From contig JAYJMM010000041.1 of the NCBI GenBank assembly GCA_037349105.1, positions 6,074,501 to 6,138,500 on the forward strand: a stretch of DNA of 64,000 nucleotides, given 5' to 3'. This document shows positions 1 through 64,000 of this stretch, one piece after another (within the stretch, counting starts at the first letter, position 1; the number at the start of each line of letters is the position of its first letter). Under the pieces are notes generated by a model. It was not told the origin of the DNA. It saw only the letters and a program-made list of their open reading frames with translations, and searched no databases. Position numbers and translations under genes: made by a program. This DNA comes from Limnomonas spitsbergensis (taxonomy: Eukaryota > Chlorophyta > Chlorophyceae > Chlamydomonadales).

Positions 1-3000
1 AGTGTAGGGCTGGGTTTACATAGTGAAGGTTTGTGTTAACGAGTGTAGGGCTGGGTTTACATAGTGGAGGTTTGTGTTAACGAGTGTAGGGCTGGGTTTA
101 CATAGTGTAGGTTTGTGTTAACGAGTGTAGGGCTGGGTTTACATAGTGAAGGTTTGTGTTAACGAGTGTAGGGCTGGGTTTACATAGTGAAGGTTTTGTG
201 TTAACGAGTGTAGGGCTGGGTTTACATAGTGGAGGTTTGTGTTAACGAGTGTAGGGCTGGGTTTTCATAGTGAAGGTTTGTGTTAACGAGTGTAGGGCTG
301 GGTTTACATAGTGAAGGTTTTGTGTTAACGAGTGTAGGGCTGGGTTTACATAGTGAAGGTTTGTGTTAACGAGTGTAGGGCTGGGTTTTCATAGTGGAGG
401 TTTGTGTTAACGAGTGTAGGGCTGGGTTTTCATAGTGGAGGTTTGTGTTAACGAGTGTAGGGCTGGGTTTACATAGTGAAGGTTTGTGTTAACGAGTGTA
501 GGGCTGGGTTTTCATAGTGAAGGTTTGTGTTAACGAGTGTAGGGCTGGGTTTTCATAGTGGAGGTTTGTGTTAACGAGTGTAGGGCTGGGTTTTCATAGT
601 GGAGGTTTGTGTTAACGAGTGTAGGGCTGGGTTTACATAGTGAAGGTTTGTGTTAACGAGTGTAGGGCTGGGTTTTCATAGTGAAGGTTTGTGTTAACGA
701 GTGTAGGGCTGGGTTTACATAGTGAAGGTTTTGTGTTAACGAGTGTAGGGCTGGGTTTACATAGTGAAGGTTTTGTGTTAACGAGTGTAGGGCTGGGTTT
801 TCATAGTGAAGGTTTGTGTTAACGAGTGTAGGGCTGGGTTTTCATAGTGAAGGTTTGTGTTAACGAGTGTAGGGCTGGGTTTACATAGTGAAGGTTTGTG
901 TTAACGAGTGTAGGGCTGGGTTTTCATAGTGAAGGTTTTGTGTTAACGAGTGTAGGGCTGGGTTTACATAGTGAAGGTTTGTGTTAACGAGTGTAGGGCT
1001 GGGTTTTCATAGTGAAGGTTTGTGTTAACGAGTGTAGGGCTGGGTTTACATAGTGAAGGTTTTGTGTTAACGAGTGTAGGGCTGGGTTTACATAGTGAAG
1101 GTTTTGTGTTAACGAGTGTAGGGCTGGGTTTTCATAGTGAAGGTTTGTGTTAACGAGTGTAGGGCTGGGTTTTCATAGTGAAGGTTTGTGTTAACGAGTG
1201 TAGGGCTGGGTTTTCATAGTGAAGGTTTGTGTTAACGAGTGTAGGGCTGGGTTTACATAGTGAAGGTTTGTGTTAACGAGTGTAGGGCTGGGTTTTCATA
1301 GTGAAGGTTTTGTGTTAACGAGTGTAGGGCTGGGTTTACATAGTGAAGGTTTGTGTTAACGAGTGTAGGGCTGGGTTTACATAGTGAAGGTTTGTGTTAA
1401 CGAGTGTAGGGCTGGGTTTACATAGTGAAGGTTTGTGTTAACGAGTGTAGGGCTGGGTTTTCATAGTGAAGGTTTGTGTTAACGAGTGTAGGGCTGGGTT
1501 TTCATAGTGAAGGTTTTGTGTTAACGAGTGTAGGGCTGGGTTTTCATAGTGAAGGTTTTGTGTTAACGAGTGTAGGGCTGGGTTTTCATAGTGAAGGTTT
1601 TGTGTTAACGAGTGTAGGGCTGGGTTTTCATAGTGAAGGTTTGTGTTAACGAGTGTAGGGCTGGGTTTACATAGTGAAGGTTTGTGTTAACGAGTGTAGG
1701 GCTGGGTTTACATAGTGAAGGTTTGTGTTAACGAGTGTAGGGCTGGGTTTTCATAGTGAAGGTTTGTGTTAACGAGTGTAGGGCTGGGTTTACATAGTGA
1801 AGGTTTGTGTTAACGAGTGTAGGGCTGGGTTTCATAGTGAAGGTTTGTGTTAACGAGTGTAGGGCTGGGTTTACATAGTGAAGGTTTGTGTTAACGAGTG
1901 TAGGGCTGGGTTTACATAGTGAAGGTTTGTGTTAACGAGTGTAGGGCTGGGTTTACATAGTGGAGGTTTGTGTTAACGAGTGTAGGGCTGGGTTTACATA
2001 GTGAAGGTTTGTGTTAACGAGTGTAGGGCTGGGTTTACATAGTGAAGGTTTGTGTTAACGAGTGTAGGGCTGGGTTTTACATAGTGGAGGTTTGTGTTAA
2101 CGAGTGTAGGGCTGGGTTTACATAGTGAAGGTTTGTGTTAACGAGTGTAGGGCTGGGTTTACATAGTGGAGGTTTGTGTTAACGAGTGTAGGGCTGGGTT
2201 TACATAGTGAAGGTTTGTGTTAACGAGTGTAGGGCTGGGTTTTACATAGTGGAAGGTTTGTGTTAACGAGTGTAGGGCTGGGTTTACATAGTGAAGGTTT
2301 GTGTTAACGAGTGTAGGGCTGGGTTTACATAGTGAAGGTTTGTGTTAACGAGTGTAGGGCTGGGTTTACATAGTGAAGGTTTGTGTTAACGAGTGTAGGG
2401 CTGGGTTTTCATAGTGAGGTTTGTGTTAACGAGTGTAGGGCTGGGTTTACATAGTGAAGGTTTGTGTTAACGAGTGTAGGGCTGGGTTTACATAGTGAAG
2501 GTTTGTGTTAACGAGTGTAGGGCTGGGTTTACATAGTGAAGGTTTGTGTTAAAGAGTGTAGGGCTGGGTTTACATAGTGAAGGTTTGTGTTAACGAGTGT
2601 AGGGCTGGGTTTTCATAGTGAAGGTTTGTGTTAAAGAGTGTAGGGCTGGGTTTACATAGTGGAGGTTTGTGTTAACGAGTGTAGGGCTGGGTTTACATAG
2701 TGTAGGTTTGTGTTAACGAGTGTAGGGCTGGGTTTACATAGTGAAGGTTTGTGTTAACGAGTGTAGGGCTGGGTTTACATAGTGAAGGTTTGTGTTAACG
2801 AGTGTAGGGCTGGGTTTTCATAGTGAAGGTTTGTGTTAACGAGTGTAGGGCTGGGTTTACATAGTGAAGGTTTGTGTTAACGAGTGTAGGGCTGGGTTTC
2901 ATAGTGAAGGTTTGTGTTAACGAGTGTAGGGCTGGGTTTACATAGTGAAGGTTTGTGTTAACGAGTGTAGGGCTGGGTTTACATAGTGAAGGTTTGTGTT

Positions 3001-6000
3001 AACGAGTGTAGGGCTGGGTTTACATAGTGAAGGTTTGTGTTAACGAGTGTAGGGCTGGGTTTACATAGTGAAGGTTTGTGTTAACGAGTGTAGGGCTGGG
3101 TTTACATAGTGAAGGTTTGTGTTAACGAGTGTAGGGCTGGGTTTACATAGTGGAGGTTTGTGTTAACGAGTGTAGGGCTGGGTTTACATAGTGAAGGTTT
3201 GTGTTAACGAGTGTAGGGCTGGGTTTACATAGTGGAAGGTTTGTGTTAACGAGTGTAGGGCTGGGTTTACATAGTGAAGGTTTGTGTTAACGAGTGTAGG
3301 GCTGGGTTTACATAGTGAAGGTTTGTGTTAACGAGTGTAGGGCTGGGTTTACATAGTGTAAGGTTTGTGTTAACGAGTGTAGGGCTGGGTTTACATAGTG
3401 AAGGTTTGTGTTAACGAGTGTAGGGCTGGGTTTACATAGTGAAGGTTTGTGTTAACGAGTGTAGGGCTGGGTTTACATAGTGGAGGTTTGTGTTAACGAG
3501 TGTAGGGCTGGGTTTTACATAGTGAGGTTTGTGTTAACGAGTGTAGGGCTGGGTTTACATAGTGAAGGTTTGTGTTAACGAGTGTAGGGCTGGGTTTTCA
3601 TAGTGAAGGTTTGTGTTAACGAGTGTAGGGCTGGGTTTACATAGTGAAGGTTTGTGTTAACGAGTGTAGGGCTGGGTTTACATAGTGAAGGTTTGTGTTA
3701 ACGAGTGTAGGGCTGGGTTTTCATAGTGAAGGTTTGTGTTAACGAGTGTAGGGCTGGGTTTTCATAGTGAAGGTTTGTGTTAACGAGTGTAGGGCTGGGT
3801 TTACATAGTGAAGGTTTGTGTTAACGAGTGTAGGGCTGGGTTTTCATAGTGAAGGTTTTGTGTTAACGAGTGTAGGGCTGGGTTTACATAGTGAAGGTTT
3901 GTGTTAACGAGTGTAGGGCTGGGTTTTCATAGTGAAGGTTTGTGTTAACGAGTGTAGGGCTGGGTTTACATAGTGAAGGTTTTGTGTTAACGAGTGTAGG
4001 GCTGGGTTTACATAGTGAAGGTTTGTGTTAACGAGTGTAGGGCTGGGTTTTCATAGTGAAGGTTTGTGTTAACGAGTGTAGGGCTGGGTTTTCATAGTGA
4101 AGGTTTGTGTTAACGAGTGTAGGGCTGGGTTTTCATAGTGAAGGTTTGTGTTAACGAGTGTAGGGCTGGGTTTACATAGTGAAGGTTTGTGTTAACGAGT
4201 GTAGGGCTGGGTTTTCATAGTGAAGGTTTTGTGTTAACGAGTGTAGGGCTGGGTTTACATAGTGAAGGTTTGTGTTAACGAGTGTAGGGCTGGGTTTACA
4301 TAGTGAAGGTTTGTGTTAACGAGTGTAGGGCTGGGTTTACATAGTGAAGGTTTGTGTTAACGAGTGTAGGGCTGGGTTTTCATAGTGAAGGTTTGTGTTA
4401 ACGAGTGTAGGGCTGGGTTTTCATAGTGAAGGTTTTGTGTTAACGAGTGTAGGGCTGGGTTTTCATAGTGAAGGTTTGTGTTAACGAGTGTAGGGCTGGG
4501 TTTTCATAGTGAAGGTTTTGTGTTAACGAGTGTAGGGCTGGGTTTTCATAGTGAAGGTTTGTGTTAACGAGTGTAGGGCTGGGTTTACATAGTGAAGGTT
4601 TGTGTTAACGAGTGTAGGGCTGGGTTTACATAGTGAAGGTTTGTGTTAACGAGTGTAGGGCTGGGTTTTCATAGTGAAGGTTTGTGTTAACGAGTGTAGG
4701 GCTGGGTTTACATAGTGAAGGTTTGTGTTAACGAGTGTAGGGCTGGGTTTTCATAGTGAAGGTTTGTGTTAACGAGTGTAGGGCTGGGTTTACATAGTGA
4801 AGGTTTGTGTTAACGAGTGTAGGGCTGGGTTTACATAGTGAAGGTTTGTGTTAACGAGTGTAGGGCTGGGTTTACATAGTGGAAGGTTTGTGTTAACGAG
4901 TGTAGGGCTGGGTTTACATAGTGAAGGTTTGTGTTAACGAGTGTAGGGCTGGGTTTACATAGTGAAGGTTTGTGTTAACGAGTGTAGGGCTGGGTTTACA
5001 TAGTGAAGGTTTGTGTTAACGAGTGTAGGGCTGGGTTTACATAGTGAAGGTTTGTGTTAACGAGTGTAGGGCTGGGTTTACATAGTGAAGGTTTGTGTTA
5101 ACGAGTGTAGGGCTGGGTTTACATAGTGAAGGTTTGTGTTAACGAGTGTAGGGCTGGGTTTACATAGTGGAGGTTTGTGTTAACGAGTGTAGGGCTGGGT
5201 TTACATAGTGTAGGTTTGTGTTAACGAGTGTAGGGCTGGGTTTACATAGTGAAGGTTTGTGTTAACGAGTGTAGGGCTGGGTTTACATAGTGAAGGTTTG
5301 TGTTAACGAGTGTAGGGCTGGGTTTTCATAGTGGAGGTTTGTGTTAACGAGTGTAGGGCTGGGTTTACATAGTGGAGGTTTGTGTTAACGAGTGTAGGGC
5401 TGGGTTTACATAGTGAAGGTTTGTGTTAACGAGTGTAGGGCTGGGTTTTCATAGTGAAGGTTTGTGTTAACGAGTGTAGGGCTGGGTTTACATAGTGAAG
5501 GTTTTGTGTTAACGAGTGTAGGGCTGGGTTTACATAGTGAAGGTTTTGTGTTAACGAGTGTAGGGCTGGGTTTTACATAGTGAAGGTTTGTGTTAACGAG
5601 TGTAGGGCTGGGTTTTCATAGTGAAGGTTTGTGTTAACGAGTGTAGGGCTGGGTTTACATAGTGAAGGTTTGTGTTAACGAGTGTAGGGCTGGGTTTACA
5701 TAGTGAAGGTTTTGTGTTTAACGAGTGTAGGGCTGGGTTTTACATAGTGAAGGTTTGTGTTAACGAGTGTAGGGCTGGGTTTTCATAGTGAAGGTTTGTG
5801 TTAACGAGTGTAGGGCTGGGTTTACATAGTGAAGGTTTTGTGTTAACGAGTGTAGGGCTGGGTTTACATAGTGAAGGTTTGTGTTAACGAGTGTAGGGCT
5901 GGGTTTCATAGTGAAGGTTTGTGTTAACGAGTGTAGGGCTGGGTTTACATAGTGAAGGTTTGTGTTAACGAGTGTAGGGCTGGGTTTTCATAGTGAAGGT

Positions 6001-8275
6001 TTGTGTTAACGAGTGTAGGGCTGGGTTTACATAGTGAAGGTTTGTGTTAACGAGTGTAGGGCTGGGTTTACATAGTGAAGGTTTGTGTTAACGAGTGTAG
6101 GGCTGGGTTTACATAGTGAAGGTTTGTGTTAACGAGTGTAGGGCTGGGTTTTACATAGTGAAGGTTTGTGTTAACGAGTGTAGGGCTGGGTTTACATAGT
6201 GAAGGTTTGTGTTAACGAGTGTAGGGCTGGGTTTCATAGTGAAGGTTTGTGTTAACGAGTGTAGGGCTGGGTTTTACATAGTGAAGGTTTGTGTTAACGA
6301 GTGTAGGGCTGGGTTGTACATAGTGAAGGTTTGTGTTAACGATGTGTAGGGCTGGGTTTTCATAGTGAGGTTTTGTGTTAACGAGTGTAGGGCTGGGTTT
6401 ACATAGTGAAGGTTTGTGTTAACGAGTGTAGGGCTGGGTTTTACATAGTGAAGGTTTGTGTTAACGAGGTGTAGGGCTGGGTTTACATAGTGAAGGTTTG
6501 TGTTAACGAGTGTAGGGCTGGGTTTACATAGTGAAGGTTTGTGTTAACGAGTGTAGGGCTGGGTTTACATAGTGAAGGTTTGTGGTTAACGAGTGTAGGG
6601 CTGGGTTTTCATAGTGAAGGTTTGTGTTAACGAGTGTAGGGCTGGGTTTCATAGTGAAGGTTTGTGTTAACGAGTGTAGGGCTGGGTTTACATAGTGAAG
6701 GTTTTGTGTTAACGAGTGTAGGGCTGGGTTTTCATAGTGAAGGTTTGTGTTAACGAGTGTAGGGCTGGGTTTACATAGTGGAGGTTGTGTTAACGAGTGT
6801 AGGGCTGGGTTTACATAGTGAAGGTTTGTGTTAACGAGTGTAGGGCTGGGTTTTACATAGTGAAGGTTTGTGTTAACGAGTGTAGGGCTGGGTTTACATA
6901 GTGAGGTTTGTGTTAACGAGTGTAGGGCTGGGTTTTACATAGTGAAGGTTTGTGTTAACGAGTGTAGGCTGGGTTTTACATAGTGAAGGTTTGTGTTAAC
7001 GAGTGTAGGGCTGGGTTTACATAGTGAAGGTTTGTGTTAACGAGTGTAGGGCTGGTTTACATAGTGAAGGTTTGTGTTAACGAGTGTAGGGCTGGGTTTT
7101 CATAGTGAGGTTTGTGTTAACGAGTGTAGGGCTGGGTTTACATAGTGAAGGTTTGTGTTAACGAGTGTAGGGCTGGGTTTACATAGTGAAGGTTTGTGTT
7201 AACGAGTGTAGGGCTGGGTTTTCATAGTGAAGGTTTGTGTTAACGAGTGTAGGGCTGGGTTTACATAGTGAAGGTTTGTGTTAACGAGTGTAGGGCTGGG
7301 TTTACATAGTGAAGGTTTGTGTTAACGAGTGTAGGGCTGGTTTTCATAGTGAAGGTTTGTGTTAACGAGTGTAGGGCTGGGTTTACATAGTGAAGGTTTG
7401 TGTTAACGAGTGTAGGGCTGGGTTTACATAGTGAAGGTTTTGTTAACGAGTGTAGGGCTGGGTTTTCCATAGTGAAGGTTTGTGTTAACGAGTGTAGGGC
7501 TGGGTTTTACATAGTGAAGGTTTGTGTTAACGAGTGTAGGGCTGGGTTTACATAGTGAAGGTTTTGTGTTAACGAGTGTAGGGCTGGGTTTTCATAGTGA
7601 AGGTTTGTGTTAACGAGTGTAGGGCTGGTTTCCATAGTGAAGGTTGTGTTAACGAGTGTAGGGCTGGGTTTACATAGTGAGGTTTGTGTTAACGAGTGTA
7701 GGGCTGGGTTTACATAGTGAAGGTTTGTGTTAACGAGTGTAGGGCTGGGTTTACATAGTGAAGGTTTGTGTTAACGAGTGTAGGGCTGGGTTTACATAGT
7801 GAAGGTTTGTGTTAACGAGTGTAGGGCTGGGTTTACATAGTGAAGGTTTGTGTTAACGAGTGTAGGGCTGGGTTTACATAGTGAAGGTTTGTGTTAACGA
7901 GTGTAGGGCTGGGTTTACATAGTGAAGGTTTGTGTTAACGAGTGTAGGGCTGGGTTTACATAGTGAAGGTTTGTGTTAACGAGTGTAGGGCTGGGTTTTC
8001 ATAGTGAAGGTTTGTGTTAACGAGTGTAGGGCTGGGTTTACATAGTGAAGGTTTGTGTTAACGAGTGTAGGGCTGGGTTTACATAGTGTAGGTTTGTGTT
8101 AACGAGTGTAGGGCTGGGTTTACATAGTTAAGGTTTGTGTTAAAGAGTGTAGGGCTGGGTTTACATAGTGGAGGTTTGTGTTAAAGAGTGTAGGGCTGGG
8201 TTTACATAGTGAAGGTTTTGGTTAACGAGTGTAGGGCTGGGTTTAAAAGTGAAGGTTTGTGTTAAAGAGTGTACA
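1..8275. repeat. 41-bp minisatellite, about 200 copies
   Basis: A head-to-tail array of a 41-bp unit fills the left end and continues off the window. Every unit has the core agtgtagggctggg and a gtgttaacg end. Units differ at a few recurring sites: tttacatag versus ttttcatag, gtgaagg versus gtggagg, and three versus four T after aagg. The same order of variants at about 901-1340 recurs 2,920 bp later, so the array has higher-order structure. Past 8,100 the units decay (ttaaagagtg). The + strand has no long reading frame. Because ECM29 coding sequence starts to the right in mid-protein, the array probably lies in an ECM29 intron; this is inference. Confidence 0.97.
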
Positions 8276-8282
8276 GTTTGGG

Positions 8283-8908
8283 TTCAAGAGTGTAGGATTT
8301 GGTTTTAGGGTTCAGGAATCAGGATGAGGTGAGGGTTTAGAGGGGTTGACTTTATGGCATTGAGGGAGTTGTCCCAGGGCGCAAGGGTGCCTCCTGCATT
8401 CCCTTTTTCTGCTGCTACTGCTGTTGCTGTCACCGGTGCTCAAATGGCTGCTGCCACTGCTGCTGTTACTTCTGTTTCTACTGCTTCTACTGCTGCTCCT
8501 GATGCTGTAGCTGCTCTCGCTAAACTGCAACCCTCCCCCCTCGTTGCTCCAGGCTTTCTTGTCCCCAGGCACTGCCGTGCCCCCCCGGGCACTTGCTGTT
8601 GCTTCTGCTTTTACTGCTGGTTTTGGTTCTGGTGCTATCAATGCCTGAAAATGCCCCCCTCCCCCCCCTGCTGCATGATTTCTTATCCCAAAGAGCTGCC
8701 GTCCCACTCCCCCCCCCTCGAGTACCTCCTGCTTCTGCTATCGCTGGAAACGCCCCCTCTCTTTGCTGCAGGATTTCTTGTCTCCAGACGCTGCCGCCCC
8801 CCTCCCATGGGTATGTTGCTACCGCTTCTGATTCTGCTTTTGGTTCTGGTTCTGGTGCTTTCACCGACCCCCCCAGTCCCCCATTGCTACAGGATTTCTT
8901 GTCCCCAG
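8283..8908. repeat. Degenerate repeats carrying ECM29 acceptor copies
   Basis: Pyrimidine-rich sequence with runs of gctgct. It holds three decayed copies of the acceptor region of the next exon, around 8545-8600, 8665-8720 and 8762-8820. Each has a version of gatttcttgtccccag followed by gcgctgccgtcc. The fourth, intact copy at about 8885-8935 is taken as the real acceptor. Alanine-rich open frames here are by-products of the repeats. Confidence 0.6.
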
Positions 8909-11900
8909 GCGCTGCCGTCCCTCCGGGGTACCTCTTGCTGCTGGAAGGTGCCTTGTGTCGCGATTCGATTGGAGAGCTGTGCGCAACCGCCCTCCAGTCA
9001 ATGCTGGACACCGTGCTGTTGGACCAAAAGGCATTTAGCATGAGGTGGGAGGGAGGAGGGAGGGGTGGCAGTGGATGGTGGTGGTGGATGGTAGATGGTT
9101 GCAGCAGATGGTGGCAGTGGATGGTGAATGGTTGCAGCAGATGGTGACAGTGGGTGGTGAATGGCTGCAGTGGATGGTTGCAGTGGATGGTGGTGGTGAA
9201 TGGTGAATGGTTGCAGTGGATGGTGGCAGCGGGTGGTGAATGGTTGCAGTGGATGGTGACGGTCAATGGTGAATGGCTGCAGTTGATGGCGGTGGCTGGT
9301 TGTGAATGGTTGCAGTGGATGGTGTGGTGGTGAATGGTTGCAGTGGATGGTGGTGGTGAATGGTGAATGGTTGCAGTGGATGGTGGCAGCGGATGATGAA
9401 TGGTTGCAGTGGATGGTGGCAGCGGATGGTGAATGGTTGCAGTGGATGGTGGCAGCGGATGGTGAATGGTTGCAGTGGATGTTGGTAATGAACGCATTCC
9501 ACGCAGGGTGGTTGGTGCCAGTGGGTGGTGTGTGGTGACAGTGGATGGTGAATGGCTGCAGTGGATGGTGGTGGTGGATGGTGAATGGTTGTCGTGGGTG
9601 GTGACACTGTATGGCAAATGGTTGCAGTGGATGGTGAATGGTTGCAGTGGATGTTGGTAATGAACGCATTCCACGCAGGGTGATTAGTGCCAGTGGGTGG
9701 TGTGTGGTGACAGTGGATGGTGGTATTGAGTGGTGTGGATGACTCGAGAGTGTTGGTATTGGAAGGTGTGGGTGGCAGTGGGTGGTGGGGGTGTGATGAC
9801 GGTGGCTGGTAAGTCCCCTTGGTGTATGTTGAATGTTGTGTGTGTCGTCAGTGAGAGGTGATAGTGAGTGGTGACAGACGGCAGTAGATGGTGATCGGTG
9901 ACAGTGAGTGGTGGCAGTTGATGGTGATCGGTGCCCACCCTTGAAGGTACGCCTCTCGCACCGCTTGGTTACGGAGCTACCTCGCCCACTCGGATTCGGG
10001 CGTTCGCTTAGCTGCCGCCCGCCTGCTGGCGGCAGCAATCTCAGAGCTCGACGTCGCCTCGGTCTCCAGGCTGATGTCGGAGCTGACGGCGGCGTTCGGC
10101 AGCGTGGCGCCGCCAGCGCAGACGGGCGCTGCCGCCGCCGCTGCCGCGCTGGCGGCCGCCGCCGCCGCCACGCCCGCCGTGGCGCCCGCGGGAGCGGGCA
10201 CGGCCAAGGCAGCGGTAGCGAGCACCAAGTTCGAGGAGCAGGAAGGAAGCATCATGGCTGCAGGTGGGTGGGGACCCTTCACAGCAATTCCTAGCCTTTC
10301 AACAACCCTGGACCCTTGGAAACTTAATATACTGTTATGAACTCCCCTTGCCGATTCAATCCAGGCTTTCCAGAAATCCCTGAACCCTGCACCCTCAACC
10401 CTGAACCCTGAACCTTTGGATCCCGGCCGTATGCTGGCGTAGCCTTTCTTGAACCATGCAGTTTAAATACTCGACCTTTTCAAAGCCCTAAATCCTGATC
10501 CCCTATATCCTCAAGACCCGAATCCCTCACCCATGTCATGTGCTGGCCAAGTGCCTCGCATGCAAGGCACGTATCCTAGCTCCCAGCACACGTGCCTCAA
10601 CCCTAAACCCTTAGCATCTGAACCCCTTCAACCCTAAACCTTAAAACTCCCAGCCCCTCAATCTTTGTCCCTTATCCAGTCTCGGCCCCTTGACTCAAAA
10701 TCGTCAACCTCTCGGCCCAAAACCCCCTCGGCCCAAAACCCCCCAAAACCTTAACCCTTCATGTTTTGGCTGAAATCCCTTAAACCCTACACCCTTCCGC
10801 CACAGGCTACGTGCTGGCCCAGTGCCTGGCTGACAAACCGGCCGGCGTGGCCCTTTCCTCGCTCGAGGCCTGCGCCCGCGCACTCGCCGCCGCCTCACGC
10901 GCCGCCAACGGCAATCTCGCCGCGGCGGCGGTGTGCTCCCTGGCGCTGGCCAGCCTGCGCGGACCGCTCCCGCTGGAGGGCTGGGCGGAGGCGACCGCAC
11001 CAGAGGCGGCGGTGGAGGCAGCTGCAGCAGTCTCTGATATGGAGGTGGACACAAAGGCACCCGCAGACACGGCCGCGGCGGCGGCCCCCGCCGCCACCGC
11101 GGCGGCAGCGGCCGCTCCTGCTGCGACCTTTGCGCTCCTTCTACGTATCGCCGAGCTGCTCGGTGATAAGGATGTGAAGGTGGCGGTGCGTGCCGCCTCT
11201 GCCGCCGGCTTTCTGCTTTCCGGACATTTGGGTCGCGCGGCGCCGGGCGCCCGGCCGCTGCTCGAGGCGCTCTTCAAGCAGAGCTTCAACAAAGCGGAGG
11301 AGCTGCAGTTTACAGTGGGTGAGGCGGTCTCATATGCCTTCGGCGGCGTGCCCATCACGCCCGATCGCATCCTTCTGTCTAACTTCGGCGGCCTGGCCGA
11401 CGCGTTCAGCCTGCTGAGCACGGCCCACGCGCCCGGGGCGGCAGCCCCGGCAGCCGCTGCGAAAGCTGCTGCTGCCACCACCCCGGACGACGTCGCAGCC
11501 CTCGAGGCCGCAGCGGCCTGCGAGCGCGAGGGCGGCGCCGCGTTGGTTGGCACGCGGACCTATGTCTTGACGCGTCTCCTGGAGGAAATGGTGGTGCACA
11601 GCCGTGTGGAGGTGCGGTGTGCGGCCACTGTCTGGGTGGTGTCGCTCCTCACCTACTCTTCTGCTCCCTCCCCCCCAGTCCCCTCCCTACCCCCTCACCC
11701 GCTCCCCACCCTCCCTGCCTGCTCTCCCACTCTTCAGGTGCGGTGTGCAGCCACTGTCTGGCTGGTGTCGCTGCTCACCTACTGCCCGCGGGCGCCGCAG
11801 CTGCTCGCGCAGCTGGGCCGGGTGCAGCAGGCCCTAGGGCAGCTGCTGGGCGATCCGAATGAGCTCACTCAGGAAATGGCATCCCGCGGCATCTCGCTGG

Positions 11901-12088
11901 TTTACTCGCGCGGCGACGAGGCGACGCGCAAGGCGCTGGTTGAGGACCTTGTCGGGGTCCTGCAGGGCAGCGGCGCCAAGGCCAAGCCGATCAAGCTCTC
12001 CGGGGACACGCAGGTGCGCTTAGGCAGCTTTGATTGAATGTGAATACGTGTGTGCTGTACACAAGCACGCACATGCACTCACACACAT

Positions 12089-12135
<47 letters not shown>

Positions 12136-15100
12136 TACACACATTGGTATTCCCTACCGGTAATTGGATGACCGAAGTGGTAAGTGTCAGGGTGGTGCCG
12201 GTGGATGCTTAGTGGGGTCCCGTAGTCCTGAGAGCCAGGAAAACACATCTGATGCACCCACGGGCGGTACACAGTTGAAATCTGAATGTGTGAGTACATC
12301 CACACTTTATGTGCAACCATTTTGGTAACCCTAACGGAGAAGACTTAACCCTGACACGCAGGTCTTTGAGGATGGCGCGCTGGGTCGCGGCCCGCCCACG
12401 GGCGGTGCCGCCGGGTCTGGCGGCGCTGGCGGCGGCGGCGGCTCCTCGTCCTCCTCTGCAGACGGAGGCAGCCTCAGCACCTACAAGGAGCTGTGCTCCC
12501 TGGCCACGGATCTAGGTCAGCCGGATCTGATCTACAAGTTCATGGATCTAGCACACCACTCCCAGGCCATCAACACCCGCCGCGGCGCTGCTTTCGGTTT
12601 CGCCGGGATCGCCAAGCTGGCGGGCAGCCAGCTGACGCCCCACGTGGCGGCACTGATCCCCAAACTGTACCGCTACCAGTACGACCCCAACCAGAGGGTA
12701 CAGGTAAGGGGGGGGGGGGCTGGCAGGACAACTGTACTGCTGTATGGGCTTAGGCTTGTGTGGCGGCACTGATCCCCAAACTGTACCGCTACCAGTACGA
12801 CCCCAACCAGAGGGTACAGGTAAGGGGGGGGGGGGCTGGCAGGACAACTGTACTGCTGTATGGGCTTAGGCTTGTGTGGCGGCACTGATCCCCAAACCGT
12901 ACCGCTACCAGTAAGATTCCAACCAGAGGGTACAGTTGACCTGTCCCTATCTTGTCTCCCCCGCTTTCATCAGGATGCCATGGTGCACATCTGGCGTTCC
13001 TTGGTGGATGATCCGCGCAAGGCGGTGGATGAGCACTTTGGCCCCATCATGGCGGAGCTGTTGCGCGAGATGGGCGGCAGGTTGTGGCGCAACAGGCAGG
13101 CGGCTTGTACCGCCCTCCTGGATCTGTTGCAAGGGAGGAGGTAATTATTACAAAATTTAATACTAGTACCGGCAATTATTAATTCTTAAAGAATTATAAA
13201 TTGTCAATAAATGCCTTGTTTGGTTCGGCTTTCCACAGGTGGCCGGAGCTCAAGCCCTATTTCGAGCGCGTGTGGACCATGACGTTGCGCTGCTTGGACG
13301 ACATTAAGGAAACCGTTCGAAGGTCGGTTGGTGGTTTAGGGTTCATTATCGGGGTGGAGGTCAGCTGGTGGTTCAGGGCCAAGTCCCCCCCCCTCCCCCT
13401 TTCTCTCTTCCCCCCTCTCCTAGTCCCCAATCGGCTTCCTCCCTCCCTCCCTAAACCCTCCCCTTCTAAACCGTCCCTCCCTCCCTCCCCCTGCAGGCAG
13501 GCTATGTCTCTGGCCAAGTCCATGCGGGGTACCACCCTCCGCCTGGTGGACCCCCAGCACTCCCCTGAGGCCGAGTGCATTGAGGTGGTGGCCATGATGA
13601 TGCCGCTACTACTGGAACAGGTGGGAACGGGCTTGCCAAAGTGTGAACGTGTGTGGATGGCTTGTGGAAGTGTGAATGGTCGCATGCTGCCATTGTCCCC
13701 GGGGCGAAGTCGTGTGAATATGTGTGAACATGTGCGCAGGGCCTGGGCAGCAGCGTGAGGGAGGTGCAGGCGATTGCCCTGGACACTATCTCCAAGGTGG
13801 CCAAGGCTGCGCCTCTCAGCGCCCTCAGGGGGCAGCTGGTGCCGCTGGTGCAGGCCATGTTGGAGGGGCTGTCTTCGCTCGAGGATGCAAGGCTGAACTA
13901 CGTGGAGCAGCACGCCGAGCGGATGGGCTATGATCAGGAGAAGCTGGAGAGCGCACGTGTCGCCGCCTCGCGATCCTCTCCCATGGGAGACACATTGGAG
14001 ATCTGCTCCCGCTTCTCTGACCCCGCCTCTCTGGAGTTGATGGTCCCTATGCTGTCCAGCATCATCAAGCGTGGCATTGGCCTTAACACAAAGGTGGGAC
14101 CTCAGCTCTCTCACGACACTATTTTCTATCACACTCTCCCACGACACACTCTTTTTTATCACATTCTCTCACAACACACTATTTTGTATCACACTGTTTC
14201 AGGTGGGCACCGCCCGCTTCGTCCGCAGCCTCATGACGAGGGCCACCACGGCGGATGCGCGGCCCCACGCCCCGGCCCTGCTGCGTGCGCTCGTGGCCGG
14301 CGTGCGGGCGGAGCGCAGCGCGGCGGTGCGGAAAGCATACGCAGGCGCAGCGGCACAGGTCTGCAAGCACGCCAGCGAGAAGCGATTGGACAAGAGTGTG
14401 GAGGAGGCCTGCGCCCTCTACTCAGACTCGTCGGCAGACGCAGACTCAAAGTATGTTGGCGGCCTACATGCACGCACACACGCTTGCACACACATTTGTC
14501 AGTGCATCACCCACCCCTCTCTCCTCTGCCTACCTTTCCCCTTTTCCTCAGGTACGTTGGCGGTCTGCTCCTGCATGAGCTCCTCAAGGCCATGCCCGAG
14601 GCCTTTGCTGCCCACTCGGCATCCGTGCTGCCCCTCGCCTTCAGTGCAAAAATGGACGACACAGATTCGGAGGTTGCGGCCATATGGGCGGAGGTTGGTG
14701 CCGGCAACCGATGTCCCTATCTGTTGTTTCCACCAGCAACCTAGCAGCAACCTAGCAGCATGGATGGGGATTCACAGCAATCTAGCAGCAATCTAGCAGG
14801 TGGGGAACTAGGTAGCTGAATTGCGCTTGATGTCATGATGCAGGTCTGGGAGGAGGGCATCAGCAGCGAGGCCGGTGCGGTACGGCTGTACGGCTCCGAA
14901 ATTGTCAGCAGCCTTGTAGAGGGCCTCACCTGTGCCCAGTGGGGCAGGAAGCGATCTTGTGCCGAGGCCGTACTTCAGCTGACCAAGTTGGGGAGTGATG
15001 TGCTCTCCGGCCCGCATGCCTCCCGCCTCGCCTATACGCTGCTGGCCGAGCTGCCCGGGCGGCTTTGGGAGGGCAAGCGGGCGCTGTTGGCGGCCTTGGG

Positions 15101-18100
15101 CGCGCTGGTGGAGAGTGCCCCGGCTGCCGTCGCGCTGGAGCCGGGGCATGCCGCGGTGTTTGACGCCGTGCTGGCCGCGCTCGCCAGGAAGCATGCGGAG
15201 TTTAGAACCGCTGCTGTGGCCTGCCTGAGGCTGGCGCTGACACACCTACCCTCTGGCTATTTTGATAAGGTGACTGGACGGTTGACTGAATGTCGAGGGC
15301 AGTGTGTTGGTGGGTGGTGAGCAGCTGGCTGCGTGAGTGAGTGGGTGGGAGGGTGAGGGAGGGAGTGTGAGGGTGAGGGAGGGAGTGAGTGGCTGTCTGG
15401 GTGTTTGAGTCAGCAATGTGGGTGAGTGGTGGGTGGGTGAGTGGAGTTTTTAAGTACCGTAGGCTGGATTTTGACGCGTGTGGATGGATATGCGATGCAG
15501 GTGTCCGACGTCCTGTTCACGTCGTGTGAGTCGCATTGCACGCTGGCGCCCGCCGCGGATGAGGCTGCAGCAGCAGCGACCAAGGACGTCTCCACAGCCC
15601 CTACTGCTGCCACTAGCGAGGACGCTCCCCCTGCACCGCTGCCCCTGGTGGAGAGCCTCAAGTGCCTCATGGCAGCTTACGAGAGCCTGCTCCTGCCAGA
15701 GGGCCAAGCCGCGGGAGGAGCAGCGGAGGATGGTATGGACGTTGATGGGCCGGCTGCTGCTGCCGCCGGGGCCCACCCGGCGGCATCGGCGGCGGCGTGT
15801 TTGGAGAAGGGGCGGCTGGTCGTGGGCCTGCTGCACAAGCTGATGTGTGCAAACCTGCCTTGGCAGAAGGCCCTGCCGGTGGTACAAGCTTGTCTGACGG
15901 TGGTGCAGGTGGGTGGTAGCTCACCTAGCACTACGATCGAACGGGTAGCTTCCTTAATCCACGACTCCACGCCAATCCCACGTAGGTGGGAAGGGGGGGG
16001 GGAGGTGTAGGTGGGAAGGGGGGGGGGGAGGTGGAGGTGGGAAGGGGGGGGGGGGAGGTGGAGGTGGGAAGGGGGGGGGGGAGGTGGAGGTGGGAAGGGG
16101 GGGGGGGGGGGTGGAGGTGGGAAGGGGGGGGGGAGGTGGAGGTGGAGGTGGGAAGGGGGGGGGGGGAGGTGGAGTTGGGAAGGGGGGGGGGAGGTGGAGG
16201 TGGGAAGGGGGGGGGGGGAGGTGGAGGTGGGAAGGGGGGGAGGTGTAGGTGTAGGTGGGAAGGGGGGGGGAGGTGTAGGTGGGAAGGGGGGGGGGAGGTG
16301 TAGGTGGGAAGGGGGGGGGGAGGTGGAGGTGGGAAGGGGGGGGGGAGGTGTAGGTGGGAAGGGGGGGGGGAGGTGTAGGTGGGAAGGGGGGGAGGTGTAG
16401 GTGTAGGTGGGAAGGGGGGGGGGGGAGGTGTAGGTGTAGGTGTAGGTGGGAAGGGGGGGGGGGAGGTGTAGGTGTAGGTGGGAAGGGGGGGAGGTGTAGG
16501 TGTAGGTGGGAAGGGGGGGGGGGAGGTGTAGGTGTAGGTGGGAAGGGGGGGGGGAGGTGTAGGTGTAGGTGGGAAGGGGGGAGGTGTAGGTGGGAAGGGG
16601 GGGAGGGGGGTAGGTGTAGGTGTAGGTGGGAAGGGGGGGAGGTGTAGGTGGGAAGGGGGGGGGGGAGGTGGAGGTGGGAAGGGGGGGGGGGGGGGGAGGT
16701 GGAGGTGGGAAGGGTGGGGGGGGGAGGTGGAGGTGGGAAGGGGGGGGGGGGAGGTGGAGGTGGGAAGGGGGGAGGGGGGAGGTGGAGGTGGGAAGGGGGG
16801 GGGGGGGGGAGGTGGAGGTGGGAAGGGGGGGGGGGGGAGGTGGAGGTGGGAAGGGGGGGGGGGGGGGGGGAGGTGGAGGTGGGAAGGGGGGGGGGGGGGG
16901 GGAGGTGGAGGTGGGAAGGGGGGGGGTAGGTGGAGGTGGGAAGGGGGGGGGGGGGGAGGTGTAGGTGGGAAAGGGGCAGGGGTGGGTGGAGGTGGGAAGG
17001 GGGGGGGGGGGGGGGGAGGTGGGAAGGGGGGGGGGGGGAGGTGGAGGTGGGAAGGGGGGGGGGGGGAGGCGGAGGTGGGAAGGGGGGGGGGGGGAGGGGG
17101 AGGTGGGAAGGGGGGGGGGGAGGGGGAGGTGGGAAGGGGGGGGGGGGAGGTGGAGGTGGGAAGGGGGGGGGGGGGTGGAGGTGGGAAGGGGGGGAGGTGT
17201 AGGTGTAGGTGGGAAGGGGGGGGGGAGGTGTAGGTGGGAAGGGGGGGGGGGGGAGGTGTAGGTGGGAAGGGGGGGGGAGGTGGAGGTGGGAAGGGGGGGA
17301 GGTGTAGGTGTAGGTGGGAAGGGGGGGGGGGGAGGTGTAGGTGTAGGTGGGAAGGGGGGGGGGGGAGGTGTAGGTGTAGGTGGGAAGGGGGGGAGGTGTA
17401 GGTGTAGGTGGGAAGGGGGGGGGGAGGTGTAGGTGTAGGTGGGAAGGGGGGGGGGAGGTGTAGGTGTAGGTGGGAAGGGGGGGGGGGGGAGGTGTAGGTG
17501 GGAAGGGGGGGGGGAGGTGGAGGTGGAGGTGGGAAGGGGGGGGGGGGGTGTAGGTGGGAAGGGGGGGGGGGGAGGTGGAGGTGGGAAGGGGGGGGGGGAG
17601 GTGGAGGTGGGAAGGGGGGGGGAGGTGGGAAGGGGGGGAGGTGTAGGTGGAGGTGGGAAGGGGGGGGGAGGTGGAGGTGGGAAGGGGGGGGAGGGGGGAG
17701 GGGGAGGTGGGAAGGGGGGGGGGAGGTGGAGGTGGGAAGGGGGGGGGGAGGTGGAGGTGGGAAGGGGGGGGGGGAGGTGTAGGTGGGAAGGGGGGGGGGA
17801 GGTGTAGGTGGGAAGGGGGGGGGGGGAGGTGTAGGTGGGAAGGGGGGGGGAGGTGGGAAGGGGGTGGGGGAGGTGTAGGCGGGAAGGGGGGGGGGGGGGA
17901 GGTGTAGGTGGGAAGGAGGGGGGGGGAGGTGTGGGTGGGTGGTGGGGGGGGCCTACGGCCCCAAGCTGCGCTGTTTCCTGAACCCCCACGCCCTAAGTAG
18001 GCATAGTTTCTTTCTTTGCTTGGGGGGAGGGAGGTGTCGGTGTGTCTTGGATGGTACCAGCCTTTCTGTCTGCTTGTGGATTGTGCAGAGGGCTCGCACT

Positions 18101-19120
18101 GGGCTGTGCATTGATTTCTTTATCATGCACGCACCTAGTATATCCAATCCTTGATATTATTGTGCTGCTGCTGCTGCTGCCCCTGTTGAGATATTATTGT
18201 GCTGCTGCTGCTGCTGCTGCTGCTGCCCCTGTTGAGATATTATTGTGCTGCTGCTGCTGCTGCTGCTGCTGCCCCTGTTGAGATATTATGCTGCTGCTGC
18301 TGCTGCTGCCCCTGTTGAGATATTATTGTGCTGCTGCTGCTGCTGCTGCTGCCCCTGTTGAGATATTATGCTGCTGCTGCTGCTGCTGCTGCTGCCCCTG
18401 TTGAGATATTATGCTGCTGCTGCTGCTGCCCCTGTTGAGATATTATTGTGCTGCTGCTGCTGCTGCTGCTGCCCCTGTTGAGATATTATGCTGCTGCTGC
18501 TGCTGCCCCTGTTGAGATATTATTGTGCTGCTGCTGCTGCTGCCCCTGTTGAGATATTATTGTGCTGCTGCTGCTGCTGCTGCTGCCCCTGTTGAGATAT
18601 TATTGTGCTGCTGCTGCTGCTGCTGCTGCCCCTGTTGAGATATTATGCTGCTGCTGCTGCTGCTGCTGCTGCCCCTGTTGAGATATTATGCTGCTGCTGC
18701 TGCTGCCCCTGTTGAGATATTATTGTGCTGCTGCTGCTGCTGCCCCTGTTGAGATATTATGCTGCTGCTGCTGCTGCCCCTGTTGAGATATTATTGTGCT
18801 GCTGCTGCTGCTGCCCCTGTTGAGATATTATTGTGCTGCTGCTGCTGCTGCCCCTGTTGAGATATTATTGTGCTGCTGCTGCTGCTGCTGCTGCCCCTGT
18901 TGAGATATTGTGCTGCTGCTGCTGCCCCTGTTGAGATATTATGCTGCTGCTGCTGCTGCCCCTGTTGAGATATTATGCTGCTGCTGCTGCTGCCCCTGTT
19001 GAGATATTATTATGCTGCTGCTGCTGCTGCCCCTGTTGAGATATTATTGTGCTGCTGCTGCTGCTGCCCCTGTTGAGATATTATGCTGCTGCTGCTGCTG
19101 CCCCTGTTGAGATATTATTG

Positions 19121-19154
<34 letters not shown>

Positions 19155-19308
19155 CCTGTTGAGATATTATGCTGCTGCTGCTGCTGCCCCTGTTGAGATA
19201 TTGTGCTGCTGCTGCTGCTGCCCCTGTTGAGATATTGTGCTGCTGCTGCTGCTGCCCCTGTTGAGATATTATGCTGCTGCTGCTGCTGCCCCTGTTGAGA
19301 TATTATTG

Positions 19309-19342
<34 letters not shown>

Positions 19343-20650
19343 CCTGTTGAGATATTATGCTGCTGCTGCTGCTGCCCCTGTTGAGATATTGTGCTGCTGC
19401 TGCTGCTGCCCCTGTTGAGATATTATGCTGCTGCTGCTGCCCCTGTTGAGATATTATGCTGCTGCTGCTGCTGCCCCTGTTGAGATATTATTGTGCTGCT
19501 GCTGCTGCTGCTGCTGCCCCTGTTGAGATATTATGCTGCTGCTGCTGCTGCCCCTGTTGAGATATTATGCTGCTGCTGCTGCTGCCCCTGTTGAGATATT
19601 ATGCTGCTGCTGCTGCTGCCCCTGTTGAGATATTATTGTGCTGCTGCTGCTGCTGCCCCTGTTGAGATATTATTGTGCTGCTGCTGCTGCTGCCCCTGTT
19701 GAGATATTATTATGCTGCTGCTGCTGCCCCTGTTGAGATATTATGCTGCTGCTGCTGCTGCCCCTGTTGAGATATTATTGTGCTGCTGCTGCTGCTGCCC
19801 CTGTTGAGATATTATTGTGCTGCTGCTGCTGCTGCTGCTGCCCCTGTTGAGATATTATGCTGCTGCTGCTGCTGCCCCTGTTGAGATATTATGCTGCTGC
19901 TGCTGCTGCCCCTGTTGAGATATTATGCTGCTGCTGCTGCTGCCCCTGTTGATATTTTATGCTGCTGCTGCTGCTGCTGTCCAGACGGGCCACAAGGCCG
20001 GTGTGAGTGTGGAGGAGACCTCTGAGTGGTGCAGCAGGCTACTGCCGCCCATTGCCACCCTGGCAACCAACATCAAGGTTCAGCAGGTGGGGGGTAGCTG
20101 GCAATGGATGCTTGGAAAGAACTGTTCAGCTTACTATATTTATAGGCTAGTGTTGTGGTGAAAAGGTAAAGGTTAAGGGTTATGATTTAGTAGAAACGGT
20201 TTGACTCTGATATCCATTAATTGCTTTTTGAGGTGTGCGAGTTGATGCGCGATGGAATAATAATTCACATCAGGGGTGCGCGGCCGGTTCCATGCCCCTG
20301 CCCTTTACATAGGAGGGTGGCATGGCTGCAGCATAGTCCAGGCTGTGCATGGTATGTGGAATTGAGCTTAGTCAATCCCTACCAGCCCCACGTGGCCGAG
20401 CGGCCAGCACGGACCAGCGGGTACGCACCGGTCTCAACTCATGACACACTTCACACCTGTGCAGGTTCGCACCGAGGCGTTGGAGTGCATGGAGTTGATG
20501 CTGAAGGTGTCGGGGCCGCGCTGGGCGCCTGCCACCAGCGATGCGCTGCTCCAGTGTGCCGAGGCGGTGGCGGGGAGCGAGAAGTCCGCGGCGATGGTGA
20601 CGCTGGCCACACGTATCATCAAGGTCTTGAACCCCGCATACCAAGGATAG
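8909..20650 (+). CDS. ECM29: ECM29 proteasome adaptor/scaffold, C-terminal part
   Basis: ECM29 is a large HEAT-repeat protein that binds the 26S proteasome and tethers regulatory particle to core and to membranes or motors. Proposed exons: 8909-9044 (less sure), 9947-10263, 10806-11611, 11738-12013, 12362-12703, 12974-13140, 13239-13322, 13497-13620, 13740-14093, 14203-14450, 14552-14693, 14844-15269, 15501-15908, 19985-20086, 20465-20650 (TAG). All junctions are GT-AG and phases agree, giving about 1,370 residues. Recognition rests on conserved blocks shared with human ECM29 as I recall it: KFEEQ then [88 protein letters not shown]. The N-terminal several hundred residues lie upstream, probably beyond the window. 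Ala-rich linkers in the third exon and in exon 15501-15908 look lineage-specific. Two introns show duplicated splice junctions (see findings). Confidence 0.93.
9045..9946. repeat. ECM29 intron with GGATGGTG-type minisatellite
   Basis: From about 9060 to 9925 the sequence is a degenerate array of blocks such as gcagtggatggtgaatggtt, with a longer block (ggtaatgaacgcattccac) present twice, near 9484 and 9656. No stop-free frame here resembles a protein family. I read it as intron between the proposed exon ending at 9044 and the exon starting at 9947, whose phases fit: AG plus G gives Arg. Confidence 0.7.
12014..12361. repeat. ECM29 intron with (CA)n microsatellite
   Basis: A 348-bp intron. It holds an almost pure AC dinucleotide run at about 12090-12132, flanked by degenerate cacacatgca. 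The last nine bases before the acceptor (gacacgcag) repeat the last nine bases of the preceding exon. Confidence 0.85.
12644..12935 (+). repeat. 116-bp tandem repeat across an ECM29 exon end
   Basis: Units start at 12644, 12760 and 12876. Each contains the last about 60 bases of the exon ending at 12703 and, in the first two, the donor gtaagg plus about 50 bases of intron. Donors at 12704 and 12820 are equally good. The third copy has lost its GT (cagttg) and gained an in-frame TAA. Only the first donor keeps the ECM29 frame; using the second would read into a stop at about 12770. Confidence 0.93.
15985..17945. repeat. G-rich minisatellite in ECM29 intron
   Basis: About 80 units, each a run of 6-20 G followed by aggtggaggtgggaa or aggtgtaggtgggaa. 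The array starts about 75 bases after the donor of exon 15501-15908. Its strand bias, repeated G runs and CAGGTGGG-like units suggest G-quadruplex potential in the transcribed (non-template) strand. The long proline- and glycine-rich open frames are repeat artefacts. Confidence 0.97.
18148..19980. repeat. CTG-rich compound minisatellite in ECM29 intron
   Basis: About 50 units of the block cccctgttgagatatta, joined by (CTG)n runs of 4 to 11 triplets, sometimes with an extra ttgtg. The array runs up to the acceptor: the last (CTG)6 is followed by tccag at 19980-19984 and the exon at 19985. It shares one 4.1-kb intron (15909-19984) with the G-rich array. Confidence 0.97.
20280..20435. mobile_element. 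Dispersed ~155-bp repeat, copy 1
   Basis: First of four copies (others at 22050, 52400 and 60600) of a short element that begins near gccgggttccatgttcctgc, passes through ggcatggctgcaccatgg and ends near cagcgggtatgcact. This copy lies in the last ECM29 intron (20087-20464). It carries no open frame of its own. A block near its end (tggccgagcg) resembles a tRNA box A, which would suit a SINE, but no box B follows in the right order. Confidence 0.75.
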
Positions 20651-20895
20651 GCACTATGTTAGCCCGCAGGCAGGAGTGGGAGGCCCTGGCTTTTGTGGAA
20701 CTTGTGGTTTTGAGATTTTGTGTTTTTCGAAGGCTGGGGGATACGGTTTGCCCTTTTTGACCTTCTTGTTGCTGTTCTTGTTGTTTGGAAGGTGAACTTG
20801 CTTTCCTTTATTTCCTCTTGTGCCTTCTCCCTTGACTTTCCTAGCTGACTTCATGTTTGCTGACATGGCCGAGCTTTGTTTAGGCAGGTTTGTAA
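20651..20895 (+). mobile_element. LINE-like retroelement 3' remnant
   Basis: Immediately after the ECM29 stop, a + strand frame reads RQEWEALAFVELVV. This matches the C-terminal block of the better copy at 54187-54412 (LGWEALTFVEGVV). It then runs through a T-rich tail to tggccgagctttg and taacgtcatt, the reverse complement of the family's 3' end motif. The element probably inserted at the 3' end of ECM29, so the ECM29 3' UTR may contain it. Confidence 0.6.
20891..20895 (+). terminator. Possible TGTAA poly(A) signal for ECM29
   Basis: TGTAA is the usual volvocalean poly(A) signal. This one lies about 240 bases after the ECM29 stop. It is within the retroelement remnant, so use by ECM29 is a guess. 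Confidence 0.3.
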
Positions 20896-22860
20896 CGTCA
20901 TTAACCTAAAGGCTAACAACCTAAAGGCTATGCGCGATAAAGCTAGGCCGTGTGGGCGCCCAACAGTCACGTCTCCGCCCCTTTCGATTCAAGCCCTGAA
21001 CAACTGAGTTAGAAACTTGATGGGGGGACAATGCAAAGGAGGAACAAAATTAAAGAGACCCCCTCCCTCCCCAGAAAGAGACAAACCAAATTCTGTACAT
21101 CTTCAAGAAACCAGCCCTCCATGATGTCCACCACATCCTACACAAAAGCCAGGCCCTCCCACCCGTGCCTGCCCCAGTTAATGACGTCACTATTAGTCCT
21201 GGGCAGGCTTGTCCCTCTGAGACCCTATGTCAATGACGTTACACTTCGGGGCCCTGCTCAAAAAGGCTCGGGCGCGTGAGCGCCTGACTGAAGAGTGGGG
21301 AGGAAAGAACAATACAAACACCTGGGGACAGGATGCATGAGGGGAGGTGAGACCCAAAGTCGATAACGCTACACCTCTGGGCCCGCTCAAAGCTCGGCCG
21401 CTTGGGCGCCCAACTGTTCAGAAGGGCGAAAAGAAGAAACTAAAAGGAAGAGGGGGGGAAAGGAACAAAGGAGAGGCCGGGAAGGCAAAGAAGACCAAGT
21501 CCGACACCTGAGTTCCAGTAGAGACTAGCCCTCAACAAGGCCTCTTGAAAAAATAAAAGTCCACAAAAGCAAGCGTATCCCACCCCAGCTTGGCCGCGAG
21601 GGCGCCCCACTGATCAGAAGGGGGAAGAGAAGAAACTGAAAAAGGGGGCAGACAACAAAAATAATGACCAAAAGGGAAGGCCGGAAAGGCAAACGACACA
21701 GGCGCCTTAGAATCCCCAGAGACTAACCCTCAACAATGCCCATGACACAGTCCACAAAAGCAAGTGCATCCCACGCCTGCTCAGCCTGGTACAGCTGGTG
21801 AAAGTTAATGGCAGCGCCCGGAGGACATGCCCACCCCCGCTCCCGTAACTGCTCCCTGACACTGGGGCACTGGAAGCGCACATGTAGCGCATTCTACACC
21901 TGCTCGCTAACCCCCCATGCCCAACACCGCTGGCAGCAGCGTGCCTCTCGCCGCTGACCGTTGAGCCGTCCTCTGGTATCAGCCGAGCTGATCGCGCCGA
22001 GCTGCAGTCGCAAATTTATGCGCACACACGCACACTCCCCCCGACTAGAGCGCCGGGTTCCATGTTCCTGCCCCCTTGCATAGGAGGATGGCATGGCTGC
22101 ACCATGGCCCAGGCTGTGTATGGTAGCTGGAATGGAAGCTAGTCATTCCCTACAAGCCCCACGTGGCCGAGCGTTCAGCAGGGCCCAGCGGGTATGCACT
22201 GGAGACTCAAGCAATACCCTAATGCAGCTATTGCACCTCCGGACCCTGCTCAAAATGCTCGGCCGCGTGGGCGCCCAAATAATCGGTTGGGAGGAAAGAC
22301 AAACAGACCAGTCAAATGGTCAGAGGAAATCAAGGGGAAAGGGGAAATAAAACCAAGGGACACACAAAAGGCTGGGGAAAAGGTCGGTCAAAGGAAGCCC
22401 CGACCTATGAAACGTCTAAGCATCAGTGACATCTACCACTTCCTCCACAAAAGCCAGGGCATCCCGCCCTAGCCTTCCCTGGTGCAATGCGTGGAGGTTT
22501 ACTGCACCGTCTGGGCGGCCTGCCCATCCCAGCTACCTAAGTTGAACTTGCATGCTGGAGCATTGGAAGCTCCCCCCACATGCTCACCGTCTCCCAGCAT
22601 AGCTGTAAGGAACGTGTGTCAAGTTGCTGACCGCTGCGCGTTGTGGTGTCCACCGTGCTGTTTGCGCCGAGCCGCAGCCTTCAGCTCGTGCACATGTTAC
22701 CTCTTACTGGTGCGGCTACTGGCATACACCCTCCGTAGGCTGAAACCAGTCGGGATAGGCGGCCGCAGACCTATGTTGAATGGCTGGGTCCCTGAGATGC
22801 CCTGGGTCACGTCCAGCTGTGTCCACCAGCGCCAGCACCTCAGCGACGGGTAGAGGCTGT
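20896..22860 (-). mobile_element. Cluster of broken LINE-like copies
   Basis: Several minus-strand fragments of one family. The longest is 21707-22094, with RREARCCQRCWAWG, an FQCPSV block after a stop, and AWDALAFVDCVMGIVEG. Shorter copies carry the WEALAFV-type block at about 21100-21180 (with an internal stop), 21515-21590 and 22400-22690. Between them recur 60-bp ends with gggccctgctcaaaaagg and cgtgggcgcccaact, at about 20935, 21227, 21357, 21590 and 22215. The Cys-Cys-Gln-Arg-Cys then Cys-Pro pattern resembles the zinc-knuckle-like C-terminus of non-LTR reverse transcriptases. No polymerase domain is present, so the class is inferred. Confidence 0.6.
22050..22200. mobile_element. Dispersed ~155-bp repeat, copy 2
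   Basis: Nearly the same sequence as the copy at 60600-60750, including the flanking cgactagagcg. Here it directly adjoins the retroelement fragment at 21707-22094. Confidence 0.75.
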
Positions 22861-23919
22861 AGAGCAGTAGCTGACTAACATAGTTTGGGAACGGTTGCTC
22901 CCTGCTTCACAAACTTTAATGCTCCAGGTCCTTCACGGCACCAAGCAATTTCGTACAACAGTTATGCCCTTCAGTGCATTGTCTGGCTGCAAGTCGCATG
23001 TCAGCACCAACGGCTCTTGCATGAGTGGGCTGTCTTTTTGGGCTGCTGGTGCTACCGCCGCTACAATGGGAACGGTCTAAAATGAGAGAGATAAAGAAAA
23101 ACAAACACAATACCACGTGATGAACTTTGTTGCATCAGTATTTCTTCGGTGACAGTAGTAGGTGGCTTCAGCCCAGGCTGCATTGTGTTCTCATATGTCA
23201 CACCTCCCGTCGGCTACAGTTTTGGAGGCAGTGGTGGGTGCGGTGCGAAGTCTGTCAGGCTGGATATGTTTGCCACAGGCAACATGGAGGGGTCACGCCC
23301 CTGCACGATTTGGGATAGAGTCACATTCATCATGTGTTAATGATGTAAGGCGCAAGAACATGACCAAACGAGCCATATGTAATGTTTATGGCGGCACACA
23401 TGAGCGTACAGTCCGCCTCAGTCTGCTGTGTCCACGTGGTTATTTTGTTAGACACATTAAATATAGGTGCGAAATGGGAATTGTTCTTGACCTATTCTTC
23501 TTTCTACTTTGTCGGTAGGGTGTGATATAGCTTCGCATATTCTAGGATTCTTCTACCTGTCCACGGACAGAATCAATACGATACAGTGGATGACAGATTA
23601 TACTCTCGAAAATCTCGCAATTTTCTGGGAATTGCAATGCATTTTGTTAGCCCTGGGTGGTTTACAAGCGTAGATTTGAATTGATTGTACACAGTCGTCT
23701 TTGTGTCAAGTAGGCCAGGTTACAAAATCCTAACCGTACTACCAGAGTCTATAACAACATTGATGTCATATGATAAGCAAAAAAAAGGAAATTAAAGAAT
23801 AAAGGGTGGCAGCTGTATATACAAATTTCCGGATGCACATATTATTTTGGCTTTTAAAAGGGTAAAAGTAATAAAACTAGGTATCTTCAACTTGTTTAAC
23901 TACTGCCTAATTCAATGAT
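22861..23919. other. Intergenic, nothing recognised
   Basis: AT-richer sequence between the retroelement cluster and the ELIP 3' end. Small open frames of about 60-118 codons occur (for example 23162-23518), but none has recognisable motifs, exon-like composition or a family match I can name. The part near 23700-23924 is probably the ELIP 3' UTR. Confidence 0.5.
23720..23724 (-). terminator. Possible TGTAA poly(A) signal for ELIP
   Basis: On the minus strand TGTAA occurs about 200 bases after the ELIP stop. A second TGTAA lies about 60 bases further. Choice between them is not possible from sequence. Confidence 0.35.
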
Positions 23920-23924
23920 CCTCT

Positions 23925-25014
23925 TTACAGCAGGCTGCTTCCCTTGACTGCCTCCACCAGCACAAGGCCCAGGAAGCCTAGCTGTGCCACCCTGCCAACA
24001 ATAAGCTCCAGATCTGGCTTGAAGGGCCCAAACTCCTTGCCATTGACCTGCAGTCAGAGGATTAGGAATATGGTTTCGTTGGCAAGGTTACAAGTCAAAG
24101 TCTCTGTGTTACAACATCAAAAAGTATTGCCCCCAGTATTGCAACCTGAACTTGGTCAGAAATCAATCCCTTTTCTGTACTTGTGAGTTTTAACTTAAAT
24201 TTGGACATGTATGGTATGGTGAGTTGTTCCATTTCATGCTCCTATCAGTGGCCAGGCAAGCATATCATTGCACACCATTTAGTTTGACCTGGCCACTTAC
24301 GTCAGTTCCCGCCAGCAGCTTGGGCGCCAGGGTTGCCATGGTCGTCAACACAATGATGGCAGCAAAGCCCAGGGAGGCAGCTCCAATGGGCTTCTCCACC
24401 AGTTCTTGGTTAACATACAACCCAGTCAGCTGGCTGAACACACCGTGATGTGTCACAGCTTCTGATGCAATGGCGGCGACAAAGCCAAGCATGGCTGAGC
24501 GGCCGTTGATGGCCTCAGTGGTGGGATTTAGGATCTTGAAATCTTGCACGGGTCCAGTCTCGGTGGCCAGGACAGGTGTTGCTGGGCTCTCGGCAGGGGT
24601 GGGGGCGGGCTGAGACTGTAGGGGCGACAGAAAAAAGGTATGAAGGTCACCAACGGCGTGACAGGGCAGGATATCGAAGGCGACAAACTGATCGCCAGTA
24701 TATGGCAGATGACGCATCGGGTGCAGTTCAGGCAATGGGGGCAGCTACAGGCAGAAATGCGTTGATGACACCCTAACGAAGCCAGGGTTCATTCCAACAG
24801 CGTTGATGGGGACGTATTACAGTCGTGGATATTGTGCTGTCAAGGAAGGAAGCAACTAAGGCAAACGAGTTATGTCTGCGTGTGCTGTCAGGCTGCTCAC
24901 CTGTTCATCCACAGCACGCACTCGGGACACTGGTCGCGATGCTGTCCTGGCCACGCTGGGCCGGGAGGTAGAGGCGACCTGCTGGATGCGTTGGCGGTTG
25001 GCGAGCTGCATCAT
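23925..25014 (-). CDS. ELIP: ELIP/Cbr-type early light-induced protein
   Basis: ELIPs are stress-induced three-helix relatives of light-harvesting proteins that sit in the thylakoid membrane and protect against photo-oxidation by binding free chlorophyll and carotenoid. Exons on the minus strand: 25014-24901, 24615-24301, 24047-23925; GT-AG junctions, phase 0 throughout, 183 residues. The start is MMQLANRQR, followed by an Arg/Ser/Ala-rich stretch typical of an algal chloroplast transit peptide (to about residue 38), then a Pro/Ala linker. Helix I (about 72-95) carries EAINGRSAMLGF, helix II is about 113-133, and helix III (about 156-178) carries ELIVGRVAQLGF. The E-GR-A-LGF signature in helices I and III marks chlorophyll-binding helices. 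VNGKEFGPF precedes helix III as in other ELIPs. The introns (285 and 253 bp) lack the junction repeats of neighbouring genes. Confidence 0.93.
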
Positions 25015-25103
25015 CTTGCAGTGGTTGCTTTGGGGATTTGGGTTGATGTCGTTGGAATTATTGAGCTGTGAGGGAAGCGTCTTAGTCGGAGGACGCAGTC
25101 TAA

Positions 25104-25109
25104 TTTATA
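25104..25109 (-). promoter_or_regulatory. TATA box upstream of ELIP
   Basis: The minus strand reads ccggtataaattag, about 90 bases before the ELIP ATG, a plausible distance for a TATA box plus short 5' UTR. Confidence 0.5.
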
Positions 25110-25114
25110 CCGGA

Positions 25115-26846
25115 AGGCCGGCCACGAGACATGTGGCCTGAATCTGCGTTCTGTAACAGCCACACGCGAAGCCGCGAACTTCGAAGTGCGTGGCCCCAAA
25201 CAGCCAACGACAGCACGCGGTTCAGACCCACCCGGCGCAAGTTCGTACCCACCCAACCCAGACCCACGCCTGTGGACCACCTGTGTGGACCCACATGCCA
25301 ACGGTAGCGAGCGGCTGAGGCCCACCCAGCTCACCCGACTCAGGGAGGGATAACTCATGAAGGTAGTGGAATCAGATTGGGCGGGCTATCGGGGCCGTGA
25401 GAGGTCATTGTGGCTTAAAAACTGTCTTGCAACTTATGACTGAATACAAGACATAGCCTACACTGCTGACATCGCTCGCAAAATGCGCTCTAGTAGACAC
25501 TCTTCTGAGGTTTTAATATTGCCCTCCTCCTCCTTCACTCCTAACATTACATGATATGCCCCCCACCCCTCAAGCACATCATGCATGGGGCCTGCCACTT
25601 GCAAAGTAAGCAAAGGATGCCCACATCGCGCATACCTGACTGCTCTAAGGCACCCTTGCTTGCCAGCCCGATGCTTGCACACCCGCAGTCTGTTATGTGC
25701 CCATGTGAGTCTGCAACCGGCAAACACGCAAACTGGTGGCACGAGAGGCTAACGTCGACCTGGGGTCGACCCCTTCTTCGATATGCACCCTCCGCCCTGA
25801 AACCAGCCCAGCTCTACAACTCAGGCCTTTCACACCTTTCACAACGGCCTTAGGACTGCTTCTTGAATTCCATGCCTACCGGGCAGATATTGTAACTGAC
25901 AGGATAATTAAGTAACAGCTGCGTAACTTCACTCCATGGTATTAGGGGTGTGATGGAAAGCGTCAACATCTTTCACCCTACTCCCACTGTCCCACACATT
26001 ATTTCCCCAATTAGATGCTCTTTCCCTCCCCACCCTGTCTAGGATGATGCGCCCCCCCCCCTTCCTAGAGTACACAAACAGGGATGTGATGCCAGGTCAA
26101 GTTCTCAGGGGTTGTTCGGGTTAGGAACACGTGCGCAAATTAGATAGAAGGGGGCCGGCATATCGCGAGGGCCTCCCAATAAGGATAGGCTAATCAACTG
26201 CATCATTTACCCGTTACCCGTTTTCGCGTTAAGTGTTGCCAAGTTCACGAGGGCGGTCGTCACTGGGGGGGAAATAGTCAACGACATGGCACCTCCGTCT
26301 AATGCCCTACTCAAGAATACTCCGCTGTGGAGGAATAATGTTGAACACTGGCGCTGTATGATGAACATACTGCCTGTGAGATCCACATTCTACATGATCA
26401 ATGAAAGGAAAGCAGATTCACGTGTCCCCCACCGAAACGGGGAATTCAAACGAAGAATGGAAAGCCAGACACGGGGGCCTGAGGCCAGCATGATCAGACA
26501 GGTCCGAGGATTCTTTTTATACATCTGCTACAGTGCTGCAGATCTAGATCAGCTTCAGTGCTGCAGATCCGGCACATGTCAGGACCCCCCTGGCCCCTGG
26601 TTGGAGGACACACGTGCGTCCAGCCATGCTGCTTGGGCCTGCGCTTGCAGGCGGGTCAAGGTTTGGCCCCGATTGCCCCTTCCGCAGCTACAGGGTGCTC
26701 CGCGGGGAAGGTGGATTCGTAGCCGAACAAATACACATTTAGCTAAGCCGGGCTGGGCTGGGCTGGGATGGGTTGGGCTGGGCTGGGCTGTCTCCTTCCA
26801 AACCACACACAGACAAACCAAACCGCCCCGCGCGCTCATGCCGTTC
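25115..26846. other. Intergenic, nothing recognised
   Basis: Separates the ELIP promoter from the 3' end of RPC34. No frame has a recognisable product. A short GGGCT repeat (gggctgggctgggatggg type) lies at about 26745-26790 and a duplicated agtgctgcagatc at about 26531-26570. The right-hand end should hold the RPC34 3' UTR, but I found no TGTAA signal on the minus strand close by. Confidence 0.5.
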
Positions 26847-29800
26847 TCAGAACTCCAGGAATTTGTCAAAATAGACGCAGGTCTGCGGTGAGATGACGCC
26901 CCCTTCCCGGCAGTCGTTGAACACCGGACAGACGCCGCAGGGTATCGACGTGAAGGCGGTGGTGGGCGGGATGCTGTGCACTGCGGGGCGGAAGTGGTCG
27001 TCCAGGTCGTCGGCGCCCTCGCCATCCACCTGACACGGTGCGGGGGGAGATGCGGTGAAAAAACTACATTCAACATCCTTCACGGAGGGTGGTGGCGGAT
27101 GCATGTTCTTGGAGTGCAACAACTGACAGCACTGATTCCTCACGCTGCAAGAATTGACAAAACTGATTTCTGCACCCTCCCCCCCCCCTTGCTTCAACAA
27201 CTGACAACTGACAACACATATTTCCGCCCCCTCCCTTCCCCCTGCCGTAACAACTGACACCTGACAGCACTGATTCCCCTGCTGCAACAACTGACAAATG
27301 ATAACCTTCTTCACCCCTTCGCTCCGCAATCCCGCCTGATTCCTCATCCCCGCTCAATTGCGCTCCTCGTCCTGCCTTGTCCATGCATCCATCCTAGGAT
27401 TGAAGGCTTAGGGTTGAAGCTTTAGGGTTCAGGGTTTAGTTGCGCTTCTCATCCCGCCTGGTTCACACATCCACCCTAGGGTTTAAGGCTTTAGTTGCAC
27501 TTTTAGGGTTAAGGCTTTAGTTGCACTTTTAAGGTTGAGGCTTTAGTTGCACTTTCAGGGTTAAGGGTTTAGTTGCACTTTTAAGGTTAAGGCTTTAGTT
27601 GCACTTTTAGGGTTAAGAGTCTAGTTGCACAATTAGGGGCAAGACGTAAGAGTCTAGTCGCACGCTTAAGGTTAAGGCTTTGATTTAACTTTTCGTCTCA
27701 CCTGATCTACGCGTCCATCGTACATGAGCGTGTTGACGACGGATTGGATGTCCTCCTCTCGGAGATCCACCTGAGCAGCCAGGTGTGGCAAGCCATACAT
27801 TATTCATGCTGCTTCAGCTACACGGTTCAGCTACATAGATTGGACGGATTGGATGTCCTCCTCTCGGAGATCCACCTGAATTGAAGTTGGCACAAAATGG
27901 CAGGACGTCATATGGTCATGAATGTTTTGTTACCCAAATTCTCCCAATTGAAGATCCTTATGAGACAGCAGCCAAGTGTGGCAAGCCATGGATAATTGAT
28001 GGTGCTTCAGCTTTACGGTTCAGCTACACGGACTGAATGTCCTCTTCTTGGACATCAACCTGCGAGACAGCAGCCACGTGTGCCAGGCCACTGGTTATTA
28101 AGGTGCCTCAGCTACACAGTTCAGCTACACGATGCAGCTACGCAATTCAGCTGCAGGGTTAGGTTGCACGGTTCAGCTTTACGGTTGAGCTACGCGACTA
28201 TTCACACCAACTTTTCACCTAGGGTTAAACAATGTAGGATTCCAAATTCTAAGGTTGCAAGTTCGAACAATGACGATGAATCGGCCTCGACATAAAATCT
28301 TCAACCCCACAACCCAGGGGTCAGAGGCAGTTGGCAGCCTTTATTGAAGTGCAAGCCAGACCAACTTTGCGGGTTTGCAGGGCGGCCACCATTGTGCCCA
28401 TGGGAACTCATTTTTTCAAGCCTCCCTTCTGTGCCCCCTTTTCTGAGCCCCCTTCCTCTGAGCCCCCTCTGCTGGGCCCCCCTTTTTTGAGCCCCGCTTC
28501 TTTGAGCCCCCCTCTTTAAAGCCCCCCTCTTTTAAGCCCCCCTCTTTTAAGCCCCCCTCTTTTAAGCCCCCCTCTTTAAAGCCCCCCTCTTTCAAGCCCC
28601 CCTCTTTTAAGCCCCCCTCTTTTAAGCCCCCCTCTTTTAAGCCCCCCTCTTTTAAGCCCCCCTCTTTTGAGCCCCACACTTCCGAGTTACCTCTTCCCAG
28701 CCCCCTCCTCTCAGCCCCCCTGTGACCCCTCCTCTCAGCCCCGCCCTTCCCAGCCCCCTCCTCTCAGCCCCCCTGTGACCCCTCCTCCTGGTTCACCTTC
28801 GAAAATCCCTTGTTCTTGATGAACAACGCCACCTCGCGCAGCGTCGTGTCGCCCTGCCTCTGTATGTATTTGAAGCAGGCCTCTCGCAGCACCTCAATGA
28901 ACTCCGCGTCAAACTGGTTCTCAGTGTACCTTCATCACACACACACCCGCCATATCAAAGGGGGTAAAACCTTAAACCTAAACCCTAAACCATGCCTGTT
29001 TCAAGCGTTGACCAAAGCGGAAGTGGGACAAGCATCAGCTAAAGCTACGGGGCAGGCTGCCAGGCTGCCATCACTGGGCCAAACGGGGGAACACAACTTA
29101 ACCAGCTATCAGCTGGGAGCCCAGGCCAGGCAACTAAAGGGTTTGCTGCACCAAGCCCCCTCGGCCGTAGGCCGTGATGTGGCTGACAGCCGTAGGCCGT
29201 GATGTGGCTAACAGCCGTAGGCCGTGATGTGGCTGACAGCTGTAGGCGTGATGTGGTTGACAGCTGTAGGCGTGATGTGGCTGACAGCCGTAGGCGTGAT
29301 GTAGCTGACAGCTGTAGGCGTGATGCAGATGACAGCCGTAGGCGTGATTTGGCTGACAGCCGTAGGCGTGATGTGGCTGACAGCTGTAGGCGTGATGTGG
29401 CTGACAGCCGTAGGCGTGATGTGGCTGACAGCCGTAGGCGTGATGTAGCTGACAGCTGTAGGCGTGATGCAGATGACAGCCGTAGGCGTGATTTGGCTGA
29501 CAGCCGTAGGCGTGATGTGGCTGACAGCTGTAGGCGTGATGTGGCTGACAGCCGTAGACGTGATGTGGCTGACAGCCGTGGGCGTGAAGTGGCTGACAGC
29601 CGTAGGCGTGATGTGGCTGACAGCCGTAGGCGTGATGTGGTTGACAGCTGTAGGCGTGATGTGGCTGACAGCCGTAGGCGTGATGTGGCTGACAGCTGTA
29701 GGCGTGATGTGGCTGACAGCCGTAGGCGTGATGTGGTTGACAGCTGTAGGCGTGATGTGGCTGACAGCTGTAGGCGTGATGTGGCTGACAGCTGTAGGCG

Positions 29801-32800
29801 TGATGTGGCTGACAGCCGTAGGCATGATGTGGCTGACAGCCGTAGGCCGTGATGTGGCTGACAGCCATAGGCGTGATGTGGCTGACAGCCGTAGGCGTGA
29901 TGTGGCTGACAGCTGTAGGCATGATGTGGTTGACAGCCGTAGGCGTGATGTGGCTGACAGCCGTAGGCGTGATGTGGTTGACAGCTGTAGGCGTGATGTG
30001 GCTGACAGCAATAGGCGTGATGTGGTTGACAGCCGTAGGCATGATGTGGCTGACAGCTGTAGGCGTGATGTGGCTGACAGCCGTAGGCATGATGTGGTTG
30101 ACAGCTGTAGGCGTGATGTGGCTGACAGCCGTAGGCCTTGATGTGGCTGACAGCCGTAGGCGTGATGTGGTTGACAGCTGTAGGTGTGATGTGGCTGACA
30201 GCTGTAGGCGTGATGTGGTTGACAGCCGTAGGCGTGATGTGGTTGACAGCCGTAGGCGTGATGTGGCTCACAGCTGTAGGCGTGATGTGGTTGACAGCCG
30301 TAGGCCGTGATGTGGCTGACAGCCGTAGGCATGATGTGGCTGACAGCCGTAGGCGTGATGTGGTTGACAGCTGTAGGCGTGATGTGGCTGACAGCCGTAG
30401 GGGTGATGTGGCTGACAGCTGTAGGCATGATGTGGCTGACAGCCGTAGGCGTGATGTGGCTAACAGCTGTAGGCATGATGTGGCTGACAGCCGTAGGCGT
30501 GATGTGGCTGACAGCTGTAGGCGTGATGTAGCTGACAGTCGTAGGCATGATGTGGCTGACAGCCGTAGGCGTGATGTGGCTGACAGCCGTAGGCGTGATG
30601 TGGCTGACAGCCGTAGGCCGTGATGTGGCTCACAGCTGTAGGCGTGATGTGGCTGATAGCCGTGGGCGTGAAGTAGCTGACATCCGTAGGCGTGATGTAG
30701 CTGACAGCTGTAGGCGTGATGTAGCTGACAGCCGTAGGCGTGATGTGGCTGACATCCGTAGGCGTGATGTAGCTGACAGCTGTAGGCGTGATGTGGCTGA
30801 CAGCCGTGGGCGTGAAGTAGCTGACAGCCGTAGGCGTGATGTGGCTGACAGCCGTAGGCATGATGTGGCTGACAGCCGCAGGCCGTGATGTGGCTGACAG
30901 CCATAAGCGTGATGTGGCTGACAGCCGTAGGCGTGATGTGGCTGACAGCTGTAGGCATGATGTGGTTGACAGCCGTAGGCGTGATGTGGCTGACAGCCGT
31001 AGGCATGATGTGGTTGACAGCTGTAGGCGTGATGTGGCTGACAGCCGTAGGCGTGATGTGGTTGACAGCCGTAGGCATGATGTGGCTGGCAGCTGTAGGC
31101 GTGATGTGGCTGACAGCCGTAGGCGTGATGTGGTTGACAGCTGTAGGCGTGATGTGGCTGACAGCCGTAGGCCTTGATGTGGCTGACAGCCGTAGGCGTG
31201 ATGTGGTTGACAGCTGTAGGCGTGATGTGGCTGACAGCTGTAGGCGTGATGTGGTTGACAGCCGTAGGCGTGATGTGGTTGACAGCCGTAAGGATGTGGC
31301 TCACAGCTGTAGGCGTGATGTGGTTGACAGCCGTAGGCCGTGATGTGGCTGACAGCCGTAGGCATGATGTGGCTGACAGCCGTAGGCGTGATGTGGTTGA
31401 CAGCTGTAGGCGTGATGTGGCTGACAGCTGTAGGCATGATGTGGTTGACAGCCGTAGGCGTGATGTGGCTGACAGCCGTAGGCATGATGTGGTTGACAGC
31501 TGTAGGCGTGATGTGGCTGACAGCCGTAGGCGTGATGTGGTTGACAGCCGTAGGCATGATGTGGCTGGCAGCTGTAGGCGTGATGTGGCTGACAGCCGTA
31601 GGCGTGATGTGGTTGACAGCTGTAGGCGTGATGTGGCTGACAGCCGTAGGCCTTGATGTGGCTGACAGCCGTAGGCGTGATGTGGTTGACAGCTGTAGGC
31701 GTGATGTGGCTGACAGCTGTAGGCGTGATGTGGTTGACAGCCGTAGGCGTGATGTGGTTGACAGCCGTAAGGATGTGGCTCACAGCTGTAGGCGTGATGT
31801 GGTTGACAGCCGTAGGCCGTGATGTGGCTGACAGCCGTAGGCATGATGTGGCTGACAGCCGTAGGCGTGATGTGGTTGACAGCTGTAGGCGTGATGTGGC
31901 TGACAGCCGTAGGGGTGATGTGGCTGACAGCTGTAGGCATGATGTGGCTGACAGCCGTAGGCGTGATGTGGCTAACAGCTGTAGGCATGATGTGGCTGAC
32001 AGCCGTAGGCGTGATGTGGCTGACAGCCGTAGGCGTGATGTGGCTGACAGCCGTAGGCGTGATGTGGCTAACAGCCGCAGGCATGATGTGGCTGACAGCA
32101 GTAGGCGTGATGTGGCTGACAGCCGTAGGCCGTGATGTGGCTCACAGCTGTAGGCGTGATGTGGCTGACAGCCGTGGGCGTGAAGTAGCTGACATCCGTA
32201 GGCGTGATGTGGCTGACAGCTGTAGGCGTGATGTAGCTGACAGTCGTAGGCATGATGTGGCTGACAGCCGTAGGCGTGATGTGGCTGACAGCCGTAGGCG
32301 TGATGTGGCTGACAGCCGTAGGCCGTGATGTGGCTCACAGCTGTAGGCGTGATGTGGCTGATAGCCGTGGGCGTGAAGTAGCTGACATCCGTAGGCGTGA
32401 TGTAGCTGACAGCTGTAGGCGTGATGTAGCTGACAGCCGTAGGCGTGATGTGGCTGACAGCCGTAGGCGTGATGTAGCTGACAGCTGTAGGCGTGATGTG
32501 GCTGACAGCCGTGGGCGTGAAGTAGCTGACAGCCGTAGGCGTGATGTGGCTGACAGCTGTAGGCATGATGTAGCTGACAGCCGTAGGCGTGATGTGGCTG
32601 ACAGCCGTAGGCGTGATGTAGCTGACAGCTGTAGGCGTGATGTGGTTGACAGCTGTAGGCGTGATTTGGCTGACAGCCGTAGGCGTGATGTGGCTGACAG
32701 CTGTAGGCGTGATGTGGCTGACAGCCGTAGGCGTGATGTGGCTGACAGCCGTGGGCGTGAAGTAGCTGACAGCCGTAGGCGTGATGTGGCTGACAGCTGT

Positions 32801-35800
32801 AGGCATGATGTAGCTGACAGCCGTAGGCGTGATGTGGCTGACAGCCGTAGGCGTGATGTAGCTGACAGCTGTAGGCGTGATGCGGTTGACAGCCGTAGGC
32901 GTGATTTGGCTGACAGCCGTAGGCGTGATGTGGCTGACAGCTGTAGGCGTGATGTGGCTGACAGCCGTAGGCGTGATGTGGCTGACAGCCGTGGGCGTGA
33001 AGTAGCTGACAGCCGTAGGTGTGATGTGGCTGACAGCCGTAGGCGTGATGTGGCTGACAGCTGTAGGCGTGATGTGGCTGACAGCCGTAGGCGTGATGTG
33101 GTTGACAGCTGTAGGCGTGATGTGGCTGACAGGTGTAGGCGTGATGTGGCTGACAGCTGTAGGCGTGATGTGGCTGACAGCCGTAGGCATGATGTGGCTG
33201 ACAGCCGTAGGCCGTGATGTGGCTGACAGCCGTAGGCGTGATGTGGCTGACAGCCGTAGGCGTGATGTGGCTGACAGCTGTAGGCATGATGTGGTTGACA
33301 GCCGTAGGCGTGATGTGGCTGACAGCCGTAGGCGTGATGTGGTTGACAGCTGTAGGCATGATGTGGCTGACAGCCGTAGGCGTGATGTGGTTGACAGCCG
33401 TAGGCATGATGTGGCTGACAGCTGTAGGCGTGATGTGGCTGACAGCCGTAGGCGTGATGTGGCTGACAGCTGTAGGCATGATGTGGTTGACAGCCGTAGG
33501 CATGATGTGGCTGACAGCCGTAGGCGTGATGTGGTTGACAGCTGTAGGCGTGATGTGGCTGACAGCCGTAGGCGTGATGTGGTTGACAGCCGTAGGCATG
33601 ATGTGGCTGGCAGCTGTAGGCGTGATGTGGCTGACAGCCGTAGGCGTGATGTGGTTGACAGCTGTAGGCGTGATGCAGATGACAGCTGTAGGCGTGATGT
33701 GGTTGACAGCCGTAGGCGTGATGTGGTTGACAGCCGTAAGGATGTGGCTCACAGCTGTAGGCGTGATGTGGTTGACAGCCGTAGGCCGTGATGTGGCTGA
33801 CAGCCGTAGGCATGATGTGGCTGACAGCCGTAGGCGTGATGTGGTTGACAGCTGTAGGCGTGATGTGGCTGACAGCCGTAGGGGTGATGTGGCTGACAGC
33901 TGTAGGCATGATGTGGCTGACAGCCGTAGGCGTGATGTGGCTAACAGCTGTAGGCATGATGTGGCTGACAGCCGTAGGCGTGATGTGGCTGACAGCCGTA
34001 GGCGTGATGTGGCTGACAGCCGTAGGCGTGATGTGGCTAACAGCCGCAGGCATGATGTGGCTGACAGCAGTAGGCGTGATGTGGCTGACAGCCGTAGGCC
34101 GTGATGTGGCTCACAGCTGTAGGCGTGATGTGGCTGACAGCCGTGGGCGTGAAGTAGCTGACATCCGTAGGCGTGATGTGGCTGACAGCTGTAGGCGTGA
34201 TGTAGCTGACAGTCGTAGGCATGATGTGGCTGACAGCCGTAGGCGTGATGTGGCTGACAGCCGTAGGCGTGATGTGGCTGACAGCCGTAGGCCGTGATGT
34301 GGCTCACAGCTGTAGGCGTGATGTGGCTGATAGCCGTGGGCGTGAAGTAGCTGACATCCGTAGGCGTGATGTGGCTGACAGCTGTAGGCGTGATGTAGCT
34401 GACAGCCGTAGGCGTGATGTGGCTGACAGCCGTAGGCGTGATGTAGCTGACAGCTGTAGGCGTGATGTGGCTGACAGCCGTGGGCGTGAAGTAGCTGACA
34501 GCCGTAGGCGTGATGTGGCTGACAGCTGTAGGCATGATGTAGCTGACAGCCGTAGGCGTGATGTGGCTGACAGCCGTTGGCGTGATGTAGCTGACAGCTG
34601 TAGGCGTGATGTGGTTGACAGCTGTAGGCGTGATTTGGCTGACAGCCGTAGGCGTGATGTGGCTGACAGCTGTAGGCGTGATGTGGCTGACAGCCGTAGG
34701 CGTGATGTGGCTGACAGCCGTGGGCGTGAAGTAGCTGACAGCCGTAGGCGTGATGTGGCTGACAGCTGTAGGCGTGATGTAGCTGACAGCCGTAGGCGTG
34801 ATGTGGCTGACAGCCGTAGGCGTGATGTAGCTGACAGCTGTAGGCGTGATGCGGTTGACAGCCGTAGGCGTGATTTGGCTGACAGCCGTAGGCGTGATGT
34901 GGCTGACAGCTGTAGGCGTGATGTGGCTGACAGCCGTAGGCGTGATGTGGCTGACAGCCGTGGGCGTGAAGTAGCTGACAGCCGTAGGTGTGATGTGGCT
35001 GACAGCCGTAGGCGTGATGTGGCTGACAGCTGTAGGCGTGATGTGGCTGACAGCCGTAGGCGTGATGTGGTTGACAGCTGTAGGCGTGATGTGGCTGACA
35101 GGTGTAGGCGTGATGTGGCTGACAGCTGTAGGCGTGATGTGGCTGACAGCCGTAGGCATGATGTGGCTGACAGCCGTAGGCGTGATGTGGCTGACAGCCG
35201 TAGGCGTGATGTGGCTGACAGCCGTAGGGGTGATGTGGCTGACAGCTGTAGGCATGATGTGGTTGACAGCCGTAGGCGTGATGTGGCTGACAGCCGTAGG
35301 CGTGATGTGGTTGACAGCTGTAGGCATGATGTGGCTGACAGCCGTAGGCGTGATGTGGTTGACAGCCGTAGGCATGATGTGGCTGACAGCTGTAGGCGTG
35401 ATGTGGCTGACAGCCGTAGGCGTGATGTGGTTGACAGCTGTAGGCGTGATGTGGCTGACAGCCGTAGGCCGTGATGTGGCTGACAGCCGTAGGCATGATG
35501 TGGTTGACAGCTGTAGGCGTGATGTGGCTGACAGCTGTAGGCGTGATGTGGTTGACAGCCGTAGGCGTGATGTGGTTGACAGCCGTAGGCGTGATGTGGC
35601 TCACAGCTGTAGGCGTGATGTGGCTGACAGCCGTAGGCCGTGATGTGGCTGACAGCCGTAGGCATGATGTGGCTGACAGCCGTAGGCGTGATGTGGTTGA
35701 CAGCTGTAGGCGTGATGTGGCTGACAGCCGTAGGGGTGATGTGGCTGACAGCTGTAGGCATGATGTGGCTGACAGCCGTAGGCGTGATGTGGCTAACAGC

Positions 35801-38800
35801 TGTAGGCATGATGCGGCTGACAGCCGTAGGCGTGATGTGGCTGACAGCTGTAGGCATGATGTGGCTGACAGCCGTAGGCGTGATGTGGCTGACAGCCGTA
35901 GGCGTGATGTGGCTGACAGCCGTAGGCATGATGTGGCTGACAGCCGTAGGCGTGATGTAGCTGACAGCCGTAGGCGTGATGTGGCTGACAGCCGTAGGCA
36001 TGATGTGGCTGACAGCTGTAGGCGTGATGTGGCTGACAGCCGTAGGCCGTGATGTGGCTCACAGCTGTAGGCGTGATGTGGCTGACAGCCGTGGGCGTGA
36101 AGTAGCTGACAGCCGTAGGCGTGATGTAGCTGACAGCTGTAGGCGTGATGTAGCTGACAGCCGTAGGCGTGATGTGGCTGACAGCTGTAGGCGTGATGTA
36201 GCTGACAGCCGTAGGCGTGATGTGGCTGACAGCCGTAGGCGTGATGTAGCTGACAGCTGTAGGCGTGATGCAGATGACAGCCGTAGGCGTGATTTGGCTG
36301 ACAGCCGTAGGCGTGATGTGCCTGACAGCTGTAGGCGTGATGTGGCTGACAGCCGTAGGCGTGATGTGGCTGACAGCCGTGGGCGTGAAGTAGCTGACAG
36401 CCGTAGGCGTGATGTGGCTGACAGCTGTAGGCGTGATGTAGCTGACAGCCGTAGGCGTGATGTGGCTGACAGCCGTAGGCGTGATGTAGCTGACAGCTGT
36501 AGGCGTGATGCAGATGACAGCCGTAGGCGTGAAGTAGCTGACAGCCGTAGGCGTGATGTAGCTGACAGCTGTAGGCGTGATGCAGCTGACAGCTGTAGGC
36601 GTGATGCAGCTGACAGCTGTAGGCGTGATGTAGCTGACAGCCGTAGGCGTGATGTAGCTGACAGCTGTAGGCGTGATACAGATGACTGGTACATACAGCA
36701 AACCAAAACTAATGCAGACAACCCAGAATCCCAATCATATATATGAAACATGCATGCTTGTGGCTGCATCACAAGCCACACAAATATTCATGACCATGAT
36801 TTCCAGTCAAATGATATTCCCGTCCTCCATCCTGCACCCTGCACACCCTGAACTGTAATCACACACCCCAACACCTTATCACGCACCCTAAACCCTAATC
36901 ACACACCCCCACACCTTATCACGCAGCCTAAACCCTAATCACACACCCCAACACATAATCACACACCCTAAACCCTAATCACACACCCCAACACATAATC
37001 ACACACTCTAAACCCTAATCACACACCCCAACACATAATCACACACTCTAAACCCTAATCACACACCCCAACACAGAATCACACACCCTAAACCCTAATC
37101 ACACACCCTAAACCCTAACCAGACACCCCCAAACTAATCAAACACCCTAAACCCTAACCACACACCATACACACACCCTAAACCAGTAAACCCAAACACA
37201 CCCAAAACCCTGATCACATATCCTGCATCCACCACCCACCAACCCTACTCACCCCCCCTAAACCCTGATCACATACCCTGCACCCACCACCCACCAACCC
37301 TACTCACATACCTGTAAACCCTGATCACATGACCCCATCATGCACCCTGTATACCGTAAATTCTGTACCATAGAACCACTTAGACTCCACGCACCCCCCA
37401 AAAACAATTTGTTTTTTCGTCGCACAGCTAAAAAATAATTTAAAAACGGTCTTGCAGCGACGGTTTCGTGGGAATTAATTTAATTTCTTGCCGCGCAGGA
37501 GTTCTTACAGGCACCTGACCGACTCTTCGCACCGATTAGGGTGAAAACCTGAGTTCAACTCCGCGCACCGCTGATTTTTTTTATTAATTATTAGCACGCA
37601 GCATGTCCGCGCACCGAAAATAGTTATTTCGTTTACGAGCCGAGTCAGAGTGGTTCTACGGTATACCCTAAACCCTAAATCCTAAGCCCACAAATCGCCA
37701 TTACCCACCCACCCTCCACCTTAAACCTACCAAGTGCACCAACCACCCCACCTAAAACCTGAAGCCCACCAACCTCCCCTCCCCTCCCTACCCATCTCCC
37801 CCACAATTAACCCTAAGCCCAGCATGCCTCACCCCACCCTGAACCCCATGCCCCACCAAGCGCCTCCCGTCACTTCTCGACTTGGCTCCAGCTCAGACAG
37901 CATGTACACCTTGCGCGAGGGGTTGTTTATATTCTTAACGCTCTTGATCAAGTTGCGGCCCTCCAGAGTTTTGAGGATCTTCTGGATGATGGGCTGCGCC
38001 AGGTTGGTGCGCATCTTCATGTCCTTGGTCCACAAGCCTGCACAAAAGCAAAATGAGTAAAAAAAGTGGCGCATAAGAGGGAGTGTGTGTGGATGATCGG
38101 CTGAGCCAGGTTGGTGCACATCTTCATATCCTTCGTCCATAGGCCTGCAAAAAACGATCAGGTGCCTGTCAGCCTGTTGCGCATCTTCAGGTCCTTGGCC
38201 TTAAGGCCTGCCCAAAGCACTAAACAAAACCCCAAAGCCTCAAGCCTTAGGCCCTAAGCTTAAAGTCTCAAACCTTTAACCCCAAGCCTTAGGCCCTGAG
38301 CCTAAAATCGTAAACCTTAAACCCTAAGCTCTAAGTCTCAAATCTTTAACCCTAAGCCTCAAGCCTTAAACCTCAGACAAGGGACATGAAGGAGGAGAAG
38401 GCATCCCTATACAGGCCGCCGCTTCACAGTCACGTGCCGCGCGCCAATCTGCGGTGGTCTACCCGATTGGCGCAGCCCGTATTAGCGTGTGACACACGGC
38501 ACTTTGTACTCCATCGCGCTTCAGGTACAACTCAGGTACAACTCAGGTACAACTTGGGTAAAATTCAGGTACAATTCAATGCCATCTCGATATGCAGCTG
38601 AGGGGGGGGGGCCTGTTGCAGCAAGCTTAAGTCACCGACAGAAAGCCGATCAAACTTTGATCCTCCATAACTCCATTGGTCCAGAGGTGTCCAGCTGGCC
38701 TCCAGGACGCACCCAAGAGGTGGTCTTGTGCGCATCGGGAATATTTCGGTGAGAGACCTCTGCAAGAACTTGCTACTTCTGGTAACCAAGATGACTTCCG

Positions 38801-41800
38801 AGTGCCACTACAAAGAACCTGGATGTTTCCTGGGCCTCCAGCCGCATGCCCACCGGCCAGGTGTCTTTTCCAAATACCAGTATACAACCCGTTGGCAGTG
38901 GCTGCTCAGGAGCCCAATGAAGGCAGTCGTGTGAGGGGGCTGACAGCGAAACTAGATCGCGCCAGTGTTACGTGTCCAGGGTTTCATCTCAACCCTGCAA
39001 CCTAGAAAAGGCCGCTGTAAGCGTCCCTGGACAGACCCTGGGTTACGTGTCCAGGTTTCCAAGTGAACCCGAAACCCTAAAAGATAGGTAAAAAAAACAG
39101 CACTGGATCGTGCCAGTTTCTGTCCCAGTGCCCTCTGGATCCCCTCCAGACTGGCCACCGTTGGGCCCATGGGGACCCAAAAACAAAACAAAAGATCTGC
39201 GTACGGCCGCAGGCGCAAGCAGAGAGGGGCTTGATCCACCACGCCCTGTCGGCTACAGGCCGGTTTGTGGCTGAAGTGTAGCTGGAATACAGCTGGGTTG
39301 TAGCTGAAATGTAGCCAACGTGTAGGTGAAGTACGCTGGCAGGCACACTCGGCTGAGGTAACATGGCACGGCACCGTCTTCAAATATCCCGTGCAAACTC
39401 TTTCCAGGATGGGTGCATCGGCCTGGGCTCGCGTAATGTCAATGTGCAGGAAAACACCTTGCATTTCTGTGCATGCTCGTTTGGGACGAAGGCCTTCAGA
39501 GGCTCTCCGGAGGCTCTCAGCCTCTGAACCCTTCCTCCCTCGACGTAAACCCGGACCCACCCCTCGGCCACGCCCACCCTGGTATGCCGTAGGCAACGTA
39601 TCTTATCCAGTCGAGCGCCTTGTTTTTTGTGTGCATGCTTTTGTAAGATAGAGGCCTCCAATTACAAGTGGCTCCTAGGCATGGCGGTTCTACTTGAGGG
39701 TTTAGACGCAGCGCCTAGGTATCATTTGCCAGAACCAGGCTGCAGAGAGGAAAACAGGAACAACATATACCTTTTACCTCGGATAGCTACTTTGGCCACC
39801 ATTCGTAGGCCCGACTAGCTTTGGTCGCAATCAGGCCTTTGCCCTCACGGTAAAAGGTTTGATGTGTAGTTGCATGCATGCATGGGCTGTTGCATGCATG
39901 TGTTGATGTTGCATGCACGCGTTTTTCGAAGCTCACCCGTGTTTGCCGCGGCTTTGATATGTTGATATAGCATCAGCTCCTCTGCCGTCAGCCCTCGGAA
40001 CCTACACACAACATAAGGACAGGACACAAGTATAAGAGCCCTACCGGGTGATGGACAGCGTCTCCTTTTTCGGTGACGAGGCCACCTTGGACAGGCTGCA
40101 CCGCGGCCACCAAAGGCCCGATGGGGACCAAACCTGGGTCGGCCCAGGACTGGTGAACAAAGCAGCACGGCTGGCTACAAATGGGGCCACTGGCCAGGGG
40201 CTGGAGTGTAGCTGACAAGTAGCTGAGTCACGAAAAAAGAAACGCAGGTGATCGAGCTACTCTACAGCCGAAACAGCAACTCAACCCAAGATCCGGCCAT
40301 TGCCTGACAGAGCCTGGTGCAGTTCAGCCGCAGTTCAGCTACAAATCAGCTACGACCTGGCCTACAGATGGCAGGGCCCGGTGAAACAAGCCTTCTTGCT
40401 TGGGCCACCAGCCGGAGGACGGTCAACCGTGTTTCATTTTTTGGCTGCAAGGCCACCCAAAGCAGGCAGTCCCGCGGCCGCCAAAGGCCTGATTAAGACC
40501 AAACCTAATCCGGCCTACGAATGGTGGCCAAAGTAGCATGGCTGTCCGCAAACAGGGCCTCCGACCAGAGGCCGGGAGGTAGCTAACATGTCGCTGAGTC
40601 CCTGGGAAAAATACACTGGCGGTCATGGTTTGGTCCCAATTGGGCCAAGGTGGCCACAAAAACCTCACCTGGCCTGCGTCGGTCACATGAGGTGTTCAGC
40701 TACATTTCTGCAGTTCAGCTACACCTCTGCTATTTTGCTGCACCTCTGCTGTTCAGCTACAACTGTTGTTCAGCTACACCTATGTTGTTCAGCTACAACC
40801 CTGTCAAAGATCGGTTCTTCATGGCCCAGTGTCACATAGCCCTCTGATGTAGCAGCCCCTGTCCAGCATGTTGCACCCCTTGCCCACCATGTCACACACC
40901 CCACCTGCCATGCTGCAACACCCGACATGTTACCCAGATCTGCCAATTTCCGCCCAGATCTGTCCAGTTCTGCCTAGATCTACCCATTTATGTCCAGATC
41001 TGCCCAGATCTGCCCAGATCTGCCCAGTTCTGTCCGGTACCTACTTCACAGCATCCTCCGCCGAGACCTCCTTGTACATGAGCGAGTTGTCGACATGGAA
41101 GAGCTGAATCCGGCTTTTGGAGAGCAGGCGATTGAGGGCATCCGCACGGGCTTGGAGGGTGATAGAGCTGAGCTCCTGATCAAATCGCTCCTGGCTGCAG
41201 CCCTGTATCAGGGGGGAGGAGACCAGCATGCGGGTATGTGATGCGTAATAGTGATAATTTTGAGCGTATGCTGTTGTGGGTGTCCGCCTGAGTTTGTTGA
41301 TGGAGCTGAGCTCTTGATCTAATCGCCTCTGGCTGTAGCCCTGTATTAGTAGGGGGGGGGGCAACCAGCATGGGGATATGAAGTTGTAAGGCCTGTTTGG
41401 AGAGCAATTGAGGATGACCGCCTGGGTTAGGTGGTGGAGCTCAGCTTCTAATCAAAGCTGTCCTGGCCGCAGCTGTGCCTAGGGGGAAACTACCGCATGG
41501 ACATGCATGGGGGGGGGCAGCGCATGGACATATGATGCCGCCCAAGAGTGCCGTTTATTACTGTATTTGAGGGAGCTTCAGATGCAACTCAGCTCTATTC
41601 CCGCCAACGGCCATGAGGACCTGATGCAGCATGCCCAGATGCTAGGATCACTAAAAACATGCATGCATGCTTGGATTAGCGGTATTTTTTGAGGTGGTTG
41701 CCATCGTCTCTGCCATGTGGGCGTAGGCAGGAACAGGTATTAGACATGCCAGGCACAAGCGGAAGGTGATACTTTTTTTTGAGGGATTACCTCCGGGTAC

Positions 41801-41853
41801 TTGCGAAGAGCATCAAGGATGGCATCCTCGACCAGCTTGTCGGCTTTACTCAT
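26847..41853 (-). CDS. RPC34: RNA polymerase III subunit RPC34/RPC6 (POLR3F)
   Basis: RPC34 is part of the Pol III-specific heterotrimer that contacts TFIIIB and helps open promoters of tRNA and 5S genes. Minus-strand exons: 41853-41791, 41190-41045, 40001-39937, 38037-37857, 28929-28797, 27770-27702, 27029-26847; all GT-AG, phases agree, 279 residues (human about 316). It starts MSKADKLVEDAILDALRK. Winged-helix blocks match the family: ARADALNRLLSKSRIQLF, then GLWTKDMKMRTNL, IIQKILKTLEGRNLIKSVK and REVTGGAWYT. The C-terminus carries CGVCPVFNDC and TCVYF, giving Cys at about 250, 253, 259 and 270. That spacing is the same as the human RPC6 cysteines that hold a 4Fe-4S cluster. Intron 4 is 8.9 kb. 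The start shares a 325-bp divergent region with HAS1. Confidence 0.94.
27390..27690. repeat. TTTAGGGTT-like repeat in last RPC34 intron
   Basis: About ten degenerate copies of blocks such as ttgcacttttagggtt with ggctttag, related to the plant/algal telomere heptamer. It lies within the 27030-27701 intron. Confidence 0.75.
27735..28100 (-). repeat. Triplicated RPC34 exon 6 acceptor region
   Basis: Exon 6 (27702-27770) starts on the minus strand after ctgctcag. The stretch containing ggattggatgtcctcctc and ggagatccacctga is repeated almost exactly at 27844-27880 and in decayed form at 28017-28055. The intronic cagcagccaggtgtggcaag also recurs (about 27773, 27967, 28067). The extra copies lie upstream of the used acceptor. 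Confidence 0.85.
28430..28680. repeat. 16-bp pyrimidine minisatellite in RPC34 intron 5
   Basis: About 15 copies of agcccccctcttttaa with small variants (tctttaaa, tttcaa, tttgag). It lies in the intron between exons 5 and 6. Confidence 0.93.
29160..36685. repeat. 24-bp minisatellite in RPC34 intron 4, ~310 copies
   Basis: Head-to-tail units with the cores gtgatgtggctgacagc and cgtaggc. Variants recur: cgtagg versus tgtagg, ggctgac versus ggttgac or agctgac, gcgtgat versus gcatgat, and longer ggccgtgatg units. The common form contains ggctgacagcc, an 11-base inverted repeat. Because 24 is a multiple of three, several frames on both strands stay open for hundreds of codons; these are not genes. 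Large blocks inside the array are duplicated (offsets 479 and 1,969 bp). Confidence 0.98.
36836..37345. repeat. Telomere-like CCCTAA repeats with CACACCCC spacers
   Basis: Repeating caccctaaaccctaatcac and acaccccaacac blocks, roughly 24 bp each and becoming irregular to the right. Interstitial CCCTAAA-like sequence in RPC34 intron 4. Similar sequence occurs in many introns of this window. Confidence 0.8.
37366..37663. mobile_element. MITE-like element with 22-bp terminal inverted repeats
   Basis: The left end taccatagaaccacttagac (37366-37387 in full) is matched in inverse at 37642-37663 (taccgtagaaccactctgac on the other strand), with 19 of 22 positions the same. The interior of about 250 bp is AT-rich (attaatttaatttc, ttttttattaatta), unlike the CCCTAA-like surroundings. 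TA at both outer edges may be a target duplication. No coding capacity. Confidence 0.6.
38215..38375. repeat. Degenerate CCCTAA-like repeat in RPC34 intron 3
   Basis: Repeats of aagccttaggccctaagc and taaaccctaag-type blocks. The remainder of this intron (38375-39936) shows short aggtacaactc repeats at about 38523-38575 and nothing else I recognise. Confidence 0.6.
40680..41035. repeat. Short repeats in RPC34 intron 2
   Basis: Two low-complexity stretches: ttcagctacacctctgct-type repeats at about 40695-40800, and cagatctgcccagttctg-type repeats at about 40950-41035 that abut the donor of exon 2. The rest of the intron (40002-40680) holds nothing I recognise. Confidence 0.6.
41140..41505 (-). 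repeat. Triplicated RPC34 exon 2 acceptor junction
   Basis: The junction at 41190/41191 lies in a block with gagctgagctcctgatc and ggctgcagccctgtatcag. Similar blocks follow at about 41295-41375 and 41430-41480, increasingly diverged, upstream of the acceptor on the minus strand. In both extra copies the former coding part is no longer intact. Confidence 0.8.
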
Positions 41854-42178
41854 GGCCGCAGCTGCCAGGTCCGTATGCCCTTTTCCCTGGGCTAATAGGC
41901 CGTTTCTATCTGCTCATGAAGTCATTCGGATTAAGTTGTAATCGTGTTTGCTGAGGTCTTATGCGAGATGCAATCTTGCGGGCCGAGTGCCGGGCGCGGG
42001 CGCGGGGGCGGGGGTCTGAAGGGTGACGCAAGAAACTACCTTCAACGAACAGTTCGGACAGAGAGGGCAAAACATGTCCGCAGTCGGGCAGAGAAAGCCG
42101 GAATTTCAGCACTGCATTGAAGCTCAGAAGTTATCACATCAACCATATCAGCGCCTAGGCTTTAAGCTATTCCCTGAA
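41854..42178. promoter_or_regulatory. Divergent promoter region RPC34/HAS1
   Basis: The only sequence between the RPC34 start codon (minus) and the preferred HAS1 start codon (plus), so both promoters must lie here or overlap the first exons. No clear TATA box is visible. A GC-rich run (cgggcgcgggcgcgggggcg) sits at about 41991-42013. Confidence 0.6.
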
Positions 42179-45100
42179 ATGGGCAATGTAGACGGGGGCG
42201 GAGGCGACGCCAAGGACATGCAAAAAAAGCGGAAGCGGAATCGCAGCAAGGGAAAAGCTGAGCCTGAAGAGGCATCGGCAGTCTTGGCTGCTAAGCATGG
42301 TGAGCAGGCTCACAAGTCAGTTGTTTTAAAGTGTGAACGTGCGCCGGCCTAACGCTCCTGTTCTGTCCTGCGGCAGCTCCCTCGCCGGGTAAGCCAAAAG
42401 GCAGTTCGAAGCAGCTGGTTAAAGCAGCGAGTGTGATGGTTGCCAAGCCGGACAAGCTGAAAAAACAACAAGCCATGGAAAAGGTCGGTCATGTCGCCGG
42501 CTCGACGCGCCTCATGCTGTCTCATGGAGAGAGGGGGTGGTGAGGAAGTAGTCAACCTTGTGGAGAAGTGAAGCACTCTCTCATGCAAACTGTCATGCCT
42601 GCATGGCGCTCCCTGCCAGTGTCTGTCCGTGCTTGTGTCAGCACGCAAATCATAAAGACCGTCTCCTTCAGCCGGCTGTTGGGTGGCCGGTGACCACAGT
42701 AGGTCTAAAGTAACCAAAATATGACTGGCCTCTTGCCGGTGACACATGCAGCAGGGCCTGCAGCAACAACAGCCCCACGTCAACAGGCCATCTTGTAACT
42801 GGATTGTAGCTGTATCTGGCTGCAACTCACGGCCTCCAGCCAGGTGTAGCACTGTCATTGCCTCCTCAACATATCCCAAGGGATACGATACACTGTCCAT
42901 GATATCTACGTACATCAGTGTACGTCTGTACAGCCTTAGACGTTATACCAGGGCTGGCATCTGCCTCCCCGGAAGCAAGCTGAAATGAAAGGTGATGGCT
43001 CCCTACCTTGCGCACAGAAGCAGGCCCCTACCAAAGCTGCAAAGAAGGCTCCCACAGCCCCTCCCGCCCAAGAGGAGGAGGAGGAGGAGGAGGAAGAGGA
43101 GGATGAAGGTGGAGAGGGAGGTGAAGGCGAAGACGATTTTAACTCTGAAGACCTTGACAGCTTTGTGGAGAAGGGCGAGGGGGAGGACGAGGACGACGAG
43201 GACGACGAGGCGGCGGATGAGGAGGCGGAGGTGGAGGCGGATGCAGAGGCGGCTGTTGAGGCCAAGAAGTCCTCAAAGAAGCTCAAGGTGACAGGCAGGC
43301 ACTCATACATGCGTGGAGCCATGAAGGCAGGCATGGAGACAAAGAGGGATGGGGGTGTTCAGACATGCGTGGAGGAATTTAGGCAGGCATGCATGGCGGC
43401 ATGGCGGCATTGAAGCCTGAATAGAGGCATGGTGGCGTGGAGCCATGGAGGCATGCATTGAGGAATCTAGACATGTGTGGCGGTATTCAGGCATTCAGGA
43501 ATTCAGGAATTCGGGCATGCATAGAGGCATTCAGTCAGGCAGGCATGGTGGCATTCAGACATCCAGGCATTGAGGCACGGAAGCTTGCTGGCATGCTTAA
43601 GAGGCATTCAGACAAGCATGGATGAAGGCATGGAAACTTGCTGGCATGGAGGCCGGCAGGTATATGTGACGGCGAACAGGCCCGCCAGCCTGCAGGGAGG
43701 TATGGAGGCTTGGAGGCCTGGTGGTGGCATGCATGCATGGAGGCATGGTGGCTTACTGGCTTGCAGAGTTGCAGGCATGGAGGCATGCATGGAGGCATGG
43801 TGGCTTACTGGCTTGCAGGCATGGAGGCATGCATGGAGGCATGGAGGCTTACAAGCATGCATGGAGGCATGGTGGCTTACTGGCTGCATGCATGGAGGCA
43901 TACATGGAGGCATGCATGGAGGCATGCTTGGAGGCATGCATGGAGGCATGCATGGAGGCATGCTTGGAGGCATGCATGGAGGCATGCATGTTCTCAAGCA
44001 GCTGCTTTGTTTGATGAACAGGCTTCAGGATTGAGAATGGGCCTCAAGCAGCTGAACATACTACACAATCCAGGCATTGCCTCCATCTGCTGCATCTGCC
44101 CGCTAACACTTGCCACTCCTACACCCTAAACCCTAAGCCCTACATTAAAACCCTAAACCCTCAACTTCCAACCTGCGATCAGCCGCCCCCTCCCGAAATC
44201 ACGCGCCATGGGCGGCACTCCACCTTACGTCTCTGCAGCTGAGGATATTCGATGACACGCAGGGATACTGCTGGTGGGCGGTGACCAGTGGGCTGGGAGC
44301 CCCACCTTCAGTCCCCTTGACACACACATGCTCTGTCTGGCCCTCTTGAAAAAGGCTTTAGGTGGCTGCGTTAACTCTGTGACAACGATGATGCACTTGC
44401 AGAAGGTGCACATTGAGGACGAGAAGGACAACGTTCCGGTCAGCAAGGGCGGGTTTGAGAGGGAGACGGTGGCGGCTGCCGATGGCGTTGAGCGGCAGCA
44501 CGCGTCAGTGTCCGGCATCATGAGCACTGCGGACTTTGACAGCTTGAACCTCACGGGGAGCACCCAGAAGGTGATTCGAATGGCTGTTGGGGTGGGCCCA
44601 GAAGGTGATTTGAATGGCGGCTGGGGAGCATCCATAATGTGATTTGAATGGCGGGTGGGGAGGGCCCAGATGGTGATTTGAATGGTGGTTAGGGAACACT
44701 CGGATGGCGGTTTCAATCAAGATTTGAATGGTGGTTGGGGAGCCCCCCCCCCTCAAGATTGTATTAGTGGCTGGGGAACTCTCACATCTCACATGGTGAT
44801 TTGAACGGTGGTTGGGGAGTCCTCAGAAGGTGATTCGAATGGTGGATCAAGGGCTAAGCGATAGGAATGGTCAGGTCATTGTTGTGATTCGGATAACACT
44901 AAACTACTTGCATAAACAATGCTGTCTCAGTGTCTCCTGAGCCTTGATGGGATGAGGGTTGAGGATTTACAGCGCCCCTGCCCTACCCAAGCCCTGAACC
45001 CTGAACCCGCAGTGATATTTGGTATTAAGGTTAGCGGCCTCTGGTTAGCGGTTCCCCTGGCCTGCCCAAACCCTTGACATTAAACCCGTGGTGATTTGTG

Positions 45101-48100
45101 GGTTAATTGTCCCCTGCCCTGCACAAAGCCTTAACCCTTAACCCGTGGTGGTTTGTGATTTTTTCAGGCTGTGACTGAGCTTGGGTTTCAGTTCATGACG
45201 GAGGTACAGGCCAGGACCATTCCCGCCCTGCTCACTGGGAGGGACGTGCTGGGAGCGGCAAGGACAGGTGGGTGTAGGGTTTAGGGTTGGGGCTGAGCAG
45301 GGGGAGGTTGTCCTGCTCACTGGGAGGGACGTGCTGGGAGCGGCAAGGACAGGCAGGTGTAGGGTGTTGGGTGCAGGTTTGAGGTTTAGGGTTGGGTATG
45401 GGTAGGGGGCAGGTTGACTTGCTCACTGGGAGAGACGAGCTGGGAGCGACAAGAACGTGTGGGTTCAGGGTGTAGGGTTGGGGAGCAGGGCAGTGCCCAG
45501 GTGGTCCCGCTGCCTCGCTAGCTCTAGCATGGAGGGACATGTTGGGAGCAGCAGGAACACGTGGTTCTAGGGTTGGGGTGGGGCATGGGGTAGGGCATGG
45601 GGCAGGTCGTCCTGATGCCAAGTTCAGGGTTCAGGGCGTACGGTTGGGGGGCAGTGAAGATGGGGGTAGGTCATCCTGCTGCCTAGTTCAGGGTTTAAGG
45701 TTTAAAAATCAGGGTGTACGGTGGGGGGTAGTGAAGAAGGGGGTAGGTCGTCCTGCTGCCTAGTTCAGGGTTTAGGGTTAAGGGTTTAGGGTGTACGTTG
45801 GGGACAGTGAAGAAGGGTGTAGGTCATCCTGCTGCCTAGTGTAGGGTTCAGGGTTCAGGTTGTACGTTGGGGGGCAGCGAAGAAGGGGGTAGGTCATCCT
45901 GCTGGACCCCCAGGCCTTGCTTGTGACCTGGTTCCTTGCTTGTGACCTGGTCCCTTGCTTGTGACCTGGTCCTTTGCTTTTGTTTTCAAGTTGAAACGAT
46001 AATTTCACATGCCCTGCCCCGTCCGCCCTCCCCAGGCTTTGGCAAGACCCTGAACTTCCTGATCCCCTGCTTTTCTTTACCGATTCATAATGTGAACCCC
46101 GTTCTCCCCAGGCTCTGGCAAGACCCTGGCCTTCCTGATCCCCTGCATCGAGCTCATGTACCGCGCCAAGTTCATGCCCCGCAACGGCACCGGCGCTGTG
46201 GTCATTTCACCGACGCGCGAGCTGGCCATGCAGATTTACGGCGTCGCGCGCGACTTGATGAAGCATCATAGCCAGACGCACGGGCTTATCATGGGCGGCG
46301 CAAACCGGCGCACGGAGGCTGAGCGGCTGATCAAGGGTGTCAACTTGATTGTCGCGACGCCTGGTCGCCTGCTGGACCACCTGATGAACACGCAGGTAAA
46401 CCCTGATGCACACGCAGGTTAACCCTGATGCACGCGCAGGTAAACCCTGATGCACACGCAGGTAAACCCTGATGCACACGCAGGTTAACCCTGATGTACA
46501 CGCAGGTTAACCCTGATGTACACACAGGTACCCTGATGCACGCGCAGGTTAACCCTGATGCACACGCAGGTAAACCCTGATGCACACACAGGTAAACCCT
46601 GATGCACACGCAGGTTAACCCTGATGCACGCGCAGGTAAACCCTGATGCACGCGCAGGTAAACCCTGATGCACGCGCAGGTAAACCCTGATGCACATGCA
46701 GGTAAACCCTGATGCACGCGCAGGTAAACCCTGATGCACACGCAGGTTAACCCTGATGCACGCGCAGGTAAACCATGATGTACACGCAGGTAAACCCTGA
46801 TGCACACGCAGGTAAACCCTGATGCAGACGCAGGTTAAGGGTGCTGGGTATACCCTGATGGGTCGTGAGGTCAACCCCTATGAACACGCAGGTAAAACCT
46901 GATCAGTAGGAAGTTAAACCCTGATCGACACGCAGGGGACTTCATCGGCTCACTCTTGCGACAGGGCCGAAAGCTTGTCATGTTTCATTAACGGCTCAGT
47001 TATGTTCCATTTAGCGCCGTGGTGTTTTGTTTTTTGTTGTGGACGTTTGGGTCTAGCCCGCTGCTGCGACGGGCCCGGCTGCGATGGCCTCCGTTGCAAA
47101 TTACATGTCATATTTCTGGAAGTGCTTGAAGACTTACATGCCTCCTTCCGCGCCTGGCCATCTCTGGGGGCAGATGGTGACCAAACCTTGGCCGCCCCAT
47201 GGCTGGTGGCGCAAGCATTGTGCACCTCGCTGCTGCTAAACCCTAAACCCTGAACCCTAAGCCCCACCTTGCAGCCTTCTGACCTCACGTACGATAGGGT
47301 ATCACCGTTCGCGGGATGGTGCCCGAGTGAGCTGCTCCCTGAAGCCTCGCATTCTCAAACCCTAAACTCTTACGCAGGTACGCCCCTAACCCTGGCCGTA
47401 ACCTCTGAAGCCTGACCCTGGCCCTGTACCCAAAACCCTGAACCCTGGCCTTAAACCCCGAACCCTGGCTCTAGACCCTGAACCCTGGCCTTAAACCCTG
47501 AACCCTGGTTATGTACCATAAACCCTGAACCCTGGCCTTAAATCCTGAACCCTGGCCATATGCCCTAAACCCTGAACCCTGGCCCTAAATTCTTAACCCT
47601 GGCCCTTGACCCTGAACCTTGAACTCTTGCCTGTTAACCTGCAGGGCTTCATCTTCCGTAACTTGGCTTGCCTGGTGATCGATGAGGCCGACCGCATCTT
47701 GGAGATTGGTTTCGAGGAGGAGATGCGACAGATCATCAAGATCCTGCCCAAGGAGAGGCAGACCATGCTCTTTTCGGCGACGCAGACCACAAAGGTGCGC
47801 TCAGGAAATCCTGACGTCAAATCCTGAAGACTCTGAACCCTTGACCCTTAACCTAAACCACAGGTGCGCTCGGGAAACCCTGACATCAAATCCTGAACCC
47901 TAACCACAAAGTTGCGCTTAGGGAACCCTGACCTCAAATCCTTTACCCTAAACCACAAAGGTGCGCGCAGGAAACTTTGACGTCAAATCCTGAAGACTCT
48001 AAACCCTTGAACCCTACGCAGACCACAAGGGTGGAAGAAGAAAACCCTTAGGCCCTAAACCCTAAACCTTAAGACCCTTAGCCCTTGAACCCTTTTTAAT

Positions 48101-51100
48101 CTACAGGTCGAGGACCTGGCGCGCATCTCCTTCCAGAACAAGCCGCTGTACGTTGGTGTCGACGACGACCGCAGCGTCTCCACCCGCGAGGGGCTGGAGC
48201 AGGGCTACTGCGTGGTGCCTGCCGACAAGCGCTTCCTGCTGCTCTTCACTTTCCTTAAGAAGAACATGAACAAGAAGGTGGGCATGAAACGGACCATGAA
48301 CATGAACTTGGACATCAACAAGAAGGTGGGCATGAGACCGAACATGAACTTGAACATGAAGGGTGTGATGAAGTCGCTTGGATCTGCAGTTCTCCTGCTT
48401 TGCCGCCGCCTCGGCGCAACGGAGCTCCTTCTGGTACCCAGCCTTACTCCATCTGGTGTCTATCCCGACACTTATTGGTAACGAGTCCCTCACTTTCTGG
48501 TACCGACCCCCACGCTCTCCGGTAACCAGCCCCACACTTTCCGTTACTTAGCCTCACACTTTCTAGTACTGTGCCCCACACTTTATAATCTTACATGCAC
48601 CGAATCCATCCAATAGTAAGGCACCTCTGCATGTCTGCATTTTCACTACCGGTACAGCTGTTTAATATTGTACTGATCTGCGTTTTCAAACATGGTAGTG
48701 ATCTGCGTTTGTAAACATGGTACTGATCTGCGTTTTTTAACATGGTACTGATCTGCGTTTTCAAACATGGTATTGATCTGCGTTTTTAAACATGGTACTG
48801 ATCTGTGTTTTCAAACATGGTACTGATCTGTGTTTTGAAACATGGTACTGATCTGCCTTTTTGAACATGGTTCTGATCTGCCTCTTTAACCATGCTACTG
48901 ATCTGCCGTTTTCCTTCCCCCCCTCCCTGCTCCCCTCCCCTACATTATGTACTCCCAGCAAGTCATCCTCATGGTTTTCCCATGGCATCCCAGCAAGTCA
49001 TGGTTTTCTTCTCCTCCTGCCATGCGGTCAAGTTCCACTTCGAACCAGTCCTCTCCCCTGCTCACCCCTCCCCTACATTATGTACTCCCAACAGGTCATG
49101 GTTTTCTTCTCCTCCTGCAATGCGGTCAAGTTCCACTCCGAGCTGCTCAACTACATTGACATCCCTACCAAGGACATCCACGGGAAGCAAAAGCAGCAGA
49201 AGCGCACGACCACCTTCTTCGAGTTCTGCCAGGCGGACAAGGGCACGCTGTTGTGCACGGACGTCGCGGCAAGAGGCTTGGATATCCCAGGTGAGCCAGC
49301 ATTCCATCTTTGGGGGTTTAGGGTTTATGGTGGAGTAAATTAGAGAGGCTTGGACATCCCAGGTGGGCCAGCGGTCCATCTTGGGGGGGTGAGGGTTTAG
49401 GGTTTAGGGTGGAGTAAATAAGAGCGGCTTGGTCATCCCAGGTGGGCCAGGGGTCCATCTTGGGGTGGTGAGGGGTGGAGGGTTTGGGGCGGAGTAAATG
49501 AAGAGGCCTGGACATCTCAATTGGGCCGGAGGAGCGAGGGGTCAAATCTCTTCCCCTCCCCTTCCCTCCCTCCCCTCCCCTCCCCTCCCTCCCCTCCCCT
49601 CCCCTCCCTCCCTCCCCTCCCTCCCTCCCTCCCCTCCCTCCCGTCCCTCCCTCCCCTCCCCTCCCCTCCCCTCCCTCCCCTCCACCAAAGCCGCGATCAG
49701 CATTATAGTCGTATAGCACACTTCAGCTGCTCTGTAGGTTCCTCCAGGCCCATCCTGCAATGCCTCCTAAAGGCTGCTGCTGCTGCTGCTCCTGCCCAGC
49801 TGATAGCTGCTGCCCCTGCCGCCCTGCCCCTGCCCCTGCCCTACTGACGGCTGCTGCCACCGCCGCCCTGCCCCTGTCCCTGCCATGCTGACGACTGCTG
49901 CCACCGCCGCCCTGCCCCTGCCCCTGCCATGCTGACGGCTGCTGCCCCTGCCGCCCTGCCCCTGTCCCTACCCTGCTGACGGCTGCTGCCACCGCGCCCC
50001 TGGCTGCTGTGTGCCCGCAGCTGTTGACTGGATCATCCAGTACGACCCCCCGGACGACCCCAAGGAGTACATCCACCGCGTGGGCCGGACGGCGCGCGGC
50101 AAGGAGGGCCGCGGTCGCGCTCTGCTGCTCCTGATGCCCGAGGAGCTGGGCTTCCTCAAGTACCTCAAGCAGGCTAGGGTGCGCTGGGTTAAGGGCTTAG
50201 GGTTTAGGTTTCAGGGCTTCCCGAAATCAAACATGGGTAACTGATTGGAGACGACATTCAGCTGTATGGTTCAGCTGTATGGTTCAGCTGTACGGTTCAG
50301 CTGTATGGTTCAGCTGTATGGTTCAGCTGTATGGTTCAGCTGTATGGTTCAGCTGTATGGTTCAGCTGTATGGTTCAGCTGTATGGTTCAGCTGTATGGT
50401 TCAGCTGTATGGTTCAGCTGTATGGTTCAGCTGTATGGTTCAGCTGTATGGTTCAGCTGTATGGTTCAGCTGTATGGTTCAGCTGTATGGTTCAGCTGTA
50501 TGGTTCAGCTGTATGGTTCAGCTGTATGGTTCAGCTGTATGGTTCAGTTGTATGGTTCAGCTGTATGGTTCAGCTGTATGGTTCAGCTGTATGGTTCAGC
50601 TGTATGGTTCAGCTGTATGGTTCAGCTGTATGGTTCAGCTGTATGGTTCAGCTGTATGGTTCAGCTGTATGGTTCAGCTGTATGGTTCAGCTGTATGGTT
50701 CAGCTGTATGGTTCAGCTGTATGGTTCAGCTGTATGGTTCAGCTGTATGGTTCAGCTGTATGGTTCAGCTGTATGGTTCAGCTGTATGGTTCAGCTGTAT
50801 GGTTCAGCTGTATTTTAGTTACAGCAGGGCCTTTTGGCTGACAGGGCCTGAAGCAGCTATGCGTCTGCTGCTTGGGCAATGGGTCAGGGTTACATGTCAA
50901 TGTTTGGTCCCCATCAGCTGATAGTTGCGGCTACCCAGGGGCCTGCCCAGGGTGGTAGGGTTCGCTCTGAAACATAATTGGCTTCGCTCGGGAAGCGTGA
51001 TGATTTTGTCTCCTGCACCGCGGAACCGTTGTTTGGTCTCACGCTCCGAGGAACCCTGTTTTCGTCGGCCGCTTTTATGAGGTGAAACCGCGCAGAGTTT

Positions 51101-53130
51101 GTTTTATTGCTCCACAGACAACCTTTGGTTTACTGCCAGGTGGACAAAGGTCCGATGATGACCAGGCATAGGCCGGCATTTGGCGGCTGATGGCCTGAGC
51201 AGCAGGGCTTGCTGCACTGCACCTCCCAGCACGGCCCACGCTCGGACCTTGCTGTAGCTAAATTGCAGCTGAAGCAGGGGCGCACCCTCCGTTTGACCCT
51301 GAAACCCTGTTTCTTTCTCCTGGGCGGGAATTGCCATCTGGCTTACGCTGAGCGGATGTGTGTCCACAGCTGCTGATATGTGCCGCCCACTCCTCCTGTC
51401 GCAGGCGTCCCTGAATTCTGAACCCCGAGCCCTCAACTCTGAACCTAGATCCCTGAAACCTTGAACCTAAACCTTGACCCCTCAATGCTGAAATTTGCAC
51501 GCTGAAACCTGAAACCTAAAACCTGAGACCTAAACACTGACCCAGGTTCTGAGAACTCTGAACCCCCAAGCCCTGAACCCTGAACCCACCTCTCCCCACA
51601 GGTACCGCTGAATGAGTTTGAGTTCCCCACAAGTAAGGTGGCCAACGTCCAGAGCCAGCTGGAGCGACTGGTGGAGAAGAACTACTACCTGCATCAGAGC
51701 GCCAAGGACGCGTACCGCTCGTACGTGTTGGCGTACAACTCGCACCAGCTCAAGGACATATTCAACGTGCACCGCCTGGACATGCAGGCCGTGGCCAAGT
51801 CGTTCGGCTTCTCCACCCCGCCGCGGTGAGAACGCCGCACCACTTTTTGTGTGCAAGGTGTTTTTCAGCTACATTTGAACTTCATGTCAGCTATATGTCA
51901 GCTACATTTGAGCTGCATGTCAGCTGTATATCAGCTACATTTGAGCTGCATGTAAGCTGTATATCAGCTACATTTCAGCTGCATGTCAGCTGTATATCAG
52001 CTACATTTCAGCTGCATGTCAGCTGTATATCAGCTACATTTCAGCTGCATGACAGCTTGTGGCCGGTGGGCTTTGTGCCTGATAGGTGCCTGCTGCTTGG
52101 TCTGCCTGCTGTTGGCCACTTGGCCCGCCATGGGTTAGTATCAGTGGTCGCCGCCGCAGTGGCTTCTCTGCTGAGAAAGAAAGAAAGAAAACTACGCCCC
52201 GCAAGGGCGTGAGGGTTGAGGAAACAGCGTGGCATGGGCCTAGGCCGCGTCTGCGTCGTCGCCCTTCTGCTGAGAAACTGTTTTCACACTCAGCTGAAGC
52301 GCTTGAACAGCCAAGGGTGGTTTAGGGTTAGGGTTTAGGGTTTAGCGCGTGAACAGCAAAGAAGAAGCTCTACGATCTTCCCTCGCCCCCTGTCTAGATC
52401 GCCGGGGTCCATGTTCCTGCCCCCTCACATACGAGGGGGGCATGGCTGCACCATGGTCCTGGCTGTACATGGGTGCTGGAATTGAGCCAAGTCATTCCCA
52501 ACCAGCCCCACGCGGCTGAGCGTTCAGCAGGGCCAAGTGGGTTTACACGGTTATAATCTGTTCACGCGCTTCAACTGAAGTTCGGCTACATCATGGCTAA
52601 CAGCGGGTGTGCGGGTAGCAACAAGCCCTGCCCCAGTGGAGCAGCCCCACCAGTTGCCTCTTTGCTTAGGTTGGGTTGATCACACTGATCGGGGGGGAAG
52701 CCTGTGATTTGAATTCAAAATTCAAAGTATAGTTTGTTAGCTTGTGAGGTGCAATGTCCAGGTGCTAATCAGAGGGCTTGCAGAATGTGGAACTGTGTGA
52801 ACTTGTACTGCTGGGCAACAGCCGGGGCTGAACAGACAGGCCCCCCTGTTGGGTGGAAATGTACCGTACCTCAGCCTCCTCAACCGTGACTGCACGGGTG
52901 ATGTCAGGGACATTGCGACATGCAGTATCTCACATTGTTATGTCCCAACCTGCCCGCCTTACAGGGTCAACCTTGCCATCGAGAGCCGGACGTCGCACAC
53001 CCGTAAGGCCGCGAAGGTCGGCGGGAAGAACGCGGACTACCGGCGCCAGGCGACTGGTCACGAATTTAGCTCACGGAATCCCAAGGGGAAGCGGCCAGAA
53101 GGGGACAAGCGCCAGTTTTCTCGGACGTGA
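42179..53130 (+). CDS. HAS1: DEAD-box RNA helicase HAS1/DDX18
   Basis: HAS1/DDX18 is a nucleolar ATP-dependent RNA helicase needed for ribosomal subunit assembly. Exons: 42179-42299, 42377-42483, 43018-43287, 44403-44570, 45168-45267, 46112-46395, 47645-47794, 48107-48277, 49095-49290, 50021-50178, 51602-51825, 52965-53130 (TGA). All GT-AG, phases agree, 704 residues. The N-terminus is Lys-rich, then strongly acidic (about 95-145). Helicase motifs in order: AARTGSGKT (I, about 251-260, Arg where Lys is usual), PTRELAMQ (Ia), TPGRLLDH (Ib), VIDEAD (II, about 361-366), LFSATQT (III), VFFSSC (IV), [11 protein letters not shown] (V), [11 protein letters not shown] (VI, about 539-549). [35 protein letters not shown] and [10 protein letters not shown] are specific to the HAS1 subfamily. 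An in-frame ATG at 42074 is an alternative start. At least seven of its introns carry duplicated splice junctions. Confidence 0.96.
43430..43995. repeat. GGCATGCATGGA-type repeat in HAS1 intron 3
   Basis: Degenerate 12-bp repeat (ggcatgcatgga, ggcatgcttgga, ggcatggtggct) becoming regular at 43740-43990. It includes larger duplicated blocks such as ggtggcttactggcttgcag. Confidence 0.9.
44555..44850 (+). repeat. HAS1 exon 4 donor repeated ~8 times
   Basis: Exon 4 ends cacccagaag and the intron starts gtgattcgaatgg. The block cccagaaggtgatttgaatg plus ggggtggttggggagc follows about seven more times, diverging from left to right. Some copies keep GT at the right place (44602, 44813); others are gtgatt after a changed exon part. 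Confidence 0.88.
45215..45905 (+). repeat. HAS1 exon 5 donor region repeated
   Basis: The exon end ctgctcactgggagggacg with gctgggagcggcaaggacag recurs at 45313-45353 without change, then in weaker form at about 45420 and 45530. The intron part gtagggtttagggttgggg follows each copy. From 45600 a further series repeats gtaggtcatcctgctgccta with agggtttagggtt about five times. Confidence 0.9.
46030..46150 (+). repeat. Duplicated HAS1 exon 6 start (decoy acceptor)
   Basis: Real exon 6 starts at 46112 after gttctccccag. A copy 77 bp upstream has ccctccccag followed at 46035 by gctttggcaagaccctgaac and then ttcctgatcccctgc. In the copy the Walker A serine codon has become Phe. The acceptor AG of the copy is intact. 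Confidence 0.92.
46383..46935 (+). repeat. 22-bp array of the HAS1 exon 6 donor, ~22 copies
   Basis: The exon ends aacacgcag and the intron opens gtaaaccctgatg. The array repeats cacgcaggtaaaccctgatg (or ggttaaccctg) about 22 times. About half the units keep GTAAAC after CGCAG and so look like the true donor. The last units (46850-46935) are irregular. Confidence 0.95.
47220..47640. repeat. CCCTGAACCCTGGCC repeats in HAS1 intron 6
   Basis: About 15 copies of ccctgaaccctggcctta-type sequence, from the telomere-like pool, running up to the acceptor of exon 7 (cctgcag at 47638-47644). The part 46936-47220 holds nothing I recognise. Confidence 0.75.
47783..48100 (+). repeat. HAS1 exon 7 donor repeated ~4 times
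   Basis: The junction accacaaag/gtgcgctcagg with caaatcctgaagactc recurs at about 47857, 47907, 47950 and partly 48015. The copies keep accacaaagg-like exon ends and gtgcgc-like donors to varying degree. They end in CCCTAAACCC-like sequence. Confidence 0.88.
48262..48365 (+). repeat. Duplicated HAS1 exon 8 donor
   Basis: Exon end acatgaacaagaag plus gtgggcatga is repeated as acatcaacaagaaggtgggc at about 48311-48334, with further acatgaacttg fragments. Two good donors, 48278 and 48326, lie 48 bp apart. Confidence 0.8.
48655..48905. repeat. ~24-bp repeat in HAS1 intron 8
   Basis: About eleven copies of actgatctgcgttttcaaac plus atggt. No junction sequence is obvious in this unit. Confidence 0.92.
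48940..49140 (+). repeat. Duplicated HAS1 exon 9 start (decoy acceptor)
   Basis: Real exon 9 begins at 49095 after tacattatgtactcccaaca and g. Upstream, tacattatgtactcccagca (48941) and a copy of the exon start, gtcatggttttcttctcctc to aagttccact (about 48997-49040), are present. The copy's acceptor is caag in place of acag. Confidence 0.9.
49270..49510 (+). repeat. HAS1 exon 9 donor repeated ~4 times
   Basis: Blocks of about 65-75 bp start with agaggcttggacatcccag and gtgggcc, followed by tccatcttggggg and gggtttaggg. Copies begin at about 49272 (used), 49345, 49422 and 49500. The last has lost its donor (caattgg). Confidence 0.9.
49535..50015. repeat. CT-rich tract and 57-bp-type repeat in HAS1 intron 9
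   Basis: Pure cctcccctcccc tract at about 49550-49685, then about five copies of ctgacggctgctgccaccgc plus cgccctgcccctg, running up to the exon 10 acceptor (gtgcccgcag at 50011-50020). Confidence 0.85.
50258..50812. repeat. 13-bp minisatellite in HAS1 intron 10, ~42 copies
   Basis: Almost perfect tandem copies of ttcagctgtatgg; one base change (cagttg, near 50549). The very low divergence implies recent expansion. The open frames in all three phases are artefacts. Confidence 0.98.
50813..51601. other. Rest of HAS1 intron 10
   Basis: Unique sequence without a recognisable gene from 50813 to about 51400, then CCCTGAACC-like telomeric-type repeats up to the exon 11 acceptor at 51600-51601. 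Confidence 0.5.
51860..52055. repeat. 33-bp repeat in HAS1 intron 11
   Basis: About five to six copies of agctacatttcagctgcatg plus tcagctgtatatc. It starts about 35 bases after the donor at 51826. The cagctgtat core is shared with the 13-bp array of intron 10. Confidence 0.92.
52400..52550. mobile_element. Dispersed ~155-bp repeat, copy 3
   Basis: Lies in HAS1 intron 11. It begins gccggggtccatgttcctgc and ends near gccaagtgggtttacacgg; more diverged than the copies at 22050 and 60600. Confidence 0.75.
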
Positions 53131-53605
53131 TGATGACATGCTCACTCGGCAACACGATATCGCCTGGCTGCTCTCCTAGGGATGCAATTTTCACGATATG
53201 CGCTGATGTCAGTTCGGAACTGGTCCGCAACTGAATAACTGAAAGCAAGCGTTATATATCACTCAGCTGTGTTGTCTTAACTTTCACGTTCCTACGAGGC
53301 GCAATTTTCTTTCTTTCCATGAACAGCCTAGATACCGATCAGGTGTTAAGCTATCACTATTGTAAGCCCCTTGATTATCGACATCGCCGTCGACTTCTTT
53401 CGTCTGTGAACGAAACGATGCATGCCGGTATTTTGACGGTATGCTACTAACTTGCCGCAGGCTCGTCTGGAATCGGCAACGCCTCTTCGTAGGACCTAAC
53501 GAACTAAATGCATAATATAACAGCAAATTGCTGTATTGCTGTGATTTAGTACCTGGCCTGCTATGTGATTTATAGGAAGGAGATTGAAGGTGAGGGTTTA
53601 GGAGA
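53131..53605. other. HAS1 3' flank
   Basis: Downstream of the HAS1 stop; probably 3' UTR in its first part. No gene recognised. A TGTAA is at 53361. Confidence 0.5.
53361..53365 (+). terminator. Possible TGTAA poly(A) signal for HAS1
   Basis: TGTAA about 230 bases after the stop codon, in unique sequence; position suits a volvocalean poly(A) signal. Confidence 0.4.
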
Positions 53606-53959
53606 TTGAGGGCTTACAGGAAGGTCGGTGCGTGGTTCATTACTCAGAGGAGATCAGCACATGCTGGTGGCGCATCCCCGGGCGTGGTGGCCTCTGGCAG
53701 GGGCCGAACTGCCGGCGGCGGCAGAAGCACCAACGGCCCAGGCGACAGCGGAGGATGCTTTGTTGTTGCAACGCCTGACTGCATGCAAGCGCTTCCTGCG
53801 CCCGTCGACCACAGTCGTTGGGTAGCGTCGGCTGACGCAGAGGCAGCAGCAACAACAGTCCCAGCAGCAGTGACGGTGGAGCGGCTCGGCGAGATGTCCC
53901 TACGGCCACGCGACCGTCGTGGCCTTGGAGTACCACCTGGTAGTAGCCAGCGCTAGTTG

Positions 53960-54620
53960 ATGCAGCATACAAGCGGGCGCAGCTGGATGCAGCTGATAGA
54001 GGGGACCCCAGAGATCCTGCCACTGAACACAGGTCTACGGCGGCCTACCGCACCTGGTTTCAGTCCACGGCGGGCGCAGGCCAGGGGCCGCACCAGTCGA
54101 AGGGAGTGTGTTTGCATGCGCACAAACTTAAGGAAGCTGCTCGGCGCCGTCAGCACGGCTGACACTCGAGGAGGCGCGCAGCGGTCTGCGGCGTGACGGA
54201 CGGTGCTGCCAACGGTGTTGGGCAAGGGGAGATGGAGGGAATGTGGAGGATGCGCTGCGTGTCTGCTTCCAGTGCCCTAGCGTGAAGGAGAGGCTTAGGG
54301 AGACAGGTTGGGCAGCCCCCCAGGAGGGCGCCAAAGACTTTCAACAGTTGTACCTGGGCAGGCTTGGATGGGAGGCTCTGACTTTTGTGGAGGGCGTTGT
54401 GAGTTGTTGTTGATGCCTAGATTTGTTGTTTTTCCTTGCCTTCTTGGGGAAAAGGCTGGAGAGGGGCAAACATATTTCGGGCTGCCTTTTCCTTTTGGAG
54501 GGGGTAATTCTTTCTCCTTTGTGTTCTTCTCCTTCTTTCCCTCTTACCTTCAGTTTCTTTTCTTCCAACGGGACAGTTGCGCGCCCTCGCGGCCAAGCCT
54601 TTTTGAGCAGGGCCCAGAGG
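53960..54620 (+). mobile_element. LINE-like retroelement 3' fragment, best copy
   Basis: The frame at about 54190-54412 reads RDGRCCQRCWARGDGG, then EDALRVCFQCPSVKERL, then LGRLGWEALTFVEGVV and a stop. Upstream, in another frame, MRTNLRKLLGAVSTADTRG matches the minus-strand copy ending at 21894 (LRLQLGAISSADTRGRL), so this copy is frameshifted. It ends with a T-rich stretch and ccaagcctttttgagcaggg, the reverse complement of the family end motif. No reverse transcriptase core is visible. Calling it a non-LTR element is inference from the C-terminal Cys pattern and the conserved 3' end. Confidence 0.6.
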
Positions 54621-54680
54621 TGTAATGTGATTGACCTTTGGGCCCTGCTAAAAAAGGCTCGGCCTCGTGGGTGTCCTGAG
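54576..54680. repeat. Head-to-head pair of retroelement end motifs
   Basis: aagcctttttgagcagggcc at about 54595 is followed within 40 bases by its inverse, gggccctgctaaaaaaggct at about 54640, forming a large imperfect palindrome. Confidence 0.8.
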
Positions 54681-54849
54681 AGGAAGTAAAGACAAGAGGA
54701 AGGACAGAGAGGAGCATAAAGGACAAAAAACACACTAGGGAAAGGGAAACCGACCCAGCAGGGTTAAGTGTTGTGGGCAAGCAAGAAAACAACCAGCGTC
54801 CGACTTGTCTGACCAGAAAACTGAATAACGGGGCACAAAAGTTTTAACA

Positions 54850-55180
54850 AATCAATAATGACGTTACACGTCTGGGGCACAACGGTATGGTCAGTTTGGT
54901 CAGTTATTAACGAGCTGGGTGTCTATGACGCTAAAACTCTGGACCCTGCTCATCAAGGAAGGTGGGCCACGCGGGCGTCAACAAGATGGTTGGGTGGGGA
55001 GGGGACTGGTTGGGGAAGAAGGAAAAGGAGGAATGAAGTGAAGGGACGAGCACGAGTCTGGAAAATAATAAACGAACTGAGAGTACAATTTCTGGCTGTG
55101 CCACTGACGTTACCAGGGGACGTTACCGCTCTGGGCCCTGCTCAAGAAGGCTCTGTCGCGTTGGTGCGCCCAGTGTTTGT
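54850..55180. mobile_element. Further retroelement end fragments
   Basis: Two decayed ends: atgacgttacacgtctgggg to gtgggccacgcgggcgtcaa (about 54857-54985) and cgttaccgctctgggccctg to gttggtgcgcccag (about 55120-55175). No coding sequence. Confidence 0.6.
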
Positions 55181-55184
55181 TTGA

Positions 55185-55807
55185 TCGTTTTGGCCTTTTG
55201 GGGGGGGGAGCAATGGGTTACCCCTAAGGGGCTGAGACGAAATGTGTTAAAACCCAGCAAGAATTGTTCAACTCTCTACTCAGTGATCTCATCTGCATCA
55301 AATGTGATGCCCCCTTCGACTGTAAAAACTTCACAAGCTTCACTTCTTGCTCCGGACATGAAACATGACCCACTACGAAGTGCGTGTATACGCCTGTATA
55401 ATTAATAAATACGTGGGGAGACGGGTTTCCGCACTGGCTGTCTGGAGGCTGTGAGTCAAGCATGGAATGCACACTGTAGTAGTGCTGTACCCATGGCTAT
55501 GGCTGGGGGTCAAACGACGAAGCTGACGCATTTGTGTGACTCAGGACTCATAAGCCCCACAACCCCGTCTTCAAAGGAAGTCTGTTTCCGTTTGCACTTG
55601 TGGGCAAGACAATTGTTCAGTTGCGAAGTCACTGATCTTTTGATTAACCGCTCGCTTGACTGTGGTCGTCATCATCCACGGCTTACGCCACCATAGCTAT
55701 TCCTCACACAAACCGAGCCGATCAAGCCCTGCGCGCTTCTCCACGTTCACTTCCTCTCTACATCCTATATCTTTGATACGTCGTGGTCTGTTTTTTAAAT
55801 TTATAGA
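55185..55807. other. Flank of the small coiled-coil gene
   Basis: No family recognised. It may contain the promoter and a 5' exon of the gene at 55810, because tttatag just before that ATG could be a splice acceptor. An 81-codon frame at 55451-55696 shows nothing familiar. Confidence 0.4.
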
Positions 55808-55809
55808 TC

Positions 55810-58092
55810 ATGCAGGACGCTGAATCCGTCCTGTCGCGCCTGGACCAAGCCGTTGAGCTGTTGCAAGGAGAGCCGACAGACAGTGCTTCCTGGAATGGTG
55901 ATGAAGGCTTTGATTTCATTTCATAAATACAGAGGCTGCTCATATAGTTCTCTGGCTCTTTACGTTTTGATGCCATGCATGGCACTTTGACACCAAATCC
56001 GCTCCATCTCGTACATCTCGTCATAACGTGTTTGGCCAACGCCTATAGCTAGCTACTGGCGAAGAAGACACCAATACTCAGAAATCGCACCCTGACACTG
56101 GCTCCATGCGCAGATGCTGTGCAAGACTTCGCCGCATGCACTGCAGAGCTAGACCTCATGCTCAGCAGAGCACCAGAATCCAGCAGTCAGACCAACGAGG
56201 AAAAAGTAAGAGAAGTAAGTGACATCAGGGGCTTGCATTGTGCTCTGCTTCTCAGGCCGTCACAAAGACACACCCACATGGTTCTGCGCATGATTAAGGC
56301 AGATGGAGCATGGCAGGGGCGCATGAGGAAAGTTGACTATGGAATTCAACATGGCATGGCACATGGTACAGACGAATCAGCAAAGATGACTTCGGATGTT
56401 AACAAGGAATGGCTTGGCACGAGGCTTAAGGCTGTGGGGCTAATGTACCGTAGACGTCCTTTGCCTCCGCTATTTGTTTTGCCATCGCGCCTTATGAAAA
56501 CTGCAACTTCGGCGGGAAACGCCACTTTTGGGATGTCAAAAGAAGTTCTCCAGTGAAGCGCGCTTTTGCACTAAACTAAATTTATTTCTCGTCCGCAGAG
56601 GCAAAACAAGTCTACAGTATGCAGTACATGTCTCAAACTCATTGCTTTCACTGCCGTCCATCCTGCTGGTAATTATCTGTTCCTGAACGTCACAGGAAAT
56701 CGCAGCTCTGGAGCTGGAGCTTGTATCCAAGGTGATTCTGACTGCTTGGCTTCCTCGGGCATGGGCTAAAAATCATTCCCCTGGATAACTGGATTTAATT
56801 AGGTGAAATCAGCCGCTGAACTCATGGAAACGGAAGGGCGCTGTGCTGGTGCTGGATTTTGACCAGTTTATGCTCATAGAGCGCCGCAGGCAAACCTTTG
56901 GGGCTGCCGGGCGGCCACCAATGGGCAATGGCCTAACATTATAAACTAAGCTCAAGCGACAGGGCATGCCGCACCAGGGCCCCCAGGCCCAGGAATGTAG
57001 CTTAAGTGTGAAGTATAGCTGAATTGCGCAACACGTAACTGTCTTAGAAATGACCTTGAACGATCACGCCTTCATGGCCCATTCACTGGATGACCTGCTC
57101 GTCGTATCTTAAATGGAGCTCAAGTGCACTATAATTAACGACCTTCGACACGGCATTGATGATCAAACCTTCGAACATTTCCCCCCAGGGTCATGAAAAA
57201 CTTCTACTGTAGCTGTCGTGTAGCTGAAATGCGCCACAGTGGCCTGCCTGAAGCATGTCTCTGAACGATCATGCCTACATTCCCCATGCTCAGGAAAACT
57301 TTCTACTGTGGCTGATGTATAGCTGAAATGCTGCAGAAATGCGCCACAGTGAACTGCCCAAAGCATGATCCTGAAAAATCATGCCTTCATTCCCTGCTAC
57401 TATGATAACCTGCTACTAAAACTGACGTGTAGCTGAAAGATCATGCCTTCATTCCCTGCTACTATGATAACCTGCTACTATAACTGACGTGTAGCTGAAA
57501 AATCATGCCTTCATTCCCTGCTACTATGATAACCTGCTACTATAACTGACGTGTAGCTGAAAGATCATGCCTTCATTCCCTGCTACTATGATAACCTGCT
57601 ACTATAACTGACGTGTAGCTGAAAGATCATGCCTTCATTCCCTTTGCATAGGATAACCTGCTACTATAACTGACGTGTAGCTGAAAGATCATGCCTTCAT
57701 TCCCTTTGCATAGGATAACCTGCTACTATAACTGACGTGTAGCTGAAAGATCATGCCTTCATTCCCTGCTACTATGATAACCTGCTACTATAACTGACGT
57801 GTAGCTGAAGATCATGCCTTCATTCCCTGCTACTATGATAACCTGCTACTATAACTGACGTGTAGCTGAAAGATCATGCCTTCATTCCCTTTGCATAGGA
57901 TAACCTGCTACTATAACTGACGTGTAGCTGAAAGATCATGCCTTCATTCCCTTTGCATAGGATAACCTGCTGGATGTGGCGCAACAGCAAGTGAATAAAT
58001 GGCAGCAAGTGTGCAAGCAGCTGAAGGAGCAGCACGAAAAGAGCATGTTCGATGGGATAAATGGAGGCAGCGGCCGGCCACAGCCCACTTGA
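55810..58092 (+). CDS. Small coiled-coil protein, possibly Mediator MED28-like
   Basis: Exons 55810-55897, 56114-56214, 56696-56731 and 57961-58092 (TGA) join in phase at GT-AG sites to about 118 residues. It begins MQDAESVLSRLDQAVELLQ. The second half, VREEIAALELELVSKDN then LLDVAQQQVNKWQQVCKQL, is a heptad-like coiled coil; the tail is Gly/Pro-rich. The arrangement (acidic helix, Glu-rich joint, then K/R-D-LL, then W-Q-Q-V) resembles the C-terminal half of Mediator subunit MED28 as I remember it. The N-terminal half shows little to confirm this, so another small coiled-coil protein is possible. Donor 56215 (gtaagt) was preferred to 56206 because it is a better consensus and adds VRE. The first exon may be missing. 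The intron before exon 4 is a tandem array of the acceptor. Confidence 0.55.
57390..57975 (+). repeat. ~61-bp array of the exon 4 acceptor, ~10 copies
   Basis: Each unit contains aaagatcatgccttcattcc, either ctttgcatag or ctgctactat, then gataacctgctactataact and gacgtgtagctg. Exon 4 itself starts ctttgcatag/gataacctgctgg at 57961. At least four units (about 57640-57960) repeat the complete acceptor and first eleven exon bases. Confidence 0.95.
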
Positions 58093-58304
58093 GTCATTGC
58101 CATGTACCGCATGGTGGTGAGCACGGGGTGCAGCCCCTCTCCATAAAGTTCGGTGCCATCTACCGCATGGTACTGAGCATGGACGTGCTGCCAGCATGTG
58201 TTGGAAACACAAGCATTATTCTATGGGGATGGTAGGATTCAATCCTACAATGACAATGGGGCCATGGAGGTTTACTCCCGTCAGGTCACAGGATATCCTC
58301 TTGT

Positions 58305-58380
58305 TGACAAGTCAATAACGTTACACCTCTGGGCCCGCTCAAAGCTCGGCCGCGTGGGCGCCCAACTGTTCAGAAGGGAG
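58305..58380. mobile_element. Retroelement end motif, solo copy
   Basis: gtcaataacgttacacctct then gggcccgctcaaagctcgg and cgtgggcgcccaactgttca, almost the same as the copy at 21357-21420. A similar short copy lies at about 58900-58955. Confidence 0.65.
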
Positions 58381-58430
58381 TAAAAAAGGAACTAAAAGGA
58401 AGAGGATATCCTCTTGTTGACAAGTAAGAA

Positions 58431-58871
58431 ATGCAGGGAAGGGCCGGTGGGGGGGGTCCGCCAAGCAGCCGGATTTTGCTGGCCCAGCTCGGGCCCATGG
58501 GTATTTTCTGGCAAGGAAGTGATGCAGGGAAGGGCTGGGGGGTCCGCCAAGTAGCCGGATGTGGAATTGTGCTGGCCCAGCTCGGGCCCATGGGTATTTT
58601 CTGGCAAGGAAGTGATGCAGGGTAGGGCAGGGGGGGGTCCGCCAAGTAGCCGGATGTGGAATTCTGCTGGCCCAGCTCGGGCCCATGGGTATTTTCTGGC
58701 AAGGAAGTGATGCAGGGAAGGGCAGGGGGGTCCGCCAAGTAGCCGGATGTGGAATTTTGCTGGCCCAGCTCGGGCCCATGGGTATTTTCTGGCAAGGAAG
58801 TGATGCAGGGTAGGGCAGGGGGGGCGGGCCGCCAAGTAGCCGGATTTGGAATTCTGCTGGCCCAGGGGTAT
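58431..58871. repeat. ~93-bp tandem repeat, ~5 copies
   Basis: Units contain ggtccgccaagtagccggat, ctggcccagctcgggcccat and gggtattttctggcaaggaa. The last copy is truncated. No junction or gene is involved that I can see. Confidence 0.95.
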
Positions 58872-59177
58872 TTTCAGAAGCCATGATGATTGCACCACAG
58901 TAGGTCAATAACATAACACCTCTGGGCCCTGCTAGGCAAGGCTTGGCCGCGTGGGGGTGTGATGTCATTGACTTGGTAGGACGAGGAACTGTTGTGTTCA
59001 GAATTCTCACTGCACAACACTTTAATTTTACACATGCTGTCTGTACCAAGTCTGATGAGTTGACACTCTGGCCCAGCGGGACTGCTCTAGCCTCCCAGGT
59101 TGGATAGGCGAAAGGTTGGGTTTAGGTAGATATGGACCATTTCCACCAGGCTACAGCATGTTTACATTTGTGTTGGT
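58872..59177. other. Flank downstream of histone H4
   Basis: Holds one retroelement end motif (about 58900-58955) and otherwise nothing recognised. Confidence 0.5.
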
Positions 59178-59193
59178 GGTGTTGAAAAACACC
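59178..59193 (-). terminator. Histone 3' stem-loop, H4
   Basis: On the minus strand ggtgtttttcaacacc: six-base-pair stem, four-base loop, 35 bases after the H4 stop and followed by accaac. This is the replication-dependent histone mRNA 3' stem-loop format (recognised by SLBP). It has the same 16 bases as the H3 one. Confidence 0.88.
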
Positions 59194-59227
59194 GGTTTGG
59201 GTTAAGGAGCTCCAAGCTGGGAGCTGT

Positions 59228-60191
<964 letters not shown>

Positions 60192-60227
60192 GTCTCCCAG
60201 GCCTGTCTACACATAACTTGTCTATAC

Positions 60228-60243
60228 CGGTGTTTTTCAACAC
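60228..60243 (+). terminator. Histone 3' stem-loop, H3
   Basis: ggtgtttttcaacacc, 37 bases after the H3 stop, followed by accaacat. Identical to the H4 stem-loop, with the same flank on both sides (ccgg before, accaac after). Confidence 0.9.
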
Positions 60244-60599
60244 CACCAACATATGACCCAGCTGTCTCCATGCCCGCCATGCCATGTGGTATCCTGGCTG
60301 TCACAGTCTTCGTTGTAAGCCCGCAGCCCAGTAGAGCCTTATCGCCTGCTTAGGCTACCTATAAGCAACATGACATTGCCGCCTGTATCCACATTCAATA
60401 TGCTGTAATTTGCTTGCCCTCATTCTGCATGTGGGATATCATGGTACTGCGTTGTACCACTTGATCTCTGCATTTGAACATCCCGCTGAACCTCTGGTAC
60501 TCTTTCTTTCTTGGTCCAGTGGTATAACGCTGGTGGCATCCATACCTAGGGGTTGAGGGATTGAACCCGCCACACGATCTTCTCTCTCCCCGACTAGAG
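60244..60599. other. H3 3' flank
   Basis: No gene recognised. A tRNA-like fragment at about 60512-60572 was considered and rejected as a tRNA gene. Confidence 0.5.
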
Positions 60600-60750
60600 C
60601 GCCGGGTTCCATGTTCCTGCCCCCTCACATAAGAGGATGGCATGGCTGCACCATGGCCCAGGCTGTGCATGGTAGCTGGAATTGAGCCTAGTCATTCCCC
60701 ATCAGCCCCACGTGGCCGAGCGTTCAGCAGGGCCCAGCGGGTATGCACTG
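60600..60750. mobile_element. Dispersed ~155-bp repeat, copy 4
   Basis: Best preserved pair with 22050-22200. It is preceded by cgactagagcg and ends cagcgggtatgcact. A fragment of its end recurs at about 61164-61197 (gagcgttcagcagggtccaa). Confidence 0.78.
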
Positions 60751-61262
60751 TCCTGAACTCTTTCTTCCTCCTGAACCTAGGGTTCTAAGCCAAGAACGGA
60801 AGTGGAGGCTGAAGATCTGATGGGTTTGAGTCAATGCTTGCTGGAGACTTCTGATGGTCAAGAACCGCTGATAAATCCGATATCAATTATAAAGGCGTAA
60901 GCAATATACTTTACATGCCCTGTGTTCCCTCTTCCTCGTAGTTTTTCTTTTCTCCCATCTGAACAGTCGCCCACGCGGGCGAGCCATCTAGTCAATGACG
61001 TTACACCTCTGGGCCCTGCTCAAATAAGGCTCGGTCGCGTAGGCGCCTAACTAAAGAGTTCGGAGGAAAGTTGGAAAGAAACACAGAAGGGGGCAGGACA
61101 AAAGAAGCGAGCCATCTAGTGCATGGCCCAGAGGTGTAAGGTCATTGACATGCCCCTGCCAATGCGAGCGTTCAGCAGGGTCCAACGGGTTTGCACCGTT
61201 CTTACATGCACTGCCGATGTTGAGTTCATCGCATGTCCTATGTATCATCACCCCAGAGAACC
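60751..61262. other. RRP40 3' flank with retroelement ends
   Basis: Contains a retroelement end motif at about 60990-61055 (caatgacgttacacctctgg then aaggctcggtcgcgtaggcg). Otherwise no gene recognised. Confidence 0.55.
61202..61206 (-). terminator. Possible TGTAA poly(A) signal for RRP40
   Basis: Minus-strand TGTAA about 57 bases after the RRP40 stop. Confidence 0.45.
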
Positions 61263-62141
61263 CTACCCTGCTGCCGCCGTCTGTGCCAGCATGCGCGCCA
61301 CCAGCGTCCGCACTTGGCCATCGTTCAACCTCTCGGAGCTCTGTATCGCATTCAGGACCAGGATCACCGTCGAGGGTGACGTGGCCTGCACCCACACCCT
61401 GCCATTGACACCAGCTGCCAACTCAAATTGAAGGGATGCGCCCAGGGCCTCTAGGATGGGCGCCTGGGGACTGGTGAGGAGTCTCCGGGCAGTGGCTGTC
61501 GACACGGACGTCACTGCACCCTCCTTGAGGTGGCCAAGCCCAGCAGCTCTCCCTGTGGTAAAAGGAGCGGGCAAAGGGGTTCAGGGAACAAAAAAACTCC
61601 TTTCCGTGGCTGACAGGGATGAACAGCAGGATATGAGCAGCAGGGTGTGGGAATGAAAAGCCACTTCCCATGCACCGAGACAAGTAGAAGGGTTAAGGGC
61701 GACCCTCCCTTTGCCCAGAGGTGAAGGGAGCAAGCAAAGGGGGTGAGGGAAGTGTACCCCCCATCCCGTTCCTCAGCAGCAAGTAGGTCAAGCAATTGGG
61801 TTGAGGGAACTTTACTTCCCCTCCTCGAGCCACAGGCTCACAACAGAGGGGGAAATAAGAGCTACAGAAGAAACAACTCGTGGTCACAAGGGCGAGGCAC
61901 ACCAAGGCCCCTGTCACCTAGGGGGTCGGACCCATCCCCATCCCCCGGCCTGTCATACAGGATGCACACCTGCGGCATCCACGCAAGTCAGCACAGGCTC
62001 CATGTCTCTACTGGCAGCGGCCACCCGCGCATACACCACGTCGCCAGCCTTGAGGTTCGGTCGATTCCTTTTGGTCGCACCCTCAAACGAAAGCTGGGGC
62101 AGCAGCGCTGAGAAAGGGCCGTTGATGTCCACGACAAAGTT
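61263..62141 (-). CDS. RRP40: Exosome cap subunit RRP40 (EXOSC3), C-terminal part
   Basis: RRP40 is one of the three S1/KH cap proteins of the RNA exosome, which threads RNA for 3'-5' decay and rRNA/snoRNA trimming. Two minus-strand exons are visible: 62141-61970 and 61552-61263 (TAG), joined in phase through a split Gly codon, about 153 residues. The first exon carries the S1-domain end: QLSFEGATKRNRPNLKAGDV, then DMEPVLTCVDAAGR. The second is the KH domain with GVNGRVWVQATS, the family's G-NGR-WV motif. The N-terminal roughly 100 residues should lie to the right, beyond the arrays and the window edge. The intron upstream of 62141 repeats the acceptor junction. Confidence 0.92.
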
Positions 62142-62520
62142 CTGGGGCGAGGCGGACGGGAGGGGGGTTTAGGGTTTAGGGTTTGGGCGAGTGGGGGTGA
62201 GGGGGATGGGGGGAGGCGAGAGGGGGGGCGTGAGAGGGAATCGACCGTGTTTTCAAGCAGTTTCAGCTATAAAGTTCTGGGGCGAGGCAGGAGGGAGGGG
62301 GGGAATGTGGGAGGGAATTGTCCGTGTTTTCAAGCAGTTTCAGCTATAAAGTTCTGGAGCAAGGCGGGAGGGAGGGGGGGGAATGTGGGAGGGACGGGGG
62401 AAACAGGCGTAGCTGCTTGAGGCTCCGGCAGTAGGTCTCGAGGTTTGGTATGAGCCCAATGGTGGCCACCCAGTAGCCTGCATTCGGTGTTCTCAAGTAA
62501 GGCGGGAGGGAGGGGGGGAA
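62130..62520 (-). repeat. RRP40 acceptor junction repeated ~3-4 times
   Basis: The junction reads on the + strand aaagttctggggcgaggcgg. It recurs as ataaagttctggggcgaggc (62270) and ataaagttctggagcaaggc (62345), each followed by gggagggaggggggg, and more weakly near 62495. ttttcaagcagtttcagc also recurs before each copy. Confidence 0.88.
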
Positions 62521-62654
62521 TTGGGAGGGAATCAGGCCGAGCTGTTTGAGGCAGCTTCAGCCACAATTTCTCAGTTGCACCACCGCGTACACGGCAGCAT
62601 AGCTCCTTCTCTAAAGTGCTAAGCACCCTTAATGTCTGGGACCCTAATTTTGTG

Positions 62655-63292
62655 CCTAAAGCAGACCCCTTGGAGGCCCAGACCCCTTAAAGGCCCAGAC
62701 CCCTTGGAGGCCCAGACCCCTTGGAGGCCCAGACCCCTTGGAGGCCCAGACCCCTTGGAGGCCCAGACCCCTTGGAGGCCCAGACCCCTTGGAGGCCCAG
62801 ACCCCTTGGAGGCCCAGACCCCTTGGAGGCCCAGACCCCTTGGAGGCCCAGACCCCTTGGAGGCCCAGACCCCTTGGAGGCCCAGACCCCTTGGAGGCCC
62901 AGACCCCTTGGAGGCCCAGACCCCTTGGAGGCCCAGACCCCTTGGAGGCCCAGACCCCTTGGAGGCCCAGACCCCTTGGAGGCCCAGACCCCTTGGAGGC
63001 CCAGACCCCTTGGAGGCCCAGACCCCTTGGAGGCCCAGACCCCTTGGAGGCCCAGACCCCTTGGAGGCCCAGACCCCTTGGAGGCCCAGACCCCTTGGAG
63101 GCCCAGACCCCTTGGAGGCCCAGACCCCTTGGAGGCCCAGACCCCTTGGAGGCCCAGACCCCTTGGAGGCCCAGACCCCTTGGAGGCCAATACCCCTTGG
63201 AGGCCCAGACCCCTTGGAGGCCCAGACCACTTGGAGGCCCAGACCCCTTGGAGGCCCAGACCCCTTGGAGGCCCAGACCACTTGGAGGCCCG
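62655..63292. repeat. 17-bp minisatellite, ~37 copies
   Basis: Nearly perfect copies of cccagaccccttggagg; rare variants (aatacc, agaccac) near the right end. Probably in an RRP40 intron. Open in all frames on both strands only because of the repeat. Confidence 0.98.
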
Positions 63293-63350
63293 CCTGCGGA
63301 CCTCCACTGACGGTGGAGGAGCCGCGGCGTTACTCCTCGAGCTCCAAGCA

Positions 63351-64000
63351 GCCCGCCCGAAGCACCAATAGGCTACACTGGTTGTCTGCTTCGGGCGGGC
63401 AGCTAGAAGCAGACAATAGGCTACGCTGATTGTCTGCTTCGGGCGGGCAGCTAGAAGCAGACAATAAGCTACACTGATTGTCTGCTTCGGGCGGGCAGCT
63501 AGAAGCAGCCGATAGGCTACACGGATTGTCTGCTTCAGGCATGCAGCTAGAAGCAGACAAAAAGCTACACTGATTGTCTGCTTCGGGCGGGCAGCTAGAA
63601 GCAGCCAATAGGCTACGCTGATTGTCTGCTTCGGGCAGGCTGCTAGAAGCAGACAATAAGCTACACTGATTGTCTGCTTCGGGCGGGCAGCTAGAAGCAG
63701 CCGATAGGCTACACTGATTGTCTGCTTCGGGCGGGCAGCTAAAAGCAGCCAATAGGCTACACTGATTGTCTGCTTCAGGCGGGCAGCTAGAAGCAGACAA
63801 TAAGCTACACTGATTGTCTGCTTCGGGCGGGCAGCTAGAAGCAGCCGATAGGCTACACTGATTGTCTGCTTCGGGCGGGCAGCTAGAAGAAGACAATAGG
63901 CTACACTGATTGTCTGCTTCAGGCGGGCAGCTAGAAGCAGACAATAGGCTACACTGATTGTCTGCTTCGGGCGGGCAGCTAGAAGCAGCCGATAGGCTAC
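63351..64000. repeat. 48-bp hairpin-forming minisatellite, ~13 copies
   Basis: Each unit holds gaagcagacaat, a loop of about 11 bases (aggctacactg) and attgtctgcttc, a perfect 12-bp inverted repeat in the standard unit; the spacer is gggcgggcagcta. Some units have gaagcagccgat or gaagcagccaat, which breaks the inner stem. The first unit is flanked by a 14-bp perfect inverted repeat, gcccgcccgaagca (63351-63364) with its complement at 63387-63400. The array runs off the window. Confidence 0.97.

Follow-up and report, generated by a model that had tools for sequence, protein, structure and literature searches.

Introns of the alga Limnomonas spitsbergensis frequently carry extra copies of their own splice junctions (hereafter decoys), which are present in 14 of 39 introns of the window (the whole stretch of DNA analysed, 64 kb long), far above chance, and in 12 of 27 introns from 11 other genes of the assembly, that is 26 of 66 introns in total. 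A sequence-only reading of the window had described such copies on both strands and suspected a genome-wide process, and these claims are borne out within this assembly. Its wider proposal, that introns grow by duplicating their own junctions, stands only in part: the copies do add intron length, but growth is not junction-specific, as copies of the intron interior are at least about as frequent. The pattern is probably the product of a tandem duplication process that is blind to exon-intron boundaries, fills introns and spills no more than about 60 nt into exons, with splicing acting as the filter of what survives.

The genes modelled in the window are ECM29 (15 exons seen), RPC34 (7), HAS1 (12), Med28, RRP40 (2 exons seen) and an ELIP-like gene (3 exons). 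Med28, earlier described simply as a coiled-coil gene, is identified by a match to PF11594, and RRP40 by a match to PF21262. Gene models were checked by homology wherever possible. None of the 14 ECM29 junctions shows an alignment gap against five algal orthologues, nor does any of the six RPC34 junctions against four, the small indels found in single orthologues lying a few residues off the junctions; ECM29 junctions 12-14 are absent from one orthologue, and conservation around junction 13 is poor. For HAS1, 8 of 11 junctions (introns 4-11) fall inside the part aligned to the solved HAS1, with a gap at none, introns 1-3 lying outside this alignment, while the junctions of Med28, RRP40 and ELIP are based on open frame and Pfam only. 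Conservation of the protein, rather than RNA, requires that the used site be the outermost one, as the first description had it.

The replication set consists of 27 introns in 11 genes on other contigs, corresponding to 27 of 52 neighbouring exon pairs; the 25 dropped pairs had a profile gap, no candidate, or (two C62 pairs) candidates judged unsafe, and the C119 exon pair was positioned by hand with its paralogue as a guide. In five of the retained pairs the combined splice score is weak (C61 331 and 1683, C106 314, C37a 280, C37b 310), and no decoy is found in any of the five. C39/C99 and C36/C119 are paralogous pairs and not independent, and partial PF00118 matches on C82, C84, C97, C102 and C114 were left out. 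L001-L020 (200 kb) were examined for coding content only, 1,500 bases of L001 being read, and a tRNA scan found nothing.

Decoys were called at a score of 28, the 99.5th percentile of non-cognate scores being 27, and at this threshold acceptor decoys occur in 20 of 66 introns and donor decoys in 8 of 64. When 30-nt windows at exon ends were compared with the adjoining intron, using 285 exon-interior windows as background, 15 of 76 junction tests gave p<=0.01 (5 of 37 donors and 10 of 39 acceptors in the window genes). Of 64 exon-start windows, 20 score higher against their own intron than against any of 16 non-cognate introns, when 3.8 would be expected, and the same is true of 9 of 64 exon-end windows. 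Among the 27 introns on the other contigs, the own intron outscores the 16 non-cognate ones at 11 acceptors and 3 donors; of the 26 acceptors and 26 donors compared there with exon-interior windows, 6 and 2, respectively, reach p<=0.01. The own-intron match drops to background 45-60 nt into the exon on both sides. At the threshold of 28, decoys outside the window are biased to acceptors (11 of 27, vs 1 of 27 donors, P=0.002), with no such bias inside it (9 of 39 acceptors vs 7 of 37 donors, P=0.78); the outside bias is not what a blind process alone would produce.

TRF and self-alignment reveal head-to-tail copies of a 10-150 bp unit, from one extra copy up to about 20. In ECM29 (+ strand), three decoys joining acceptor and exon start lie upstream of the used acceptor with exon start 8893 (8531..8924), intron 2 holds a decayed exon-start copy 271 nt ahead of the exon start in use at 10806 (10520..10570), and the donor array of intron 5 has 2.5 copies of a 116-bp unit, 97% identical, that includes 60 exon bases and the donor (12644..12935). 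RPC34 (- strand) has acceptor arrays in intron 5 (27738..28062; nearest decoy at 105 nt, 33 of 33 exon bases identical), intron 3 (37983..38216; decoys at 107 and 170 nt) and intron 1 (41158..41473; at 138 and 272 nt). HAS1 (+ strand) is rich in donor arrays, which are found in intron 4 (44555..44845, 34-bp unit), intron 5 (45227..45904; decoys at 85, 191 and 293 nt, the family spanning 531 of 844 intron bases), intron 6 (46379..46936), intron 7 (47786..48093), intron 8 (48264..48360, 48-bp unit) and intron 9 (49272..49527, 72-79-bp unit). The intron 6 array is the largest in copy number, with a 22-bp unit repeated about 21 times (20.8 copies by TRF) and GT kept in 14 of 15 scored copies. On its acceptor side, HAS1 has a duplication in intron 5 (46028..46146, decoy at 76 nt) and an array in intron 8 (48932..49141; decoys at 98 and 133 nt, AG lost in both), and Med28 intron 3 (+ strand) contains about 10 copies of a 62-bp acceptor unit (57057..57971). 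Three doubtful cases are not counted: the partial RRP40 acceptor array (62136..62521, - strand), which includes only about 6 exon bases, falls under the strict threshold and has two copies in copy-by-copy scoring with p=0.60 in the 30-nt junction test; ECM29 intron 10 (p=0.007 in the 30-nt junction test, no copy in copy-by-copy scoring); and RPC34 intron 4 (p=0.007, its one copy being weak and lying 8.7 kb off). Neither ELIP intron has a decoy in any of the junction-copy tests, consistent with the initial description.

Copies decay with distance, as had been noticed: the nearest is better kept than the farthest in 13 arrays, worse kept in one, and tied in two, and mean exon-part identity is 0.91 for donor and 0.89 for acceptor copies. 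In the 19 arrays of the window that were scored copy by copy, GT is kept in 28 of 33 donor copies and AG in 14 of 26 acceptor copies with both bases aligned. Selective loss of decoy sites is not borne out, GT retention being about what overall identity predicts, and a single variant shared by the Med28 copies accounting for 6 of the 12 AG losses. Comparison with paralogues shows that some copies are young and lineage-specific: of 11 sites distinguishing the paralogues, the nearest decoy of the C99 intron at 7005 has the base of its own exon at 9 and the paralogue base at one, and that of C36 matches its own exon at 4 of 4 such sites. Other decoys are more like the paralogue than their own exon (the C99 intron at 4241, 0 own and 3 paralogue bases; C119, 2/2 and 1/3), and thus not all decoys are young.

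Acceptor decoys keep their distance from the used site. The nearest one lies at least 62 nt from the used AG in 20 of 20 introns, and none closer than 60 nt, whereas 68 of 141 interior windows tested as a control have an upstream copy, at less than 60 nt in 22 of the 68 (P=0.0023); by intron, control medians fall under 60 nt in 14 of 26 (P=5e-5). Donor decoys also differ from acceptor ones, with 3 of 8 closer than 60 nt (P=0.017). There is a clear AG-depleted zone just upstream of the used AG, with AG frequencies of 0/660 at 3-13 nt, 0.011 at 13-23, 0.023 at 23-33, 0.044 at 33-43 and about 0.05 beyond. This is the depletion expected of an AG-exclusion zone. A search for a branch-point motif shows CTNAY only faintly raised at 20-50 nt. 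Since AG is near normal from 33-43 nt, an exclusion zone is not the full reason for the empty interval at 43-61 nt.

Junctions are not a clearly privileged duplication substrate. Copies in the own intron are found for 20-49% of interior 30-nt windows, 36% of exon-start and 15% of exon-end windows, or, with other controls, for 35% and 38% of interior, 24% of exon-start and 15% of exon-end windows. On the acceptor side the profile runs smoothly from intron into exon, from 20-49% inside to 36% at the exon start and 0 of 54 at +90. Because a junction copy must be terminal, terminal copies were counted alone, which gives a rate of 0.265 for acceptors vs 0.154 for the interior (paired difference +0.11, 95% CI -0.03 to 0.25) and a paired difference of +0.04 (-0.08 to 0.17) for donors. 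In this comparison with other intron repeats, which the sequence-only reading had proposed, the matched junction and interior rates are thus not significantly apart. A family-level simulation counts 17 junction-spanning families (one intron counted twice) vs 10.5 expected under uniform placement (P=0.008), an observation that speaks against a blind process. In our view, this excess reflects the constancy that selection imposes on the exon copy, which can then be recognised for longer, and a modest real junction excess may exist beyond this slower exon decay. A base-level duplication profile suggested at first sight a depletion at junctions; it is not decisive, as a fall at the border is expected when an array enters the exon by one unit only. 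With arrays >1 kb excluded, repeats cover 45% of the bases in introns, 26% of those in intergenic DNA and 9% of those in exons, the intergenic share ranging from 0.00 to 0.94 across eight stretches, some of which hold arrays of the same kind as introns. None of the largest intronic arrays (24-bp, 25-28-bp, 34-bp and 13-bp units) enters an exon, the 34-bp one stopping 5 nt before the acceptor. Introns being richer in repeats than intergenic DNA, and ELIP introns lacking decoys, the process is uneven.

Under boundary-blind duplication, units of roughly 20-140 bp would be duplicated in tandem regardless of exon-intron borders, possibly by slippage, unequal exchange or template switching. A unit lying across a junction would leave the exon intact while the outermost site is still used, the inner copy becoming a decoy and the intron becoming longer, and repeated duplication would build an array whose newest copy adjoins the real junction. 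Units entirely within exons would mostly be purged by selection, and so would acceptor decoys closer than about 60 nt, in or close to the stretch between branch point and AG, in which the first AG is usually chosen, those farther upstream being tolerated. Now and then, the duplicate itself might provide the donor, creating a new or rebuilt intron.

ECM29 intron 3 (126 bp; 11612..11737, + strand) clearly looks like such a case: its first 46 nt match the start of the downstream exon in register, 43 being identical, as expected under the Rogers/TGD model, and the donor is thus itself a duplicate of the exon start. Its in-register score is 32, the largest among 4032 mismatched pairs being 10. No in-frame stop was found by reading, and the absence of an insertion at junction 3 in five orthologous proteins indicates that the segment is not coding there, and no more. 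Two further introns look probably made by tandem duplication, namely ECM29 intron 10 (101 bp; 14451..14551, + strand; score 9), whose first bases resemble, in register, those of the next exon, and the C37b intron at 4091 (score 8), each score being equalled by about 1 of 4032 mismatched pairs. ELIP intron 2 is borderline (score 5), and the remaining 60 of 64 introns lack the in-register match. Over the 64 introns the signature has a permutation p below 1e-4, dominated by ECM29 intron 3, and the mirror signature (intron end matching upstream exon end) is not above chance (p=0.36), ECM29 intron 4 alone standing out with a 9-base match.

Could duplication instead be aimed at junctions, by breaks or template switching at splice-site motifs, R-loops or RNA-templated repair, and be the main route of intron growth? 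The family-level excess, the higher acceptor terminal-copy rate, the strong acceptor bias outside the window and the usually better state of the nearest copy would all fit, but the paired terminal-copy difference is not significant, interior copies equal or exceed junction copies in frequency, the largest intronic arrays stay outside exons, and arrays of the same kind occur in some intergenic stretches. A junction-targeted process as main cause is therefore unsupported by the matched comparison and seems unlikely, though the P=0.008 keeps it as a rival.

It is improbable that decoys are relics of spliced-cDNA insertion, or of intron birth from duplication of an intronless exon as in the Rogers model: most decoys join intron and exon bases, when spliced cDNA would be without intron bases, and the mirror signature is at chance level overall, despite the three introns with a donor that is an in-register copy of the start of the next exon (ECM29 intron 3 being the strongest, 43/46). 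A useful role in recursive splicing or error correction, where use of a decoy acceptor with GT next to it would restore a donor and splicing would walk to the last acceptor, is very doubtful. Exons start with GT in 10 of 20 introns with acceptor decoys, and nearest-decoy distances (62-164 nt in 19 of 20) resemble the lengths of the seven shortest introns (75-126 nt); yet this share of GT starts does not significantly exceed that of all introns (28 of 66, P=0.43), decoy distances are similar where the exon does not start with GT, and AG is gone from 12 of the 26 decoy acceptors in which both bases align. Artefacts, either assembly duplications or wrong exon ends, are largely refuted and have hardly any likelihood: long-read assemblies can mis-handle repeats, and the 116-bp ECM29 unit is 97% identical, but most copies have diverged, and the junctions of ECM29 and RPC34 and eight of HAS1 are fixed by alignment.

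The arrays share unit size, head-to-tail layout and copy-number range with minisatellites and other intronic tandem repeats, and differ from them in that the unit contains coding bases and a splice site, forming a decoy array with a distance rule. Introner elements are a recurrent source of new intron sequence in algae, as dispersed copies of one family. Here, in contrast, the copies in any one intron stem from its own junction, and the 20 of 64 exon-start windows that favour their own intron over the 16 non-cognate ones speak, within that comparison, against introners. Intron gain by tandem duplication is known from the Rogers model, ATP2A1 (Hellsten 2011) and the potato RdRp gene, as covered in the relevant passages of PMC4974935, and these cases share with the alga tandem duplication as a source of splice sites. 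In potato RdRp, the 3' part of the intron and the 5' part of the next exon were duplicated, as in the acceptor decoys here. In the cases so described, single events gave a new intron, whereas in the alga duplication mostly extends a pre-existing intron and leaves its copies in place as decoys (26 of 66 introns). The AGGT arrays of the fission-yeast genes SPOG_01682 and SOCG_00815, whose exonic unit measures 24 bp (Zhu & Niu 2013, as cited in those passages of PMC4974935), closely resemble the array of 22-bp units in HAS1 intron 6, a short AGGT-containing unit being repeated with an intron across copies; as presented there, they concern isolated genes, and the alga many. No report of genome-wide junction decoys was found in searches of the open-licence PMC literature, and the genome paper of L. 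spitsbergensis, which used RNA-seq and IsoSeq reads, does not mention them in its passages on splicing, tandem repeats, exons and introns (PMC11228838).

How new intron sequence originates has long been a question, and proven cases are few. Tentatively, this alga might continually make and lengthen introns by junction-spanning tandem duplication, about 40% of the examined introns having decoys and a few being caught at birth, with the distance rule reflecting the search window of the spliceosome and acceptors possibly favoured. With decoys in about four in ten examined introns, the filtering of tandem duplications by splicing becomes measurable. Rules on competing-donor proximity, first-AG choice and exon context have come mainly from constructs so far, and decoy introns provide many natural tests of all three. 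The outermost site apparently being the one used, they would offer a natural test of splice-site choice and, if the reading is true, a replicated natural experiment on this choice and on intron growth.

Junctions are frequently repeated within their own introns, as the sequence-only reading had claimed: 15 of 76 window junctions carried such repeats at p≤0.01 against 0.8 expected, judged against 285 exon-interior windows. The own intron outscored non-cognate introns for 20 of 64 exon-start and 9 of 64 exon-end windows (3.8 expected), a signal that fell to background 45–60 nt into the exon. With the cutoff above the 99.5th percentile of scores from non-cognate introns, decoys (near-copies of an intron's own exon-intron junction inside that intron) were found at 20/66 acceptors and 8/64 donors. 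The donor-acceptor difference reaches significance for the full set (P=0.018) and for the genes on other contigs (P=0.002), whereas the window by itself shows none that is significant (P=0.78). The proposed extension beyond the window genes was borne out, with decoys in 12 of 27 introns elsewhere and 14 of 39 in the window (26/66 in total).

The whole sample is 66 introns of one genome. The window, read for gene models except for parts of long repeat arrays, provides 39 introns, 37 of them complete and two incomplete but with their acceptor known; the other 27 were taken from 11 TCP1/Cpn60-family genes on different contigs, their junctions set by profile continuity, and represent 27 of 52 neighbouring exon pairs. 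Aligned with green-algal orthologues, five for ECM29 and four for RPC34, the proteins show no gap at junctions (14 and 6, respectively), with small indels a few residues away, each in single orthologues; ECM29 junctions 12–14 are missing from one orthologue, and the surroundings of junction 13 are poorly conserved. RPC34, which shares 80% identity with its best match found, in Chlamydomonas eustigma, was aligned to solved RPC6, and 8 of 11 HAS1 junctions are covered by alignment to solved HAS1. The "coiled-coil gene" is Med28, and the identity of RRP40 was confirmed. GT opens the exon, making AG|GT at the acceptor, after 17 of 39 window introns (ECM29, HAS1, RPC34 and others) and after 28 of all 66.

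The survey also recorded other repeats and genes. A 41-bp satellite (1–8273, about 201 copies at 97%) lies upstream of the first visible ECM29 exon, possibly within ECM29, whose intron 13 holds two long arrays, one of a G-rich 25–28-bp unit (15984–17951) and one of a TGC-rich 34-bp unit (18153–19979) that stops 5 nt short of the next exon. The 8.9-kb RPC34 intron 4 contains 7.5 kb of a 24-bp minisatellite (29164–36677, about 313 copies). Degenerate CCCTAAA-type repeats, common by eye in window introns, recall the telomere-type CCCTAAA repeats at the start of contig 1 (about 1–860). A dispersed repeat at 22060, 52409 and 60609 shares CCATGTTCCTGCCCCC (three exact matches against 0.1 expected). 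By eye the resemblance extends further and includes a head near 60520 that looks like a tRNA; ARAGORN found no tRNA, and the repeat is possibly a SINE. In the chaperonin gene C119, part of an intron may resemble the C-terminal region of a hAT-type transposase. Divergent, intronless histone H4 and H3 genes (59153–60192) were named by eye, with an Rfam histone 3' stem-loop at 59153–59198.

The predicted anatomy of the copies held in 19 window arrays covering both sides: donor decoys consist of the exon end followed by GT, which survives in 28/33 copies; in acceptor decoys an AG precedes the exon start and survives in 14/26. Decay with distance was likewise recovered: among 16 arrays that offered two or more usable copies, the nearest was the better preserved in 13, the worse in one and level in two. 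In the chaperonin genes C99 (intron at 7005) and C36, the nearest decoys match their own exon at 9/11 and 4/4 paralogue-diagnostic sites, and are therefore younger than the gene duplication; other decoys are mixed or like the paralogue, so that decoys kept arising and are not all young.

The nearest acceptor decoy lies 62–271 nt from the used AG in 20/20 introns (62–164 nt in 19), whereas nearest copies closer than 60 nt occur for 22/68 interior windows (P=0.0023) and 3/8 donors (P=0.017). Upstream of the used AG, AG is absent at 3–13 nt (0/660), rare up to 33 nt and near normal beyond. This distance floor and AG-poor zone are consistent with selection that removes decoys which the spliceosome would encounter first, those farther upstream being tolerated, although such selection would account only partly for the decoy-free 43–61 nt interval. 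That the outermost site is the used one would follow from protein conservation.

Some introns may themselves have been born by duplication. The opening 46 nt of ECM29 intron 3 are an in-register copy of the downstream exon start (43 identical), with weaker copying in ECM29 intron 10 and one intron of the chaperonin gene C37b; over 64 introns the permutation p is below 1e-4, ECM29 intron 3 dominating. Since the mirror signature, an intron end copying the upstream exon end, is not seen (p=0.36), an alternative for these three is that they are rebuilt introns or insertions of spliced cDNA. The closest relatives are published intron gains by tandem duplication (PMC4974935).

Is the junction itself a preferred substrate? 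With arrays >1 kb excluded, repeats make up 45% of intron bases, 9% of exon bases and 26% of intergenic bases, the last varying between stretches from 0 to 94%. Own-intron copies exist for 20–49% of 30-nt windows within introns and 36% at exon starts, while at donors the share drops from about 40% to 15%; other controls gave 35% inside against 24% at exon starts, and 38% against 15% for donors. Because an array enters an exon by one unit only, terminal copies are the fair comparison, and in 49 introns they gave 0.265 against 0.154 for acceptors (CI of the difference −0.03 to 0.25) and 0.163 against 0.126 for donors (−0.08 to 0.17). The claim that introns grow by duplicating their own junctions stands for the repeats at junctions, on other contigs too, but a junction preference is not supported by these comparisons; yet a family-level placement test found 17 families (one intron twice) against 10.5 expected (P=0.008). 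Selection may keep an exon copy recognisable for as much as roughly double the time of an intron copy, which could be the source of this excess. The duplication process is probably blind, in the main, to the exon-intron border, perhaps with a modest junction preference.
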